The notes beneath the pieces are model-generated. The model saw nothing but the letters and a program-made list of their open reading frames with translations, was not told where the DNA came from and made no database searches. This document shows positions 1 through 64,000 of a stretch of 64,000 nucleotides of DNA, in pieces. The stretch comes from Vibrio quintilis (lineage in GTDB: Bacteria; Pseudomonadota; Gammaproteobacteria; Enterobacterales; Vibrionaceae): the NCBI RefSeq assembly GCF_024529975.1, contig NZ_AP024897.1, positions 1,302,001-1,366,000 on the forward strand. The letters are read 5' to 3'. Made by a program: the position numbers and the translations under genes. The number at the start of each line of letters is the position of its first letter. The first letter of the stretch is position 1.

Positions 1-1328
1 TGACCTCCCGGAAGTTTCATCCTATCCTGAGCAACAAAATCTTTCAGTAGCTTATCCATTTTCCGCATCAGTTCCGGCAGGCCATCAATGATGAATGGAC
101 CAAATTCTTCGATCTCCCGGATACCTTCCGCTTTAACATTCCCGGCAACAATTCCGGAGAAAGCTTTACGCAAATTGGCAGCCAGTGATTCAGGTGCCTG
201 ATCAAGATGTAAGTCCAGATCCGCCATGGTTTCGTGAGTCGGAATAAATGGCAGCTGAAATTCAGGCGCAACTTTCAGTGACCAGTTAAAGCTGTAGGCA
301 TCGCCCTGTTCTTTCCGGTATTGACGGACTTCCGGCATTTTCTGGCTCATCACTCTGGCCGCTTCTGCCGGGTCATCAATGATAATCTGATAATGCTTAC
401 GGGCGGCTTCGCCCAGTGTATCTTTGATAAACTCATCCAGTGAACGGAAATAGTCTTCACTTTCTTTCGGGCCGGTTAACACAATTGGCAGGGGTTGATC
501 AGCATTCTCCGGATGCATCATGATCCCCAGAATATAGAGCAGCTCTTCAGCCGTGCCCGGCCCGCCCGGGAAAATGATAATGCCGTGTGCCATACGAACA
601 AACGCTTCAAGGCGTTTTTCAATATCCGGCATGATAATGAGTTCATTGACGATTGGGTTTGGTGGCTCAGCAGCAATAATCGAGGGTTCAGTCAGCCCGA
701 TATAACGCGCGTTATTATACCTTTGTTTGGCATGGCCAATGGCTGCACCTTTCATCGGGCCTTCCATTGCACCGGGGCCGCAGCCGGTACAAATATTCAT
801 TTCACGTAGTCCGAGTTCATTCCCCACTTCCCGTGTGTATTGATATTCCGTCGGGTTGATGGAATGCCCGCCCCAGCAGACAACCATATTGGGAACGACG
901 CCCGGAATTAAAGTCCCGGCATTACGCAGAATACTAAAGACCAGATTGGTAATATGAATCGAATTGGTCATGTTCAGGCGCTGACTTTCGGCAACATGCA
1001 TGTTGACGTACACAATGTCACGTAACACGGAGGAGAGATGCTCCTGAATTCCTTTAATAATTTCCCCATCAACAAAGGCATGGGCCGGCGGGTTTGACAG
1101 CTCCAGCTTGATGCCACGTTCCCTGCGGAGAACGTTAACATCAAAATTCTGGTACTTATCCAGAAGTTCCTTCGAGTTATCGGTGTGGCTGCCTGAGTTG
1201 AGAACAGCCAGCGTGCAGTTACGGTACAATTGATACAAATCGCCACTTGAGGCGGTTTTCTTTAAACGCTCAACCTCAAGTTGCGACAATAAGTTCATAC
1301 TTCCTGTCGGACTAATATGTGTAATCAT
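1..1328 (-). CDS. ppnN: Pyrimidine/purine nucleotide 5'-monophosphate nucleosidase PpnN, 3' end cut by the window
   Basis: Reading the minus strand from 1328 gives about 442 residues close to E. coli PpnN (YgdH), which has 454, so only roughly a dozen C-terminal residues are missing beyond base 1. The start is [11 protein letters not shown], as in the E. coli protein, with AGGAGA five bases upstream; a second in-frame ATG at 1298 is less likely. The LOG-family core is visible: [13 protein letters not shown] and the PGGxGTxEE signature ([12 protein letters not shown]). The family splits nucleoside monophosphates into base plus ribose 5-phosphate and, in E. coli, responds to (p)ppGpp. It is a cytoplasmic housekeeping gene. 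Its promoter should lie in the 219-base gap up to 1547. Confidence 0.95.
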
Positions 1329-1547
1329 GAAGGTCTCCTGTTCCCGGAAACTGGATCAGTTCTCTTGGTTATAATGTGTTGTATAACCCGGTTATTACTG
1401 ATGTTTATCTCAGTGACCGGGTATTCGTTTAACTCTATGATTTTCATTACCAATCTAGTTGGGTGTCAGTTTATCCGGAAACTTGTTTACATCAATTATG
1501 AGAGACTCTTCACATGATTGATACAATTGCGGCTAAAAAACGTACAG

Positions 1548-2828
1548 TTATTGCCATGATGTCTGATCGGGGCCTTTATCTTTGATTCTGTAAAGTCGCT
1601 GATAAAGTCGTTCCAGCGTTTCTTCCGGTGAGTCATCTTCCTGAAAAGGGACACAGATACTGCTGATGGTTATTTTCAGCTCCTGATCTTTAAATTTAAA
1701 AGGGATATTCCGGATGTTGTGCTGGATATTCTGGATTAATGAATAACATTCCTGTTCTTCCCGATCCGGGAGAATGATTAAAAACTCTTCACCGGAAATC
1801 CGGGCCACGGTATCTGTGGCTGTTGTTTCTTTCATGATCGCTCTGGCAATAATCTTGAGTGCTTTATCCCCGGCAGGATACCCAAAATGTCTGTTAATTG
1901 ATTTGAAGTTATCAATATCAAACAAAGCGAGCCTTAAAGGATGCCGGGTTCGTATCCAGCGATGATATTCCAGTTCCAGACGATGATGCAGCGCAGTCCG
2001 GTTATAGACCTTGGTGAGTGGATCTTTTAGCGCCCGCTCTGCCTGATCTTCCAGCCGGTGACGAAAGTTTTGCGTGATTTCATAGCTTGTTTCGATCCGG
2101 TTTTGTGTGACTTCAAGACTTTCCTGATACGCCTTATCATGACTTTCAGATGCTTCAAACTGGTGTGATAAGGTGGTGAACTGATTGATTAGTTTCGATA
2201 ATTCATTTTTCAGTTCATCAGAATCCTGAGTGCTTTGCAAAATCGTATGGCTTTTTCCGACCAGCTGTGAAAACTCCTGATGCATCGATTGACGGTTCAG
2301 ACAAATCTGGTGGTGGTGTTCAATATTTCGCTTGGTCGAACTCAGACAATTTGCCAGCGAGTTATTGATCTGTTTCAGATATTGCTCAGAGCGGCTGCGT
2401 TCGTGGCCGGTTCCCTGGATCAGTAACTGAAATACTTCCAGCGTGAGTTCCAGCAACTGTTCAGGTTTGACCCCGGTCAGCAGTCTGGCCCGGATATCAA
2501 ACAGAATATCTCCGGCTTCTCCGCCGAAATCCAGCTCAGAGATTAATGTCTGAAGCTCATCTGACAGCCGGTTAAATAACTCCTGCTCGATTGAAAGCCG
2601 GATATTGTGTTCCTTCAGCTCCGGATTGACTGCAAAGATTTTAATCGCACGCTCGTAAAGATTGAGCAGATGAAAAGCCTGCTTTGCTTTGGTCTCATGA
2701 TGAATCTCACTAAAATTAAGTAAATCTCTGATTTCTCTCTTAATTTTTGGAGGAAGACCGGGGATCTTCAGTAATGTTTTACCGCTCTGGTGTATCAGGT
2801 ATTCAGTATTGTTGAGGTGTTTTTCCAT
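1548..2828 (-). CDS. GGDEF diguanylate cyclase (SGEEF variant)
   Basis: The protein has 426 residues. A C-terminal GGDEF domain starts near residue 265 (DPLTKVYNR) and carries the metal-binding DIDNF motif and SGEEF at residues 345-349 in place of GGDEF. SGDEF/SGEEF variants are generally regarded as compatible with c-di-GMP synthesis. The residues before the signature read TATDTVAR, so the RxxD inhibitory I-site is absent and product inhibition is not expected. The N-terminal 260 residues are helical, probably partly coiled-coil, without a recognised sensor domain and without membrane segments. It lies 43 bases downstream of the TPR membrane protein gene on the same strand and is probably co-transcribed with it. 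Confidence 0.88.
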   Translation of the reverse strand: MEKHLNNTEYLIHQSGKTLLKIPGLPPKIKREIRDLLNFSEIHHETKAKQAFHLLNLYERAIKIFAVNPELKEHNIRLSIEQELFNRLSDELQTLISELDFGGEAGDILFDIRARLLTGVKPEQLLELTLEVFQLLIQGTGHERSRSEQYLKQINNSLANCLSSTKRNIEHHHQICLNRQSMHQEFSQLVGKSHTILQSTQDSDELKNELSKLINQFTTLSHQFEASESHDKAYQESLEVTQNRIETSYEITQNFRHRLEDQAERALKDPLTKVYNRTALHHRLELEYHRWIRTRHPLRLALFDIDNFKSINRHFGYPAGDKALKIIARAIMKETTATDTVARISGEEFLIILPDREEQECYSLIQNIQHNIRNIPFKFKDQELKITISSICVPFQEDDSPEETLERLYQRLYRIKDKGPDQTSWQ

Positions 2829-2871
2829 AACTATTAACTAACTGCTCTGAAAAATGCCCGGTGACATCGGA

Positions 2872-5151
2872 TTAAGATGTTTCGCTGACATTTAATAAGT
2901 TTTGTATGCTTTCTTCATTGTTATAAGAAGAATGTACTTTGACCAATCCCTGGCTAATCGCCTGTTGACAGGCTTCTCTGATATTGTCAGAGGCAAAACT
3001 TGCTGCCGGTGTATTATCGATTGCTTTTAAATAGACCCAATGGCTTGATTTTTCTTTGATACTTAAATCCCGGGATGCGCTGGTTGCCATCAGTAAAATA
3101 TCCAGCAATTCTTTCTCATTGATAGCCGTATGTGCTTTGGGCAGAAAAGGGTAATCTGCAATCCCGATCCGGATAATCCGGTTTAACGGCATGGATGACT
3201 GGAACTCATTCACCCAGGTTTGGATGCGATCAAATAATTCCTGGGGTTGAGTATCCTGTTCCAGATTGTTTTCTATATAAAGCAAATTAGCATCAGTGAA
3301 ATGAAAGATACGGGCATTTGATGTTAACTTTTCTTTCAGAAATTTACCGAAAGCCAGCTCTAATTTCAGACCTTCAGTGTAACCGTGTTGTAAATACATG
3401 TTTCTGAGGAACGGCACATCGATCATGGCGAACCTGAGTTTGTCATTCAGCGGCTTATGAATCAGTTCTCCCATGTACCATTGTTCGTAAACCTGATTTC
3501 TTTTTTGCATCAATGTCGAGGATAAATTGACATTCAGCATTCTTAAATTATTCAGCTGAGATCGGGAATGAGTAAATAAGTGGTTGTTCAACTCTTCAAT
3601 TTCTTCATTTTGATGACGAATAACGTATCCGCGTCTTAAGATGACGAGGAAGAAAACAAAGCCGATAATAGCGATACTATATGAAATATTTTTTAAGGAA
3701 CTATAACGGTTTTTCTGACGCTTCAGTTCTCTGTCCAATCCTTCCAGATGCAGTGTTTGTTCAACGAAAGCTTTTTGCTGTTTAAAATCATCTTCACTGA
3801 GCTGGTTCAGTTTTTGCTGCTGAGTCTGATTCAGCTGATAGTGCTGATGGGCATAATCAAGCGCTTTTTCGTAGTTTCCCTGTTGTTCATAGGCACTTGA
3901 AAGCAGTTTCAGCGCCTGAAGGTGTGTATGCTGATCGTGGGTTGCTTTTGTCAGTCGTTCCGATTTTAATCCCAGCTTGATTGCCATTGCAGATTGTTTT
4001 TGCACATAGGCGATCACTGCTTTCAGCAACATCGCTTTTCCCTGCAGTCGGGGATAATCATTTTGTTTAAGTAAAGGTTCTATCGCTTCCAGGTAGTCTT
4101 CTGCCAGCGGATAATTGTAAAGTTGCAGATAGGTTGCGGCCAGATTGATTCTGACGGAAATAAACTGGGCTTTACTATGTTGTGTGACCGGATGATCCAG
4201 CACATTGAGATAAGAAACCAGCGCAAGGTTATATTTTCCCTGGCGGAAGTAAATATCGCCCATCCGTTGCATGATTTTCACCCAAACCGGTGAACGTTCA
4301 TAGGTATCGTAAAAATCGGCGGCTTGTGACAGGTAGAGCAGGGCTTTATCCAATACTCTTCGCTCGAAAAAAAGCTGAGCCAGCAGCGTATTTGTGGTTG
4401 CCAGCTGGGCGCCATCATCGGCTTCCAGAGCACTCCAGTAGGCTGTGAGTAACTCTGACAGTGCTTTATTGTATTGTCCGTGATAGAGAAAGTGTTTGCC
4501 GAATTCAATATGATATTTGATTTGTGTGGTGACGGCCTGAATGGATGAAAAGTAGTCTTTGGCATGCTTATATAATTTTTCTGCCAGCTGATTCTCATCT
4601 GCTTTGGAAGCAATTTGCGCCTGTAACATCAGTATTTTATATCTGATTCGTTGAATCAGCTGAGAGGTGCTTTTCATTTGCTCCAGGCTGGATTCAACCC
4701 GGGCGATTTGCTGCCGGGCCTGTGCTTTATCCTGATTAAACAGCCAGGTGAGTTTGATTTCCAGCAGCCGGACATCGATATCTAAATACAAAAGCTGATA
4801 TTTTTTCGCCAGTTCTTTTGCCTGACGGATGTAGTCCATGGCTTGTGTCTGATGACCCTGATGTGACTTGGCTTGAGCCAGAATTTCAAGTGCTTCGACA
4901 CTAGCTCCCGGTGTACGGATTTTATGCTCGGTATCGTCTCTGGTAATGGTTGAAGGGGTCTTTTCTGTCGTGTCGACCAGCTTTCGCTGTGTCAGAAAAG
5001 CCGTGATAAGCGATTGCGCTTCCCGCGGATCGATATCCAGTAATAAACTAGCTTCATTGAGTGTCGGGGATGAATAACCACTGGCACTTGTGCTGTAGCA
5101 CAGTAAAGTGCCCAGCAACAGAAAAAGTGTTTTCCAGCTTCTGTTTGTCAT
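2872..5151 (-). CDS. TPR-repeat membrane protein with a degenerate GGDEF-like C-terminus
   Basis: The product has 759 residues. It begins with a signal peptide (about residues 1-25), continues with an array of tetratricopeptide-type helices to about residue 430, a coiled-coil rich in Q and K, one membrane helix near residues 483-503, and a cytoplasmic domain of about 230 residues. That last domain has the spacing of a GGDEF fold (MIDVPFLRNMYLQHG, then FHFTDANLLYIEN where the signature should be) but lacks all catalytic residues. I infer a periplasmic-sensing TPR receptor whose dead cyclase domain signals to the active cyclase encoded just downstream. The start has a signal peptide directly after it and lies 14 bases after queF, so the three genes may share a transcript. 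Confidence 0.75.
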   Translation of the reverse strand: MTNRSWKTLFLLLGTLLCYSTSASGYSSPTLNEASLLLDIDPREAQSLITAFLTQRKLVDTTEKTPSTITRDDTEHKIRTPGASVEALEILAQAKSHQGHQTQAMDYIRQAKELAKKYQLLYLDIDVRLLEIKLTWLFNQDKAQARQQIARVESSLEQMKSTSQLIQRIRYKILMLQAQIASKADENQLAEKLYKHAKDYFSSIQAVTTQIKYHIEFGKHFLYHGQYNKALSELLTAYWSALEADDGAQLATTNTLLAQLFFERRVLDKALLYLSQAADFYDTYERSPVWVKIMQRMGDIYFRQGKYNLALVSYLNVLDHPVTQHSKAQFISVRINLAATYLQLYNYPLAEDYLEAIEPLLKQNDYPRLQGKAMLLKAVIAYVQKQSAMAIKLGLKSERLTKATHDQHTHLQALKLLSSAYEQQGNYEKALDYAHQHYQLNQTQQQKLNQLSEDDFKQQKAFVEQTLHLEGLDRELKRQKNRYSSLKNISYSIAIIGFVFFLVILRRGYVIRHQNEEIEELNNHLFTHSRSQLNNLRMLNVNLSSTLMQKRNQVYEQWYMGELIHKPLNDKLRFAMIDVPFLRNMYLQHGYTEGLKLELAFGKFLKEKLTSNARIFHFTDANLLYIENNLEQDTQPQELFDRIQTWVNEFQSSMPLNRIIRIGIADYPFLPKAHTAINEKELLDILLMATSASRDLSIKEKSSHWVYLKAIDNTPAASFASDNIREACQQAISQGLVKVHSSYNNEESIQNLLNVSETS

Positions 5152-5165
5152 GTTGTGTCCCTGCG

Positions 5166-6011
5166 TTACTGGCGGGCCATCCGGCCAGTATGGATTGGTG
5201 CTTTATTTTCTGAAGAACGGTACGGATTGATATCCAGTCCGCCTCTGCGGGTATATCTCGCATATACAGTCAGTGATTTCGGTGCGCAATACTTCATGAC
5301 ATCGGTGAAAATTCTTTCGACACACTGTTCGTGAAATTCGTTGTGTTCCCTGAATGATATCAGATAGCGGAGTAGTGCCTCCCGGTTGATTTTATGTCCC
5401 TGATAATGAATTTCAATACTGCCCCAGTCCGGCTGGCTGGTAATCAGGCAATTTGATTTCAGCAAATGACTGTGAAGTGTTTCTTCAATCCATTCATCAC
5501 TGGTGGCATTTTCGAGTAAAGAGGCATTGAAATCGTAGCAGTCTATCTGAATCTCTGTATCGTCAATGCACTCTCCCTGCATCGGAACAATGGCTTCGCC
5601 TGTGAAGTCTGAGACTGTTTTTAATTCAACCAGTACGGGTGCACCTGCACATGCCGATAAGTCGGTTTCAAGCTGTTTTTGTACCGTTTGAATCGTATCA
5701 AACCGGCTTTGGTTATAACTGTTCAGATAAAGTTTAAAGGATTTTGATTCGATTAAGGCGGGGCTCTCTGCCGGAACTGAAACGTGGCCGATCGCAACCT
5801 GAGGCAACCCATTCTGATTCAGCCAGGAAAGCTCATAAAGCGTCCAGAGATCGCATCCGGTAAAGGGTAACGGGGAACTCAGCTGCAAGTCATCCCGGTT
5901 CAGTGATCTGGGAACCGGCTGTAACAGGGATGGGTCGTAATGGGCTTTATAGTGCGTGTTTTTACCCAAAGTCAGACCTGCCAGCGCTTTGGCGTCAGAA
6001 TATTTGCTCAT
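5166..6011 (-). CDS. queF: NADPH-dependent 7-cyano-7-deazaguanine reductase QueF
   Basis: The 281-residue protein matches the long, unimodular-tandem QueF of gammaproteobacteria. It reduces preQ0 to preQ1 in queuosine synthesis for tRNA wobble positions. The QueF motif is present ([11 protein letters not shown] from residue 88), as are the thioimide-forming cysteine C188 and the acid D195 in the segment [11 protein letters not shown]. The length is normal. It is transcribed divergently from syd with about 104 bases between the start codons, the same pairing seen in E. coli and vibrios. Confidence 0.96.
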
Positions 6012-6115
6012 ACTTAGTGCTAAATTTGTTTAGAATATCAGAATTCTACGAAATCCGCGGGCCTGTGTCATTACGGGTCTGCTTATTGAACCAAATCCGA
6101 GGAGTCACCCGTCAT

Positions 6116-6649
6116 ATGGTTTCAGATGCTTTAACCCGATTCAGTCAGCGTTATCAGGAAGATTATTTTCAGGCTCATGGCCGGTCTCCGGACAATCCGG
6201 ATTTACATGACTGGCCTTCTGAATGTGTCACTGCCTGTGAAAAAGAGACCGTTTTCTGGCAGCCCGTCCGCCGGGAACCGGCTGACTTTTCTAAGGTTGA
6301 ACAGTCGATAGAGTTATTGCTGCACACAGATATCAAGGATTTCTACGGGTCTCAGTATTGCGCGGATATGGATGCAACATGGGAAAATATGGAACTGACG
6401 TTACTTCAGGTATGGAATGATGATGACTTTGTCCGTTTGCAGGAAAATATGTTAGGCCACCTGGTGACACAAAGAAGACTGAAGCTGAAACCAACGGTAT
6501 TTATTGCCTCGACACCGGCTGAGTTTGATGTCATCTCGGTGTGCAACCTGACGGGGCAGGTTTTATCTGAAAGGGTGGGAACAAAGCAACGGGATGTGCT
6601 GGCGCCATCATTAGATGTTTTTCTGGACCAGCTAACACCAGGGGTATGA
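6116..6649 (+). CDS. syd: SecY-interacting protein Syd
   Basis: The start at 6116 gives 177 residues that align along their whole length with E. coli Syd; the longer open frame upstream overlaps queF and has no support. A GGAG sequence lies about 11 bases before the ATG. Conserved blocks are [41 protein letters not shown] and VISVCNLTG. Syd is a small acidic cytoplasmic protein that binds SecY and, in E. coli, is thought to monitor translocon assembly. The DUF2310 gene follows after three bases, so the two form an operon. Confidence 0.94.
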
Positions 6650-6652
6650 TGG

Positions 6653-7432
6653 ATGTACGTTGTTGAATTGCAATTTGAGTGCTTTGATAATACGACCGTT
6701 TCAGCGGTAGAACGGGCGATTTACGGCCTGATTGAAGCACTTCGTTTTAATGGGCAGTTGTTGGGGCGTGAGTTTCCGGTTGTGATGGGTGAAGAGGGGA
6801 TTTTTTCTGTGCGGGGCATGTGTCCTGAGAAACAGAGTCTGCATTCTGATTACCATTCCGATTTTGTTAAAGTGTGTCTGTCCCGGTTAACGGATGCTGG
6901 CTTACTGGCACCCAAAGTGAAAATTATCGGACTGGATATTCATTCAGAACAAACGGATGAATCAGAAACAAGACAATGGCAGATTTTATATACAACTTAC
7001 GTGCATACCTGTTCTCCATTGCGCAACGGCGATAATTTGCTGCCTGTTCCTTTGTATCGTATTCCGCCAACCTTCAATGGCGATCATAAAGCCGTGATCA
7101 AATGGCAGACGGAATGGCAGGCGTGTGATGAGTTACAAATGGCTGGTGGCTGCCGTGCAGAGCATGCGGCGTTAAACGAGCTGAATAACCCTGAAAGCGA
7201 CCTGTTCAGACGGGGATGGGATTTACGGGGCCGAATCGAATATCTGACGGGTATTCCGACTTATTATTATCAATATCAGGTTGGCGGAACCAGTCTGAAA
7301 GCTGAACAACAGCGTCTATGCCCGGTTTGTGGCGGAGAATGGCGCCTGTCTGAACCGGTTCACGATATCTTTCATTTCCGGTGTGATAACTGCCGGGTTA
7401 TTTCCAATTTGTCCTGGGATTATCTGAAATAA
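6653..7432 (+). CDS. DUF2310 family zinc-ribbon protein
   Basis: The protein has 259 residues and ends in a four-cysteine zinc ribbon (CPVCGGEW near residue 222, then FRCDNCRVISNL). It resembles the DUF2310 family, described as possible nucleic-acid-binding proteins of unknown function, frequently linked to syd in vibrios. No membrane segments or signal peptide are visible. It is translationally close to syd (3-base gap) and is followed by a strong hairpin terminator at 7458-7481. Confidence 0.88.
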   Translation: MYVVELQFECFDNTTVSAVERAIYGLIEALRFNGQLLGREFPVVMGEEGIFSVRGMCPEKQSLHSDYHSDFVKVCLSRLTDAGLLAPKVKIIGLDIHSEQTDESETRQWQILYTTYVHTCSPLRNGDNLLPVPLYRIPPTFNGDHKAVIKWQTEWQACDELQMAGGCRAEHAALNELNNPESDLFRRGWDLRGRIEYLTGIPTYYYQYQVGGTSLKAEQQRLCPVCGGEWRLSEPVHDIFHFRCDNCRVISNLSWDYLK

Positions 7433-7457
7433 TCTTGCCGGTGCAGATGCGATCAAA

Positions 7458-7481
7458 AAAGCCGACCATACGATCGGCTTT
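7458..7481. terminator. Bidirectional rho-independent terminator between the DUF2310 gene and metQ
   Basis: AAAGCCGA at 7458-7465 pairs with TCGGCTTT at 7474-7481 around an 8-base loop. A-rich sequence precedes it and T-rich sequence follows, so it can serve the convergent syd and met operons. Confidence 0.85.
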
Positions 7482-7507
7482 CCTTTGACAACCTATAAAA
7501 ACCGGGA

Positions 7508-8317
7508 TTACCAGCCTTTCACCACGCTGTCTTTAAATGTTTTCATTGCTGCCTGATAGACTTCTTCTGTCTGATACGCTTTAACGAAGTTTTTGACGTT
7601 TTCGTTATTTACATTATCTTCACGGGCAACGATCAGGTTCACGTATGGAGAATCTTTATCTTCAACGAAAATACCGTCTTTATTCGGTGACAGATCAATC
7701 TGGCTGGCGAAGCTGTTGTTAATGATAGCAACGGTGACATCATCCAGTGAGCGTGGCAGTTGTGCAGCATCCAGCTCCACAACGTCGATGTTCTTCGGAT
7801 TTTCTACGATGTCCTGAACAGTCGCTTTCAGGCCAACATTCTCCCGCAGTTTGATTAATCCCTGCTTTTGCAGCAGTAGCAATGAACGCCCCAGGTTGGT
7901 TGGATCATTCGGTACTGCAATCCGCGAACCTTCTTTGATCTCATCTACTGATTTGACTTCTTTTGAATAGCCGGCAATCGGATAAACGAACGTGTTACCG
8001 GCAATGGCCAGTTTGTAACCACGATCAGCGATTTGCTGATCCAGATATGGCTTGTGCTGGAATGCATTGACATCAACAGAGCCATCATCCAAAGCTGCAT
8101 TCGGTGTGACGTAATCTGTAAATGTCACCAGTTCAACATCCAGATCGTATTTGTCTTTGGCAACTTTTTTGGCAACTTCGGCAACCTGAGCTTCTGCACC
8201 GGCCATAACACCAACTTTAATTTTTTGATTGTCAGCTGTCTTCTCACCACAGCCGGAAAGAACCAATGCTGAAGCAGCCGTAATAATTGTCAGCAGACTT
8301 TTCAGGTTAAATTTCAT
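7508..8317 (-). CDS. metQ: D/L-methionine-binding lipoprotein MetQ
   Basis: The protein has 269 residues, with a lipoprotein signal ending in the lipobox LVLSGC, so it is anchored in the periplasm by an acylated cysteine near residue 23. The NlpA/MetQ fold is clear: KVGVMAGAEAQ, DVNAFQHKPYLD, AVPNDPTNLGRSL. It delivers methionine to MetNI. It is the last gene of metNIQ; a 92-base gap from metI contains a palindromic repeat that could lower or separate expression of metQ relative to the membrane components. Confidence 0.96.
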   Translation of the reverse strand: MKFNLKSLLTIITAASALVLSGCGEKTADNQKIKVGVMAGAEAQVAEVAKKVAKDKYDLDVELVTFTDYVTPNAALDDGSVDVNAFQHKPYLDQQIADRGYKLAIAGNTFVYPIAGYSKEVKSVDEIKEGSRIAVPNDPTNLGRSLLLLQKQGLIKLRENVGLKATVQDIVENPKNIDVVELDAAQLPRSLDDVTVAIINNSFASQIDLSPNKDGIFVEDKDSPYVNLIVAREDNVNNENVKNFVKAYQTEEVYQAAMKTFKDSVVKGW

Positions 8318-8352
8318 CTGTTTCTCCTTGCTAAACTTTCATAAAATTATGT

Positions 8353-8400
8353 TATACCCGGGTAACCTGAATTCTGTATCTTCAGGTTGTTTGGGTATTA
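8353..8400. repeat. Palindromic repeat, AACCTG/CAGGTT family (copy 1)
   Basis: This sits between metI and metQ. Outer arms TATACCC and GGGTATTA enclose inner arms AACCTGAA and TTCAGGTT. The same design recurs at 12043, 17064 and 22977, with decayed halves at 15217 and 18943. All lie between genes, as REP-like elements do. Confidence 0.8.
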
Positions 8401-8409
8401 TATTTGCTA

Positions 8410-9087
8410 TTATCTGTGATCAACCCGCCGGACAATGCTATCGCCGATGGATTGAATAATCTGAACTAAAATAATCAACATGATGACGGTGACCACCATA
8501 ATCAGCAGGTCATAACGATAAAAACCATACCGGATTGCAACGTCCCCCAGACCGCCGCCGCCCACGGTGCCGGCCATCGCTGAATAGCTTACCAGCGTGA
8601 CAAGGGTAATGGTGACAGAGTTTAAAATTGTCGGCAGTGCTTCCGGCAACAGGACTTTCGTAATAATCTGGAACGGTTTGGCGCCCATTGCCTGCGCTGC
8701 TTCGACCAGACCGGATGGCACTTCCAGCAATGCGTTTTCAATTAACCGCGCCACAAACGGAATCGCTCCGATAGTCAGTGGCACAATCGCGGCCGTTGTA
8801 CCGATAAACGTGCCGACTAATAGCTTGGTGACCGGAATGATAGCAACCATCAGAACTAAAAACGGTACCGAGCGGCCAATGTTGACGATTGCGCCAAGGA
8901 TTTGATTGAGTCTGATGTTTTCCAGTAATCCGCCTTTTTTGCTGGTGTGGAGTATCACACCGAGCGGAATCCCGACCAAAAAGCCGATCAGTCCGGAGAC
9001 GGCAACCATATAAACTGTCTGACCTGTTGCTCCCAGTAAAAGAGAGGTATTCTGACTGAGCCAGTCGGTAAGTGTATTAATTGACAT
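8410..9087 (-). CDS. metI: Methionine ABC transporter permease MetI
   Basis: The 225-residue protein has about five hydrophobic membrane segments and the binding-protein-dependent transport signature around [20 protein letters not shown] (the EAA loop that contacts MetN). Length and sequence are typical of the family. Its first codons overlap the end of metN by 11 bases, so the two are translationally coupled, and metQ follows. The complex imports D- and L-methionine across the inner membrane. Confidence 0.96.
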
Positions 9088-10111
9088 AGCCTAAAACCTC
9101 AACTTTTACATGATGTTCACTCAGGAAATTGATGGCTGCATTTTCATTACTTTCACTGCCGGACAGTTCAGCCATCATCATGCCGAATTTGACCCCGCCG
9201 GCATAATCGATATCAGAACTGAGAATATTCACGTCAATGCTAAAATCCCGTGAAATCTGGGAAACCAGTGGAGCATCGACGGTTGCTCCGGTAAATTCCA
9301 TCCGGATGAGCGGATGGGTATCCGCCTGCCGGTGTTCAGACAGTTTTGCCTGATAATCATCAGGGACAGATAAATCAAGTGTAGATCTGATGAATTGATG
9401 TGCCAGCTCTGTTTTGGGATGCGCGAAAATATCACTGACCGTCCCTTTTTCTACCAGTTCACCCTGACCGATGATTGCCACTTCATGACAGATGTTTTTG
9501 ACCACATCCATTTCATGAGTAATCAGTAAGATAGTAATGTTTAAGCGCTGGTTGATTTCTTTCAGCAGGTGCAAAATCGACTGAGTGGTTGCCGGATCTA
9601 AAGCACTGGTGGCCTCATCACAAAGCAAAACTTTTGGATTTGAGGCCAGTGCCCGGGCGATAGCAACCCGTTGCTTTTGTCCGCCACTGAGGTTCGCCGG
9701 GTAGACTTGGGCTTTATCTGTCAGTCCCACCAGATTCAGTAACTCATTGACCTTAGGTTTAATCTGTTCTTTTGCTTTTCCAGCGAATTCTAAGGGCAAG
9801 GCAACGTTTTCAAACACAGTCCGGGAAGACAGTAAGTTAAAATGCTGGAAAATCATCCCGATATTTCTTCGGGCCTGACATAAATCTGCCGGGCTGAGCT
9901 TTGTCAGGTTAATGCCATCGACAATGACATCACCATCTGTTGGGGCTTCCAACATATTGACACAGCGAATTAATGTACTTTTTCCGGCGCCTGAAGAGCC
10001 GATCACACCAAAAATAGTCCCTTGTTTGATATGTAGATGAATGTCTTTCAAGGCATGTATCTGCTTTGCTCCTTGCTGAAACACCTTGTTGACGTGATTT
10101 ATTTCAATCAT
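9077..10111 (-). CDS. metN: Methionine ABC transporter ATP-binding protein MetN
   Basis: The protein has 344 residues. The Walker A motif is GSSGAGKST near residue 38, the ABC signature is LSGGQKQR and the Walker B motif is [15 protein letters not shown]-terminal NIL domain of about 80 residues, which binds methionine and mediates transinhibition, starts near residue 265. It is the first gene of metN-metI-metQ on the minus strand; MetJ operator boxes lie about 100 bases upstream. gmhB lies beyond on the opposite strand, as in E. coli, with one extra gene inserted between. Confidence 0.97.
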
Positions 10112-10211
10112 GAGATAACCTGCGCAGGCTCTGATTGTCAGAGATCATTTGGTTGATAATAGTTTTGTTAGGGATGCTAGGGCTTCGGAAGAACGAAGTC
10201 AATAGATATTT

Positions 10212-10227
10212 TTACGTCTAGACGTCT
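10212..10227. promoter_or_regulatory. Tandem MetJ operator (met boxes)
   Basis: A perfect met box, AGACGTCT, lies at 10220-10227. It directly abuts a second box, TTACGTCT, at 10212-10219 (6 of 8 matches), and weaker 8-mers flank both (AGATATTT at 10204, 5 of 8). MetJ binds cooperatively to two or more adjacent boxes. The site is about 100 bases before metN, so methionine repression of metNIQ is the natural reading. It is also about 135 bases before the divergent orphan gene at 10362. Confidence 0.9.
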
Positions 10228-10361
10228 AAACATGCTTTCATCATTAAGTTGGATACCCGGAATGTATGGTTCCGCTGATATTCATTCATTCTTCACTTTT
10301 TTTGTGTGCTTTATGATACAGTTGCACTTGTTTTTATATGGTATCGGTATGTTTATAATCT

Positions 10362-10925
10362 ATGATAAATAAATTAATTTTAATTCTATCAATTGTGTGT
10401 TTTCAGGCAAAGGCATTTGTCAGTGAGGATTCTTCTTTTCAGTCTTCAGCTGATATTGGCGCTTTCGGGCAGCCGGTTGACTTGTATTTTGATCAAACGA
10501 TAAGCCGGGTTCCGGAAAATCAACAGGAAGACATTCCATCATCTCACTGGAGTCTGACGGAAGCTGGTGGCACCTTTGTTCTTGCTGAATTGACGGCTGC
10601 CGCTTTATCTGGCCTGGCGGCAAAAGATCCGGAAGCGACTGGCTGGGGGTTGATTGCTATCAGTCCATTAATGACTGATGCCATGAATGTAACCACAGGA
10701 ACGGTTGGTTTTGTTTCGGTGGCAGCGATTGGTGCATATAATCTGAGTATTGACGAAGATGAAAAATCTGAAAGTGATATTTTTACAGAGAATATGATCG
10801 CCTGGAATGCCGCATTCGTCACCATGGGCGTGACAGAATACCTGTTTCCGGGGTTTACCGGCAACCTGGCTGTATATCCTGATTTAAGTGGCAACTGGTA
10901 TATGAATTACCAGTTTAAATTTTGA
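10362..10925 (+). CDS. Small secreted or membrane-associated protein of unknown function
   Basis: The 187-residue product has a likely signal peptide (about residues 1-18, ending near QAKA). Two hydrophobic, alanine- and glycine-rich segments near residues 70-88 and 95-125 could span a membrane. The end, GNWYMNYQFKF, with alternating aromatic residues and a terminal phenylalanine, is reminiscent of outer-membrane proteins, but that is only suggestive. I do not recognise a family. No strong ribosome binding site precedes the ATG. It lies between the MetJ operator and gmhB and reads in the gmhB direction with a 60-base gap. Confidence 0.6.
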   Translation: MINKLILILSIVCFQAKAFVSEDSSFQSSADIGAFGQPVDLYFDQTISRVPENQQEDIPSSHWSLTEAGGTFVLAELTAAALSGLAAKDPEATGWGLIAISPLMTDAMNVTTGTVGFVSVAAIGAYNLSIDEDEKSESDIFTENMIAWNAAFVTMGVTEYLFPGFTGNLAVYPDLSGNWYMNYQFKF

Positions 10926-10985
10926 TGAAATCTGGTAAAACAGGTTCAGATTTACAAAACCAGTGATGAATAAGAGAGTCTGATT

Positions 10986-11540
10986 TTGGCAAAACCAGCA
11001 GTGTTTTTAGATCGGGATGGTGTCATCAATGTCGATCAGGGATATGTTCATGATGAGCATGATTTCCATTTTATTGAAGGTGTATTTGAGGCTGCAAGGC
11101 AGCTGCAGGAGATGGGATTTCTTCTGGTCTTGGTCACTAATCAGTCCGGTATTGCACGGGGTATGTTTAGTGAAGAGCGTTTTTTGTCTTTAACGCAATG
11201 GATGGACTGGAATTTTGTTGATAACGGTGTTGAGCTTGATGGGATTTATTATTGCCCTCATCACCCTGAACACGGTGTCGGTGACTATAAACAGGACTGT
11301 GATTGCAGGAAGCCAAAACCGGGCATGCTTCTTTCTGCACGGGATTATCTCAAAATCGATATGGAAAAATCAGTGATGGTTGGTGATAAGCCTGCGGATA
11401 TGATGGCAGCAAAATCAGCTGGCGTTGGCACCAAAGTATTGGTCCGGACAGGTAAAGCAGTCACAGAAGAGGGTGAGCAGCTTGCGGATGTTGTTCTGGA
11501 TAGTCTTGGCGATGTTCCCGGATTTTTGAAAAGCAGATAA
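10986..11540 (+). CDS. gmhB: D-glycero-beta-D-manno-heptose 1,7-bisphosphate 7-phosphatase GmhB
   Basis: The protein has 184 residues and starts at TTG after a GAGAG sequence. It is a HAD-family phosphatase with the catalytic FLDRDGVI motif (D9 and D11), the TNQSG threonine motif, a zinc-binding loop beginning CPHHPEHG and ending CDCRKPKP, and the VGDKPADM motif. It removes the C7 phosphate in the ADP-heptose pathway for the LPS inner core. The metN/gmhB divergent arrangement is conserved in enterobacteria and vibrios. A strong terminator follows at 11616-11640. Confidence 0.95.
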
Positions 11541-11615
11541 GGTGATTGAAAAGGGAAGTGAGCGTTTTGCTTATCTTTCTTTTTCCTGATTGCTTTGAGC
11601 GGTTACAGAAAAAGA

Positions 11616-11640
11616 AAAAGCCAGCAAATTGCTGGCTTTT
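11616..11640. terminator. Bidirectional terminator shared by gmhB and the tRNA-Tyr pair
   Basis: AAAAGCCAGCAA at 11616-11627 and TTGCTGGCTTTT at 11629-11640 form a perfect 12-bp stem around a single central base. The A and T runs fit termination of gmhB on the plus strand and of the tRNA transcript on the minus strand. Confidence 0.9.
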
Positions 11641-11645
11641 CTGTA

Positions 11646-11731
<86 letters not shown>

Positions 11732-11790
11732 GAATTTTTCAAATTTTTAGTGATTCTGCCTGATTTCAAAAATCAAACAGATTCGGAATA

Positions 11791-11875
<85 letters not shown>

Positions 11876-12512
11876 AAATTTTCTTCCTCAACGGTGATTC
11901 CCGTATCATCCGTGAGTGCGGAGCGAATCTTAACAAACTCATTTGGTCTGTAAAGACTTTTCTGAAAAAATTGAGTCGAATGATGCCTTTTTGGACAAAG
12001 CAGTTAAAATTCAGGCAATATTCGTTATTCACATAGAATGACTATCCCCAAACAACCTGAATCATGCATCTTCAGGTTGCCTGGGGATATACATCTCTCT
12101 TCATTTTTTGCTCAGAATATTTTTAGGCTGAACAAAATTCGCACCCGTAAGGTCTGCTTATCGATATTTGCCTCGTCACCAAAAGTGGCACATATTCAGG
12201 AACTAATGAAATGGATACCTCCCTGAATCGACTTCAGTGACTGTGTCTCCATAGGATGAAACAACGGCTGATGAAAAACAGAGCAGCGTTAATCAACCCG
12301 GTTCGGGGATAGTCACTTTTTGCTGTCGTTGAACAGGCCATCAGAGTAAACAGGACTCCGGAGGCGACGGGCTAACGGGGACAGACGCATGACTGCTTGC
12401 CGCTGCTGAAATGAGCGAAAAAGTTTTCATGGAATAAATTCCGGATTAAGCTGTCTGATACACAGCGTTTGGATACACAGATATCCTTCATTATAAAAAA
12501 CGGAGAAAAGTC
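11876..12512. other. Gene-free interval between the tRNA-Tyr promoter side and the peroxiredoxin gene
   Basis: No convincing gene is present; the short open frames here have no family signals. It holds a complete palindromic repeat (12043-12089), one GGGGACAGACGC motif at 12377-12388, and presumably the tRNA and peroxiredoxin promoters. The sequence around 12240-12400 looks like decayed DNA of unknown origin. Confidence 0.6.
12043..12089. repeat. Palindromic repeat, AACCTG/CAGGTT family (copy 2)
   Basis: The left arm at 12043-12061 pairs with the right arm at 12071-12089 with only one or two mismatches around a 9-base loop. The outer arms read TATCCCC and GGGGATA, a sequence variant of the TATACCC form seen in other copies, changed on both sides together. 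Confidence 0.85.
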
Positions 12513-12986
12513 ATGATCGAACAAGGAAAAAAACTGCCAGAAGCGACACTCAGTTATCTGACGGCAGACGGGATGCAAAATCATCAGGTATCAGAACTAT
12601 TTGCAGGAAAGAAAGTGGTTCTGTTTGCGGTACCGGGGGCGTTTACACCCACTTGCTCAGAAGCGCATTTACCGGGATATGTCGTGCTGGCTGATCAGAT
12701 TAAAGCCAAAGGTGTGGACCTGATTGCCTGTGTTGCTGTCAATGATGCTTTTGTGATGAAAGCCTGGGGAGAAACACAGAATGCATCTGAGCTGATGATG
12801 CTTGCTGATGGAGATGGCAGCTTTACCAAAGCATTGGGACTTGAAATGGATACCGCCACATTTGGGGGAATTCGTTCGCAACGTTATGCGATGATTGTCG
12901 AAGATGGTGTGGTGACGACGCTGAACGTAGAAGAAGGGAAGTTATTTGAAGCCAGTAAGGCAGAAACGATTCTGGCGCTTTTGTAA
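12513..12986 (+). CDS. Prx5-type peroxiredoxin
   Basis: The 157-residue protein has the peroxidatic motif PGAFTPTCSEAHLPGYV with catalytic C48 and supporting P41 and T45. Only one other cysteine (near residue 73) is visible, so recycling probably uses glutathione/glutaredoxin or thioredoxin. The Prx5 family reduces hydrogen peroxide and organic peroxides in the cytoplasm. GGAG lies nine bases before the ATG. A perfect 12-bp hairpin terminator follows. Just past it, on the opposite strand, is the tail of a broken HxlR regulator gene. Confidence 0.93.
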   Translation: MIEQGKKLPEATLSYLTADGMQNHQVSELFAGKKVVLFAVPGAFTPTCSEAHLPGYVVLADQIKAKGVDLIACVAVNDAFVMKAWGETQNASELMMLADGDGSFTKALGLEMDTATFGGIRSQRYAMIVEDGVVTTLNVEEGKLFEASKAETILALL

Positions 12987-13011
12987 ACTCAGGCTGGTTC
13001 GGTAAAGCCAC

Positions 13012-13040
13012 GGAAGCAACGGTTACCGTTGCTTCCTTTT
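13012..13040 (+). terminator. Rho-independent terminator of the peroxiredoxin gene
   Basis: GGAAGCAACGGT at 13012-13023 and ACCGTTGCTTCC at 13025-13036 form a perfect 12-bp stem with a one-base centre, followed by TTTT. It overlaps the stop region of the opposing HxlR remnant. Confidence 0.9.
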
Positions 13041-13172
13041 CCCCCATTGAGACAATGCATGAATCACCGGGGTCAGCGTTCTGCCATAATCGGTTATCGC
13101 ATAATCGACCCGGGGTGGTATTTCCGGATAAACCTGTCCGGTGTTTGTTTCCGGCCAGATAAATAAGCCGGG
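13023..13172 (-). pseudogene. C-terminal remnant of an HxlR-family transcriptional regulator
   Basis: Reading the minus strand to the stop at 13025-13023 gives a tail typical of HxlR regulators: VYPEIPPRVDYAITDYGRTL followed by TPVIHALSQWGKRKQR. The frame upstream is closed by a stop at 13175-13173 and no helix-turn-helix part is present, so only about 45 codons survive. HxlR proteins are small winged-helix regulators. Its 5' part appears to have been lost where the FG-GAP gene and its flanks now lie. The conserved tail is recognised directly; how it was lost is inference. Confidence 0.8.
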
Positions 13173-13196
13173 TCAAAACCCATGAGAATCAAAGTG

Positions 13197-15017
13197 TCAG
13201 TACATATAGACCGCACCGGAGAAGCTTGCAGTGCCGGTGTCACTGGTCTCCGGGCCGTCAGTTATCACGCCGGTGGCACTGTTACTTTCACCCGGTGCAC
13301 TGGCGGCCAGTGTGTTGCCATCATTGTTCAGTGTCACACTCAGCCCAAAGCTGTCATTTTCCCCGGTATTTGAGGCTTTAATATAGGCAATTTGTGCCCA
13401 ACTGTTGGTGTCGCTGAACAGATAAACTGCGCCGGAGGAGTCTGCTGTACCAGTGTCACTGGTCTCCGTGCTGTCAGTTATCACGCCGGTGGCGCTGTTA
13501 TCTTCATAGGGTGCACCGACGGCCAGTGTGCTGCCATCACTGCTCAGTGCGACACTAACGCCAAAGCCGTCATCTGCTTCGGTGTTTGAGGCTTTGATAT
13601 AAGCAACCTGTCCCCAGTTTTTACGGTGGTCGCTAAACAGATAGATTGCGCCGGAATTGGCTGCGGTACCGGTATCGCTGGTCTCTGAGCCATCAGTGAT
13701 CACGCCGGTGGCATCGTTATCTTCATTGGGTGCACCAACGACGAGTGTGCTGCCATCACTGCTCAGTGCCAGGCTGGCGCCAAAATTGTCATCGGCTCCG
13801 GTGTTTGAGGCTTTGATATAAGCAACCTGTGCCCAGTTTTTACGGTGGTCGCTAAACAGATAGATTGCGCCGGAATTGGCTGCAGTGCCGGTGTCTTTGC
13901 TCTCTGAACCGTCGGTCACCACGCCGGTGGCACTGTTATCTTCATCGGGTGCGCCGACGGCCAGTGTACCGCCATCACTGCTCAGCGCCAGACTGGTGCC
14001 GAACTGATCATCGGCTCCGGTGTTCGAAGCCTTGAAATAGGCCATTTGTGTCCAGCTGCCGCTGCTGTTGCTGAACAGGTAGGCCGCCCCGGAGCCGTAT
14101 GCAGTGCCGGTGTCGCTGGTCTCTGAGCCGTCGGTCATCACGCCGGTGGCACTGTTATCTTCATAGGGTGCACCGACGGCCAGTGTACCGCCATCACTGC
14201 TCAGTGCCATACTCATGCCGAAACCGTCATCGGCTTCGGTGTTTGACGCTTTGAGATAAGCCGTCTGTGTCCAGCTGCCGCTGCTGTGACCAAACAGGTA
14301 GACCGCACCTGAGTCGTTTGTTGCGTCAGTGTTCCCTTCATAAGGTGCACTTACAGCGAGTGTGCTGCCATCATGACTCAGCGCCACTCTGTAACCAAAA
14401 CCGTCACCTGTTCCGGGATTCGGAGCTTTGAGATAAGCCGTCTGCGTCCAGCTGCCGCTGCTGTTGCTGAACAGATAGACCGCGCCGGAGTAGGCGACGT
14501 TACCTGTGTTATCTTCATAGGGAGCACCGACGGCGAGGGTGTTGCCATCACTGCTCAGTGCCACATTATAGCCAAAATAATCCATGATTCCGGTGTTCGA
14601 GGCTTTGAAGTAGCCAATCATCCGGGTCACTGTATCGGTTGTCAGGCTGGCTTCAGAAGACGCTTTCGTCTTGTCTCCGGACTGCGCCAGAATAAAATAA
14701 CCGGCCGATAATGCCTGAACCAGACTGTCAACGGTGACGGTAGCGCTGAGCACATCAGTGACTGATGTCAGGACATCACAGTTGTTGGTTTGCGTTGTAT
14801 CTTTTTTACACACGGAATACGTGACACCCGCGTCATCAGAGGCGGAGGTCCAGGCCAGTGTCATTTGTTTAACACCCAGAGTCCCGGCAGCGATATCAGA
14901 CAGATTAAATGAACTGAGTGTCGGTGTGGTGTTATTGATCCCCGAATACCCCGGTAAAGAAAAGCCGGCGAACGAGAATATAAAAGCGATCCTTAACCCA
15001 TGGTTGATATTACGCAT
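13197..15017 (-). CDS. Secreted FG-GAP (integrin-alpha-like) repeat protein
   Basis: The protein has 606 residues. After a signal peptide (about residues 1-25) comes a fibronectin-like domain with a cysteine pair (VCKKDTTQTNNC, roughly residues 30-115). Seven FG-GAP-type repeats of about 60-70 residues follow, each starting Y-(F/L/I)-K-A-(S/P)-N and containing DGxTLAVGAP, ending in GAVYMY. Such proteins are predicted secreted seven-bladed beta-propellers; the function is unknown, with adhesion or calcium binding often proposed. DNA is repetitive too, so copy number may vary between strains. It sits in an accessory stretch next to polysaccharide-degrading genes. A frameshifted remnant of a related protein lies at 18741-18950. 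Confidence 0.85.
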   Translation of the reverse strand: MRNINHGLRIAFIFSFAGFSLPGYSGINNTTPTLSSFNLSDIAAGTLGVKQMTLAWTSASDDAGVTYSVCKKDTTQTNNCDVLTSVTDVLSATVTVDSLVQALSAGYFILAQSGDKTKASSEASLTTDTVTRMIGYFKASNTGIMDYFGYNVALSSDGNTLAVGAPYEDNTGNVAYSGAVYLFSNSSGSWTQTAYLKAPNPGTGDGFGYRVALSHDGSTLAVSAPYEGNTDATNDSGAVYLFGHSSGSWTQTAYLKASNTEADDGFGMSMALSSDGGTLAVGAPYEDNSATGVMTDGSETSDTGTAYGSGAAYLFSNSSGSWTQMAYFKASNTGADDQFGTSLALSSDGGTLAVGAPDEDNSATGVVTDGSESKDTGTAANSGAIYLFSDHRKNWAQVAYIKASNTGADDNFGASLALSSDGSTLVVGAPNEDNDATGVITDGSETSDTGTAANSGAIYLFSDHRKNWGQVAYIKASNTEADDGFGVSVALSSDGSTLAVGAPYEDNSATGVITDSTETSDTGTADSSGAVYLFSDTNSWAQIAYIKASNTGENDSFGLSVTLNNDGNTLAASAPGESNSATGVITDGPETSDTGTASFSGAVYMY

Positions 15018-15332
15018 AATATTTCCTTATTTCTGTGTTGAATCTGAATAACAATAATATGCATCCGGTTGATTTAACGTTAACTACCGGGGACAGGCGT
15101 GTAAAATTATGTAAAAACGATCGCATTAACTACCGGGGGAATGACCGGGGACAGACATGTTACAGGTGCAAAAGACACATGATGGTTCAGTGTGTTCAAA
15201 GCTGAAACTGTCTCCTGAGGTTGTTTGGGGATAACCGGTAAGAGCAGGCCGTTTAAGTCAGCCTGCTTTTCAGTCATATAATGCAGGTTGAATGCATTCT
15301 GAGCTGGTTGATTATGTCAAATCATCAACCCA
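15018..15332. other. Repeat-bearing gap between the FG-GAP gene and the PL9 gene
   Basis: No gene is visible. The gap contains two dispersed motifs (GGGGACAGGCGTG at 15089 and GGGGACAGACATG at 15147), half of a palindromic repeat (15217-15233), and a weak hairpin (AGCAGGC 15243-15249 with GCCTGCT 15261-15267) that could terminate the pectate lyase transcript. Confidence 0.7.
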
Positions 15333-16643
15333 TTATTTGGATTCAAAGGCACCCAGATCGGGTGACGCACCGTGATATTTATAGCCTGCATAAGTCCCGG
15401 CATCGATGAGATCACTGCCTGTTTTCAAATTGGCGTATTTAATATGAGGCAAAGAACCATCGCTTTGGCGTGATTTCATCAACTGTGTTTCATCCAGGCT
15501 GACGAAGTCTGCCGCAGAGACGGTGACAGGTAAGTCGAAGTAGTTATAAGATAAGTCATTACTGTTCTCATCACCCAGATTGATCACCTCTTTGTGGCCT
15601 TTAAAACCGAGGTTATTACGCATGTAATGACCATATCCCGGAACATCTGTCAGGTTATCACTCTTCGTTGAAAGCATGTTGTAGTTTGCACTGTGATTGC
15701 CAATCGCGGTGTTATTCAGCCATTTCTGGCCGCCAATCTGGTGGTTCGCATAGAAACCAGCTGCGCGGTTACCCACGGAAAGATTGAAACGAATCGTATG
15801 CGTTGGAATCACACTTGGAATAGCACTTCCGTTACGGCCATAGCCACCAGCCTTAAAGCCATTACCATCAGCCAGTGCTTTGAATTTTTTTGAATAGCCG
15901 TTATAGAACGCCCAGCTTTTTTCAATGGTCACAGCCGCCTGAGCGTGAATCAAATCAAAACCGTCGTCACTATTAAACCATGCCCGGCAGCTACGGATGA
16001 TATTGCCTGTGCTTGAAGCGTCCCGCGGGTGAATACCAAAGCCATCAACGTTACCGTCAGAGTATTCGTTCAGGCCGCGGTTATTGTATGCGTCTACATT
16101 AATCACCTCGTTGTTCTTCCCTTCAGTGAGATACCAGCCGATACCCATACCATCATGGATTGCAAGGTTTTCGAACCGGTTATAGTCACCTTTTTTGACC
16201 ATAAATGCTTCAGACTGAGTACGTTTATCGGTAATCGTGACCTGAACACCCACAACATCGAAGCCTTTGAAAACGTTATGATCACCACGAATCAGAAACG
16301 CTGTGACGCGATAATTAACTGGCTTCACCTTCGAGAAGTCAAATACAGGGCGTTCACCCGGATAGTTGATGTACTTAATTTTGTTTTTGGTAATGTTGTT
16401 CACAATGGCACGTAAACCCTGGTGCTGCGTAATATTACTGTTGTCCGGGTGATAGGTTCCGCCGCGGATGTAAACCGTGTCACCTTCACTCGCTTTTTTC
16501 TGGGCTGCCATAATCGTTTTCAACGGTGAGGAAAGCGTTCCTGAATTATTATCAGAACCGTGTGGAGAAATATAAATATCTTTTGCAAACGCAGCATAAG
16601 GGATTGTTATTGCTGCGAGTGGAATGAGCCATACTTTATTCAT
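15333..16643 (-). CDS. Secreted PL9-family pectate lyase
   Basis: The protein has 436 residues with a signal peptide (residues 1-20), matching the length of Dickeya PelL. It is a right-handed beta-helix. It keeps the PL9 active site as described for PelL: calcium ligands in NVDGF (D200) and NSDDGFD (D226, D227, D230), and the proton-abstracting lysine in GNGFK (K264). PL9 enzymes cleave polygalacturonate or rhamnogalacturonan I by beta-elimination. The neighbour upstream on the same strand is a GH140-type glycosidase, so the pair may act together on branched pectin. Substrate specificity cannot be read from sequence alone. Confidence 0.88.
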   Translation of the reverse strand: MNKVWLIPLAAITIPYAAFAKDIYISPHGSDNNSGTLSSPLKTIMAAQKKASEGDTVYIRGGTYHPDNSNITQHQGLRAIVNNITKNKIKYINYPGERPVFDFSKVKPVNYRVTAFLIRGDHNVFKGFDVVGVQVTITDKRTQSEAFMVKKGDYNRFENLAIHDGMGIGWYLTEGKNNEVINVDAYNNRGLNEYSDGNVDGFGIHPRDASSTGNIIRSCRAWFNSDDGFDLIHAQAAVTIEKSWAFYNGYSKKFKALADGNGFKAGGYGRNGSAIPSVIPTHTIRFNLSVGNRAAGFYANHQIGGQKWLNNTAIGNHSANYNMLSTKSDNLTDVPGYGHYMRNNLGFKGHKEVINLGDENSNDLSYNYFDLPVTVSAADFVSLDETQLMKSRQSDGSLPHIKYANLKTGSDLIDAGTYAGYKYHGASPDLGAFESK

Positions 16644-17142
16644 AATCTTTAGCCTTAATTATTGTTAGATATTGACTACACACCTGAAAATATATTCATT
16701 GATAATGCGTAGCTAATCACAAAGTAAAATGGGCCATACCATTTGGAAACTGTATTTACAGGGAAGAGTGATTTTTTGGAAGGCTTTTCACAAACTTGCA
16801 TAGTGAGAAGTCAGGTCTGTATTCACCTGTTGAATGGTTAATTTATCTTGTTGAAATTACGCATTTATTTTGTGAATTGCAGATCGCATAATTATTCATG
16901 TTGTCCCCACGGGACGGAGCAGGGACAGACACCCTTATCTGGACACCCGGATTTGAATCAACCTGCTCCGGGAATCGTTCCTGACAGTCATACGCCGCAT
17001 TTTATGTCGGAAGCGCTCAGACTTTTTCTGCCAGAATAAAAATGACAGCTACCAGATATTTGCATATACCCAAGCAACCTGCATCTTCAGGTTGTTTGGG
17101 TATATAAGTAGCTGATAATTATACAGAGGTTACTGTTATCGG
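16644..17142. other. Gap between the PL9 and GH140 genes, with repeats and a possible gene fragment
   Basis: The interval has one AGGGACAGACACC motif at 16921-16933 and a full palindromic repeat at 17064-17105. The plus-strand frame ending at 17039 runs on after the motif with SHTPHFMSEALRLFLPE. This looks like a real protein tail (it recalls the catalytic-His region of alpha/beta hydrolases), but it is too short to classify. The PL9 promoter should lie near 16650-16800. Confidence 0.5.
17064..17105. repeat. Palindromic repeat, AACCTG/CAGGTT family (copy 3, best preserved)
   Basis: Eighteen-base arms (17064-17081 and 17088-17105) pair with a single mismatch around the loop CATCTT. It starts 38 bases after the GH140 stop codon and may act as its terminator or mRNA end. 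Confidence 0.88.
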
Positions 17143-18561
17143 TCAGATACGATCAAGAATCAACACCCAGTCATTGCCTTCTTTTTCTGTACCCGGAGGA
17201 TGAAAGTACTGAATGCCTGAGGTGTTGAACACACCGGCATCGAGCGTATGTCCGTCCCGCGGGCTGTACCAGCTGGCGACGATTAAGCCGGCAGGCATTT
17301 TGCTCAGATCAACTTCAAACGGCCGGCCGGTATAAGTGTAGAAAAATGCATAGTTTTTCCCCCGTGTGGCAACGATATGGTTGTACTTCTGCCCGTTTTC
17401 ACCCGCCAGCAGAGACTGAGCCGGTCTGCGCTCAAAAAAAGGCCGGGACAGCATCAGTTGCTTCAGATACTTCATTTCCCGGGCACCTTCATCGTTCATC
17501 GCATGATCCCAGTAGTCACGGACACCGTAAGAGCCTTTTCCGGAATCGGGTTTATGCATTTGCATCACCGCATTGTTGCCGTAGGTATGGCCGAATGCAC
17601 CGGCAAATACCGACCAGTACGCATAGCGCCTGACATCTGCGGCTGTCCAGTACGGCTGGGTTGTATCATGTAACCCCTGCGGAATATTTTCATAAGATGG
17701 TTCACCATCAATGGTGGGTTTGATTGGTTTCAAAGCATAATCTTCAGCCACGTAGCGCCAGTTATCCTCACCTTTCCATTCTGCTGCAGGCACATCATCC
17801 CGCTTTTGATCATAACGGCGGTGTCCGGACTGAAACATATTGAAATCAAGCCACGAAGCATGATGAAACCAGGTTGAGGATTGTGTTCCGCCAAACGGAT
17901 GAAAAGTAATCAGATTATCTGGTGTTGCTTTGTCCAGAGCAAGGCCGAGTTGTTGCCAGATTTGTGGCAGAACACTGCCTTTTTTATCGCCGCCATTCAG
18001 CCAGATAATATTGCGGTTTTGTTTGTAGCGCTGTGCCAGCCATGTTGCATAACTGTCAGCCCAGCCATCCTGTGCTTTGACCTGTCCTGCGGCACTGCCC
18101 CAGACAGGCACCATCGCCATATACATGCCTTTTTGTGCGGCCAGATGGACAATGTAATCAACATGATCCCAGTAATCATAAGCGAGTGAATCATCCGGTG
18201 AACTGTCCGGTGTGACTGCCGGCTGGGTTGGGTCTTCATTGATAAATGGTGTATTGCCGTAATAATTTTTTTCCGCCAGATCATGGACGACCATCACCTG
18301 AATCACATTAAATCCTTTGTCATGCCGGTTCTGTAAATATTGCTCTGCTTCTTCCCGGCTGAGCTTGCTGAACAGCAGCCAGCCGGTATCTGCTAACCAG
18401 AAAAACGGCTGACCATTTTCATATTGCAGAAAACGGTGATTGTCTGACACTTTCAGTCGTTGAACCTGGTATTCAGGTGTTGAAGACGCAGATGCAGGCA
18501 TTGCCATCGGACAGGCGGTGAATCCGAGGATGAATATCAGAGTACATAGATTTTTGAACAT
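17143..18561 (-). CDS. Secreted GH140-type (DUF4038) glycoside hydrolase, apiosidase-like
   Basis: The 472-residue protein has a signal peptide (about residues 1-25). A TIM-barrel domain of the DUF4038/GH140 type follows, with FFWLADTGWLLFSKLSREEA near the start, IIWLNGGDKKG and PTIDGEPSYEN (the Asp and Glu expected as acid/base and nucleophile), and a small C-terminal beta domain (about residues 380-472). The characterised GH140 enzyme of Bacteroides removes apiose-linked side chains from rhamnogalacturonan II; apiose also decorates seagrass apiogalacturonan. Exact substrate here is inferred. It is transcribed toward the PL9 lyase gene 500 bases downstream. Confidence 0.8.
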   Translation of the reverse strand: MFKNLCTLIFILGFTACPMAMPASASSTPEYQVQRLKVSDNHRFLQYENGQPFFWLADTGWLLFSKLSREEAEQYLQNRHDKGFNVIQVMVVHDLAEKNYYGNTPFINEDPTQPAVTPDSSPDDSLAYDYWDHVDYIVHLAAQKGMYMAMVPVWGSAAGQVKAQDGWADSYATWLAQRYKQNRNIIWLNGGDKKGSVLPQIWQQLGLALDKATPDNLITFHPFGGTQSSTWFHHASWLDFNMFQSGHRRYDQKRDDVPAAEWKGEDNWRYVAEDYALKPIKPTIDGEPSYENIPQGLHDTTQPYWTAADVRRYAYWSVFAGAFGHTYGNNAVMQMHKPDSGKGSYGVRDYWDHAMNDEGAREMKYLKQLMLSRPFFERRPAQSLLAGENGQKYNHIVATRGKNYAFFYTYTGRPFEVDLSKMPAGLIVASWYSPRDGHTLDAGVFNTSGIQYFHPPGTEKEGNDWVLILDRI

Positions 18562-18669
18562 TTTTCAGCAAATCCACAGTCATTTATTTATATGCATGAT
18601 TAAGCATATTTAGGTGATAAACCATGATCCAAGGCACACTGTGGCGTATCAGTGCATAGCGGAACTAGC

Positions 18670-18741
18670 GGGGACAGACACCCAACCAGCGGGGAAACTC
18701 GTGGGGACAGACACGTCAACAGACCCGGGACAGACGCACCA
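18670..18741. repeat. Cluster of three GGGGACAG-type motifs in a gene-free gap
   Basis: Copies start at 18670 (GGGGACAGACACC), 18713 (GGGGACAGACACG) and about 18727 (CGGGACAGACGCACC), all in the same orientation. The gap 18562-19082 otherwise contains a gene remnant, half of a palindromic repeat (18943-18959) and the promoter region of the gene at 19083. Confidence 0.85.
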
Positions 18742-18950
18742 ATAAACGACGGGAAAGAATAACTTGCCGACAGAGTTGTCAGTCCAAAGAGCAGGGCGTT
18801 GCAGTGATTGTCCGCGTCATATTTGCACAGAATGTACTGCTCTGCATCACTGCTTTTCTCCATGAAAAGGTCAGTGTCCGGGTTGTGTCAGCATTGACAT
18901 CGACCGACTGAAGATTAAAGGCGCGGGGCGCGGCGGTTTGTTCGGTTGCT
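18741..18950 (-). pseudogene. Frameshifted N-terminal remnant of an FG-GAP-family secreted protein
   Basis: On the minus strand, FNLQSVDVNADTTRTLTFSW breaks at a one-base deletion near 18862 and continues in the next frame as EKSSDAEQYILCKYDADNHC followed by NALLFGLTTLSASYSF. Joined, this matches the fibronectin-like N-terminal domain of the gene at 13197 (compare LAWTSASDDAGVTYSVCKK). No FG-GAP repeats follow. The homology stops on one side at a GGGACAGACGC motif and on the other at half of a palindromic repeat. Confidence 0.72.
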
Positions 18951-19082
18951 TGGGTATATCTCATAATAAACGGGGGAGGCTTCGAAATCTCGTGTTCCAT
19001 CATGGTAAATTTATTACCAAAATGTGCTATCTGTTTTATATTTATATCAGGAATCACTGACCGATTTTAAGGAGCTGACGGT

Positions 19083-19490
19083 ATGGACGTTGCAGTTGAA
19101 AACAAAGCCGATGAAATCAAAGCCGATGAAACCAATGTTGTTCCTCAAACAAAAAAGAAACGGGCCTTTTATAAAACCACGATTTGGCTGACCGTGGTGA
19201 TGGTGTATATGATTTTAGTCACCGTCGTTGGTTATATTGCCTTTTATGATCAGGATTTTAATAATCCGACAAATACGTTGAATGCCTATGTACACGTGCT
19301 TCAGGATCAGGCAGATGCAGGTAAAACGCTGCCGAAAGCCATGAATGAAGTCGTGGTACAAATGATGAAATCCGAAGTTGAGAATGATGAGGGTCTGCAG
19401 GAACTGGCGACTCAGTCATTCAATATTATTCTCGGCGGGTTACTTGCGTTTCTCTCTGCATCGGCCGCGATGGTGTTCAGGAATGACTGA
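19083..19490 (+). CDS. Small membrane protein with two transmembrane helices, function unknown
   Basis: The protein has 135 residues. A charged N-terminus (KADEIKADET, then QTKKKR) precedes a membrane helix at about 33-55, a loop of about 55 residues rich in E and Q, and a second helix at about 110-131. Both ends are predicted cytoplasmic with the loop periplasmic. AAGGAG lies seven bases before the ATG, a strong initiation signal, so I regard it as real. I do not recognise a family. No neighbour gives a functional clue; a 179-base gap separates it from the ErcA-like gene. Confidence 0.65.
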   Translation: MDVAVENKADEIKADETNVVPQTKKKRAFYKTTIWLTVVMVYMILVTVVGYIAFYDQDFNNPTNTLNAYVHVLQDQADAGKTLPKAMNEVVVQMMKSEVENDEGLQELATQSFNIILGGLLAFLSASAAMVFRND

Positions 19491-19669
19491 CCCCCATGCG
19501 CTGTGGGTTTCCTTATATAGTTTTGAATCTATAGTTTTGAATCCTCCGGGTTGCTCCGGGGATCAATATGAACTAAACCTTTATAAGATACTTAATAAAA
19601 ACAAAGAGATCATACCATATTAAGCTCACTGCCATTGTGGCATTTGGACGTCGTTATGGAGGGATCGTT

Positions 19670-20827
19670 ATGGCGCTCTACGATATGAGGAAGTTTGTCG
19701 CTCCTGAATTTATTTTTGGCGTCGGAGCCCGCCACCGGGTTGGTTTTTATGCCCGAAATATGGATGCCCGGCGGGTGCTGATCGTTTCTGATGATGGTGT
19801 GATGGATGCCGGATGGACCCGGCAGGCGCAAGACGATTTAGACGAATTTGGTATCGAGTCGGTTGTATTTCATGGTTTGACGCCGAATCCCAAAGATTAT
19901 GAAGTCATGACCGGTGCTAAATTCTACCGGGATAATGAGTGCGATGTGATTGTCGCTGTCGGTGGCGGCAGTGTGATTGACTGCGCCAAAGCGATTGGTG
20001 TGGTGCATGCCAATGGCCGGGATATCTGGGATTATGAAGGTGTTGACCGGATTGATATCCCCGGGCCACCTCTGATTTGTATCCCGACCACGGCAGGGAC
20101 TGCGGCCGATATTTCTCAGTTTTGTATTATTCTGAATTCTCAGGAACGCTACAAAATGGCCATCATCAGTAAAAGTATGGTGCCGGATGTGGCGCTGGTT
20201 GACCCGATGACCACCACCACAGTCGGGCAGGGATTAACTGCGGCCACCGGTATTGATGCGCTGACCCACGCGATTGAAGCTTATGTATCAACGGCAAGCT
20301 CTCCGATTGTCGATGTCCATGCAACCACAGCAATGGGGCTTATCTGGAATAATATTGAACAGGCCGTGGCTCATCCGGATAAGATTGAAGCCAGAGAAAA
20401 CATGATGCTGGGGTCGCTGCAGGCCGGGCTGGCTTTTTCTAATGCCAGTCTGGGCGCGGTACATGCGATGGCGCATGCGCTGGGTGGTTATTTAGACCTG
20501 CCACATGGTGAGTGTAATGCGATGCTGCTCGATCACGTCATCCGTTTTAACATGTTGAAAAGCAGTGATAAATACCAGCAGATTGCGCAGGCAATCGGCA
20601 TTAAAACCAAAGGCATGACGACGCAGGACTGCAGCCGAAAAGTCGCTCAGTCTATCAGTGAGCTTCGCGATCGGGTTCATATTATGAGCCGGCTGTCTCA
20701 GGTCGGTGTTCATTCTTCAGATATACCGGAACTGGCACACCATGCCTTTCATGATGCATGTATCGTGACAAATCCGAGACAGGCATCCATTGCGGATATA
20801 AAGGCGATTTATGGTGAAGCAATGTGA
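19670..20827 (+). CDS. ercA: ErcA-like iron-containing alcohol dehydrogenase
   Basis: The start at 19670 has GGAGGG six bases upstream and gives 385 residues beginning MALYDMRKFVAPEF; a start at 19637 would add residues not expected in the family. It is a group III iron-containing dehydrogenase: VGGGSVIDCAK binds the nucleotide, and D196, H200, H265 and H279 match the iron ligands. The sequence resembles ErcA, a dehydrogenase-like regulatory protein of the ethanol-oxidation signalling network in Pseudomonas. Its end overlaps the next gene, a PAS-GGDEF-EAL protein, by 17 bases, which supports a signalling role. The symbol is by resemblance only. Confidence 0.82.
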   Translation: MALYDMRKFVAPEFIFGVGARHRVGFYARNMDARRVLIVSDDGVMDAGWTRQAQDDLDEFGIESVVFHGLTPNPKDYEVMTGAKFYRDNECDVIVAVGGGSVIDCAKAIGVVHANGRDIWDYEGVDRIDIPGPPLICIPTTAGTAADISQFCIILNSQERYKMAIISKSMVPDVALVDPMTTTTVGQGLTAATGIDALTHAIEAYVSTASSPIVDVHATTAMGLIWNNIEQAVAHPDKIEARENMMLGSLQAGLAFSNASLGAVHAMAHALGGYLDLPHGECNAMLLDHVIRFNMLKSSDKYQQIAQAIGIKTKGMTTQDCSRKVAQSISELRDRVHIMSRLSQVGVHSSDIPELAHHAFHDACIVTNPRQASIADIKAIYGEAM

Positions 20828-22976
20828 TAAGAATGACAGAAGCAAACGGCGTGAACAGATCATCGGTCTGGGAGAGCGTTCTTTCCGTAAAAGCTATTAC
20901 CCGCAGTTTAAGCGCAATACTGAGCGTCTCGAACGGTTTAAAACCCTGCTCGATCAGACGTCAGATTTTGTCATGCTGGTATCTTTGCCGGAGCAGGTGA
21001 TTACAGATGTAAATCGTGCTACAGAAACTTTGTTTGGTGTCATGCCCGGCCGGTTGATCGGACATGCGCTGAAAACGCTGCCCCTTGATGGGATTGATGC
21101 TGTGATTACAATCCTGAAGGATGATCTGGAAAGGGCAAAGAAACAGGTCTCGGTCGAGACTCATTTTTTTGAGCTGCGGTTAATTAAGGAGCAACAACCG
21201 GTATGGCTGGACCTTTCTTATCGGGTCGCCCGTCTGGAAAGACAGTATTATGCCGTGATGGTCGGACGTGATATTACCGAGCGCAAGCGCCAGCATGAAT
21301 TGCTGGAGGGGTTGTTAGCCGAAAAAGAAGCGATATTAGATAATGCGATTGTCGGGCTGGCCTGGATTCGGGACCGGATCATTATCTCCTGCAACCGGCG
21401 TCTTGAGGAGATGCTTGGCTACGCGCCGGGCGCCATTCACGGCAAATCAACCCGGATTCTGTATGAAAGCGATGAAACCTTCAGTGACTTCGGCACTGAT
21501 GCTTACCGGGCACTGTCAAACGGAGAAGCATTTACCGGTGCGACTCAGCTCTGCCGGGCCGATGGCAAGCCAATCTGGTGCGAATTAACCGGCAATTCGA
21601 TTGAGTCCTGTCATGAGGAAAATGGCAGTGTATGGATTATCTCTGATATCAACCAGCTGCGGTTAACGCAGGAGAAGGCGGTTTTTCTTTCCCACCATGA
21701 CGCACTCACTCAACTGCCCAATCACCGCTTGCTGGAAGACCGGCTGAATCAGGCCATTACAGCGGCCGCCCGGAAAGGGAAAGTGACGGGTCTGATTAAT
21801 CTGGATCTGGACCGGTTCAAGCACGTCAATGAACTGTTGGGTTACCATGACAGTAATCAGTTACTGGTCCGGGTCGCTGAGCGTCTGGCGTCCTGTATCG
21901 GTGAACAGGACACATTGTGCCGTCAGGGAGGGGATGAATTTTTGATTCTGTTACCGGAGTTATCCGATACCGATGGCTGCTTTCCGGTATTAAGCCAGAT
22001 CTTCAGCGAGTTTGAAAAAGAATTCATCGTCAATGATCGTGAGTTACTGCTGAGCTGTTCTTTAGGCGTTGCTTTTTATCCTCAGGATGGCGATAACTTC
22101 GAGGAGTTGCTCAGTAAAGCTGATATGGCGATGTATGAAGCAAAAGATGCCGGAAGAAATACCTATCGCTTTTTCAATTCTGAGATGAATGACCATGCCA
22201 GCCAGCAATTAACCATTGCGTTTGATTTACGCAAGGCACTGGAATTACATCAGTTTGAATTATATTTCCAGCCGCAGATCGACATCGCAACCGGGCAGCT
22301 GATTGGTGCTGAAGCGTTGATCCGGTGGCACCATCCAACGCTTGGTCTGGTTTCTCCGGGGCAGTTTATTCCGGTTGCGGAAGACACCGGCTTAATCGTT
22401 CCGATTGGGGAATGGGTGCTGCAGGAAGCCTGTCGGGCGGCAGATAACTGGCGCCGGCAGGGGTTTGTCAATGCGGTTGTCGCGGTGAATTTATCTGCGG
22501 TACAGTTTGAGCAGGGAAATATAGAAGAGGCGGTCTTCCGGGCGATTGAATCTTCCGGCATTTTTCCTGAGATGCTGGAACTGGAGCTGACCGAGTCCAT
22601 CATGTTGCGGGATACGGACAATGTACTGGCAACGGTGAAACGCCTGAAAATGATGGGATGTAAGCTCTCGATTGATGATTTCGGGACCGGTTATTCCAGT
22701 CTGGCTTACCTGAAGCAGTTTGCGGTCGACAAATTAAAAATCGATCAGGTGTTTATTCATGAGCTGACCCGGAATCCGGATGATGCGGTGATCGTCCGTA
22801 CCGTCATTCATATGGCAAAGAGTCTCGGCCTGAAAACCATCGCCGAAGGCATCGAAACTGAAGATATCCTGGAATTACTCAAAGTCTACCGGTGCGATGA
22901 AGCGCAGGGATACCTGACCGGCCGCCCGATGCCGGCGGCTGATTTTCTGATCTGGCTGAAAAAGAATCTTGACTGA
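20811..22976 (+). CDS. PAS-PAS-GGDEF-EAL c-di-GMP turnover protein
   Basis: The 721-residue protein has no membrane segments. There are two PAS domains (about residues 40-150 and 168-280), a GGDEF domain with an intact RQGGDEF signature near residue 370 but no RxxD I-site (GEQD instead), and an EAL domain. The EAL motif is AEALIRW near 499; downstream catalytic motifs NLSAVQF, ELTES, DDFGTGYSSLAY, KLKIDQVF and EGIET are all present, so phosphodiesterase activity is expected. The start lies inside the end of the ErcA-like gene, implying translational coupling. The PAS domains may sense redox state or a small ligand tied to alcohol metabolism. Confidence 0.9.
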   Translation: MVKQCDKNDRSKRREQIIGLGERSFRKSYYPQFKRNTERLERFKTLLDQTSDFVMLVSLPEQVITDVNRATETLFGVMPGRLIGHALKTLPLDGIDAVITILKDDLERAKKQVSVETHFFELRLIKEQQPVWLDLSYRVARLERQYYAVMVGRDITERKRQHELLEGLLAEKEAILDNAIVGLAWIRDRIIISCNRRLEEMLGYAPGAIHGKSTRILYESDETFSDFGTDAYRALSNGEAFTGATQLCRADGKPIWCELTGNSIESCHEENGSVWIISDINQLRLTQEKAVFLSHHDALTQLPNHRLLEDRLNQAITAAARKGKVTGLINLDLDRFKHVNELLGYHDSNQLLVRVAERLASCIGEQDTLCRQGGDEFLILLPELSDTDGCFPVLSQIFSEFEKEFIVNDRELLLSCSLGVAFYPQDGDNFEELLSKADMAMYEAKDAGRNTYRFFNSEMNDHASQQLTIAFDLRKALELHQFELYFQPQIDIATGQLIGAEALIRWHHPTLGLVSPGQFIPVAEDTGLIVPIGEWVLQEACRAADNWRRQGFVNAVVAVNLSAVQFEQGNIEEAVFRAIESSGIFPEMLELELTESIMLRDTDNVLATVKRLKMMGCKLSIDDFGTGYSSLAYLKQFAVDKLKIDQVFIHELTRNPDDAVIVRTVIHMAKSLGLKTIAEGIETEDILELLKVYRCDEAQGYLTGRPMPAADFLIWLKKNLD

Positions 22977-23005
22977 AACCTGCATCTTCAGGTTGTTTGG
23001 GTATA
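22977..23005. repeat. Palindromic repeat, AACCTG/CAGGTT family (copy 4, partial)
   Basis: It begins at the base after the GGDEF-EAL stop codon. AACCTG-CATCTT-CAGGTT is intact, followed by GTTTGGGTATA, but the outer left arm is missing, replaced by the coding end of the gene. Confidence 0.8.
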
Positions 23006-23033
23006 AGTCAAAGGTTTACAGGGTGAAAAAACA

Positions 23034-23507
23034 TCAGTCCTCACCTGCACAAACAAACCAGTGCGGATGATCGGCAGGTTCACAGAAATAGTAGATGCTT
23101 TTATCTTTTAGTTGTGCAATCGCCTGATCAATTGAAGGCACTTGTGTTTCTTCAGTAGAGTCATCAGAAGAATAAACATAGTATCGGTTCGTTAAATAGT
23201 AGTTGGAGTAGTTAGTAAAATATGCAATTCTGAAAGCAGCGCTGTATCCAAAAATGATCCGGTGAATACCGGCTTTATCTGCTAAATTTATCATTTGTTT
23301 CTCAACATGCGATAGCTGTTTTTTATTGCTCAATTCGTTTATCCAATAATCTTTAAATACTTTTGATGTATTCGGCGTCTGGTTTATCATCACCTGATTT
23401 AAATTGAGCAATGATTCAGGCAGTTTTTTGTTTGGTTGAGGGATCGGAAAAAAATAATAAGCCCATAACAGTCCGGTACAGAGAATAAGTAATATATATT
23501 TTTTCAT
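23034..23507 (-). CDS. Small exported or membrane-anchored protein, function unknown
   Basis: I choose the ATG at 23507 (MKKYILLILCTGLLWAYYFF), which follows AAAGG at a normal distance; a GTG 15 bases upstream is possible. This gives 157 residues, with a single hydrophobic helix at residues 4-22 acting as signal or anchor and a soluble domain rich in Tyr and Asn. The end contains two cysteines (FCEPADHPHWFVC). Base composition is more AT-rich than the neighbours. No family is recognised. It stands alone between the GGDEF-EAL gene (convergent) and the injection-system locus. Confidence 0.6.
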   Translation of the reverse strand: MKKYILLILCTGLLWAYYFFPIPQPNKKLPESLLNLNQVMINQTPNTSKVFKDYWINELSNKKQLSHVEKQMINLADKAGIHRIIFGYSAAFRIAYFTNYSNYYLTNRYYVYSSDDSTEETQVPSIDQAIAQLKDKSIYYFCEPADHPHWFVCAGED

Positions 23508-23807
23508 TGTTGACCTTTGCACCTGTGGGGCAATTTTGAATACTGACGAATCGGGTAGGGAGCTTTTTCGATATAATTCATCAAAATCACCGGGGTAATT
23601 TGGCTTGGGTCCGGGTAGTCGTGATATCTTTTTTCTGTTAACTCAAATGAGGATATTTTAATTTCCACTTTTGATGCTGTCTATTGTATAAAAATATAAA
23701 AAGCAGGAAACAGATATTCAGCCCAGATCATATCGGGATTTATTGTTCAATTGAATATTAGTGAATTGTTAACCCCGCCTGTCCCTGCAAATTTTCGTTC
23801 ATCAATG
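23508..23807. other. Gene-free gap at the 3' end of the injection-system locus
   Basis: AT-rich sequence without a gene. One dispersed motif (GCCTGTCCCTGC near 23777) lies 30 bases beyond the stop of the 879-residue membrane protein gene. I see no convincing hairpin terminator. Confidence 0.6.
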
Positions 23808-26447
23808 TTACGGCTTATCTCCTTCCCGGTTTGCCAGCCAGACTGCTGCCAGAATCAGTCCCGTCATCAGCATAAACGCAAAGACAATCTCTAGCTGATA
23901 ATCTTTGAAAAACGGGTCGGCGATAAATACCAGCATCAGGGCCAACACTGATGCACAGCTGAATGCGACAAATGGCAGGCTGTTCAGATGCCTGCGCAGC
24001 GGATAAATCCACATACTGCTGACCAGCAGCACAATCATTATCGTGAAAATACCGGCCAGTGTGACCCGCAGCAGCCAGCGGTTCGGGCAGACAAAGTTCA
24101 TCACATGGGTGAAGGTTTGCCTGAGTTGATTCAGCAGCGGATAAAGCAGCGGACTTTCAGGAAAAAAAGTGGCACTGATCAGCTGTTGGTCTGCTTCGTC
24201 TAAAGGAACCGGCCAGAACGCGGCACCGGCATAATTCCAGCTGGATAACCTGACCAACCGGTCAAGTGCGTTTTTTTGTCCCCGGCTGTCAGCGGTAACC
24301 AGGACCGGCACGATATCCGGAAATATCTTTGCCACGGTTTCCTGATCCTGTTGCCCGCCAAGCCACGCCTGTAACTCGCGGATTTGACTGATTTCATCCA
24401 GATCATGCTGTGTTGCAGGCTGCTCTGCAGAAGTATTGTCCGGCGGATTGCTGGCGGGATCGCCGGGCAGGGTAATGAGCAGGTTGGTCAGCCGGGCTAA
24501 CTGATTCAGGTTGTCCAGATCATAGATGTTTTCCGGATCACCATATGAGTGGCTGGTGATGGTTTTCACCGGAATCACAATATTCAGAAAATACCGGTCG
24601 CCGGGGGTTGCGGTAAGCTGGTCTGATACCGGCACACCCAGCAGCGCTGCTTTCAGGCGACGTACAAAATCAAGAAAGATCTGTTGACTGGCTTCGTCAT
24701 TCAGCGGGGATAAGTCCAGATACAGTGTCACGCCATCTCCCATGGTTGGCACCGGGGACAGACCAAAGGAGAGCAATGGTTTCATCTGATTGACAAATCG
24801 TTTGCCGAGCGGTTGTTTCACCGCTGCCACCAGTGAGGTCACCAGATCGGTTGCGTTGGTTCTTCTGGTCAATATCCGGATCAACTGTGCTTTAGTCAGA
24901 TGTTTCGGCGTGGTGACCACCAAATCAACGGCACTGCGATAGCGTTTTGCCGTCTGAAGAAATTGCGTAAATTCAGGCCGATTTTGCCAGTTGGGTGGCA
25001 GGATGAGTTCAGCATTGTCCCCGGCAGGTTTGATGACGGCGGCGATGTAACCAATCCGGTCAAGCTGACTGAAGCGAATCGTCTCCCGGGGGGTGCCGCC
25101 TTTTGCGGCAGGGCTTCCTGATAAGGACCAGTACGGCGCAAAACCATAGAAAGTACCATCACTTTGTATAGCCGGTTTACTGTCCTGACAGCCACAATCA
25201 TCCGGTGCCTCCCATAGCATGGGTGTCTGGCTTTGAGGCATGTTTCCTTCTTTTTTCGCCAAATCCAGAATGCTTTCTGCGGCTTCGCCGGAAGTCGGTA
25301 AACCCGCCAGTTTGAAGGCCATCGCAATCATCAGATCGCTGGCAAATGCCTGATTCTGTAGTGGTGCCAGCTTTTTCAGCAGAGCTTTGTCTACTGGTAC
25401 CAGATTGTCCTGATTCAGGATATTTTGCAGCGCACCGGGCTTCATTTGCCAGATGATTTGTTGGGGTGCAGCAGATTGAAAATTAATCGTGGTTTCTTTG
25501 TCGCCGGGTTGAGTCGTGTTGCTATCGGTTTTATTTTGGGGGTTATCTGTACCGCCGGATTTGATTTTCAGGGTCTGAGCCGGTGCGGCGGGTAAACTCA
25601 GTCTCTGAGACTCAATTAATGCATTGATATCGACACTTTTGCCCAGTTTGGCAAACGCTTCATGCAACGTATTGAACAACGTGCTGCGTTGTTCAAACTG
25701 TTGGGATTCCAGCTTTTGTAGTTTTGCCAGAATGGCCTGACGCTGGCCGAGCCGGGTTAAATCTGCAGCCGTGAGCTGATAATAAACGGGTAAATCCGGT
25801 GTCGTGTCTTCTTTCCGTATTTCTGGTTGTGAAGTTTTCTGAACAATTCCGGCGATAATTTTATCGGCGATTTCACTTTGTTTCAGGTGGAGTAATGTGG
25901 TGGGTGCAATATATCCGCGCCAGTTCGGATACAAGGCATTTAAGTAGGTGGCCCGGTCTAAATCAATCAGAATGGATTCCATGAATGCCTGATGGCTGGC
26001 GGGCTGTACGACGTCAAATTCAGCACAGAAATAGGCCAGCCAGCTGCGGGTGACTTTGCCCCAGCGACCGTCATTGAGATATTTGTCATCGTGCGGGAAC
26101 TGAGGATCGTCCTGATACAGCGCGTTGAGCTGATACTGAATGGTCCGGACATCATACGGCGCTTTGTCATCCCGTAGCCGCAGATTGCATTTCTCAAACT
26201 CGCTGCCTGCGCGGATGGCGTCGGATGATGTCTGACTGGTGTTATTTACCGTTGCGGAGGCGGTGGTTGCTGTTGTGGGGACAGGCACCGTTGCGGGGAC
26301 AGACGTTGTTGCCGTTGTGGAGGATGCAGCAGTGGGGACAGGCGGGATAAATCCCCAGAAAATCAGGACGAAACAGAACAACCACGGAAGCAGTGAAACC
26401 GGTCGTGTGCACCGGTTTTTCAGACATCGGGAGAGTAATTGGATCAT
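23808..26447 (-). CDS. Large envelope protein of the injection-system locus (PG-binding-like, GH18-like, membrane-anchored)
   Basis: The 879-residue protein starts with one hydrophobic helix (about 19-38). A Thr/Pro/Val-rich linker follows that contains dispersed-motif peptides (TSVPATVPVPT). A peptidoglycan-binding-like segment lies at about 85-145 (RTIQYQLNALY to GRWGKVTRSWLAYFC), and a GH18-like region at about 440-720 begins FYGFAPYWSLSG. Three membrane helices end the protein (about 783-803, 812-830, 843-863). A catalytic DxxDxDxE motif is not evident. It is the last gene of the locus, 12 bases after the tape-measure gene, so it belongs to the operon. I infer an envelope-anchoring or wall-interacting component; there is no counterpart I can name in Afp or PVC. 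Confidence 0.7.
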   Translation of the reverse strand: MIQLLSRCLKNRCTRPVSLLPWLFCFVLIFWGFIPPVPTAASSTTATTSVPATVPVPTTATTASATVNNTSQTSSDAIRAGSEFEKCNLRLRDDKAPYDVRTIQYQLNALYQDDPQFPHDDKYLNDGRWGKVTRSWLAYFCAEFDVVQPASHQAFMESILIDLDRATYLNALYPNWRGYIAPTTLLHLKQSEIADKIIAGIVQKTSQPEIRKEDTTPDLPVYYQLTAADLTRLGQRQAILAKLQKLESQQFEQRSTLFNTLHEAFAKLGKSVDINALIESQRLSLPAAPAQTLKIKSGGTDNPQNKTDSNTTQPGDKETTINFQSAAPQQIIWQMKPGALQNILNQDNLVPVDKALLKKLAPLQNQAFASDLMIAMAFKLAGLPTSGEAAESILDLAKKEGNMPQSQTPMLWEAPDDCGCQDSKPAIQSDGTFYGFAPYWSLSGSPAAKGGTPRETIRFSQLDRIGYIAAVIKPAGDNAELILPPNWQNRPEFTQFLQTAKRYRSAVDLVVTTPKHLTKAQLIRILTRRTNATDLVTSLVAAVKQPLGKRFVNQMKPLLSFGLSPVPTMGDGVTLYLDLSPLNDEASQQIFLDFVRRLKAALLGVPVSDQLTATPGDRYFLNIVIPVKTITSHSYGDPENIYDLDNLNQLARLTNLLITLPGDPASNPPDNTSAEQPATQHDLDEISQIRELQAWLGGQQDQETVAKIFPDIVPVLVTADSRGQKNALDRLVRLSSWNYAGAAFWPVPLDEADQQLISATFFPESPLLYPLLNQLRQTFTHVMNFVCPNRWLLRVTLAGIFTIMIVLLVSSMWIYPLRRHLNSLPFVAFSCASVLALMLVFIADPFFKDYQLEIVFAFMLMTGLILAAVWLANREGDKP
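26277..26345. repeat. Three GGGGACAG motifs inside the membrane-protein gene
   Basis: Copies at about 26277, 26297 and 26334 share orientation and encode, on the minus strand, VPVPT, SVPAT and PPVPT in the linker just after the first membrane helix. Confidence 0.8.
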
Positions 26448-26459
26448 GATGTACCTTCC

Positions 26460-29400
26460 TTAACGCCAGGTGACAAACAGGGGTTTGTCCATCCATGGGT
26501 ATTTGATGGTTTGAAAGCTCCAGGGCAGCTGATCGAGTAACATATCGAACGGACCGGGAAACACATCCAGCTGCCACTGTTTTTCCGTTTCGGAGAGATT
26601 GCCGCCCCGCTGAAAAAAGGTGGTTTGTAACCCTTCAACCGAGGTCGAACCCAGGGCTTTCCAGTGACCAATCATTGCCTGAAGCAGTCCTTCTATCAGG
26701 CTTTCCGCATCTTGCGGCAGTAAAATGGTGAAAGGCACCGGTTCATGCAGTGCCATGCCGCACAGGACTTTATTCAGCATCAGCAGATATTCCGGCGCTT
26801 CATTGGTGCCGTCTGTCAGCCATTGCAGGCAGAAAATCGCCTGCTGGCGGGTTTGCGGGCTGATGAATTGCTGTCCGTCGGTTAGTTCAAGGCGTTGCAG
26901 CAACATGGGAATATAGGTCGAAGCCAGCACCAGCCCGGCATTGATGATCGGGATGGGCTCTCCGGTGATTTCATTGTCATTTGTGGCATCCGGATGCTGC
27001 CATTGCAGCGGTTCGGGTTTGGAAATTTCTGCCTGAGTTGAGGTGTCTGTCCCTGTAAGCGCTTCTGCCGGAAGAGTTGAGGTGTCTGTCCCTGTAAGCG
27101 CTTCTGCCGGAACAATTGGGGTGTCTGTCCCTGCAGGAATAGGGGCGTCTGTCCCCGGAATTTTCGGAGACAGAGTGCCTGTCCTTTCAGTCTCACCAGC
27201 CGGGGCAATTGAGGCGTCTGTCCTTTCAATCCTTTCAATATCACTTTTCATTTCATCCGCCAGCGCTTTCAGCCATGCTGCCTCTGAGGGCAGTTGCTGT
27301 GCCAGTTGCTGAGTTAGGATACGGCGTCTGTCCCCACTATTTCCTCTGTCCCCACTATTTCCTGAAGCGGTGTGGTGTCTGTCCTCACAATTCTCAGAAA
27401 GGAGATTATCGCGTCTGTCCTCATTAGAGGGAGGATGTGGAACTGCGGTATTCAGACAGGCTGCAATACGGGCATCATCTGCCAGATCACTGAGCAATTG
27501 CCGGAAAAGCGTGCTGAAGGTGCCCTGAATATCCTGTAGTAACCAGCGGTGATAGACGATATGCCAGAAAGCCATCCGAACGGATGTTTGTCTTTCGGTG
27601 AACTGTCCTCCGGTGAGCAGCATCAGCGCGCTGTAAAGGGTGGTGAGAAAAGCCATCCGTTGCGGATAACGGCTGCTAAAAAGCGCCATATGACATTCAT
27701 CATCAAGTGTTTTAATCCAGCGGTTGCATTGCTGCTGTGACTGAAGCTGAATCGCCAGTCGTCGCCACAGTGTGTCATGGTGATTGTGAATGAGGTGGCA
27801 GACTGCATTGCTGGTCAGCATGTCCGGCAGAGTGACCATATCACCGTTCAGCCACGCTGTCAGTCCGGCGGGTTCCTGCAATGCAGCCAGCCATGGTTGC
27901 CATTGCGTTTGGATCTGGTTGCTTCCGTTCAGTGTTTGTCTGAGTCGCAGTTGTAACTGTTCACTGGCCTGAATTTCTGTCTGGTCAGGATGAAGTTTTT
28001 GCAGCTCACGGCGTAACGCATGGCACCAGTCTCTGATGGTTTTGGGGGGCTGAGGCCGGAAGATCAGACGGTAGAACACATATGCTGGCAGCGCTGTTGC
28101 CTGAAACAGACGGATAAGTTGTGGCAGAAACGGACGTAAATGTTGCCACAGTGATGGTGCCAGTGTTGTGATGAGTTGCTGTTGGGCATCCGGAGAAAAA
28201 TGCCCGATCGCGTAGTCAGTGGCGTCGCTGTGGCTGATGTGACGAAGAAAGCGGCGAACGTCTGTCCGTTGGGATTCAGTCAGTATGATTCCGTCCGGAT
28301 GCCCGGGTAACTGATTGAGCCACTGGCTGGCCGTCAGACCGGCCGCATGATCGAAGTGGGTGAGAATCGGGGTTAAGTCATCCTGAAACCTGACCGGTAA
28401 CGTGTCGATGGTCAGGAAGGTTTGAATCAGCAGACGCAGATTCAGATTGTGCCGTGCTGCCAGCTGTGTCATCAGGGACGCCAGATAACTGCGGCGGTTA
28501 AATTCGCTGCCGCGCTCTGCCAGCAGATAGGTCAGACTGATCGTCCAGAGACTGATTTGCAGCGCATGGACAGGAAGTGGCGGTGTGACCGGGAGATGCC
28601 GGGACACTGTTGGGGCCATGTGAACCACGCTTTCGACCACAGGTGCAGCGGCCGGGTCGATCAGCGTGACGAGTGCCAGTCGTGCCGGGTGATCAAACTG
28701 TTCTGCCCACTGCTGACGGCGGGTTTCATTTGCACCCAACTGATGCAGCAGGGGTTGAATCTGCGTTTGATGCGTGTCCAGCCACTCTGTCGGCAGCGTT
28801 TTCCATTTGCCGGAATCAGGGTGCAGCAGTATCTGTATCAGGGTGCGAAGATGTGTCAAAGACGCGGGTTGTTGTGCTGGTGAAAATGATTCTGACTGAT
28901 ATTGCCACCACTGGGTTACTTTCAACAATGCATCGCTGGTCAATGCATCAACCGGGGCGGCAGGTTCTGGTTGCCCGTGTTGCCTTAGCACCAGCAACAG
29001 TGTCATCAGCTCGTGTTGCGGCTCATCAGTCAATGCGGCGATCATCGCCTCAATCAGCAGATTCTGACTGATATTTCGCCGGGCCGCCATCTGGCGTACG
29101 AGTGATTGCAGATAGCTGCGGCGGTTAAACTCACTGCCACGCTCTGTCAGCAAATAGCCCAAAGTGAACTGCCACAGGCTGACCCGCAGTGCTGCATCTG
29201 TCATCGCTGATGAATTTACAGAAGTTGCAGGAGAAGTTGCAGGGACAGGCGCTTTTGTTGTTGCCGGTAGGGCAGCCGGTTTTGCAGGGACAGGCACTCC
29301 AAATTCTGTTTTTGCAGGGACAGACGCCCCAAATTCTGTCGCAGGTGCTGCAGATTTAGCGGGGACAGGCGCGATAAAAATCCGGCGTTTGCCGATGATG

Positions 29401-31232
29401 TGCCGGACAAAATCCCGTGCACCCGGTGCAATCATGGTGGTGAAATCCAGCAGCATCGGGTCAGTGTAATCTTCAGCCCAGTGCTGACGGACTGCCGCCA
29501 GTTGCCCGGCCTTCAGCAACAGAGGTCTCAGAATCTCCGGTTCATCCGGCCACAAGCGTTTCAGCGTGGTTTCACTGCCTTGTTTCAGCGCCAGCAACAG
29601 GGCGGTGGTGTCGCTGGTTGTGGTTTGAACAGTGAGCCGGACGGATTTTCCCTCCTGTACCGGCACTGATAGCGGATCACCGGAGATCTGAGTCTGTATA
29701 CCGGCAGACTGCGTCGCGGCATTGAGCCAGGATGCTGACATCGCTTGTTGTACCTCCGGCCATGGCTGCGGTGTACTCTTCGCAGATTCCGGCCTGCGGG
29801 TGTCTGGTTTTTCCCATGTTTGTGCAATGTCGTCCAGCAGGCCACGCATCTGTGCCTGCAACGTTGAGTCAGTGGTTTTTGTTTGTAATGCGTTCTGTAA
29901 TCCCCGCAGTAACAGTACCGGCTTGTCGTTATTGGCAGCAGCCATCCGGATCAGCAACGTCATCAGAAACTGTCGCCGGTTAAACTGACTGCCGCGTTCG
30001 GTCAGCAGAAAGTGCAGGGTAAAGCACCAGAGTTGTTGCCGCAGATGCGACAGTGGGCGGGAAACGGGTAAAGCAGGTGGGGACAGTCCACTTTCCGGGC
30101 CATTTTCCGGCTTATTTTCTGAGGACAGGCGCTTTCCTGTTTCCGGTGTTTCCGGGGACAGACGCCTTTCCGGTGTCTCTTTTGCCTTGTCCGGTCTGCC
30201 AGTGACCTGCTCTGGCTGACTGAGGCTTTGCCACAGGTGTGGGGCTTGCAGTATCCGGCTCAGAAACGGATATTCTGTGGGTTCAAGACAGGCCAGTAAG
30301 GCAAAGCGCTGTGCTTCGCTGAGTGAATCCACCAGTACAAAAGGCAGCGCGCCATCCTGTGCGTTCTGGCGCAGTGCGTTCAGGAGTGGTTCGCGATAAT
30401 CCTGTGTCAGTGTGTCCCAGTCATTCAGCAGTCCGGTGAGCTGATGACGGCTGAAAGCCTGCGTCAGCCGGGTTTGCCAGAGCTGGTTCAGCACCACCTT
30501 CAAGCGTGGATGATCGCGTTTCGGATGACGGATCAATCGCTGTATCGCCTGCCGTTGTATCATGGGTGACAGCGTCACCAGCAGATCAGCCAGTGATTCT
30601 GCCGGTGTCTGCTCGATCAGCCGGCTCAGCAGCATGTTCTGGTGACTTTGCTGCTCACTTTGCTGATGATGTTGCAGGTTCTCTGGCCGAAATAGTTGAT
30701 TGAGCCATTCGGGATGGCCCAGCCATGCCTGAGTCAGACGTGCCAGTGTGGCGGGTTGTTGCGGGTCGGCAGACCAGGGCAGCCGGCCGGTTTCCAGAAA
30801 ACAGCGGGCCTGAAACCAGATATCATCCGTGTGTGTCCGGCGTGTGATTCCCTGTGGTTCTGAACGCTGTAATTCTTCCGCTCTGTGCGGGCCGCTGGCT
30901 TCTGCCGTCACGGCACCTGTCTGAGTGCGTTGGGCGGATTGATGCTGTTGCAGATAAGGCAGCAGTTGCCCGCGTATCCGGGTGTCGATGCCGCTCAGCA
31001 GATCGTCGTAAAGGCTGTCTGCCGGAATATTGCCCACATCCAGCTGCAGCTGGTCAATGGTGATCACTTCTCCGGGCGGACAGAGCTGGTCGAAAAGCTG
31101 TTCGAGATGCGGCAGCAGGCGTTGCATCACCCACTGATGGGCCTGCTGTTCAAAGGCTTCGGCCACCGGCTGGCTGTCAAAATTCAGTTCGAGCCGGGCG
31201 TTGCCGATTTGATGCGGCCGTATCTCTGTCAT
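26460..31232 (-). CDS. Contractile injection system tape-measure protein
   Basis: The 1590-residue protein begins with the conserved N-terminus of the CIS tape-measure family (RPHQIGNARLELNF, then ITIDQLQLDVGNIP). Three copies of a homologous helical block occur at about residues 394, 682 and 890, each containing LLTERGS-FNRR or a close variant, plus a decayed fourth near 1220. Linkers at about 345-390, 622-668 and 1290-1410 are low-complexity and consist largely of peptides encoded by the dispersed motif (RRLSPE, APVPA and TGTDT, three frames). The family is inferred to set tube length. Its ATG overlaps the previous gene by four bases. Extra linker copies may change protein length between strains. 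Confidence 0.85.
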   Translation of the reverse strand: MTEIRPHQIGNARLELNFDSQPVAEAFEQQAHQWVMQRLLPHLEQLFDQLCPPGEVITIDQLQLDVGNIPADSLYDDLLSGIDTRIRGQLLPYLQQHQSAQRTQTGAVTAEASGPHRAEELQRSEPQGITRRTHTDDIWFQARCFLETGRLPWSADPQQPATLARLTQAWLGHPEWLNQLFRPENLQHHQQSEQQSHQNMLLSRLIEQTPAESLADLLVTLSPMIQRQAIQRLIRHPKRDHPRLKVVLNQLWQTRLTQAFSRHQLTGLLNDWDTLTQDYREPLLNALRQNAQDGALPFVLVDSLSEAQRFALLACLEPTEYPFLSRILQAPHLWQSLSQPEQVTGRPDKAKETPERRLSPETPETGKRLSSENKPENGPESGLSPPALPVSRPLSHLRQQLWCFTLHFLLTERGSQFNRRQFLMTLLIRMAAANNDKPVLLLRGLQNALQTKTTDSTLQAQMRGLLDDIAQTWEKPDTRRPESAKSTPQPWPEVQQAMSASWLNAATQSAGIQTQISGDPLSVPVQEGKSVRLTVQTTTSDTTALLLALKQGSETTLKRLWPDEPEILRPLLLKAGQLAAVRQHWAEDYTDPMLLDFTTMIAPGARDFVRHIIGKRRIFIAPVPAKSAAPATEFGASVPAKTEFGVPVPAKPAALPATTKAPVPATSPATSVNSSAMTDAALRVSLWQFTLGYLLTERGSEFNRRSYLQSLVRQMAARRNISQNLLIEAMIAALTDEPQHELMTLLLVLRQHGQPEPAAPVDALTSDALLKVTQWWQYQSESFSPAQQPASLTHLRTLIQILLHPDSGKWKTLPTEWLDTHQTQIQPLLHQLGANETRRQQWAEQFDHPARLALVTLIDPAAAPVVESVVHMAPTVSRHLPVTPPLPVHALQISLWTISLTYLLAERGSEFNRRSYLASLMTQLAARHNLNLRLLIQTFLTIDTLPVRFQDDLTPILTHFDHAAGLTASQWLNQLPGHPDGIILTESQRTDVRRFLRHISHSDATDYAIGHFSPDAQQQLITTLAPSLWQHLRPFLPQLIRLFQATALPAYVFYRLIFRPQPPKTIRDWCHALRRELQKLHPDQTEIQASEQLQLRLRQTLNGSNQIQTQWQPWLAALQEPAGLTAWLNGDMVTLPDMLTSNAVCHLIHNHHDTLWRRLAIQLQSQQQCNRWIKTLDDECHMALFSSRYPQRMAFLTTLYSALMLLTGGQFTERQTSVRMAFWHIVYHRWLLQDIQGTFSTLFRQLLSDLADDARIAACLNTAVPHPPSNEDRRDNLLSENCEDRHHTASGNSGDRGNSGDRRRILTQQLAQQLPSEAAWLKALADEMKSDIERIERTDASIAPAGETERTGTLSPKIPGTDAPIPAGTDTPIVPAEALTGTDTSTLPAEALTGTDTSTQAEISKPEPLQWQHPDATNDNEITGEPIPIINAGLVLASTYIPMLLQRLELTDGQQFISPQTRQQAIFCLQWLTDGTNEAPEYLLMLNKVLCGMALHEPVPFTILLPQDAESLIEGLLQAMIGHWKALGSTSVEGLQTTFFQRGGNLSETEKQWQLDVFPGPFDMLLDQLPWSFQTIKYPWMDKPLFVTWR
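27040..27430. repeat. Dense cluster of dispersed motifs within the tape-measure gene
   Basis: About nine copies lie here in the CTGTCC orientation, including a near-perfect 39-base direct duplication at about 27040-27115 that encodes the repeated AEALTGTDTSTLP unit. Most copies keep the reading frame that yields TGTDT; those beyond 27329 are read in the RLS-type frame or in imperfect variants. Confidence 0.8.
29228..29380. repeat. Four dispersed motifs in the linker before the second tape-measure block
   Basis: Copies at about 29234, 29289, 29320 and 29369 lie in the GGGACAG orientation. They are read on the minus strand as APVPA, VPVPA or ASVPA, spaced 30-55 bases apart. Confidence 0.82.
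30080..30175. repeat. Three dispersed motifs in the linker before the first tape-measure block
   Basis: Copies near 30082, 30123 and 30158 are read in a different frame from the cluster at 29228, giving GLSPP, KRLSSE and RRLSPE. Confidence 0.8.
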
Positions 31233-33589
31233 AGCGTCAGCCCTCCCTGTGCAACATCAGGCTGACTGAGGCACTGAAGCAGCCGTTCAGCCAGTGTATC
31301 CACATGTGACAGCTCAGGCTGTCCCGCGTCAGGCTGACGACAAAGCCGGGCCCTGTGTGTCCGCCATTCCAGATACAGGGCTTCAAACGATTTGAAGGTA
31401 TAAAACGACAGCCAGTGAACATGAATCAGCAGGTGAGCCGGGCTGTTGCTGCGAATCAGTGCTTCGGCCTGCTGGCGAAAACGCGGATTGTTGTGGCGGG
31501 CGGTAAAGCCGGGCAGCACAATGCTGACCTGATGAGCGTATGACGTGGTATCCGTCGTTTGTGCCGGGCGCAGCAGCAGGTGTTCCACGGCGTATAAGCC
31601 TTCACTTTCCCGGTTGAGCCGCATCAGCCATTGTTGCAGATAATGGCAAAACTGAATCAGTTTGCTTTTTTTCCGCTGACGACCGATATACAGCCACTGC
31701 TGCCCGGCAAAGTGCAGGAATAGCTGATATTCCCCGTTTTGGGTACGCTGCAAAATCCGGTAGGCATGGTGTGTCATGCCTTTGCACAGCAGGGTTTGCG
31801 GAATTGTCTGATCACTGAAAGCCATCACTGCCGCGCGGATTTGCCGGGTCTGCTGGCCGGTCAGTCTGAGATGATCCGGGCGTTCAGGCACCGCTTCCAT
31901 CTGTGACAGCAGGGGTTCCTGTAACCGGAACAGAATTTTTTGTCCTGCCGGGCTGGCGGTAAAATGGTCATCGCTGACCACATTGAGTAAATACTGGGTG
32001 ATTGTCCGGCTGAAGGTGTCTTCTTCTTCCGTTCTCAGCCCCAGCAGCAGGGACAGGCGTCTGGCATAGCCGCCCGGATCGTGTGGCTGACGCAGGTCCG
32101 GCCCCAGTCCCCGTCTGGCCGTCAACGGTACAATATTGCGGATAAACTGCTGCTTATGGCGCAGCAGCCGCCACTGCAGTTCTCTGGTTGAACCGTAAGG
32201 ATTGAACTGTTGGTGGAAGGTATCCGGATAGGATTCACCGTACAGCGCGAGCAGATAATCAAAAATCCGCCCTTTGCGTTCGGGGTAATTATCAAACTGA
32301 TCCTGCAACTGACGCAGCCGCTGCCTGATGTCGTCCGGATAATGCTGCCCGATATGACTGAACTGCTGCCCGGTCAGGGGCTGGGTCTGATAGCTGTGTG
32401 GTGCGTTGATTTGCGTGGAATACAGCGTCCGGATCTGGCCGAGATCGGCGCAGAAATTGGCCATCAGCTGATCAAACAGCAGCAGGTAACTGCGCAGTTG
32501 GTGCCGCTCTGACTGTTGCCGGGGATGATAGTGAGCCGGATGCCCCGCAGACAGATGATAGGTACGTGGAAACAGCTGCTGTACCGATTCATATTGTGCA
32601 AGGTCATAGAAAGTGCCGGATGGCAGCGTTTGCATCTCATCATTCTCTGGCTCCGGCCGGTTTTTATCCTGCAACTGCTGGTAATACAGACGGATGTCTG
32701 CGGTATCCAGCCGGACCGTATTGCCCTGTTGCCGGAGTGTCAGATTCAGGGCATCGGGTTGCGCCGGAATCATCAGGCAGGCATGTGCAGGCAGGGTGTG
32801 GTTTGGAGCCGGTAGGCTGTCCTCATCAACATCACCATCAGCTTGCTCAGGGAACTCCCCGTGGGCCAGCAGTTCAAAATGTGGCATGTGATGAATGTCA
32901 GCGATGGCAAGCAGCTGTGCTTTCAGTTCTGCGGGGTGAGTTGTCAGAGAATCCTGTTGCAGCCATTGACTGGTCTGATGATAAATCATCGCCGCCAGTG
33001 CGTTCGGGTCGTGAATGTCATCACAGATATCGATCGTGGCATGCAGGGAGAGCGGCGTGTCTGTGATGAGCCGGATTTGTCCGAGGTCTTCTCCTAAGTG
33101 CCGCACCTGATGATAAGCCGCGGCAATGGCTGCTTTGGCCTGAGCTGCCCGTTCAGTCTCGTTAAGATTTTGCTGATGAACCGGGTACAGCCGGGCATTG
33201 ATTTGCCAGATGCCGTCATGGGCCGGACCCGGCTGCACCGACACCTGTGCCAGCTCCGGCAGGGCAGCCATCAGCCAGCACCGGTAATCTTCACTCTGCT
33301 GCGGGATGGCCTGTAAAATCTCAGCCGGATGCGCCAGCCCCTGCAGGGTATAATCGATGCTGCCGTCCGGGCCGGTCAGGTAATCGGCGACCGTAAAATC
33401 ACTGCGGTAGATCAGATCGGTCAGGGCAAAGCAAACCTGTTCTAAAATCGTTACGCCCGGATCGTGGGTATTGTAGTCGGTCCAGATGTGACCACTGAGC
33501 TGCTGGATATACGTCAGCCCCAACTGAAACAGTTGCTCAAAACTATCCGGGTTATCGCGGTTGCCGCGTTTTGAGATGGTCACCGGCAT
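31229..33589 (-). CDS. Baseplate protein, Afp12-like
   Basis: The 786-residue protein starts with the block typical of Afp12-type baseplate wedge components: IQQLSGHIWTDYNTHDPGVT, then LEQVCFALTDLIYRSDF. The middle (residues about 340-470) has the conserved HLSAGHPAHYHPRQQSERHQ and LRSYLLLFDQLMANF motifs. The C-terminal 250 residues end in a segment about lying between short helices (LLLRP, HVHWLSF). It should form the outer baseplate with the Afp11-like protein. It is separated by two bases from the fibre-like gene and overlaps the tape-measure gene by four. Confidence 0.85.
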   Translation of the reverse strand: MPVTISKRGNRDNPDSFEQLFQLGLTYIQQLSGHIWTDYNTHDPGVTILEQVCFALTDLIYRSDFTVADYLTGPDGSIDYTLQGLAHPAEILQAIPQQSEDYRCWLMAALPELAQVSVQPGPAHDGIWQINARLYPVHQQNLNETERAAQAKAAIAAAYHQVRHLGEDLGQIRLITDTPLSLHATIDICDDIHDPNALAAMIYHQTSQWLQQDSLTTHPAELKAQLLAIADIHHMPHFELLAHGEFPEQADGDVDEDSLPAPNHTLPAHACLMIPAQPDALNLTLRQQGNTVRLDTADIRLYYQQLQDKNRPEPENDEMQTLPSGTFYDLAQYESVQQLFPRTYHLSAGHPAHYHPRQQSERHQLRSYLLLFDQLMANFCADLGQIRTLYSTQINAPHSYQTQPLTGQQFSHIGQHYPDDIRQRLRQLQDQFDNYPERKGRIFDYLLALYGESYPDTFHQQFNPYGSTRELQWRLLRHKQQFIRNIVPLTARRGLGPDLRQPHDPGGYARRLSLLLGLRTEEEDTFSRTITQYLLNVVSDDHFTASPAGQKILFRLQEPLLSQMEAVPERPDHLRLTGQQTRQIRAAVMAFSDQTIPQTLLCKGMTHHAYRILQRTQNGEYQLFLHFAGQQWLYIGRQRKKSKLIQFCHYLQQWLMRLNRESEGLYAVEHLLLRPAQTTDTTSYAHQVSIVLPGFTARHNNPRFRQQAEALIRSNSPAHLLIHVHWLSFYTFKSFEALYLEWRTHRARLCRQPDAGQPELSHVDTLAERLLQCLSQPDVAQGGLTL

Positions 33590-33591
33590 CG

Positions 33592-34461
33592 TTAGTTGTC
33601 CTGCATTGTCTGAGGTTTTTCTTCACAGCGCGTCATGTAGGCGTCATCCCAGAGCTGTGTGATGTGATAACGGATAAACTGATGCGCGCCATAGCTGGTA
33701 TTGGTGCGGATTTGCAGTACGTAAGGACGAATCGCGCCCTGTTCTGTGGTCTGTTTCCAGCGCAGGGCCAGCCGGTCAGCCATTGAATTAAAATAAGCGT
33801 GCTGGGTTTTAATCGGGTTTTTCCGTCGCCAGAACTGCCACCACCAGTGTGCCGGTGCGCAGGTATTGGAGGCAATGGCATGCAGCAGTGCATAGCGGCC
33901 GCTGTGACGGATACCGATGCCGGCCACCACTTCAAACATCTGGCATCCTTCCAGAGCTCCGGTGATATCGTGCCATTCGCCGTCGGCCGGAATCGCATCC
34001 GTGACCGGCTGATAACCCTGACGTCCTCTTGAGGCAATGATGCCGCCGACATCGAGAGCATGTCGCGGGGTTTCGGTCTGAATGCCGACCTGACCGCTTG
34101 CCGTGAACGTCACGTGCGGTCGGGTGGTTTCCCCATCACCGGCGACAAACTGCAGTCCGGCCTGCTGGCTGAAATTGTGCTGATCATTGGCGTCTGATGT
34201 GCCGGTTTGCGGATGATCGGTTAAGGACTGGCTGGTGAATCCGATATGCCAGAGTGAGGTATTCGGGTTACTTTTCTGATAAAAACTCAGCAGATGTTGC
34301 TGATCGAGCGCTGTCAGTTGCAGCCCGCTGGCGGGTGGTTTGGAAAAGCCTTCATCTAATTCGTTGACGCATGAATCAATCAGATCGCCAAAGTGCTCCG
34401 CAGACGGCATCATCCCCTGACGAAAGTAATTTTTCAGTGTACTCCGGTTTCGTTTTGGCAT
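33592..34461 (-). CDS. Putative tail-fibre-like or baseplate-associated protein
   Basis: The protein has 289 residues. The N-terminus (YFRQGMMPSAEHFGDLIDS, then LDEGF) is the type found in fibre-like proteins encoded beside CIS baseplate genes. It continues with a short beta-repeat part (FTASGQVGIQTETPRHALDV, like phage fibre-tip segments) and a compact C-terminal domain rich in Trp and aromatic residues. It lies between the two large baseplate genes with 2-base gaps on both sides. A role in attachment or target recognition is inferred; no toxin or receptor-binding family is recognised. Confidence 0.6.
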   Translation of the reverse strand: MPKRNRSTLKNYFRQGMMPSAEHFGDLIDSCVNELDEGFSKPPASGLQLTALDQQHLLSFYQKSNPNTSLWHIGFTSQSLTDHPQTGTSDANDQHNFSQQAGLQFVAGDGETTRPHVTFTASGQVGIQTETPRHALDVGGIIASRGRQGYQPVTDAIPADGEWHDITGALEGCQMFEVVAGIGIRHSGRYALLHAIASNTCAPAHWWWQFWRRKNPIKTQHAYFNSMADRLALRWKQTTEQGAIRPYVLQIRTNTSYGAHQFIRYHITQLWDDAYMTRCEEKPQTMQDN

Positions 34462-34463
34462 AA

Positions 34464-37400
34464 TTAGTCTGTTCCCCTGGTTGTTTCTTCAGGCGTTTCC
34501 CCTGTTCCCTTATTTGAGAAATCCCCGGATGAATCAATAATCAGTTGCTCCCCGATCACCAGTTCCCCGATGCCTGCCGGTTGTGGTTCGGCGCTGACCG
34601 GGCTGGCGGTGACCCGCAGGTAATGATGGGCGGCCGGAATCAGCAGGTTCCACGGATATCCGGCCCTGACCGGCTGCTGTTGTACCGCGCTGTCCTGTAA
34701 GGTGTAACCGGTCTGTTGCTGCTGGCTGATTTTGAGCACAGAAACGCCGCTGACGCCGGCGACTTCTGGCTGCTGTCCGATAAAGGCGGCCAGCTTATTG
34801 AGCGACAGTTGCCAGCCAAGCCCGGTGTTCATGCTGTCTTGATGCCAAGGGCAGAGGGCGTGGTTCAGCCGTTGATTGAGCTGGCGCTGTGCCGGTCCGT
34901 GATGAACGCCGGGATGAAAGCTGATGTAACAACGCACCTGAATGGTTTCAAAACCGGGATTGCGGACCTCAATCCGGCAGCTCTGGCGGCTGACCGAACG
35001 CAGATAATCCCGGATTTCCAGCAACGTGGCGGAATCCAGTACTTTCGGCTGACAGGGCGTGTGGTCACATGTTGTGTCTGCCGGGCGGACAATCATCAGT
35101 ACATGGCCTGCTTCCGGCTGGTGGCTGTCAAAACGGCTGTGGGCAAAACAGTCGGCAGCACCGGTGATGTCAAACTGCTCCAGCACCAGATGTTCATAAT
35201 CCCATGGTGTAATCGCCTGTCCTTTATGGCGCAGCTGTTCGCTGACGCGGGTGATCCACTGCGGGCGGGTTTCCTGTGCCGGTAACCCGCCTGCCGGGGT
35301 GAGCTGAATGATATCACCGGCACCGGACTGTCCCGGGAAGCGCTGCCAGTCGCTGAATAACATATCCCGCTGCCTGGTCTCACCCGCTCCCTGAACCGTG
35401 ATCACATGGGTGGCGATATGGCGGCAGTGAGGATAAAACCCGATGCCGTTACTGGTGCTGACGCGCAGCCAGAAACAGCCATCCGGCATCACCCGGTGCG
35501 TGGTATCAATGGCAGCGGGAATATCCAGCGTGATCAGCCCGCTGGTCAGAAAGCCCTTCGTGGAATCCTGAGTTATATTTTTCGCCGGCAGCGTTCGCCA
35601 CTCATCCCCGACCAGATACTGCCAGTGGTAACAGGTGGACGGATACGGTGTCAGCAGCTTCGACTGTCCGTCGAGCAAAAAGTACAGATTCAGATAACCG
35701 GACAGTTCAGTGGCTGAAATTCCGATCAGCAGATGGCTGTCGTGCTGATAATCCGGCAGCAGTCTGGGTGTTGTGTAGCGCTGCGGGTCGGCAGGCGGGT
35801 AAATCTGCTGCTGTCCGAAAGGGTGCAGATGAATGATTTGCGCCGGGTGGCGGGTATTCAGACTGGCAAGATCGATCCGGCTGTGGGCGTGATAATCAAT
35901 GGTGAGCTGATTCAGCACCGGCGTATACGGTGCTGCGGGGACAGGCACCTGAGTGTTGAGCAGCTTTTTCCCGGCGGGTAATTTTTCAGGCAGCCATTTT
36001 TTGCGCCGGGCATTTTCCGTCAGTACCTGACTGAACAGCGGACCGTACAGGTGATGTCCGAAGGCGGTTTCCGGTTTGATCAGTCTGATTTTAAATAATC
36101 CGTTGCGCAGCCCGGACTGATGGCTGAACGGTGCCTGCGGCCAGGCATGCATGACCGGGGTAAATGCCTGCTGCATGGCAGTAATGTGCAGCTGACTGGT
36201 TTTGTTTAACTGACCGCTGGCAGGCTGAAACAGCGGCTGCGCGGGGTTACCCATTGGTTGCCAGCGGCCGTTGCTCAGCACTTCTGTGGTCACCTGAAAA
36301 CTGTGATTGCGATAAGCGAACGGGTAACCATGATAATGCTGCCTGAATCCGTCACTGCCGCGGGGCAGCCCGGCCCAGTCAAGATGAAAGGTCAGTGCCT
36401 GAAGCTGTTTGCGCGCCAGCTCCTCGCTGGCAATGACCAGTGCGGATTCGTCGGTGGGCTGCACGCCAAACATAAAAAATGGCTGACCGGGGTCGGCTTG
36501 TCCGTCATGGTTGAACAGCTTGAAGCGGGTGACCCCCTGAACCTTGCTGGTGATGTCGATGGTTGCCAGCTCAAAATCCCGGAAGATCGAGTAAGGAAAA
36601 CAGTTGCTTTGTGCTTTGAGCGTCAGTTTCAGTCCCGGATGTTTCAGTTGCCACTGTGAGCCGTGCAGTTCTGCCTGAGCCGGAACAGCAGCAGAAAATC
36701 CGGGGTCGAGATTAAAAGTTAAGACAAAGCCTTTTTGCCGGGACAGATGCGCTTTGAGCGGATGAATCTGGGTATCTGAAATGGTTTCCCAGCCTTCGGT
36801 GGTCGTAAGCTGAAAGTCAAAAATGTCGCTGAACAGCTGGTAAAACACCGTGATTTTGGCATGGCGCAGGAGTCCTTTGAGCGTTTCAAGGGCAATGGTG
36901 TCGATGCGTTCGGTTCTGTGCAGTGTTTTGGCTTTACGCCAGATCAGCCGTCTTTCCTGACGGCTCAGCCAGTTGCGGTTACTCAGCGTATGGCGGCAGA
37001 TGAGCTGGCCGAACAGGCGGAAGAAAATATCCTGATCGCGGGTTTGATACAGCAGGCTGAGAAAGAAGCAGCGGTACACATCATCGAACCGTTCGGATGG
37101 CTCATGGCGGCGCAGTGTTTCGATTTCTGCACTGCTGAGCTGCCTGACCAGTTGCCTGGGCTCAATGTGCCTGCGCTGGTCACCCAGCAGATGACCATGG
37201 GTGAGGAGCAGCTGTTCAAAAATAAGGGTTAACCCGTGGCGGATGCTGGTTTCGTCTGTCTCTGTATGCTCCGGCTCATGCCCAAGCATTTGTACCTGCT
37301 GGACAATCAGGTTACTGCGCACTTCGTGCAGACGAAAGTGAATCGTCAGTTGCCGCTGTCCTTCTGCCATGGCAAAGACTGGATCGGCAATCACCAGTCC

Positions 37401-38510
37401 CATGGTCTGAAGATCAGAATGATTCTGACTGGCAGGCTCCTGACTGGAAAGTGTATCACTGGAAAACAGCGGGAAAGCCTGTTCCGGTGGCAATCCGGCC
37501 CCGGTTGATGCCGGGTCGATGCTGGTCCGGCAGCCGTGTACGCCGCAAACAAAACCGGTCACCCGCTCCGGTGAAACCAGCGGGTCGCGCCTGAAGGTCA
37601 GATGAAAAGCCTGCGTGACTTCCGCATCAGTGACCAGCAGAGGCTGGGTGGCCCGGTAATCAATCCGCCGGAACTGTTCATCCTGACCCGGACTGAAAAT
37701 ATCTCCCGCTTCAACGGTGAGCGGTTTGCTGCGGTTGGGCGGCAGCGATAATTTGAGACAGACCTGCTCGCCGGGCGCGGATTTTCCGGCCTGTTTCAGG
37801 ACGTCGCGATAGTAAAAGGTCAGGTGGTTTTGCGTCAGCTGATTGATCTTTTGCTGGGCACGCTGAAACAGTTTGAGAAAACTGACATACAGCGCCAGCT
37901 GAGGCGGGGTTTCGCCGTGATTCAGGCCGCGCTTGAGTAAGCCCTGACAGTCTTGTTGCAGCGCGGCAATCGCCAGCATGATTTTGGAAAAGCAGTGTTG
38001 GAGATGATCAGCTTCCCCGGCAGTTTGCGCAATATGATTCAATCCCCACAGCGGGTCGAGGCTGCTTAAATCCGGGCAGGATTCCGGTGGCAGACTGCCG
38101 ATGAGTTGCTGCAGCGGGGTTGTCAGGCGGGTCTGATAGCAGTGTAGCAACAAAGATTTCAATTCAAAAGCCAGCGCCGGAGAGTCCGGCAGCCAGATGT
38201 ACCATTGGTTCATTTGCCGGCAGAGGTGAAGCAGATAGTCAAGCGCGGGTTGTGTGCCCAGTTGTCTGGCCTGCCTGAAATGCTGCTGGCAGTGATGCAG
38301 GTCGAGGCTCTGTATCGTGGCACAGACCACCAGTTCACTTTGAGCGAACATACCTTCCCAGCTGCCCGCTTCATGATCGTCAGCGTTACGGTAGGGCAGT
38401 AACTGCGCGAACTGTCTGGCCCAGACTAACAGCTGCTCAAAGCTTAGTTCGTGCAGCTGAAAAAATCCGGGCGACAGTGCCTGAACGGCTCTCTCCTGAC
38501 GCGTTGTCAT
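34464..38510 (-). CDS. Baseplate J-like protein, Afp11-like
   Basis: The protein has 1348 residues. The N-terminal 250 are helical, followed by a large beta-rich middle. The C-terminal part carries the baseplate J/gp6 hallmark (ITRVSEQLRHKGQAITPWDY, then EHLVLEQF, and VRCYISFHPGVHHGP). This is the main wedge scaffold of the baseplate. One dispersed motif near 35938 encodes QVPVPAAP at about residue 855. It follows the gp25 gene by 3 bases. Confidence 0.87.
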   Translation of the reverse strand: MTTRQERAVQALSPGFFQLHELSFEQLLVWARQFAQLLPYRNADDHEAGSWEGMFAQSELVVCATIQSLDLHHCQQHFRQARQLGTQPALDYLLHLCRQMNQWYIWLPDSPALAFELKSLLLHCYQTRLTTPLQQLIGSLPPESCPDLSSLDPLWGLNHIAQTAGEADHLQHCFSKIMLAIAALQQDCQGLLKRGLNHGETPPQLALYVSFLKLFQRAQQKINQLTQNHLTFYYRDVLKQAGKSAPGEQVCLKLSLPPNRSKPLTVEAGDIFSPGQDEQFRRIDYRATQPLLVTDAEVTQAFHLTFRRDPLVSPERVTGFVCGVHGCRTSIDPASTGAGLPPEQAFPLFSSDTLSSQEPASQNHSDLQTMGLVIADPVFAMAEGQRQLTIHFRLHEVRSNLIVQQVQMLGHEPEHTETDETSIRHGLTLIFEQLLLTHGHLLGDQRRHIEPRQLVRQLSSAEIETLRRHEPSERFDDVYRCFFLSLLYQTRDQDIFFRLFGQLICRHTLSNRNWLSRQERRLIWRKAKTLHRTERIDTIALETLKGLLRHAKITVFYQLFSDIFDFQLTTTEGWETISDTQIHPLKAHLSRQKGFVLTFNLDPGFSAAVPAQAELHGSQWQLKHPGLKLTLKAQSNCFPYSIFRDFELATIDITSKVQGVTRFKLFNHDGQADPGQPFFMFGVQPTDESALVIASEELARKQLQALTFHLDWAGLPRGSDGFRQHYHGYPFAYRNHSFQVTTEVLSNGRWQPMGNPAQPLFQPASGQLNKTSQLHITAMQQAFTPVMHAWPQAPFSHQSGLRNGLFKIRLIKPETAFGHHLYGPLFSQVLTENARRKKWLPEKLPAGKKLLNTQVPVPAAPYTPVLNQLTIDYHAHSRIDLASLNTRHPAQIIHLHPFGQQQIYPPADPQRYTTPRLLPDYQHDSHLLIGISATELSGYLNLYFLLDGQSKLLTPYPSTCYHWQYLVGDEWRTLPAKNITQDSTKGFLTSGLITLDIPAAIDTTHRVMPDGCFWLRVSTSNGIGFYPHCRHIATHVITVQGAGETRQRDMLFSDWQRFPGQSGAGDIIQLTPAGGLPAQETRPQWITRVSEQLRHKGQAITPWDYEHLVLEQFDITGAADCFAHSRFDSHQPEAGHVLMIVRPADTTCDHTPCQPKVLDSATLLEIRDYLRSVSRQSCRIEVRNPGFETIQVRCYISFHPGVHHGPAQRQLNQRLNHALCPWHQDSMNTGLGWQLSLNKLAAFIGQQPEVAGVSGVSVLKISQQQQTGYTLQDSAVQQQPVRAGYPWNLLIPAAHHYLRVTASPVSAEPQPAGIGELVIGEQLIIDSSGDFSNKGTGETPEETTRGTD

Positions 38511-38513
38511 TGC

Positions 38514-38960
38514 TTAGCCGTCCTGAATCTCACGGGCAGGCAGTAACGCCGGGTTGACGAGGGTGCCTTCCTGTAAATAAAACGGGTACACCATATTGCC
38601 ACGGGTGTTGGTGGTGACAATCCGGTAGTCCAGATCGACCATCAGTTTGCCCTGCATCGGTTCCGGGATAAAACTGACCGCCATCAGGTCAATGCGGGAT
38701 TCGAAAAATAAGATCGCCTGACGGATTTCATATTCGACTTCGGTGAGCGTGGTCTGTGTCAGCTCGGCAAACATGTAACGGTTAAGGCGACAGCCGTAGT
38801 CCGGATGCATAATGCGTTCTCCGGGCGAGGTGGACAGGAGAATCGTCAGACTCTGATGAATATCCTGCTCATCCCGGCTGAGAGTGACTGCCTGACCGGC
38901 CGGGGCAAAGCTCGGGGGAAAAGCCCAGCCGGTGCCGAGAAATGCATTGTGTTCGCTCAT
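38514..38960 (-). CDS. gp25-like sheath initiator, Afp9-like
   Basis: The 148-residue protein has the GPW/gp25 domain: LSRDEQDIHQSLTILLSTSP, then GERIMHPDYGCRLNRYMF. In phage T4 and in Afp this protein nucleates sheath assembly on the baseplate. Length is normal. A 136-base gap precedes it on the PAAR side and a 3-base gap leads into the baseplate J gene. Confidence 0.93.
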   Translation of the reverse strand: MSEHNAFLGTGWAFPPSFAPAGQAVTLSRDEQDIHQSLTILLSTSPGERIMHPDYGCRLNRYMFAELTQTTLTEVEYEIRQAILFFESRIDLMAVSFIPEPMQGKLMVDLDYRIVTTNTRGNMVYPFYLQEGTLVNPALLPAREIQDG

Positions 38961-39096
38961 GGTTGATTCCTTTTTTCTTTTTGTTAACCATTTGTTTTTT
39001 ATAACAGATCATGTTTTCAACAGGTCGTGTTTTCAGCAGATCATCGTTAACCACAGCTCTTCGTGAGTCACAGCGCTTCTTTAGTTAAGAGCATCG

Positions 39097-39396
39097 CTAA
39101 CCACCGATCAGGACGGTCGGACAGCCGATGGCAATGTTGCCGCCGTGGTTGGTGGTGTCGCCCATTCTTGCTGCGGGTTTGCCGCCGATCATCACGGTTG
39201 CTGAACCCTGAACAATTGTCGAAGGCGGGCCGACGCAGGTACACATGTCGCCGACAACGGCGGCCGGCAGGCTGCCAATCAGGACAGTCGGGACACCCGG
39301 ACCAATCACCGGACCGCCCACATGCGGCACCGGTGGTAAGCCGGGAGTCACCATCGGGCAAACATGCATATCTGTAATTCGTGCAGCAAATGTCAT
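39097..39396 (-). CDS. PAAR spike-tip protein
   Basis: The 99-residue protein consists of a single PAAR domain with the repeated glycine-rich turns (VTPGLPPVPHVGGPVIGPG, GSATVMIGGKPAARMGDT, IGCPTVLIGG). It caps the VgrG-like spike and has no C-terminal toxin extension. It lies 93 bases after the VgrG-like gene. Confidence 0.94.
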   Translation of the reverse strand: MTFAARITDMHVCPMVTPGLPPVPHVGGPVIGPGVPTVLIGSLPAAVVGDMCTCVGPPSTIVQGSATVMIGGKPAARMGDTTNHGGNIAIGCPTVLIGG

Positions 39397-39489
39397 GGGT
39401 TGTTTTTCCTGTTGTTCTGTATCTGTTTTCTGTCAATTCGTTTTTTCATGAATCTCTTCTGCCAGTAACTGTTTATCAGTGACTTTTTA

Positions 39490-41283
39490 TCAGTTAATTT
39501 TGACCAGTCCCCCTTTGATAGTGGTCATACCGGAGGCTGAGAGCTCTGCAGTTGCCGAGCCTTTGGCGGTCAGTCCGGTTTGAGCTTCGGCATCGACATT
39601 CATCCCCTGTATCTTTACATCCATCTGGGCCTTGATACTGGTGTTATTGGTTGATTCCAGAGTGATTTCTCCTTTGGCGGTGAGTTTGATGTCTTTCGGG
39701 CTTTCCAGCGAGATACCGCTGTCGCTGAGGGTGACGGTGTTGCTGTTCTGATCTGCGAGTTTGATCGATTTATCCTTATCGCTGAGAGTGATGCTGTTAC
39801 CGCCGGGGGTTAAAATTGTGGTGACCTTGTCTTCTTCACTGAATTCAATCTTTAACTGACTTTTAGTCACAATGGCCTTGGTGTTATTTTCTGCCGTCAG
39901 CGAATAAGGTGGTGTGTGCTTACTGCTGTAGAGACTGCCCAGTATGATGGGCTGGCCCGGATCCTGGTTGATATAGCCGAGCACCACTTCATCACCCGCT
40001 TCCGGAATGAAGAAATTACCGCTGGTTTGCGTGGCGTAATAGCTGGCGAATCTTGCCCACACCAGGTTGTTTTCATCACCGAGTGCCGGTATTTCAACCT
40101 GAATGCGGTTTTGTGATTCCGGGTCTTCATCAAGTTTGGTCACCAGCCCGATTTGCAGGCCGTCCACCGGCGGCAGCCAGCCCGCCGCCGGTGGTGCGCC
40201 GAGGTCGCGGTGTTCTGCAGACCACATCGGGGACAGGCCCAAATCAACTGTGGTCAGCCATTGTCCGTTTTCAATGCGGTGATGGACTGCGCCGATATAG
40301 TGAGCGCCGTTAAAGCGGTCTCCGACGCCGGTGAGCTGAATCAGGGTATCGATTTTCGCTTTGGCTGAGCCCTGAAAGGTGAGTGACCCCCGCACCTTGG
40401 CCAGCATGGATTTCACCCGCTGGCCTTTGGCCCAGCTGGTCAGCATATCCTGGCTCAGCGTTGCGGAAGTTTGCAGGCGATAATCATCAATACCGAGTAC
40501 TTTGGCTAAATCGCTGTCGCTCAGGTTGCCCTGATCGGCAATCGACTGCGCGGCGGGCTGTCCTTTCAGCATTTTTTGCTGGCCGGGATCCCAGCCTGTG
40601 CCTGTCACCTGTTTGAGCTGGTGGCGGGCATCAATCGCTGCCGAGAAATCAATTAAGTCTGTCCCATAGGTCACCGCCAGCACTGCAGACTGATCGACCG
40701 AGGGCGGCGCGACAGAAATTTTGCCGGACTGATTACACACCACGAAACCGTTGACCTCAGCACGGGCCAGCATGAAATCCCAGTCGCTGCAGTTGAACTG
40801 AACCAGCTCATCATGTTTTTCGGAGATGCTTTCGACTTTCTCTGCGCTGACGCCGGAACAGGCAGCGATCAGGCTGCTGATAATGTCGCTGTCTGACTGC
40901 TTCAGATAACTCTGGCTGTGGCGGGCAATCGTCATGGCGACCGCCTGATCTTTACAGGTGATATTCAGGGTGGACTGATTGTTGCCGGTAATCCGGATCG
41001 CATGCGTGATGACAATGCCTTCAAAAATGGTCTCTTCGTCCCCGGCATAACCGGCACTGATGGAAATTTTAGTCCCTGGTTTAAAGGTGTCTCCCTGACT
41101 GACTTCAAATGTCTGCTCCGCCACATTGCCGTCACTGAGCACCAGATCGGCGGAGGCAATCTGATTGACCTGATAATTGATATGAACAGCAATCACACCG
41201 ATTTTACTGTCGATGGTGTTGCCATCGGCCTTAATCGTGAATGACGTGACGCCGGAGCTGTTTTTTGCGGGAGATTCAGCCAT
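39490..41283 (-). CDS. VgrG-like spike protein, Afp8-like
   Basis: The 597-residue protein combines a gpD-like (late control D) N-terminal region (about 1-340), an OB-fold (about 375-455, with RIQVEIPALGDENNLVWARF and PEAGDEVVLGYINQDPGQPI), and a C-terminal beta-helix made of short repeats (LSDKDKSIKLADQNSNTVTL). It forms the central spike under the tube. No effector domain is fused to the end. It lies 9 bases from the LysM gene. Confidence 0.93.
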   Translation of the reverse strand: MAESPAKNSSGVTSFTIKADGNTIDSKIGVIAVHINYQVNQIASADLVLSDGNVAEQTFEVSQGDTFKPGTKISISAGYAGDEETIFEGIVITHAIRITGNNQSTLNITCKDQAVAMTIARHSQSYLKQSDSDIISSLIAACSGVSAEKVESISEKHDELVQFNCSDWDFMLARAEVNGFVVCNQSGKISVAPPSVDQSAVLAVTYGTDLIDFSAAIDARHQLKQVTGTGWDPGQQKMLKGQPAAQSIADQGNLSDSDLAKVLGIDDYRLQTSATLSQDMLTSWAKGQRVKSMLAKVRGSLTFQGSAKAKIDTLIQLTGVGDRFNGAHYIGAVHHRIENGQWLTTVDLGLSPMWSAEHRDLGAPPAAGWLPPVDGLQIGLVTKLDEDPESQNRIQVEIPALGDENNLVWARFASYYATQTSGNFFIPEAGDEVVLGYINQDPGQPIILGSLYSSKHTPPYSLTAENNTKAIVTKSQLKIEFSEEDKVTTILTPGGNSITLSDKDKSIKLADQNSNTVTLSDSGISLESPKDIKLTAKGEITLESTNNTSIKAQMDVKIQGMNVDAEAQTGLTAKGSATAELSASGMTTIKGGLVKIN

Positions 41284-41292
41284 ACAATCGCC

Positions 41293-41958
41293 TCACTTGA
41301 CCAGTGGCGGAAAATACAGCCGGGTGCCCGGCCGGATATGACGCACACTCGCCAGATGATTCACCCGCGCAACGTCCGGATAATAGCGACTGTCCCTGTA
41401 AATTTTCTCGCACAGCTGCGGCAGGGTGTCTCCGGCTTTGAATTCAACCAGGTGGGTCAGATCCGGCGAAGATTTTTTAGCCTCTGCTTCCTTCTCTTCT
41501 TCAGACAGATAGCCTTTAAAGCTCAGGCTGACTTTGGCCCGGAGCGGTGTACCGGAAGAATTAAACAGGGTGTAGCTGACACTCATGGAGGACAGACGTC
41601 CCTGAAAGGTCAGGGTACCCCAGAAGATTTTGACTTTGTTGGGTTCGTGCTGGCTGCCACGATAGTCGTAGGTGACTTTTTTCAGGGACTTGAGCTGCTG
41701 TGCAATCGATTTGGCTTTTTTCTGTTCCACCACACCGGTGGCATCCATCAGTATGTCAAATTTAAGCGTTTCGCTCTGATAGCCGCTCAGTTCGACTTTC
41801 TTACCATTATTGCCCTGGGGCTGACGATTCTTACACGAGTCATCGGTATAGTTGATGCCCACTTCATGGGACAGGGACTCCGGATTGAGCATCGCCTGAA
41901 AGGTTTCCGCGGCATTGCCCGATTCCGCAATCGATGAAATTTTGAGTTTATCGACCAT
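41293..41958 (-). CDS. LysM-domain baseplate hub protein, Afp7-like
   Basis: The protein has 221 residues: an N-terminal region of the CIS hub family (MLNPESLSHEVGINYTDDS, then KFDILMDATGVV) and a C-terminal LysM domain (about 170-220, FKAGDTLPQLCEKIYRDSRY and IRPGTRLYFPP). In contractile systems this kind of protein links the tube or sheath to the spike hub. It starts 2 bases after the small DUF5908-type gene. Confidence 0.9.
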   Translation of the reverse strand: MVDKLKISSIAESGNAAETFQAMLNPESLSHEVGINYTDDSCKNRQPQGNNGKKVELSGYQSETLKFDILMDATGVVEQKKAKSIAQQLKSLKKVTYDYRGSQHEPNKVKIFWGTLTFQGRLSSMSVSYTLFNSSGTPLRAKVSLSFKGYLSEEEKEAEAKKSSPDLTHLVEFKAGDTLPQLCEKIYRDSRYYPDVARVNHLASVRHIRPGTRLYFPPLVK

Positions 41959-41960
41959 GC

Positions 41961-42155
41961 TCAGCGCTCCCGTCGGTCCTGTTCCAGCTTATGGAACAGC
42001 ACTTTCATGGCCTGATACTGTTCACCGTCGTGCGGACAAAGTGTGGCCAAACCATCGTCCGGGCAGGGAGGTTTGACGGTTTCCTGCTTTGTCTGGTCAG
42101 CCGGTGTGCTGGTGACATTCGATTGAATCGTCATCTGTTTAACTTCTATAGGCAT
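41961..42155 (-). CDS. Small DUF5908-type CIS protein
   Basis: The product has 64 residues. It starts MPIEVKQMTIQSNV, the form characteristic of the short DUF5908 proteins (Afp6 position) encoded between tube and LysM genes of CIS loci. Two cysteines (PPCPDDG, LCPHDG) are unusual for such a short protein. Role unknown; position and start support a real gene. Confidence 0.8.
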   Translation of the reverse strand: MPIEVKQMTIQSNVTSTPADQTKQETVKPPCPDDGLATLCPHDGEQYQAMKVLFHKLEQDRRER

Positions 42156-42199
42156 TGGCTTTACTCTGTCTTGTCATAAGATTTTTCTGCAATCCTGAC

Positions 42200-42643
42200 T
42201 TATTTCGTTCTTTTGACTCTGCTGTAACACAATTCAACTTCTTCAATCGCGACTTCATTTTTTGTAGCCTGAAAACCATCGACTTTCCATTTCACGGGAT
42301 AGGCGTTGTAAAGCACCCAGACGCAGCATGGTGCGCCTTTTTCATTCAGAAGCCGGACAGACACGGTTTTGGGCTGAACCGGTTTGCTCAGCTGTGATTC
42401 CATGATGCCCTGACACCATTTCACCAGTGCCGAATCTGAACCGGCGATTCCCCGTTTAAGAGAAAGATTGCTGTGTTTAATCGTTTTGGGCAGGTAATAG
42501 ACCAGATTGTTGCCGCCTTCGCGGTACTCTTCCGTCTCGATCTGAGATTCAATCCCGGAAACTTCCTGAAAAGCAGAATCGTCCTGATTGTTGTCAATCA
42601 CAACGGTGAAATAAAACGCCGGAAGCGGCCATTGTTCTGCCAT
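42200..42643 (-). CDS. Tail tube protein 2 (T4 gp19-like), Afp5-like
   Basis: The 147-residue protein has the tube fold motifs AFYFTVVIDNNQDDSAFQEV, SGIESQIETEEYREGGNN and the end EVAIEEVELCYSRV. The parallel order after the main tube gene, and its divergence from it, suggest it is the tube-initiator copy that joins the tube to the hub. A hairpin in the 157-base gap upstream separates it from the main tube gene. Confidence 0.9.
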   Translation of the reverse strand: MAEQWPLPAFYFTVVIDNNQDDSAFQEVSGIESQIETEEYREGGNNLVYYLPKTIKHSNLSLKRGIAGSDSALVKWCQGIMESQLSKPVQPKTVSVRLLNEKGAPCCVWVLYNAYPVKWKVDGFQATKNEVAIEEVELCYSRVKRTK

Positions 42644-42735
42644 ATTGACTCTTTCTCTGCGATAAATGTTTCTCTGTGATAAACGTAAAAGATGTATACG
42701 TCGTTAAAGATCAATGTGCTGAACCTGTGCCGGAT

Positions 42736-42784
42736 TCAGCCATCACCCGCTGCAAAAAACACCGTTGCAAGTGGTGATGGCTGA
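42736..42784. promoter_or_regulatory. Long stem-loop between the two tube genes
   Basis: TCAGCCATCACC (42736-42747) and GGTGATGGCTGA (42773-42784) pair perfectly over 12 bp around a 25-base loop. In the minus-strand transcript no T-run follows the stem, so it is more likely an mRNA 3'-end stabiliser or partial attenuator than a complete terminator. That would allow more main tube protein than downstream baseplate proteins. Confidence 0.65.
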
Positions 42785-42800
42785 CGGATACCGGCATTGA

Positions 42801-43271
42801 TCAGACCGAAATTTCCAGCCCTTCATGGGCCAGTTCTATCGTTTCTACGGCAACTTCATTGCCGTCTGACTTCAGGTCGGTGCCTGTGACCTTGGTCGGC
42901 CAGGCGTTTTTCAGTTTCCAGCTCATTACCGGTGCACCGGATTCATCAAGTAAGTTGATGGTGACGGCGGTCCGGGCGATGGTGTTCATCTTGATTTTCG
43001 AGTACCAGTCATAGAACTTGTTATCACTTTTGAAAATGCCTTTCTTGAGCGTGACATTACTGGTTTTGACGATACCTGGCATCTTTATGGTCGAAAATAC
43101 CGGGCTGTTGCCCGCGCGGTATTCAATCGGTTGTGCCTCGGTATCGAGCCCGGATATTTCCTGAAATGCAGCCACCATATCCGCACCGGCACCACCGTCC
43201 CACTTTACTTCAAAGTGGAACTTGGGCATGGGCCAGACGGTTTGGGATTGTGCTGAGCCATCATCTGCCAT
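42801..43271 (-). CDS. Main tail tube protein (T4 gp19-like), Afp1-like
   Basis: The 156-residue protein has the tube family motifs FHFEVKWDGGAGADMVAAFQ, SGLDTEAQPIEYRAGNSP and TLKKGIF, and ends GNEVAVETIELAHEGLEI. It forms the hexameric inner tube. It lies 55 bases after the sheath gene, with an AGGAGA-type ribosome binding site. The following stem-loop may protect this abundant message. Confidence 0.92.
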   Translation of the reverse strand: MADDGSAQSQTVWPMPKFHFEVKWDGGAGADMVAAFQEISGLDTEAQPIEYRAGNSPVFSTIKMPGIVKTSNVTLKKGIFKSDNKFYDWYSKIKMNTIARTAVTINLLDESGAPVMSWKLKNAWPTKVTGTDLKSDGNEVAVETIELAHEGLEISV

Positions 43272-43326
43272 GGGATTCTCCTTTTAAAATTCTGTGTTGT
43301 TTCGCCTTTCTCAGCTGAGCCGGGCG

Positions 43327-44883
43327 CTACGATTCCTGCATTTTTTGCTGGAAGGTGATTTCGATAAATTCAGCCGGACGGCTGATCGCAACCAGAACGG
43401 TAATTCTCAGAATGCCTTCCAGAATATCTTCCGGTGTCATGGTTTTTCCCAGACCAACGCTGACACTGTAGGCTTCATCGGGTGAAGAGCCTGCCAGCCC
43501 GCCCCGCTTCCAGATGCCATACAGGAAGTTGCCGATCATGCTTTCCATGGAAACCCAGGTATTGGCAACATTCGGCTCAAACACGTAGGCTTTGGAAGCC
43601 AGCCGGATGGATTCTTCCAGCATAATCATGGTGCGGCGCACGTTGATATAACGCCAGTCAAGGCTGTTGCCGTCTAATGTCCGGGCACCCCAGACCAGTG
43701 TGCCTTCGCCGACAAACGGCCGGATCGCGTTGATGGATTTTCCCTGAGTGGTGACGTTCAGATCTTCCTGTTCGTCATCGCTGATATTGACGGTCGGAGA
43801 AACCACAGCATTTAAGCTGACATTGGCCGGTGCTTTCCACACGCCCCGCGCGTTATCGACCATGGTATAAACGCCCGCCATCGCAGCCGCAGGCGGCAGA
43901 ATGTTATGCTGGAGTTTGATGTCTTCCATGATGGTTTGATACAGCGGGCTCATGGTCAGCAGGACTTTATTGAGCAGCACCTGTTCCTGATCCGGCAGTG
44001 CCTCGTCGGCTAATTTGGCGATTTCATCCAGCATCTGTTTTTTGCGGGTCGCCCGGAGTTTATTGCCGCCGGTATTGAGATCATCTTCGGATAAGCCTTC
44101 GAGATCTTTGAAGGCAGCGTTGACTTCGGCTGTCAGCAATTCGGTGAGTTTGTCTGTGTTGCTGATGTGGTGGAAATCGAGGTCGCTGTCCTGAACAATC
44201 GAGGTGTTGAGCCACGGATAATAAGCAGCGGAGAAATCGAGATAGTTGATGCCCAGCTTGGAGCGGAAGTTTTCAATACAGTCGCCACCGGGATCCTGGC
44301 GGTCTTTAAAACCTTCCCAGACATCCAGAACAGCCACCCGGTTTTTCATCTTTCCGCCGCAGTGTTGCAGCATCGCCTGCTGCACATTAATGCAGTCATC
44401 TTCGGCGAGCTGGACCACTTCCGGGATCACCAGCATGGTCGGTTCCTGTTCTTTGATCAGCGGGGTAATACCGCCTTTGAGTGCACCGGCATCCGGGTCA
44501 TCGGTATAGCTGCCAACAGAGACGATATAGCAGGGGCCACCGCCGTTCTGGAAGAAGAACATCATGCTGTAATACAGCAGGTGACGGGCGTTGGACTGCT
44601 TGATTTGATAGTCAGTCCCGTCCTGGCTGAAAACCGGACGCGCGGCGGCATCATCACCGGTTTCACTCAGTTCAAACTGGTGCAGCGGCGGTCCGCCGAA
44701 GTACTGGCGAAACTCTGACATCGACGTAATACGCCACGGTTGGTTACGAAGGGATTTCCCGCCATTGTCTGCTTTTTGTGTATACCCGATGAATGCGGGA
44801 ACCGCAGTAGCAACCTCGACAACTGAATTGGGAAAGGCATTTTTTTCGACGATATACACGCCGGGGGTTTTCATGACACCCAT
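43327..44883 (-). CDS. Contractile sheath protein
   Basis: The start at 44883 (MGVMKTPGVYIVEKNAFPNS) has AAGGA about seven bases upstream and is preferred over an ATG 39 bases further up. This gives 518 residues. The N-terminus TPGVYIVE is typical of phage-tail sheath proteins, as is the C-terminal part (RYINVRRTMIMLEESI, FEPNVANTWVSMESMIGNFL, FIEITFQQKMQES). Afp and PVC carry two or three sheath paralogues; here there is only one. A consensus-type promoter lies about 140 bases upstream. Confidence 0.94.
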   Translation of the reverse strand: MGVMKTPGVYIVEKNAFPNSVVEVATAVPAFIGYTQKADNGGKSLRNQPWRITSMSEFRQYFGGPPLHQFELSETGDDAAARPVFSQDGTDYQIKQSNARHLLYYSMMFFFQNGGGPCYIVSVGSYTDDPDAGALKGGITPLIKEQEPTMLVIPEVVQLAEDDCINVQQAMLQHCGGKMKNRVAVLDVWEGFKDRQDPGGDCIENFRSKLGINYLDFSAAYYPWLNTSIVQDSDLDFHHISNTDKLTELLTAEVNAAFKDLEGLSEDDLNTGGNKLRATRKKQMLDEIAKLADEALPDQEQVLLNKVLLTMSPLYQTIMEDIKLQHNILPPAAAMAGVYTMVDNARGVWKAPANVSLNAVVSPTVNISDDEQEDLNVTTQGKSINAIRPFVGEGTLVWGARTLDGNSLDWRYINVRRTMIMLEESIRLASKAYVFEPNVANTWVSMESMIGNFLYGIWKRGGLAGSSPDEAYSVSVGLGKTMTPEDILEGILRITVLVAISRPAEFIEITFQQKMQES

Positions 44884-45021
44884 AATAAAATCCTTGTGGT
44901 CTGAGATGAATTGCTGCCTCATGCCTTACATCATGAGAGACGATGTCAAAGTCGTTCTCAAAGCAAGATAATGTGCATGAATAAAATCAGTTGCTATGCA
45001 TTCATGCAGGTATCTAACTTA

Positions 45022-45050
45022 GGTATAGTTGTTACTACTTTTTGTGTCAA
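45022..45050 (-). promoter_or_regulatory. Sigma-70-type promoter ahead of the sheath gene
   Basis: On the minus strand TTGACA (45050-45045) is separated by exactly 17 bases from TATACC (45027-45022). The leader to the sheath ATG would be about 130 bases. It falls in the 243-base gap after the gene at 45127, so structural genes can be transcribed apart from the DUF4255 gene pair. Confidence 0.7.
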
Positions 45051-45126
45051 GAAAGGCAACCCTTGCCAAGCTGTTGTTTTTTATAGATGAACAAACTTAA
45101 CTGACGAACAGACGCCGACAGATGAC

Positions 45127-45933
45127 TCATCTCACATAAAGGTGACACAGTCGCTGAGAGGTTTTGCCATCACGAATGATTTCGAGCTGCTGCGGGTCAG
45201 CTGCGGGCAGACGCTTATAAATCATCTGATGCCGGTCTTTCAGCTGAAAAGTGAAGGGAGAGTGCTGTAACACCGGAACCGGCGTTTGAGAGACAAATGT
45301 CATCACGTTGTGCTGATTAAGCTGTTTCCGGACCGGTTCATCAAATACATAGATTTGTCTGGGGTCGCGAATCTCCGGTGTTCCGGATGGCGTCAGCGAC
45401 AGAAAATAGTATTTCCAGTAAGCCTCACAATGGGTGAAAGTCAGGGTCACTTCTTTACCGGGTTCAGAGAAGGATTCCGGTGGCAGCTTCAGGTTGACCA
45501 GACCGGTTAAATTCTGGCTGAAATCCTGCTGATTCACGATTTCAGCAGCGGGCGACTGCTGCATTTGCTCTGGCGACAGCCATTGCTGCGGGGGGATGAA
45601 CAGCGGTTCCTGAGAGTCAAATACCGCTTCAAATTGCGCGGCAGCAAGCGGAACTGTTAACGGCATATCGGTGTAATGACGAAAATAAGGGTCGCTGCTG
45701 AACAGTTTAAACTGAAGCTGCACCACCGATTGTGGTGACGGTATCTCTGCCAGTGTGGCCTGATCGGCAAAAATATTCAGCCCGCCCGGCGCAGCTTTCA
45801 GGCACATCTGATGCTGGTTCAGCCATTTCAGGGTTTCAGCGGCAGGGGTCACAGTGATCGGATGTGCGATCCCGGACGCAAAATAACTGTGCGCCACCAT
45901 GATGGATAAATAAGGTTGATAGAACACCATCAT
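45127..45933 (-). CDS. CIS-locus protein of unknown function
   Basis: The 268-residue protein has no signal peptide or clear membrane helix. It is rich in beta-type sequence, for example QSVVQLQFKLFSSDPYFRHY and EVTLTFTHCEAYWKYYFLSL. I do not recognise a family. It starts inside the DUF4255 gene (ATGA overlap of four bases), so the two proteins are translationally coupled and may bind each other at the tube cap or in assembly. Confidence 0.72.
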   Translation of the reverse strand: MMVFYQPYLSIMVAHSYFASGIAHPITVTPAAETLKWLNQHQMCLKAAPGGLNIFADQATLAEIPSPQSVVQLQFKLFSSDPYFRHYTDMPLTVPLAAAQFEAVFDSQEPLFIPPQQWLSPEQMQQSPAAEIVNQQDFSQNLTGLVNLKLPPESFSEPGKEVTLTFTHCEAYWKYYFLSLTPSGTPEIRDPRQIYVFDEPVRKQLNQHNVMTFVSQTPVPVLQHSPFTFQLKDRHQMIYKRLPAADPQQLEIIRDGKTSQRLCHLYVR

Positions 45934-46529
45934 TCCCCCTTCCTGTAAATTGACGGGTCCGTCGTGCCCAGGCGGCCGGTTTGCGTCAGAATGGTTTCAC
46001 TGTCCGGAATAGCGACCCGCACCCGGTAGACACAAGAGGGCAGGTACTTCGAACCCAGCATGCTCCACATATGGCTGAGTTCATTGCCGGGAATACTTTC
46101 CATCTCCATCGCAATTTGTTCGATGTCCTCCGGCAGATCGGGCGCGTTCTGGCGGTGAAAGACAGGATTGCGGTGAAAGAAAGCCAGCAGATGAGATAAA
46201 ACTTTCAGGCCGTCGCTATAGTTTGCTCCGGAAGCGTTTGATCCGGAAAAGTTTGCGGCGATCACTACAGACAGTGTCAGATATAAGGGTTTGCTGGTCA
46301 GGGCTACCCGCTGCCGGGTCTGTCCGCCCGGCACCAGTCCCGGTTTGGAAAACGGATCCCGCTCCAGATTACTGAGAAACACCAGTATTCTGTTCTCCGT
46401 CGTTACCTGGCCGGTGGTTTCTGTACCCGACGGCGGTGAAACCACCACCAATTCTTCAGCCAGATCAAAGGCGGGTCTGAGCGACTGATTCATCCGCTCA
46501 CAGAGGTAATTCAAACAATCGTCGAGCAT
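45930..46529 (-). CDS. DUF4255 protein, CIS tail-terminator/cap (Afp16-like)
   Basis: The 199-residue protein has the DUF4255 features: a helical N-terminus (LNYLCERMNQSL), the segment TTENRILVFLSNLERDPF, and LYLTLSVVIAANFSGSN followed by LKVLSHLLAFFHRNPVF. Afp16-type proteins cap the tube and sheath distal end and fix length. It is the first gene of the locus, with AGGAG six bases before ATG. Confidence 0.9.
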   Translation of the reverse strand: MLDDCLNYLCERMNQSLRPAFDLAEELVVVSPPSGTETTGQVTTENRILVFLSNLERDPFSKPGLVPGGQTRQRVALTSKPLYLTLSVVIAANFSGSNASGANYSDGLKVLSHLLAFFHRNPVFHRQNAPDLPEDIEQIAMEMESIPGNELSHMWSMLGSKYLPSCVYRVRVAIPDSETILTQTGRLGTTDPSIYRKGE

Positions 46530-46895
46530 GTTTTTCTCCTGTGGCGGGTGATCCGGTGTTTGCCGGGGAGGTGGATTTCAACCCCCCGGACTATTAAAGA
46601 TATATCCATGTTGTATATGAGTAAAGTTGATGAGTGATGGTTTTCATTTTTCTTGTGGGGACAGACACCTGCTCATATGAGTGTTCTTGTGAGGACAGAC
46701 GCTTTTGGAGGGATGATTTTTGCAGCGGCTGCTCTTTATGGGTGCTTTTTGTGAGGACATGCTTTTGTGAGGAAAGTGCTTTTGTGAGGACAGACGCCTG
46801 AATTTTGTCAGGACAGGCTGCTAAGAAATACGCCCGCCCATCAGACGGGGCGGGCGTGTTGGGATCTGTTGTTATGCAGATCCCTTTGGGGGAGC
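46530..46895. other. Gap between the injection-system locus and tctA, rich in dispersed motifs
   Basis: No gene. It holds at least four dispersed motifs (GGGGACAGACACC near 46660, GAGGACAGACGC near 46693, GAGGACAGACGCC near 46786, AGGACAGGC near 46810), some arranged as degenerate tandem units containing TTTTGTGAGGACA. The CIS promoter presumably lies at 46570-46650. Confidence 0.75.
46830..46857 (-). terminator. Hairpin terminator of the tct operon
   Basis: ACGCCCGCCC (46830-46839) pairs perfectly with GGGCGGGCGT (46848-46857) around an 8-base loop, 39 bases after the tctA stop. ATTTCTTAG follows on the minus strand, a moderate U-tract. Confidence 0.75.
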
Positions 46896-48416
46896 TTAAT
46901 GCGCAGACGACAATTTCGTCCGCCGGAATGAGAGCAGATGCTTGACGAAAGGATAAAGCAGAGCAATCACGGCCAGAGAAATGATGACCAGTGTTAGCGG
47001 GCGCTCCCAGAGAAAGCTGATAGCGCCGTCATGCAGTGATAAGGCGCGGCTGAGGTTTTTCTCCATAATGTCGCCGAGTACAAAACCAAGCAGCATCGGG
47101 GCCATCGGGAAATTGAGCAGGCGCAACAGCATGGCAACCGCGGTAATCAGGACCATCATCTGAATATCAAAAGTGTTAAAGCTGACCAGATAAACGCCGG
47201 TGATGGAGAAGAACAGGATCAGCGGAATCAGAATCGGTCTTGGAATCACCAGTAATCTCGCAATATAAGGGATCAGCGGCAGATTCAGAATCAGCAATAC
47301 CAGGTTGCCGAAATACATTGACACAATCACCGACCAGAATACGTCCGGATTATCAGCAAACAGACGCGGCCCCGGCTGAATACCATAAGCGATCAGCGCT
47401 CCGAGCATCACGGCAGTGGTGCCTGAGCCGGGAATTCCCAGTGTCAGCAGCGGAACGAATGACCCTGTTGATGCGGCATTATTGGCCGATTCCGGCGCAG
47501 CCAGACCGCGCAGAGAACCGTGACCAAATTTCGCTTTTTCTTTCTCCGGGGCAAAGTGTCTTTCCATGCCGTAGCTCAGAAATGAGGCAATGGTCGCGCC
47601 TGCACCGGGCAGCACTCCGATTAAAAAGCCAAACACAGAAGAGCGGGAAATCGTTGGGATAACCTGTTTGATCTCTTCTTTCGACAATTTCATACTGCCC
47701 AGTTCACTCATTTTAATCTGCGTATCTTTCTGGCGGTGTTCGCCCCGCATCACGGCTAAAATTACTTCGGTCAGGGCAAAGGTTGCCATTGCCAGCAGCA
47801 GGAAGCTGATACCATCGATCAAATCGGTTTGTCCGAAGGTGAACCGGGGAATACCGGTCATCACATCGTTGCCGACTGTCGAAATCATCAGACCAAATAC
47901 GGTCATCATCAGCGCTTTGAGCACCTGTCCTTTACCGGAAAACGCTGCCACTGCGGTCAGGCCGAGTACCATCAGGGCGAAATAATCACCGGACTGAAAG
48001 CTGAGTGACACCTGTGCCAGCGCGGGCGCAGCGAACAGCAACACGATAGCCCCGACAGTTCCACCGGTGAAAGAGGAGTAGGCCGCCAGTGCCAGTGCCT
48101 TCCCGGCCTGATTGTTCCGGGTCATCGGGTAGCCATCAAATGCGGTGACAACCGTACTGGCACACCCCGGTGCATTAATCAGAATTGAAGAGGTTGAGCC
48201 GCCGAAAATTGCACCATAGTAAACACCGGCCATCAGAATAATGCCGGAAGAGGGTTCCAGACCATAGGTGATTGGCACCATCAGTGCAATGGCTGAAATC
48301 GGCCCGAGACCGGGCAACATGCCGATGAAAGTCCCGGCAAAACAGCCGATGATCACCATGAGCAGATTGAATGGCATCACTGCCGTGGACAGACCAATCG
48401 ATAATCCTTCAAACAT
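46896..48416 (-). CDS. tctA: Tripartite tricarboxylate transporter, large permease TctA
   Basis: The 506-residue, strongly hydrophobic protein has about twelve membrane helices and the two inverted-repeat signatures of the family, FIGMLPGLGPISAIALM near residue 30 and GVLPGAGATIASFLSYGM near 265. The family imports citrate or related carboxylates using a periplasmic binding protein. It is the third gene of tctC-tctB-tctA, 12 bases after tctB. A hairpin terminator follows. Confidence 0.94.
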   Translation of the reverse strand: MFEGLSIGLSTAVMPFNLLMVIIGCFAGTFIGMLPGLGPISAIALMVPITYGLEPSSGIILMAGVYYGAIFGGSTSSILINAPGCASTVVTAFDGYPMTRNNQAGKALALAAYSSFTGGTVGAIVLLFAAPALAQVSLSFQSGDYFALMVLGLTAVAAFSGKGQVLKALMMTVFGLMISTVGNDVMTGIPRFTFGQTDLIDGISFLLLAMATFALTEVILAVMRGEHRQKDTQIKMSELGSMKLSKEEIKQVIPTISRSSVFGFLIGVLPGAGATIASFLSYGMERHFAPEKEKAKFGHGSLRGLAAPESANNAASTGSFVPLLTLGIPGSGTTAVMLGALIAYGIQPGPRLFADNPDVFWSVIVSMYFGNLVLLILNLPLIPYIARLLVIPRPILIPLILFFSITGVYLVSFNTFDIQMMVLITAVAMLLRLLNFPMAPMLLGFVLGDIMEKNLSRALSLHDGAISFLWERPLTLVIISLAVIALLYPFVKHLLSFRRTKLSSAH

Positions 48417-48428
48417 GACGCATCTCCC

Positions 48429-48905
48429 TTAATTGTTCAGCCAGAGTTGTTCAGCCAGCCATCCCGGTGCCAGATAAATATCAAGCACCTGAGTCAGTAA
48501 AACCCAGAAACCAACGGCAAAGGGGACAGACGCAACCAGCAGTATCCGGGGACGACGTTCGCCCAGTATCCGGTAACCGGCGAGCAGAAAGCCAATCGTG
48601 GCAATCAGGAACCCGGCCCACGGCAGCGCAAATGAGAACACCAGCATCAAAATCAGCAGCTGCACAGCCTGTGTGTACTGAATACCTGCCCGGCTCTGGC
48701 CGGACTGCAACTGGCGCTTCACGGTGATGAGTTGTAAAAAAGAGAGCACGATGCCAAGTCCGGCAAGTACGGTGGGCATGGAACGTGCGTTAAAGGGTTC
48801 GAATTCATCGCCGGGAAAGAGTGCAATTTCGCGGGTGTAGTATCCGTATAACATGGAAAAGCAGAGAAACAGCAGTCCGCCTGCATGATCTTTTGTGATG
48901 GTCAT
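48429..48905 (-). CDS. tctB: Tripartite tricarboxylate transporter, small permease TctB
   Basis: The 158-residue protein has four predicted membrane helices, the last pair separated by a short loop, and is typical of TctB (DUF1468). The segment LLVASVPFAVGFWVLL is encoded across a perfect GGGGACAGACGC motif at 48522-48533; the peptide is compatible with the family, so the motif may be chance here or may have been tolerated. It lies between tctC (88-base gap) and tctA. Confidence 0.9.
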   Translation of the reverse strand: MTITKDHAGGLLFLCFSMLYGYYTREIALFPGDEFEPFNARSMPTVLAGLGIVLSFLQLITVKRQLQSGQSRAGIQYTQAVQLLILMLVFSFALPWAGFLIATIGFLLAGYRILGERRPRILLVASVPFAVGFWVLLTQVLDIYLAPGWLAEQLWLNN

Positions 48906-48993
48906 ATGAGACTCCTCATCATGCCTGTCCGGGCGTCTCCGGACCAGACAGGCGGTAAAACGGGAAAAAATGAAACAGGATGATGGGGCTCTG

Positions 48994-49983
48994 TTAACGC
49001 AGGAAGCCCAGCGTTTTCATTAACTGACCAATCTGAGTTTCCTGCTCACTGAGGAACGTCAGGAACTCAGGGCCGGGTTTGTACAGGTCAACCCAGCCGT
49101 AGCGATCACGGACGGTTTTCCATTCCGGGGTTTTAAACATGGCAGCAAGGGCGTCATCGTAGTGTTTGACCTGAGCATCGCTGAGCCCCGGCGGGCCAAA
49201 GACACCGCGCCAGTTGACAAAAGTGGCGTCATAACCGAGTTCTTTCAGTGTCGGGACAGTCGGTGCAACCGGCGAGCGTGTTTCCCCTGTCATCGCGAGA
49301 ATGTGTACTTCTCCGGCCTGAGCCAGGTTGATAGCTTCGCTGAGACCGGTGGAGAGAACCTGTATTTCACCAGACAATAAAGCCGCCATCGCTTTACCAC
49401 CGGCATCGTAGGGAATGTACTTCACCCGGCGTGGGTCGCCGCCGGCTGCCTGAAATGCCAGTGCAGCCACCAGATGGTCCATACTGCCTTTGGCTGAACC
49501 GCCGCCAATTGTCACTGAGCGGGGATTTTTCAGGTAAGCGTCCACGACCTGCTGAAAGTTCTGATAAGGTGAATTTTTCCCCACTACAAATGCAGCGTAA
49601 TCGCCGACAACGGCGGCGACCGGGGTCAGATCATGGAAGGATTGCGGAAACACTTTGGACAGGGCGCGGATAATGATCGGGGTGGAGTTGATCATCAGGG
49701 TGTCTTCGGCCTGTTTACCGGCTTTGATCAGGTGCGCAATGGCTTTACCACCACCGCCACCGGACATATTTTCGAATGAAACTGTTTCAGCGACGTTTGA
49801 TTTCATCAGGGCTTCACCAAGCCCGCGAGCGGTGCTGTCCCATCCGCCCCCGGCGCCTCCGGGAATCAGAAAGTGAACATCATCAATCATATGTGTGGCT
49901 GCATGCGCGCCTGACATGGTGCCACAGCATAAAGCGACCGTGTACATGACTGCGCGGGATTTCTCCCGGATTCTGTTTAACAT
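48994..49983 (-). CDS. tctC: Tripartite tricarboxylate transporter binding protein TctC
   Basis: The start at 49983 (MLNRIREKSRAVMYTVALCC) has AAGGAAG six bases upstream and gives 329 residues with a signal peptide ending near SGAHA; an upstream ATG would add 12 residues. It is a Bug-family periplasmic receptor, with PGGAGGGWDSTARGLGEAL near the start and GPPGLSDAQVKHYDDAL near the end. It captures the carboxylate ligand for TctAB. It is divergent from the sensor kinase gene, with a 22-bp tandem array between the promoters. Confidence 0.92.
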   Translation of the reverse strand: MLNRIREKSRAVMYTVALCCGTMSGAHAATHMIDDVHFLIPGGAGGGWDSTARGLGEALMKSNVAETVSFENMSGGGGGKAIAHLIKAGKQAEDTLMINSTPIIIRALSKVFPQSFHDLTPVAAVVGDYAAFVVGKNSPYQNFQQVVDAYLKNPRSVTIGGGSAKGSMDHLVAALAFQAAGGDPRRVKYIPYDAGGKAMAALLSGEIQVLSTGLSEAINLAQAGEVHILAMTGETRSPVAPTVPTLKELGYDATFVNWRGVFGPPGLSDAQVKHYDDALAAMFKTPEWKTVRDRYGWVDLYKPGPEFLTFLSEQETQIGQLMKTLGFLR

Positions 49984-50137
49984 ACATTCTTCCTTGTTGG
50001 GCTTTGTTTTAGTTTTCACCTGACAAGTTAGCCTGTGAATTTAAATGTGAATAGTTTGTAAATCTAAAGTGAATAAAAAAGCTATTGGTCATTTTGTTCA
50101 TATTGTTCACGATGAAAGCGGATGGCTGAATTGATGC

Positions 50138-50289
50138 GTCTGTCCCTGTTATTTGATGTGTCTGTCCCTGTTATTTGTTGCGCCTGTCCCCGCTATTTGA
50201 TGCGTCTGTCCCTGTTATTTGCTGCGTCTGTCCCCGTTATTTGCTGCGTCTGTCCCTGTTATTTGTTGCGTCTGTCCCTGTTATTTTCG
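50138..50289. repeat. 22-bp tandem array, seven units, built from the dispersed motif
   Basis: Seven head-to-tail units start at 50138, 50160, 50182, 50204, 50226, 50248 and 50270, each close to GTCTGTCCCTGTTATTTGNT. Units differ at a few positions (CCC/CCCCG, GAT/GTT/GCT). The array lies between tctC and the sensor gene, in the 459-base gene-free gap 49984-50442. There is no spacer diversity, so it is not a CRISPR array. Confidence 0.92.
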
Positions 50290-50442
50290 TTGGTCTGAGC
50301 AGAAACATCAGAAACCAACCCTGGACAGTTTCAATTGATCAGAGTGTGTGATTGATCGGATTTTTACCTGAAAAAACCAAAGGAACTTTTCGCTGGCTCA
50401 CAGCGCTGTGAAGCGGTTTTTTGTAATGTTTATGTTACATTT

Positions 50443-52164
50443 TTGCTAATGGATTTTGCGTTGATGTTTTCTGTTCTCCGCACTTTATCCCGCCATTTTT
50501 CTCTGCGTCAGCTCAGATTTAAAACCCGGATGATTATGATTCTGGGAGCGATCACCCTGATTCAAACGGTGGGACTCGGCTATTTTGCCCTGCATTATCT
50601 CGATCAGGCGCTCAACGAGCAGATGGGGCGTCAGGCGGTTCAGCTGGCACAGACCATCGCCCATATGCCGCTGATCCGTGAGGCGATTTCCCACGGGGAA
50701 CCGGATCAGCTTCAGCCATTCAGCCTTGAACTGGCCCGCGTTGCCAAAGTGAGTTTTGTGGTGATTGGTGATCAGCATGGCATTCGTTTAGCACATCCGA
50801 ATGCGGCTAAGGTCGGTCATCCGATGTGGGATGATGACGGTGAAACGGATGATCAGGTGCTTCAGCAGGGACAGCCTTCGGTATCAAGAGTGGAAGGCAG
50901 CCTCGGTTTGTCGATGCGCGGCAAAGCCCCGGTGAAAAATGAGCACGGACAGGTGACCGGCATCATTTCGGTGGGTTATTTGCTGGATACGGTGCATCAG
51001 ACGATACAGACGTATCAGCGCAGTATGTTTGTCGCCATCGGGCTGTTTTTTATGTTCAGTGTCCTGACAGCACTTGGCTTCAGCCATCATTTCAAAAAAG
51101 CGATTTTTCATCTTGAACCCGAACAGATCGGCCGGATGTTTCATGAGCAGAAAATCATTCTTGAAACCATGCGGGAAGGGATTGTTGCCATCAATCAGCA
51201 TGGTGAGGTTTCCCTGATTAACTCTGCGGCTTTACGGGCGCTTCAGCTGGATGACAGTGTCAGTTATCAGGGCCGGCATATTCTGGATGTAATCCCCCAC
51301 AGTGAAATGCTGGACGTACTTCAGTCCGGGGAGCCGCATTATGATGAGGAGATATGGCTGGCGGATCATCATTTGATTGTGAACCGGATCCCGCTCCGGC
51401 AAAACGGACAGGTGATGGGCGTGGTCTCCAGTTTCCGGTTGAAGAATGAGGTGGACCTGGTGGGCCGTAAACTGACCCGGATTCGCCAGTATGCGGAGAC
51501 GCTGAGAAGTCAGTCGCATGAATATAATAATAAGCTTAACACCATTGCCGGGTTAATTCAGATTCAGTCTTACGATAAAGCATTAGCGCTGATTGGTCAT
51601 GAAACCCAGCTTCATCAGAGTTTTATTCATCAGGTCATGGCCCTGACGGATGACAAGATGCTGGCGGGTTGTCTGCTGGGTAAGTTTAACCGGGCACGGG
51701 AGTTGGGATTAAGGCTGGTGATTGACCCGGACAGTCAGTGTCATGATATCCCGGCGGCGATTTCCCGCGGGCAGCTGATCAGTATTGTCAGTAATCTGAT
51801 CGATAATGCATTCGAAGCGACCTTTCATCACCGGGGTGAACGGGGGGAAGTGCGCATCAGTATGACGGATTTAGGTCACGAGCTGATTCTGGAAGTGGAA
51901 GATGAAGGGCCGGGCATCAGTGAGATGCAGCAGCAACGTATTTTTGACCATGGTTACACCACGAAAAATCAGCCCGGCCACGGAATAGGCCTGCATCTGG
52001 TGAAAACCTTAGTCACCCGTTTTCAGGGGCTGATTACCATTGAGTCACCGGTTGCAGGAGCGCAGGGCAGCCGGTTTACAGTGTATTTACCGAAAGAGAA
52101 ACAGGGCAATGACTTACCGAAAGACCAGCATCTGCCGGAACAAATCAATGAGGAAGGGTCATGA
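50443..52164 (+). CDS. CitA/DcuS-type sensor histidine kinase
   Basis: The 573-residue protein has membrane helices at about 30-50 and 193-213 flanking a periplasmic PDC/PAS sensor domain of the carboxylate-sensing type. A cytoplasmic PAS domain follows (about 228-330), then the kinase core. The H-box is RSQSHEYNNKLNT with H358, and the ATP-binding motifs are SNLIDNAFEAT, DEGPGIS and GHGIGLHLVK. The start is uncertain: TTG at 50443, ATG at 50449 or ATG at 50464, none with a clear ribosome binding site. Its stop overlaps the regulator gene. Position opposite tctCBA suggests it controls the transporter in response to a tri- or dicarboxylate. Confidence 0.9.
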   Translation: MLMDFALMFSVLRTLSRHFSLRQLRFKTRMIMILGAITLIQTVGLGYFALHYLDQALNEQMGRQAVQLAQTIAHMPLIREAISHGEPDQLQPFSLELARVAKVSFVVIGDQHGIRLAHPNAAKVGHPMWDDDGETDDQVLQQGQPSVSRVEGSLGLSMRGKAPVKNEHGQVTGIISVGYLLDTVHQTIQTYQRSMFVAIGLFFMFSVLTALGFSHHFKKAIFHLEPEQIGRMFHEQKIILETMREGIVAINQHGEVSLINSAALRALQLDDSVSYQGRHILDVIPHSEMLDVLQSGEPHYDEEIWLADHHLIVNRIPLRQNGQVMGVVSSFRLKNEVDLVGRKLTRIRQYAETLRSQSHEYNNKLNTIAGLIQIQSYDKALALIGHETQLHQSFIHQVMALTDDKMLAGCLLGKFNRARELGLRLVIDPDSQCHDIPAAISRGQLISIVSNLIDNAFEATFHHRGERGEVRISMTDLGHELILEVEDEGPGISEMQQQRIFDHGYTTKNQPGHGIGLHLVKTLVTRFQGLITIESPVAGAQGSRFTVYLPKEKQGNDLPKDQHLPEQINEEGS

Positions 52165-52850
52165 TTGAATTACTCATCGCAGATGATGATCTGCAAAATG
52201 CTGAAATTCAGCGGCGCTTTGTTGAGCGTGTCGACGGATTTGAAACCCGGGGCGTGGCGCACAGTCTGGATGAATTACACGATTTGATGGAGGTTTTTCA
52301 GCCGGATCTGGTGTTGCTGGATAATCACTTCCCGACGGGGACAGGGATTGATCTGCTGAAATCCTGGCGGGCGAAGGATATCAGCACCGATATTATTATG
52401 ATCACCGCTTCGACGGAAGTGAGTACGCTGAAGTCTGCGATGGCCTGCGGTGTGTTTGACTATATTCTCAAACCCCTGGTGTTTGAGCGTTTAAAACGGG
52501 CGCTTGAAGGGTACGCAGGGCATTATTATAAGTTGCAGCAAATGACGGCGCTGATGCAAAGTGATGTCGATGGCTTGTTTCATTCCCCGGCCAGCGCTGC
52601 GCCCGCAGCCGTTTCCCGTTTGCCGAAAGGAATTGACGGGCTGACGCTGGATAAGATCAGACGGGTGCTGACCACATGGGATCATCAGATTACTGCCGAA
52701 GCGCTGGGGCAGCAAATCGGTGCCAGCCGGACGACTGCGAGGCGGTATCTCGAACATCTGGTGTCGACCGGTGAAGTGCATGCCGAGGTTTCTTACGGCA
52801 GTGTCGGCAGACCGGAGCGGCAATACCTGCGTAAGCTGAGTGGGGTGTAA
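52161..52850 (+). CDS. CitB/DcuR-type response regulator
   Basis: The 229-residue protein has a receiver domain with acidic pocket DDD (8-10), phosphoacceptor D54 (VLLDNHFP) and K104. A C-terminal winged helix-turn-helix follows (about 165-225, AEALGQQIGASRTTARRYLE). The ATGA overlap with the kinase gene shows coupling. The divergent tctCBA operon is its likely target. Confidence 0.92.
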   Translation: MIELLIADDDLQNAEIQRRFVERVDGFETRGVAHSLDELHDLMEVFQPDLVLLDNHFPTGTGIDLLKSWRAKDISTDIIMITASTEVSTLKSAMACGVFDYILKPLVFERLKRALEGYAGHYYKLQQMTALMQSDVDGLFHSPASAAPAAVSRLPKGIDGLTLDKIRRVLTTWDHQITAEALGQQIGASRTTARRYLEHLVSTGEVHAEVSYGSVGRPERQYLRKLSGV

Positions 52851-53185
52851 TCCGGTGTGCTGCAGTGAAACCCTGGACATATGAAACTGTTTTCTGAGGT
52901 GTAATGATGACCGCCAGCCGGGAAGGTTCACGATGACTGTGTTGCCCGGCAACTATTGTTGGTATCAATGCTTTTCGGTATACTTCCGGAAATTGATATG
53001 TGTCCGGTAAGCACCGTATTGTTTAAACTTTATACAGCGTTTTTTGAGATATTCCTTCCAGAATGCAACCGATGTGCTTAATCTCGCAATGAACTTACGC
53101 CATGCTGTAACCGGATCAACAATTACTGTAAATACAATGACTTCGAAGAGGGAGTTTCACGTTTTGAAAAGTGGAGCAAATGTAA
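52851..53185. other. Gene-free gap before the PilZ gene
   Basis: I see no gene, repeat or convincing hairpin. It presumably contains the PilZ gene promoter. Confidence 0.5.
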
Positions 53186-53551
53186 ATGAGTGATCAGGAT
53201 TCTCAACAGAAGAGACAGTACTTTCGCCTGAGGTATGAGATGAAAGAACTTATGCCGGATTTGTATATGTTTGGCAAAGTCTTCAGAGTAAGTGAAATCT
53301 CAGAAGGTGGTATTCGTGTGCTGATGGGTGAATCAGCGATTACCGCACAGCGGACCATTAGTGGTTATATTGAGCTGCATACGGCCGGAAAAATCTTTGT
53401 GAAGGGGAAAGTACTTCGTCAGGAGAAAAAAGAAATGGTCTTTGCGCTCACAGAAGGGCCGACATTTAAAGATATGCTTGAGGAGCAGCGTTTCCTGCGT
53501 CAGAACCATCCTGCATTATTCCCGAAAAAAGCCGGGCTGGTTGAGTATTGA
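53186..53551 (+). CDS. PilZ-domain c-di-GMP receptor-like protein
   Basis: The 121-residue, single-domain protein has the PilZ arginine motif RQYFR (R10 and R14). The second motif, normally (D/N)xSxxG, is EISEGG (E37, S39, G42), so the acidic or amide residue is replaced by Glu. c-di-GMP binding is plausible but may be altered. It stands alone, with several c-di-GMP enzymes encoded elsewhere in the window. Confidence 0.85.
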   Translation: MSDQDSQQKRQYFRLRYEMKELMPDLYMFGKVFRVSEISEGGIRVLMGESAITAQRTISGYIELHTAGKIFVKGKVLRQEKKEMVFALTEGPTFKDMLEEQRFLRQNHPALFPKKAGLVEY

Positions 53552-53603
53552 TTCGCTCCGGAGAGCGGGTCGTGTCTGTTTTTACCGGTTGCACCCTCTG
53601 TTT

Positions 53604-54431
53604 TTACCGGTTGCACCGGGCTGATGTCCCCCTGAATACCATGTTTTCCTGCCGTTTTGACCAAAACGGCATCATCAACAGTGAATTAAGCGTTGCCGGA
53701 GCGTAGTGACGTGTTTGCGGCATTCCGGTGCTCAGTTCCGCTTCTCCCCGGTGCGGGTGAGGGGTATAACTGGCAAATATCCGGTCCCACAGGCTCAGAC
53801 AAAATCCGTAGTTACTGTTTGCTTCCTGTATGCTGCGCGAGTGGTGAATCCGGTGATAGTCCGGTGTGACAATCAACCGGCGCAGCCAGGTTTCAAATGG
53901 CTCCGGAATACGGACGTTGGTGTGATTGAACATGGCGGAAGCATTGAGCACAATATCAAACAACAACACCGCTTCAAACGGTATTCCCAGCAGCAGAATC
54001 ACCCCGGATTTAATCCCCAGTGACAGCAAAATCTCAACCGGATGAAACCGCAGAGCCGACGATGTATCCAGCGACGGGTCAGAATGATGCACCCGGTGCA
54101 GACGCCAGAGCCATGGCAGTGTATGGAACAGCCGGTGCTGCCAGTAAATCACCCCGTCAAGTAAGATCAGACTCATCACCATGGCCGCCCAGAACGGCAG
54201 TTCAGGGTGAGAGAGCAGCCCGGAATGGCCGTACAGGCTGACGAATGAAAGCAGTAGTGGCTGAAACAGGCGGACCACCAGAATGCCCGAGCCGAACAGC
54301 AACAGATTATGTCGCCAGCGCAGCCCGGTTTGTTGTCGTGGCAGTATTTTGGCTGGTTTGCGCCATTGCCACCAGAGTAACACCGTCAGCACAGCCAGAA
54401 AGACACTTACCCGGATTGAAAAATCTGTCAT
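53604..54431 (-). CDS. Sterol desaturase/fatty acid hydroxylase family protein
   Basis: The start at 54431 (MTDFSIRVSVFLAVLTVLLW) gives 275 residues; an upstream ATG overlaps the divergent gene. About four membrane helices surround the di-iron histidine motifs HRLFH, HRVHH (in WRLHRVHHSD), HTNV and HRIHH. The family is integral-membrane oxygenases acting on lipid or sterol-like substrates; the substrate is unknown. No ribosome binding site is obvious. Confidence 0.87.
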   Translation of the reverse strand: MTDFSIRVSVFLAVLTVLLWWQWRKPAKILPRQQTGLRWRHNLLLFGSGILVVRLFQPLLLSFVSLYGHSGLLSHPELPFWAAMVMSLILLDGVIYWQHRLFHTLPWLWRLHRVHHSDPSLDTSSALRFHPVEILLSLGIKSGVILLLGIPFEAVLLFDIVLNASAMFNHTNVRIPEPFETWLRRLIVTPDYHRIHHSRSIQEANSNYGFCLSLWDRIFASYTPHPHRGEAELSTGMPQTRHYAPATLNSLLMMPFWSKRQENMVFRGTSARCNR

Positions 54432-54474
54432 GATATAAACTATGGGTTCACGTTTAATTAGTAAGCATAGCAAA

Positions 54475-54885
54475 ATGACTCGTGATGAATTTAATCAGTT
54501 TTGCAGTGAGCTTCCTGCCACAACCCACGTGGTGCAATGGCGCGGGGCTGATGTATGGAAAATCGGCGGGAAGGTGTTTGCCATTGGTGCACAGGGGCCG
54601 GAAGGATTGCCTGCGGTGACTTTTAAGACATCCGATCTGAATTTTGAATTTCTAAGCGATCATGAAGGATTCCGGCCTGCGCCTTATTTTGCCACCCGGG
54701 GGATGAAGTGGATACAACAGACAGATGGCAGGGCAGAGCAGGATGAAGCACTGCGTTATTACCTGCAACAGTCTTACCGTATTGTGGCCTCTGGATTATC
54801 GAAATCAAAACAGCGCGCACTGGGGCTGCCGGAGGCGCCTCACCTTCATGACTTTCATTCTCAGAACGATCACCCTCAGAAATAG
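54475..54885 (+). CDS. MmcQ/YjbR-family protein
   Basis: I choose the ATG at 54475 (MTRDEFNQFCSELP), giving 136 residues; an ATG at 54442 would add 11. The YjbR-like fold is indicated by WRGADVWKIGGKVFAI, AVTFKTSDL and the C-terminal SYRIVASGLSKSKQRAL. These double-wing proteins are often called DNA-binding, but the function is not established. It is divergent from the hydroxylase-family gene and convergent with hcp. Confidence 0.85.
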   Translation: MTRDEFNQFCSELPATTHVVQWRGADVWKIGGKVFAIGAQGPEGLPAVTFKTSDLNFEFLSDHEGFRPAPYFATRGMKWIQQTDGRAEQDEALRYYLQQSYRIVASGLSKSKQRALGLPEAPHLHDFHSQNDHPQK

Positions 54886-54937
54886 CCGGAAACAGACGAT
54901 TTTCTGAAGGTGAAGTCCGGGTTGTGACCGCTAGTGG

Positions 54938-56599
54938 TTAAGCCGAAAGGATGGTGTTCATATCCGTTTCCACATCACTGATCAGGCGAAGGTCGAAACG
55001 ATCCTGCAATGCCTGGAGCAGGTTGTCGGTTAAAAACGGTGGTGCCGTCGGACCGGCATAAATACCGCGGATATCGAGTGAAAACAGCGTCAGCAGAATC
55101 GCAATTGCTTTTTGTTCAAACCAGGAGAGCACCAGTGTCAGCGGCAGGTCGTTCACACCACAGTCAAAGGTTTCTGCCAGTGCCAGCGCCAGCCGGATTG
55201 CAGAATAGGCATCGTTACACTGGCCGACATCCAGCAGGCGCGGAATGCCGTTAATGTCACCATAGTCGAATTTATTGAAACGGTATTTACCACAGGCCAG
55301 CGTCAGAATCACGGAATCATCCGGTGCCTGACGGGCAAAGTCCGTGTAATAACTGCGTTCAGATTTATCCCCGTCGCAGCCGCCAATCAGGAAAAAGTGG
55401 CGGATATTGCCTGCTTTGATCTGTTCAATCACAGCGGGTGCGGCCTTCATCAGCGCATTGTGACCGAAGCCGGTGGTGATCAGATGTTCCGGCTCATCTG
55501 CGGCAAATCCCGGCTGTTGCAGCGCACACGCAATCACAGCGCTGAAATCATCACCTTCAATATGTTTGACACCGGGCCAGCCGACAATGCTGCGGGTGAA
55601 GAGACGGTCAGCGTACTGACCGGTATTGGGATCGATCAGGCAGTTGGAGGTCATCACAATCGCACCGGGAAACTGTGCAAATTCTTTCTGCTGGTGTTGC
55701 CATGCACCACCATAATTTCCTGCCAGGTGCGGGTATTTCTTCAGTTCGGGATAGGCATGAGCGGGCAGCATTTCTCCGTTGGTATAAACGTGAATACCGG
55801 TGCCTTGTGTCTGTTCGAGAATTTTTTGCAGATCATGTAAATCATGGCCGGAGACCAGAATACATTTCCCGGCAACCGGGCTGACGTTGACTTGTGAAGG
55901 CTCCGGGTGACCAAACGCTTCCGTCTCGCCTATGTCCAGCAGAACCATGATTTTCAGATTCAGCTGACCAATCTGCATTGCAGTTTCAAACAGCTGATCA
56001 TTGGATTCCGGGTCGGTGCCCAGCCATGCCATGATACGGTGATATTCGCCATATAGCTCACGGTCAGTCTGACCGAGTACGCGGGCGTGTTCCATGTAAG
56101 CCGCAACACCTTTGATACCATACAGACAAAGCAGCCGCAGCCCGATGGTGTCTTCGCTGACCGTATTCCGGCCACGGTTAACCGCGGTTTGCTCTGCGAT
56201 GGCCATGATGGCTTCATGGTTGTCCGGCAGCTGAAAACAGGCGGCTTTACTAATCGCGGCAATAGGTTCACCACAGGCCAGAGCGGCGGTTTCGACCTGC
56301 CCGGCCAGTCTGTCCCGGTAGTCCTGTGTCTGACGGGCAAATTCCAGAATGCGGACCGGGTCGAAGTTCACGTTGGTCAGCGTTGAGAAGAAAGCTTTGG
56401 GTGCCCACTGGTCAATTTCATCATCGATAATCTGATAACGGCGCCCCTGTTCTGCCCAAAAGGACAGTCCTTCGAGTAAATACACCAGTACATCCTGCAA
56501 ATCCGAAACTTCAGCCGTTTTTCCGCATAAACCTGCGGCATAAGCACAGCCATTATTTTCCGGTCTGCGGATGGTTTGTTCACACTGAGCACAAAACAT
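54938..56599 (-). CDS. hcp: Hybrid cluster protein (hydroxylamine reductase), class II
   Basis: The 553-residue protein starts with the class II cysteine pattern C3-x2-C6-x11-C18-x6-C25, which binds a [2Fe-2S] cluster. The hybrid-cluster ligands lie in [43 protein letters not shown] and [11 protein letters not shown]. In E. coli Hcp acts in nitric oxide reduction and S-nitrosylation under anaerobiosis, with partner Hcr; no hcr follows here, so the partner must be elsewhere. The long upstream region contains a striking inverted repeat (56781-56803). Confidence 0.96.
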
Positions 56600-56780
56600 G
56601 ATTTAACTCCTTTAGGGTGATGAGCCGGGAGACAGTTTTTCCGGCTTTTATCATTCAGCTTATTTTTTATGATCAAGATTTCATTCACTGTGTTTCATGA
56701 ATTGTGCCATTTGTTAACTATCTGATTTTAAGTAAATTATTATATAGGTTGTTGAAAGGATGATGTCATTTATACATCGA

Positions 56781-56803
56781 TGTGATGTCGAGATGACATC
56801 ACA
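56781..56803. promoter_or_regulatory. Inverted repeat upstream of hcp
   Basis: TGTGATGTC (56781-56789) and GACATCACA (56795-56803) are perfect 9-bp arms with a 5-base spacer. Just before it, GATGT-N7-ACATC (from 56763) resembles part of an NsrR-type palindrome but is two bases shorter than the consensus. A regulator of hcp in nitrosative or anaerobic stress is the obvious guess; identity is not established. Confidence 0.5.
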
Positions 56804-56868
56804 TCCGATCCGGAGTGAGGGATTGGTTTATAGCGGGGACAGACGTTGGTATTTATTGTGAGGACAGG

Positions 56869-56978
56869 CGACATATTGTGGGGACAGACACTGCATTTTT
56901 TGGAAGGATAGGTGCGTTACTTTTATCTGTTTTGAAAAAGCCAGGCCTTAACCGGACTGAGTTGTGTCTGTCTGAAAG
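56869..56978. repeat. 110-base direct repeat, copy A
   Basis: The sequence from CGACATATTGTGGGGACAG to GTGTCTGTCTGAAAG recurs almost unchanged as copy B (58857-58879 plus 60218-60303, split by the IS). By eye the copies differ at about three positions: one extra T in a T-run, an A/G and a C/T. Together they flank lysR and the SDR gene. Confidence 0.9.
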
Positions 56979-57092
56979 TGTTGTGGGGACAGACAGCGTA
57001 AGCCTTCATTTTAGGGCGTCTGTCCTTTCAACCTCAGGGGGTGGCTTATCGCAGTGCTGAATCCTCAGTGTGGGACCAGGGTGGTATCCTGT

Positions 57093-58001
57093 TCAAGCAA
57101 TTCTCAGGTGATTGACCAGATATTGCCAGACACATTCAGCTGCGCGGCTGCGCTGTGACTTTCTGAAACTGATCAGATTGATGGGCGCACTGTCCGGGTG
57201 GTGCCAGTCTGTCAGGATACGAACTAAATGACCCGCAGCAATTTCTTCGTGCAGAACCAGCGGTGTAATCATCATAATGCCCAGACCAGCACATGCCATA
57301 TCGGTGAGCGCCCGGCTGCTGTCAGTGGTGATGGCTGCTTTGACCCTGACTGATTCTGTTTCCTTTCCCGGTTGACTGAAGGACCAGTGATCACCAGCCA
57401 TGCGGCTGTTTTTAAATGCCAGACACTGGTGTTGACTCAGGTCGTCCGGTGTTTGCGGGTGGCCGAAACGTGCCAGATATTCCGGGGATGCGAACCAGCC
57501 CCAGCTGATGGTGCCGACCTGCTTTGCGACCAGTGAGGAATCCGGCAGAGTGCCGGTCCGTAATGCCATATCAATGCCTTCAGCCAGCATATCCGCCGGC
57601 TCATCATTGAAGCTGATCTCCAGTTTGATGCCCGGCATCTGGCGTCGGATTCCGGCTAACAGTGGCACAAGATAAGATTGTCCCAGCATAATACCGGTGC
57701 TGATTTTTACCTGACCAACCGGTTCATCCTGAACCTGTTCTTTGAGCCTGTTTACACCGGCGATCAGCTCCGGCAGCGTACGGGTTTGTTCTGCCAGTGC
57801 CTGTCCGAACTCAGTGATCAGTAACCGGCGGGTGGAGCGCTTAAACAGGGCTTGTCCTAAGGTATCTTCAAGCTGTTGAATTTTTTTACTCACTGAGGAT
57901 CTCGGCAGATTCAGATAGCTGGCAGCAGCCTGAAAGCTGCCTTTTTCAACCACGGTCAGAAATATCTGGATCAGGGGTAGTGACTGATAAAGTGGGTTCA
58001 T
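57093..58001 (-). CDS. LysR-family transcriptional regulator
   Basis: The 302-residue protein has an N-terminal helix-turn-helix (FLTVVEKGSFQAAASYLNLP, RSSVSKKIQQLEDTLG) and a LysR substrate-binding domain (about 90-295), of the AaeR/DmlR-like group. It is divergent from the SDR gene with 108 bases between starts, so it most likely controls that gene and itself. The effector is unknown. Confidence 0.92.
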   Translation of the reverse strand: MNPLYQSLPLIQIFLTVVEKGSFQAAASYLNLPRSSVSKKIQQLEDTLGQALFKRSTRRLLITEFGQALAEQTRTLPELIAGVNRLKEQVQDEPVGQVKISTGIMLGQSYLVPLLAGIRRQMPGIKLEISFNDEPADMLAEGIDMALRTGTLPDSSLVAKQVGTISWGWFASPEYLARFGHPQTPDDLSQHQCLAFKNSRMAGDHWSFSQPGKETESVRVKAAITTDSSRALTDMACAGLGIMMITPLVLHEEIAAGHLVRILTDWHHPDSAPINLISFRKSQRSRAAECVWQYLVNHLRIA

Positions 58002-58109
58002 TAATTCGTTCTATTCCGGAAACAATAAATTCATAAATTGTAGACTAATTGAAAACAAATAATCCCGCTACCCTGTGTCTGTGATTCAATTTAAACCGGA
58101 GAGCAGATC

Positions 58110-58835
58110 ATGAACACATATACATTAATTACTGGCGGAACCACTGGTATTGGTTTTACCGCCGCTGAAAAACTGATTGCTGAGGGGCGTCAGATCATCA
58201 TCACCGGGCAGAATCCACAACGGGTTGAAGCTGCGGCAGAAAAACTCGGTTGTACCGGGCTGGTGGCTGACAGTGGTGATATGGCGTCTGTCATCGCACT
58301 GGCCTACAAGCTGCGTCAGGACAATATCCGCTTAGACGGGCTGGTTTTGAATGCAGGGACGTTTATTCCGGCCGGGTTTGAAGAGACAACTGAAGCTGAT
58401 TTTGATAAAAGCTTTGCGGTTAACACCAAAGGGCCGTTTTTTACCCTTCAGGCATTGTTGCCCTGTTTGAGTCATCCGTGCAGTGTGGTGTTTGTATCAA
58501 GTATTGCGGTGGATAAAGGGTTTGCCGGATGTGCTGCTTATGCGGCCAGTAAAGCGGCGGCAGAGGCTTTTATGCGGGTGGCGAATATCGATCTGGCATC
58601 GCGGGGGATTCGCATCAACATTTTGCGTCCGGGGGTCACTGCAACACCGATTCAGGGCAAAGCCGGGATCAGTGAGGCAGAGAAACAAGCGTTGTTTAAC
58701 AGTCTGGACAGTACGGCACTCGGCCGGGTGCTGACCCCGGATGATCACGCCGGAACCATTTCATACCTGCTCTCTGATGCGTCACTGGCAATACGTAATG
58801 CTGTTATTCAGGTTGATGGCGGGTATGCTTTGTAA
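58110..58835 (+). CDS. Short-chain dehydrogenase/reductase
   Basis: The 241-residue classical SDR has the cofactor motif TGGTTGIG near residue 8, the NAG motif (LVLNAGTF), the catalytic S-Y-K set (VSSIAV and YAASK) and the terminal VDGGYA. GGAGAG precedes the start. The substrate is unknown; such lysR-SDR pairs are often in aldehyde or ketone detoxification. It ends 21 bases before copy B of the direct repeat that also flanks lysR on the other side. Confidence 0.92.
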   Translation: MNTYTLITGGTTGIGFTAAEKLIAEGRQIIITGQNPQRVEAAAEKLGCTGLVADSGDMASVIALAYKLRQDNIRLDGLVLNAGTFIPAGFEETTEADFDKSFAVNTKGPFFTLQALLPCLSHPCSVVFVSSIAVDKGFAGCAAYAASKAAAEAFMRVANIDLASRGIRINILRPGVTATPIQGKAGISEAEKQALFNSLDSTALGRVLTPDDHAGTISYLLSDASLAIRNAVIQVDGGYAL

Positions 58836-58879
58836 GCCGGTAAAGTGCTTGTTTTTCGACATATTGTGGGGACAGGCAC

Positions 58880-60206
58880 TGAGGTATCCCCACAAATTTT
58901 AAAAAAATGTTCAAATAAATCAGGTTGGCAGGAACATTCATGGCTTTTTGTGATCTTAATTGTCACCACAACAAACCAGACCACAGCCATGAATGTCGAC
59001 CAAATCATATCTCAATTTGTTACTTCTGTCTCTCAAGGGGGGCATCAAACCCGTACTCAATCACTCACTGCCTGCGTACAAAGTGCCATGTCTGGGAACG
59101 CCTTGACCGTGACTTCTATGGGGCGGGGGATTCAGTCAAAAGCCCATCAAAAACATAATATTAAACGGGCTGACCGACTCTGTTCCAATCCACACCTTTG
59201 GGCTCAAATCCCCTTGATTTATCAGCGAATTTGCACACTCATTGTTTCCAAAAATTCACGACCAACCATCCATGTTGACTGGTCTGACTTAAACCTGAGT
59301 AAAACCCTTTTCCTTATCCGGGCGTCCATCTCTTTTCAGGGACGGGCACTCACACTCTATGAAGAAGTTCATCCACTGGAGACGAAAGAGAAACCAGCGA
59401 CTCATGACCTTTTTCTGAAAACGCTCAAGCTCCTTTTGCCCAAAAATACTTGCCCCATCATTGTAACTGATGCCGGCTTCAAACGTCCGTGGTTCAAGAG
59501 CGTTCAGGCTTTAGGATGGGACTTTGTCGGTCGTATTCGTGGACGGATTTGCCTGAGTCCGGATGGCAAGACGATGCAGCTTTGTAAAACCCTGTATCCT
59601 TGTGCAACCTCATCCGCTCGTGGGCTGAAAAACTGGTTCATGGGAGGAACATCCCCTTATCCGCTTCAGCTGGTTTTATATAAAGAACGACCCAAAGGCC
59701 GGATCGCCAAAACCGCTGGTGGAAAAAGAAAGCAGTCAAACTACAGTAAGAAGAATGCCCGTCGGGCCAGGGAGCCGTGGCTCCTTGCAGCCTCATTAAA
59801 TTTATCAAAAAAGTCACCCGCTCAGATTGTTCAAATTTACCATCAGAGAATGCAGATAGAAGAAGCGTTCAGAGACCATAAATCCAGTCAGTTTGGTATG
59901 GGGATGGAACAGCACCGAACAAAGAGTCACTCGCGTCTGAGTGTGATCGTTTTGATTGGAACACTAGCGCATAACATACTGATATTATTTGGTATTATGA
60001 TGGAAGAACAAGGGCTTCATAGACACTATCAAGCCAACACAGTCAAAGATCGGAGAGTGCTTAGTCATGTGACATTAGGTCTTCATTTTTATCGTCATGG
60101 CAACGCAGATCTCTCTCTCGATGACTGGCATTTAGCCATCCTCATATTACGAGAAAAAGTCACTGAGTCTCAGGTGATTAGAGAATAATTTTGTGGGGAT
60201 CCCTCA
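58880..60206 (+). mobile_element. IS4-family insertion sequence, 1327 bp, complete
   Basis: Terminal inverted repeats are TGAGGTATCCCCACAAA at the left (58880) and the near-identical TGAGGGATCCCCACAAA read inward from 60206. An 11-base target duplication, GGGACAGGCAC, lies at 58869-58879 and 60207-60217. It has one intact transposase gene. The duplicated target is itself a copy of the dispersed motif. Confidence 0.93.
58989..60188 (+). CDS. IS4-family transposase
   Basis: The start at 58989 (MNVDQIISQFVTSV) gives 399 residues; the longer frame would begin outside the element. It is a DDE transposase: Asp in HVDWSDLNL, Asp in IVTDAGFKRP, and the YREK signature in YHQRMQIEEAFRDHK. The gene is intact and flanked by matched inverted repeats, so the element may still be active. 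It does not appear to carry passenger genes. Confidence 0.93.
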   Translation: MNVDQIISQFVTSVSQGGHQTRTQSLTACVQSAMSGNALTVTSMGRGIQSKAHQKHNIKRADRLCSNPHLWAQIPLIYQRICTLIVSKNSRPTIHVDWSDLNLSKTLFLIRASISFQGRALTLYEEVHPLETKEKPATHDLFLKTLKLLLPKNTCPIIVTDAGFKRPWFKSVQALGWDFVGRIRGRICLSPDGKTMQLCKTLYPCATSSARGLKNWFMGGTSPYPLQLVLYKERPKGRIAKTAGGKRKQSNYSKKNARRAREPWLLAASLNLSKKSPAQIVQIYHQRMQIEEAFRDHKSSQFGMGMEQHRTKSHSRLSVIVLIGTLAHNILILFGIMMEEQGLHRHYQANTVKDRRVLSHVTLGLHFYRHGNADLSLDDWHLAILILREKVTESQVIRE

Positions 60207-60391
60207 GGGACAGGCACTGCATTTTTGGAAGGATAGGTGCGTTACTTTTATCTGTTTTGAAAAAGCCAGGTCTTAACCGGACTGAGTTGTGTCTGTCTGA
60301 AAGGCTGACTCATCCGGATTGATCACAAATATGCAATAAGTAATTATTTATGTTTAATAATAACACTGTTTATAATCGTGTTTGATTGAAT

Positions 60392-61606
60392 ATGAATTAT
60401 AAAAAAGGCTGTTGTGAAATGAATGAAATAACGGAACGATTCCTGGAACAAATGAAATTTTATAGCTCTGAGTACTGGGATCTGGCTGGCTGTGATGACT
60501 ACTTTGACTATCAGAACGATTATGATGTGATTGGTGGTGATGTGGCTCCGGGAACAGGAGATCATATTGTGATTGATCGCCGGGGTTGTGGTGATACTTA
60601 TGGCTTGTGCCATGACTGTGCAAACATTTATCCGATAAAAGTCATCAAAAACTCAGGTGTCAGTGGACCGGTGGATACTTATGAAATCACGGATGTGAAA
60701 GATTTTGACCTTCAGTTCTTTGCTGGATATAAAAATCAGGATTTTCAAAAACTGCTTGCTCAGTTTAAGCAATGCCTTGATATCGGAGATGAGGCTGAAG
60801 ATCTATCCGGACGCCTGATTCAGCCGGGACTGAAATTATTGCAGGATGCATGTTTCAGTGATGATCGGCTTGAGTCTGTTGAAGATTTAGATAGTGCGAT
60901 CAGACAACTCGATGAAGATTACTATGAAGATGTAATGGTCTTTGTTGCTATGCTGTTGGCTTTTTATATTCTTGTGAATCATGATCGTCCTGAGGAACTC
61001 AGAGAATCGTTGAAAATTATGTTAAGCGGAGAACTATGTGATGAAGATAATTCACCGTTTATCGCTGAGCTGTCGTATGTGAAAATACTGACGCTGTTTG
61101 AATTGGAAAGAAAACAGGATGCTTATAAAATCATCAGAAGAGTTCAGGCTGAAAATTATCTCGATGATGATTTGTTCCAGGATTATTATGATCTGGACGA
61201 ATATATCGAATGGCTGAGGGTAAGTCAGCCGCTGGTTGGTCCTGACAACTTTAATTTCTATTTACCGGGGCAGCCGGGGCCAATCTCTTTGATTGATCGT
61301 TTCAGAAGGATTGGCCACTTGTTTCTGGCTATACGTGATCAAAAAGAAGTTTGTGAATACGACTGGAATATCCTGCTAAATGCCAGCCGTCGCTATGATG
61401 AAGAAAAAGCATTTTTTGAGCATGATTATCATTTGGTACTGTACTGGCTGCTCTATTTTGGTATGACCGCCGATCAACGTTATCAAGATGTTGAAGTCAT
61501 TGCTGAGCAACAGGAATACCGAAAAAAAATGAAGATGTTTGGTGTTGTTCTCGATTTTTTCAGTACAAGGAATGATTTTGTGATGTCTGTTCCTCACGAA
61601 CAATAA
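60392..61606 (+). CDS. Orphan acidic helical protein, function unknown
   Basis: A start at 60392 gives 404 residues; TTG at 60386 or ATG at 60419 (MNEITERFLEQMKF, with AAGG about ten bases ahead) are alternatives. The protein is very acidic (runs such as DEDYYED, LDDDLFQDYYDLDEY), with four cysteines near the start (GCC, CGDTYGLCHDC). No signal peptide is seen; the helix near residue 190 (FVAMLLAFYILV) could be buried rather than membrane. Composition is clearly more AT-rich than neighbours. I do not recognise a family. It may be horizontally acquired, since it stands beside an IS and direct repeat. Confidence 0.68.
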   Translation: MNYKKGCCEMNEITERFLEQMKFYSSEYWDLAGCDDYFDYQNDYDVIGGDVAPGTGDHIVIDRRGCGDTYGLCHDCANIYPIKVIKNSGVSGPVDTYEITDVKDFDLQFFAGYKNQDFQKLLAQFKQCLDIGDEAEDLSGRLIQPGLKLLQDACFSDDRLESVEDLDSAIRQLDEDYYEDVMVFVAMLLAFYILVNHDRPEELRESLKIMLSGELCDEDNSPFIAELSYVKILTLFELERKQDAYKIIRRVQAENYLDDDLFQDYYDLDEYIEWLRVSQPLVGPDNFNFYLPGQPGPISLIDRFRRIGHLFLAIRDQKEVCEYDWNILLNASRRYDEEKAFFEHDYHLVLYWLLYFGMTADQRYQDVEVIAEQQEYRKKMKMFGVVLDFFSTRNDFVMSVPHEQ

Positions 61607-61618
61607 GGTAACGAACTT

Positions 61619-61652
61619 CAAGGGACAGACAGCATCTTCGGGACAGGCACCT
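61619..61652. repeat. Two dispersed motifs after the orphan gene
   Basis: AGGGACAGACAG near 61621 and CGGGACAGGCACC near 61639 lie in tandem just past the stop codon at 61606. Confidence 0.8.
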
Positions 61653-61662
61653 GCGCCGCCGT

Positions 61663-61699
61663 AATGAAAAGCCGTGCATTTATGCGCCAGCTTTTCATT
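61663..61699. terminator. Hairpin between the orphan gene and fumC
   Basis: AATGAAAAGC (61663-61672) pairs with GCTTTTCATT (61690-61699) over 10 bp around a 17-base loop. It is 27 bases past the fumC stop on that strand and may terminate both convergent units. Confidence 0.55.
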
Positions 61700-61725
61700 C
61701 ATGGTGAGTCATGGTGAAGAAAGCG

Positions 61726-63111
61726 CTACTCAGCCAGACCGCCGTGGGTCAGTTTCTCCGGATCCAGCAGGTTAGCCAGTGTTTCTCTCGGCAGATCGGT
61801 TTCTTCTTCGGCAACATCCAGAATAGCTCTGCCTTGCTGGTAAGCTTTTTTAGCGATAGATGCAGCCTTGAGATATCCGATCACCGGATTGAGTGCTGTG
61901 ACCAGGATCGGATTTTTCTTAAGTGGTGTTGCTACCTGTTCATGCCGGACACGGAATGTTGCAATAGCCTGATCTGCCAGGGCGATAGCACTCTGACTTA
62001 ACAGATGAATGCTTTCAGAGATATTGTGGGCTATGACGGGTAGCATGACATTCAGCTGAAAGTTTCCTGACTGTCCTGCGATGGTGATGGAAGTATCGTT
62101 ACCAATCACCTGGGCTGATGCCATCGCCACTGCCTCCGGGATCACCGGGTTGACTTTTCCGGGCATGATGGAAGAACCGGGTTGCAGCGCCTGTAATTCA
62201 ATTTCCCCCAGTCCTGCCAGAGGACCGGAATTCATCCAGCGCAAATCGTTAGCAATTTTCATCATTGCAACTGCCGTGGTTTTCAGTTGCCCGGAAAGGG
62301 CAACAGTGGTGTCCTGGCTGCTGAGATTAAAGAAGTAGTTGTCGCTGGTGGTAAAATCTGTGCCGGTAACCTGCGACAATTGGCTGGCGAACTTTCCGGC
62401 AAATTGCGGATGTGCATTAATACCGGTTCCAACGGCGGTACCACCCTGAGCCAGAGCTTTGATTGCCGGCAGTTGCTGACGGATAGCCTGCGCGGCATGG
62501 TTAATCTGGTGCTGCCATCCGCTGAGCTCCTGAGCAAAACTAATTGGCATGGCATCCATCAGATGTGTCCGACCGGTTTTAATCACTGAAGTCAGCGTTT
62601 GCTGTTTGGCTCCGATGATTTCACTTAAATGATGCAGGGCTGGTAATAGCTGTTGTTCAACGGATAGGATGATGCTGACCTGAATTGCGGTTGGTACGAC
62701 ATCATTACTGCTTTGCCCCATATTGACATGATCGTTCGGGCTGACTGTCTTACCTGATGACCGGCTGGCGAGCGTGGCAAGGACTTCATTCATATTCATG
62801 TTTGAGCTGGTACCTGAGCCGGTCTGAAACACGCCTACCGGAAAGTGAGATAAATGCTGGCCTTCGATGATTTCCTGTGCAGCATCGCTGATGGCGACAG
62901 CAATATCCTTTTCTAATAATCCCAGTTGTGCATTGGTGGCTGCGGCTGCCTGCTTGATGAGTGCCAGAGCCTGTATGAAATCTTCAGGCATCAAATGATG
63001 ACTGAGATGGAAATTATCTGCGGCGCGTTGGGTTTGAGCCTGATACAGAGCATCTTCGGGAACCTGCACTGTTCCCATGCTGTCTTGTTCAGTTCTGAAT
63101 GATTGAGTCAT
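61726..63111 (-). CDS. fumC: Class II fumarate hydratase FumC (iron-independent)
   Basis: The 461-residue protein has the superfamily signature GSSIMPGKVNPVIPEA near residue 316, the active-site segment TGRTHLMDA with catalytic His near 187, and GTSSNMNMNEV near 98. It interconverts fumarate and malate without an iron-sulfur cluster. It lies 53 bases after the small gene at 63165, downstream of a Fur box, so it should be induced when iron is scarce and iron-dependent fumarases fail. AAGGA precedes the start. Confidence 0.96.
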   Translation of the reverse strand: MTQSFRTEQDSMGTVQVPEDALYQAQTQRAADNFHLSHHLMPEDFIQALALIKQAAAATNAQLGLLEKDIAVAISDAAQEIIEGQHLSHFPVGVFQTGSGTSSNMNMNEVLATLASRSSGKTVSPNDHVNMGQSSNDVVPTAIQVSIILSVEQQLLPALHHLSEIIGAKQQTLTSVIKTGRTHLMDAMPISFAQELSGWQHQINHAAQAIRQQLPAIKALAQGGTAVGTGINAHPQFAGKFASQLSQVTGTDFTTSDNYFFNLSSQDTTVALSGQLKTTAVAMMKIANDLRWMNSGPLAGLGEIELQALQPGSSIMPGKVNPVIPEAVAMASAQVIGNDTSITIAGQSGNFQLNVMLPVIAHNISESIHLLSQSAIALADQAIATFRVRHEQVATPLKKNPILVTALNPVIGYLKAASIAKKAYQQGRAILDVAEEETDLPRETLANLLDPEKLTHGGLAE

Positions 63112-63164
63112 TGGTTTATCCTTTTGTTTATCTGTTGTTATGTTTGTGAGATATAGTTGCTGAC

Positions 63165-63539
63165 TTACGGAAGCTGGCAGGATTGCAGGATTTTTTTCAG
63201 GGCAAAATACTTGTCGGTACCATGTTCGAATCCGATATAAAAACGCTGCAAACCTGAAAGTGGAATATAGATAGCGTCCAGACAGATTTTACGAAATACC
63301 GGAGTGCGTTCAGGATCAGAAATGGCGCTGACCACATGCAGATAAACCTGCTTTAAAAACAGTTCACATAGCAGTGTATTTTCAGCGTAAGCGTCCCGCT
63401 CATGATAGCCTGCGATTCGTTTGCCCCAGTGAATGTAGTCACTCACGACATCGGCTTCGTGGCCTTCCGGACAGGTTTGTTGCAAAAACCGGGACTGAGC
63501 TTTAAAGAAGGCATTATAAAGTGAGGTTTGATCAGGCAT
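63165..63539 (-). CDS. Small protein of the Fur-regulated fumC operon (FagA/OrfX-like position)
   Basis: The 124-residue soluble, helical protein has conserved-looking aromatic and cysteine residues (LQQTCPEGHE, ENTLLCELFLKQVYLHVVS, RKICLDAIYIP). I do not recognise a defined domain. In Pseudomonas the Fur-controlled fagA-fumC-orfX-sodA operon has small proteins around fumC; by position this gene matches one of them, but identity is inferred. GGGAG lies about nine bases before the ATG, and a Fur box 34-52 bases upstream. Confidence 0.75.
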   Translation of the reverse strand: MPDQTSLYNAFFKAQSRFLQQTCPEGHEADVVSDYIHWGKRIAGYHERDAYAENTLLCELFLKQVYLHVVSAISDPERTPVFRKICLDAIYIPLSGLQRFYIGFEHGTDKYFALKKILQSCQLP

Positions 63540-63572
63540 TAGCGAGCTCTCCCTGTTGAATTATCAATTAAT

Positions 63573-63591
63573 AGTAATGAAAATCATTATC
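63573..63591. promoter_or_regulatory. Fur box ahead of the fumC operon
   Basis: The 19-base window 63573-63591 matches the classic Fur consensus at 16 of 19 positions, with AATCATTATC perfect in the right half; the match extends with CATTTAC. It is 34-52 bases upstream of the first start codon, fitting promoter overlap on the minus strand. Confidence 0.88.
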
Positions 63592-64000
63592 ATTTACAAA
63601 TGATTCATGAGCAGTGGATGATGATCAGAGAGAAAGGATGCAGGGGAGATTTGTGGGTAGACTTATGTGAGGGTTTATGGGGACATTAGGTTCATAGGCA
63701 GGTGAGGTTTATAGGGACAGCCGTCTTTTGAGGCTAAACACTTTTGGGAAATACCTGGAGGTATTTGTTGGTTCTTGCGGGGATACTTGCGGGGACAGGC
63801 ATCTTTCTGCCCGGATATCATTGTGTTATCAAAAAAGTTGAAAGCGAATATTGAAAGGACAGTCACCCGAATAATAGCTGTTTGAATGGTCTGTCCCTGC
63901 AAAATTTGCCTGCAAAATTTGTTTCTGCAACTTTCAGGAAAACAAAGTCAGGGTAGTTCAGGGCACATATCTTAAGCTGCTGGTCAGTTTGCCATTCTCA
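63592..64000. other. Gene-free right end of the window, dispersed motifs
   Basis: No gene is supported. Motif copies or variants lie near 63715 (AGGGACAGCC), 63782 (GGGGACAGGCATC), 63857 (AAGGACAGTCACC) and 63890 (GTCTGTCCCTGC). The only longer open frame here is built from these repeats. Confidence 0.65.

Follow-up and report, generated by a model that had tools for sequence, protein, structure and literature searches.

What is the short motif that recurs through this part of the Vibrio quintilis genome, and what has placed it there? In the 64-kb window, by which we mean the whole stretch of DNA analysed, RGGGACAGRCRC occurs 28 times where 0.07 copies are expected (sd 0.29; 100 dinucleotide shuffles), its core GGACAGRC 65 times against 3.29 expected, and the looser GGGACAG 61 times. 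Genome-wide counts are likewise far above random expectation, namely, 135 copies of RGGGACAGRCRC against 8 of the reversed pattern, and 72 of GGGGACAGRCRC against 2 of its reversed control. The original prediction had put the number in the window at about 55; the enrichment stands but the figure does not, the degenerate pattern quoted there giving 28 and GGGACAG 61.

The tag is about 20 bp long and, as had been noticed, non-palindromic, with no hairpin in any of six folded tags; its conservation stops within about 20 bp of the core on both sides, and at the two G positions preceding the core, 64% and 41% of the 276 tags of this genome have a G. Other features of the early description also held. 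Cores in the window, counted from the match list, face both ways (38 plus, 27 minus), and the 46 copies of GGGACAGRC lie both between genes (24) and within them (22), a split that rests on the genes that we accepted as real. Because about half are intergenic, protein coding alone does not explain the copies; intergenic DNA also carries them at a higher density (24 copies in 10.0 kb, against 22 in the 54.0 kb of genes). The first 12 kb are almost empty, with a single GGACAGRC (6876) before the first RGGGACAGRCRC at 12377, and beyond them clustering into arrays is evident (Table 1). Tags, alone and in mostly direct arrays, occur across the accessory genome: among the first 100 matches listed, those of chromosome 1 concentrate at 1.31-1.45 and 2.81-2.92 Mb, and on chromosome 2 tags are spread throughout.

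Table 1. Tag sites and associated features in the window.
Feature	Position	Strand	Detail
Single intergenic tag	12377..12388	+	
Two intergenic tags	15089..15158	+	Cores at 15091 and 15149
Single intergenic tag	16921..16932	+	
Array of three intergenic tags	18670..18735	+	
Three-tag array	26277..26343	+	Antisense in 879-aa gene 23808-26447
Tape-measure protein gene, contractile injection system	26460..31232	-	PF19268
Nine sense tag cores in tape-measure gene	27043..27420	-	Arrays 27043-27223 and 27324-27420
Four-tag array in tape-measure gene	29241..29372	+	Antisense; stretch missing from seven distant homologues
Two tag cores in tape-measure gene	30123..30165	+	Antisense
Single tag	35937..35948	+	Antisense in 1348-aa gene 34464-38510
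Four intergenic tag cores	46657..46818	+	
Single tag	48522..48533	+	Antisense in small gene 48429-48905
Seven 22-bp units	50136..50279	-	Between TctC-like gene (Pfam) and sensor kinase gene
Five clustered tag cores	56835..57025	mixed	Four plus, one minus
IS4-family element inside a tag	58879..60207	+	9-bp duplication GGACAGGCA at 58870-58878 and 60208-60216
Two intergenic tag cores	61622..61650	+	
Two tag cores	63792..63896		63793 plus, 63889 minus; upstream of subclass-2.3-like gene

Some arrays sit in frame inside genes. The tape-measure gene carries 16 tag cores, most of them within four loops, and its V. aerogenes orthologue has tags in the same four loops but in different numbers; here, then, protein loops have concretely been extended in frame by repeat arrays.

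We propose, with a probability of roughly two in three, that the motif serves a family of Y1 (HUH) proteins, about 320 aa long, as end and recognition tag; by its features this family would belong to TnpA-Y1 subclass 2.3. With at most nine candidates scored per genome, at least eight such genes were counted in this one, one of which starts at C1:1366115, 115 bp past the end of the window and downstream of its last tags. Several lines of evidence bear on this reading, the in-frame arrays and their differing tag numbers in the orthologue among them. First, tags accompany the genes with a predominantly inward polarity. In a set of 133 Y1 genes (152, less 7 duplicates and 12 short-flanked ones), inward GGACA[G/C]NC[AG][CT] tags are found on at least one side of 117 and on both sides of 78, against outward tags at 7 (upstream) and 8 (downstream), and the tag k-mers at these genes were recovered without using the motif. 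The nearest tag lies at a median of 132 bp upstream of the start and 200 bp downstream of the stop, and most of these genes with their inward tags make up a TIRtron-like unit about 1.3 kb long. Against the proposal, the order's other families have a tag on either side of only 14 of 25 genes and downstream of 5 of 25. Second, the ends come in two types, GGACAG and GGACAC, which vary together with the protein. Both ends bear the same type in 57 of 66 pure pairs, and the type changes 8 times on the protein tree, against 32.8 times when shuffled, a count that leaves out the genes with mixed tag types (19/133) and those without tags (16/133). Among the residues listed, no single one significantly explained GGACAG versus GGACAC over independent pairs. 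Third, tag number goes with gene presence. At least seven copies of RGGGACAGRCRC are present in 24 of 227 same-genus genomes, all 24 with a Y1 gene of this family, and none of the 159 genomes without the gene reaches seven; against the proposal, fewer than seven occur in 44 of the 68 gene-bearing genomes. The predicted GGACAC tags were present in seven of nine gene-rich genomes without GGACAG tags, the other two having neither type.

The assignment to subclass 2.3 comes from comparison with the survey of Quentin et al. (2018; PMC6006769), which gives for this subclass a median length of 325 aa, the motifs NHYH, WE and YVDLNP, several diverged copies per genome, domains of its own both amid the core elements and in the C-terminal tail, and prevalence in Chromatiales and Alteromonadales. 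Our proteins fit in length, motifs and copy divergence: four aligned members from this genome have 318-319 aa and are 67-71% identical to the first, and N70-H71-[Y]-H73, W162-E163 and Y183..P188 vary little or not at all across 32 proteins, one own copy reading YTDLNP. They differ in their host, a member of the Vibrionaceae, and in having a tag. Pfam Y1_Tnp matched all four own proteins, the first member below its cut-off, and one scored 41.5 bits with the REP-associated transposase family NF047646, whose cut-off is 80. A structure model (pLDDT 81) has the Y1 fold, in which the HUH motif and the catalytic tyrosine (Y183) are placed, with extra helices; its best PDB match is 4er8 (E 4e-4, the sole one below 0.001), and ranks 2-28 are transposases.

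On this proposal, the Y1 enzyme would bind and nick single-stranded DNA at the tag and could move tags in trans. Mis-joining and repair at nicked tags, together with replication slippage between tags, would put tags at new sites; the same events would add, remove or replace tag-adjacent DNA, the tag persisting as its surroundings change, and inside genes the survivors would be in-frame outcomes in tolerant loops only. In the alignable DNA of three related species there are about 110 shared tag pairs (220 sightings, since each pair is counted from both genomes), against 21 substitution and 6 gap differences, and the intergenic flanks of tags are scrambled while the cores stay. Because most alignable tags are shared and their flanks scrambled, active spread, as originally suggested, is not supported. 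Neither movement nor a cleanly gained solitary tag was observed, and tag loci of this genome, compared with one another, yielded no copies that differ by an inserted tag. At the Tct locus, 148 same-genus genomes gave no usable empty site, being too diverged (about 64-74% identity among the matches listed). Target duplications at 115 solitary tags were not in excess over shuffled flanks (length 8: 3 versus 0.6). Against the proposal, tag clusters had no replication-strand bias (33/55, p 0.18), although IS200/IS605-type elements use the lagging-strand template; this count has origins set from gidA at base 1 of chromosome 1 and, on chromosome 2, from genes at its ends that we take to be ParA-like and RctB-like.

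It is tempting to speculate further, although we hold this to be unlikely, that the arrays are a self-made diversity system, in which subclass-2.3 enzymes rewrite adjacent DNA in place and keep the tag. Tagged loci, including the tape-measure loops, would then outpace other parts of the genome in changes of length and sequence, and the transposase-derived system would be a generator of local variation, not merely a self-spreading element. Alternatively, selection may maintain the tags because a host regulator or a DNA-organising protein binds them, with Y1 genes as mere neighbours, and both the cores kept between species amid changing flanks and the higher intergenic density agree with this. 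We nevertheless consider it improbable, as high tag numbers are limited to genomes with a Y1 gene, tags keep near-fixed distances to that gene in many species, their type follows the protein tree, and many copies lie inside genes, sense or antisense.

Enzyme-free multiplication by replication slippage and unequal recombination finds its evidence in the arrays: flanks are duplicated in 25 of 95 adjacent tag pairs, against 1.2% at random, and regular 22- and 24-bp arrays exist. Tandem duplication alone indeed explains this part of the arrays. As the only process it is quite improbable, because single tags make up 135 of the 181 clusters, 50 of the 95 adjacent pairs have no common flank, and distant placement in both orientations and the link to Y1 genes are left unaccounted for. 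More doubtful still is that solitary tags are remnant ends of decayed Y1 elements. The units do end in tags and are multi-copy, but conservation is limited to about 20 bp around the core on both sides, own loci compared with one another aligned solitary tags without any element interior, and decay would hardly produce arrays with as many as nine tags. That tags pre-exist and Y1 units insert into them, as an IS4-family element does, is very improbable given the inward, type-matched tags at near-fixed distances on both sides of Y1 genes, as for element ends, and the absence of high tag numbers from genomes without the gene.

A RAYT-type transposase encoded elsewhere had been suggested as the source. 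A Y1 transposase-like protein does go with the motif, but it is not the true RAYT of this genome (C2:652413-652868), which scores over the NCBIfam cut-off, is followed by its own palindromic REPs and lacks any GGGACAG in the 3 kb to each side. IS200-like elements gave 24 matches in the genome, 16 and 8 with equal scores. Like REP/RAYT systems (REPtrons, REPINs), a single-domain Y1 enzyme family is here paired with a dispersed repeat family; unlike them, the tags have no hairpin, their consensus lacks the GTRG foot, and neighbouring tags are mostly direct (105 versus 24 inverted). Insertions of REPs in genes are described in PMC6006769 and PMC3733652, and a RAYT is mentioned in a Vibrio gene cluster in PMC12625758.

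The closest known arrangement is that of TIRtrons, in which, according to Di Nocera et al. (2013; PMC3733652), a Y1 transposase gene (TIRYT) lies between terminal inverted repeats, many with GGGGWSAS, some of which recur in the genome as dimers or clusters. Our units share the gene between inward tags, and GGGGACAG and GGGGACAC fit GGGGWSAS; for the tags at large the GGACA[GC] core agrees, and the two positions ahead of it hold G in a part of them (64% and 41%). However, the TIRYTs examined were mostly of subclass 2.1 (20/26, as told in PMC6006769) whereas the protein here would fit subclass 2.3, the ends here fall into two co-varying types, and the tag of about 20 bp is dispersed, in direct arrays and in frame in genes. 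The 2018 survey reports no REP-like sequence for subclass 2.3, one of two large Y1 subclasses to which it could link no repeat (PMC6006769), and among the open-licence papers listed, judged by titles, abstracts and some passages, none links such a tag to it; the view that the repeat family is poorly described is borne out to this extent. Subclass 2.3 gains a candidate DNA substrate in two sequence types, and its function therefore becomes directly testable. The data also suggest that a short tag needs no hairpin to become a dispersed family paired with a Y1 enzyme.

The IS4-family element, whose borders in the window were read by eye, inserts into tags with 9-bp duplications, and tags can therefore serve as targets. 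This resembles insertion sequences that target a dispersed repeat, for instance ISPpu9 in REPs, the differences being an IS4-family element, a non-palindromic tag and the 9-bp duplications.

The repeat studied here is a dispersed, non-palindromic tag of about 20 bp with the core GGACAGRC, which occurs in two types, GGACAG and GGACAC. In the window, RGGGACAGRCRC is present in 28 copies, where shuffling predicts 0.07, and the core in 65, against 3.29 expected. The original prediction of about 55 copies therefore overstates the exact motif, and is matched only by a looser pattern (GGGACAG, 61 copies). The excess also holds in the 5.85 Mb genome (three contigs), where GGGGACAGRCRC occurs 72 times and its reversed pattern twice, and RGGGACAGRCRC 135 times against 8. 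Among the first 100 places listed, copies on contig C1 concentrate at 1.31-1.45 and 2.81-2.92 Mb; on the second chromosome, C2, they are scattered, and four chromosome-end stretches, 62 kb together, hold 1, 2, 0 and 0 cores. Alignment of 276 cores, drawn from 446.5 kb of this genome in stretches selected around motifs, gave a consensus of approximately T-W-R-C-R-G-GGACAG-R-C-R-C-Y-N-Y-A-A, and beyond some 20 bp to each side the conservation is no higher than background. None of six tags folded significantly better than its shuffled versions.

One protein of this genome is listed above the cut-off for the REP-associated transposase family. This protein, the classical RAYT (REP-associated transposase), is followed by palindromic repeats of its own, which are separate from the tag family. 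Five weaker family matches that were examined are open frames of 328-394 codons, with tag variants on at least one side and mostly on both. At least eight such Y1 (HUH) genes are present in this genome (an alignment of four as query; 9 of 18 candidates scored), and one of them starts 115 bp past the window end. Their proteins carry the motifs NHYH, WE and YVDLNP; for TnpA-Y1 subclass 2.3, PMC6006769 describes the same motifs, a median of 325 aa and several copies per genome, and states that automatic and manual searches gave no REP-like sequence for this subclass. The best PDB match of a predicted Y1 structure (pLDDT 81) was a REP-associated transposase (4er8, E 4e-4), followed by other transposases of the Y1 kind (E >0.001); by sequence, no PDB chain was matched at E up to 1.

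The association between tag and gene was recovered without use of the motif, by seeking enriched k-mers within 350 bp of the Y1 gene in 79 loci with organism names, mostly from Vibrionaceae (from the best 80 of 570). Two sequences emerged, namely, GGACACAC (88 copies against 2.1 expected, in 41 of 79 loci) and GGACAGAC (52 against 3.3, in 27 loci), the other enriched k-mers being shifts of these. All searches together yielded 152 Y1 genes, of which 133 remained once 7 duplicates and another 12 whose flanks were short had been removed. Of these, 109 have an inward-facing tag (GGACA[GC]NC[AG][CT]) upstream and 86 have one downstream; 78 are tagged on each side and 117 on at least one. Outward tags were found upstream of 7 and downstream of 8. 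The median distance of the nearest inward tag, where there is one, is 132 bp from the gene start and 200 bp from the stop. The two ends agree in tag type in 57 of 66 pure pairs, and on a quick protein tree tag type changes 8 times against 32.8 when shuffled (98 labelled rows), a figure that near copies favour.

The Y1 gene is present in 68 of 227 genomes of the genus (E up to 1e-60). Seven or more RGGGACAGRCRC were counted in 24 genomes, every one of which is among these 68, whereas the maximum in the 159 genomes lacking the gene is 6. Fewer than seven occur in 44 of the 68, and nine genomes with at least four Y1 genes hold two or fewer; for these, the reading given below predicts the GGACAC type. 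Seven of the nine have 11-21 copies of RGGACACACAC (reversed control 0-3), the other two just 1 and 2, and counts in ten genomes that lack the gene range from 0 to 4. Four of six GGACAG-rich genomes also have GGACAC tags, namely, this one (12, control 2) and three others (19, 15 and 9; controls 0, 0 and 3). The remaining two lack them, with counts of 3 and 1 against 3 and 4 in the controls. Two genomes of the genus, G455 and G465, have four subclass-2.3 genes each and few tags of either type; a third type may exist there.

The best reading of these data is a TIRtron-like family, that is, a Y1 transposase gene between terminal inverted repeats, whose end tag has turned into a dispersed, array-forming repeat; we infer that the Y1 enzyme acts on the tags. 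Di Nocera et al. 2013 (PMC3733652) describe terminal repeats with GGGGWSAS, some repeated in genomes. However, 20 of 26 of their enzymes are placed in subclass 2.1 in PMC6006769, whereas the Y1 proteins of this genome fit subclass 2.3. The literature searched yielded neither a link of the tag to subclass 2.3, nor two co-varying tag types, nor in-frame tag arrays that vary in number at conserved loops, nor tag use by the IS4-family element described below. Against this reading count the lack of observed tag movement in the genome comparisons made and of replication-strand bias among tag clusters (33 of 55); it is also weakened by an association that is less strong outside the genus (either-side tags at 7 of 7 genes of this genome, 31 of 31 from other genomes of the genus, 65 of 70 organism-named loci and 14 of 25 from other families of the order), and by some gene-bearing genomes with few tags.

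Single tags make up 135 of 181 clusters, the remainder being direct arrays of 2 to 9, and among neighbours up to 200 bp apart, 105 are in direct and 24 in inverted orientation. A flank is duplicated in 25 of 95 adjacent pairs (1.2% at random) and neither flank reaches 50% identity in 50, so that the arrays seem to owe something to tandem duplication as well as to tags placed independently. Target duplications at 115 solitary tags showed no excess over shuffled flanks.

Three related genomes, whose longer matches have a mean identity of 86-89%, were compared across syntenic stretches, in pairs that overlap and hence are not independent. Although the family had been proposed to be active, spread at this time scale is unsupported, because aligned tags are mostly shared (220 sightings, or about 110 pairs each counted from both genomes) and 21 differ by substitution and 6 by gaps; 39 of 92, 59 of 92 and 35 of 67 query tags fall outside alignments, partly as partner DNA is incompletely covered. 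The flanks of shared intergenic tags (n=22, 13 and 13) have an identity of 0.56-0.81 at 6-15 bp, against 0.90-0.94 for control 9-mers, the dip being small or absent in coding tags. Tag-bearing variable intervals between exact anchors have a tag in both species in 8 of 11, 3 of 4 and 2 of 3 cases, and tags in variable intervals number 24, 10 and 11 against 1-4, 0-1 and 0-3 for six permuted patterns. Thus, tags occupy fast-changing stretches and persist longer than the DNA around them. Selection for the tags could add to this persistence, as could their being used repeatedly by the enzyme or serving as anchors in the alignment.

Genes harbor 22 of 46 GGGACAGRC copies (genes counted as real by our choice), and the density is higher between genes, with 24 in 10.0 kb against 22 in 54.0 kb within them. 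Ten lie in the tape-measure protein (PF19268) of a contractile injection system, where seven distant homologues gap or align poorly, the clearest stretch being residues 621-661. The 16 cores of this gene compare with 14 in the V. aerogenes orthologue, which is 63% identical over aligned columns; they lie in four tag-bearing loops common to both (2/3, 4/5, 3/1 and 6/4, here/V. aerogenes) plus one core standing alone in each gene. In an M14 peptidase, five tags make up an insertion of about 50 residues that keeps the reading frame and is absent from all seven aligned homologues, which have 3-15 unrelated residues there. The tag units between the TctC-like and sensor kinase genes could affect the promoters of these genes.

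Coordinates of features in the window (bases 1302001-1366000 of contig C1), in two fetched loci of this genome (L059, L061) and on C2.
Location	Feature	Details
Window 11644-11738 and 11789-11882	Direct repeat	95 bp, 97.9% identical
Window 13197-15017	FG-GAP protein gene	Internal repeats of ~219 bp
Window 23034-46529	Extracellular contractile injection system cluster	Tape measure, tube, sheath, baseplate hub (Pfam/PHROGs); several genes with tags
Window 50136-50279	Array of seven tag units of 22 bp	Between TctC-like and sensor kinase genes
Window 58879-60207 (borders by eye)	IS4-family element	NF033591; eight copies in genome, including seven elsewhere
L059 641-1369, 2605-2985, 14182-15364	Repeats of ~61-bp period	Around one subclass-2.3 gene
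L059 10159-12114	M14 peptidase	
L061 9108-10386 (~C2 651.6-652.9 kb)	Classical RAYT	Then tandem run of palindromic REP-like repeats, unit ~100 bp
C2 652413-652868	The classical RAYT protein	Above REP-associated transposase cut-off

The IS4-family element seems to target the tag. Four of its eight copies, read by eye, are flanked by perfect duplications of the 9 bp GGACAGRCA on one strand or the other. A fifth copy has the tag at each side with a single mismatch, and at the other three the near-tags AGACTGTTC, CGACAGTCG and AGTCTGTCT are duplicated. This looks like a parallel to ISPpu9, a known case of insertion sequences sitting in REPs. As for the other repeats, those of ~61-bp period in L059 give the impression, from their sequence, of CRISPR-like arrays.
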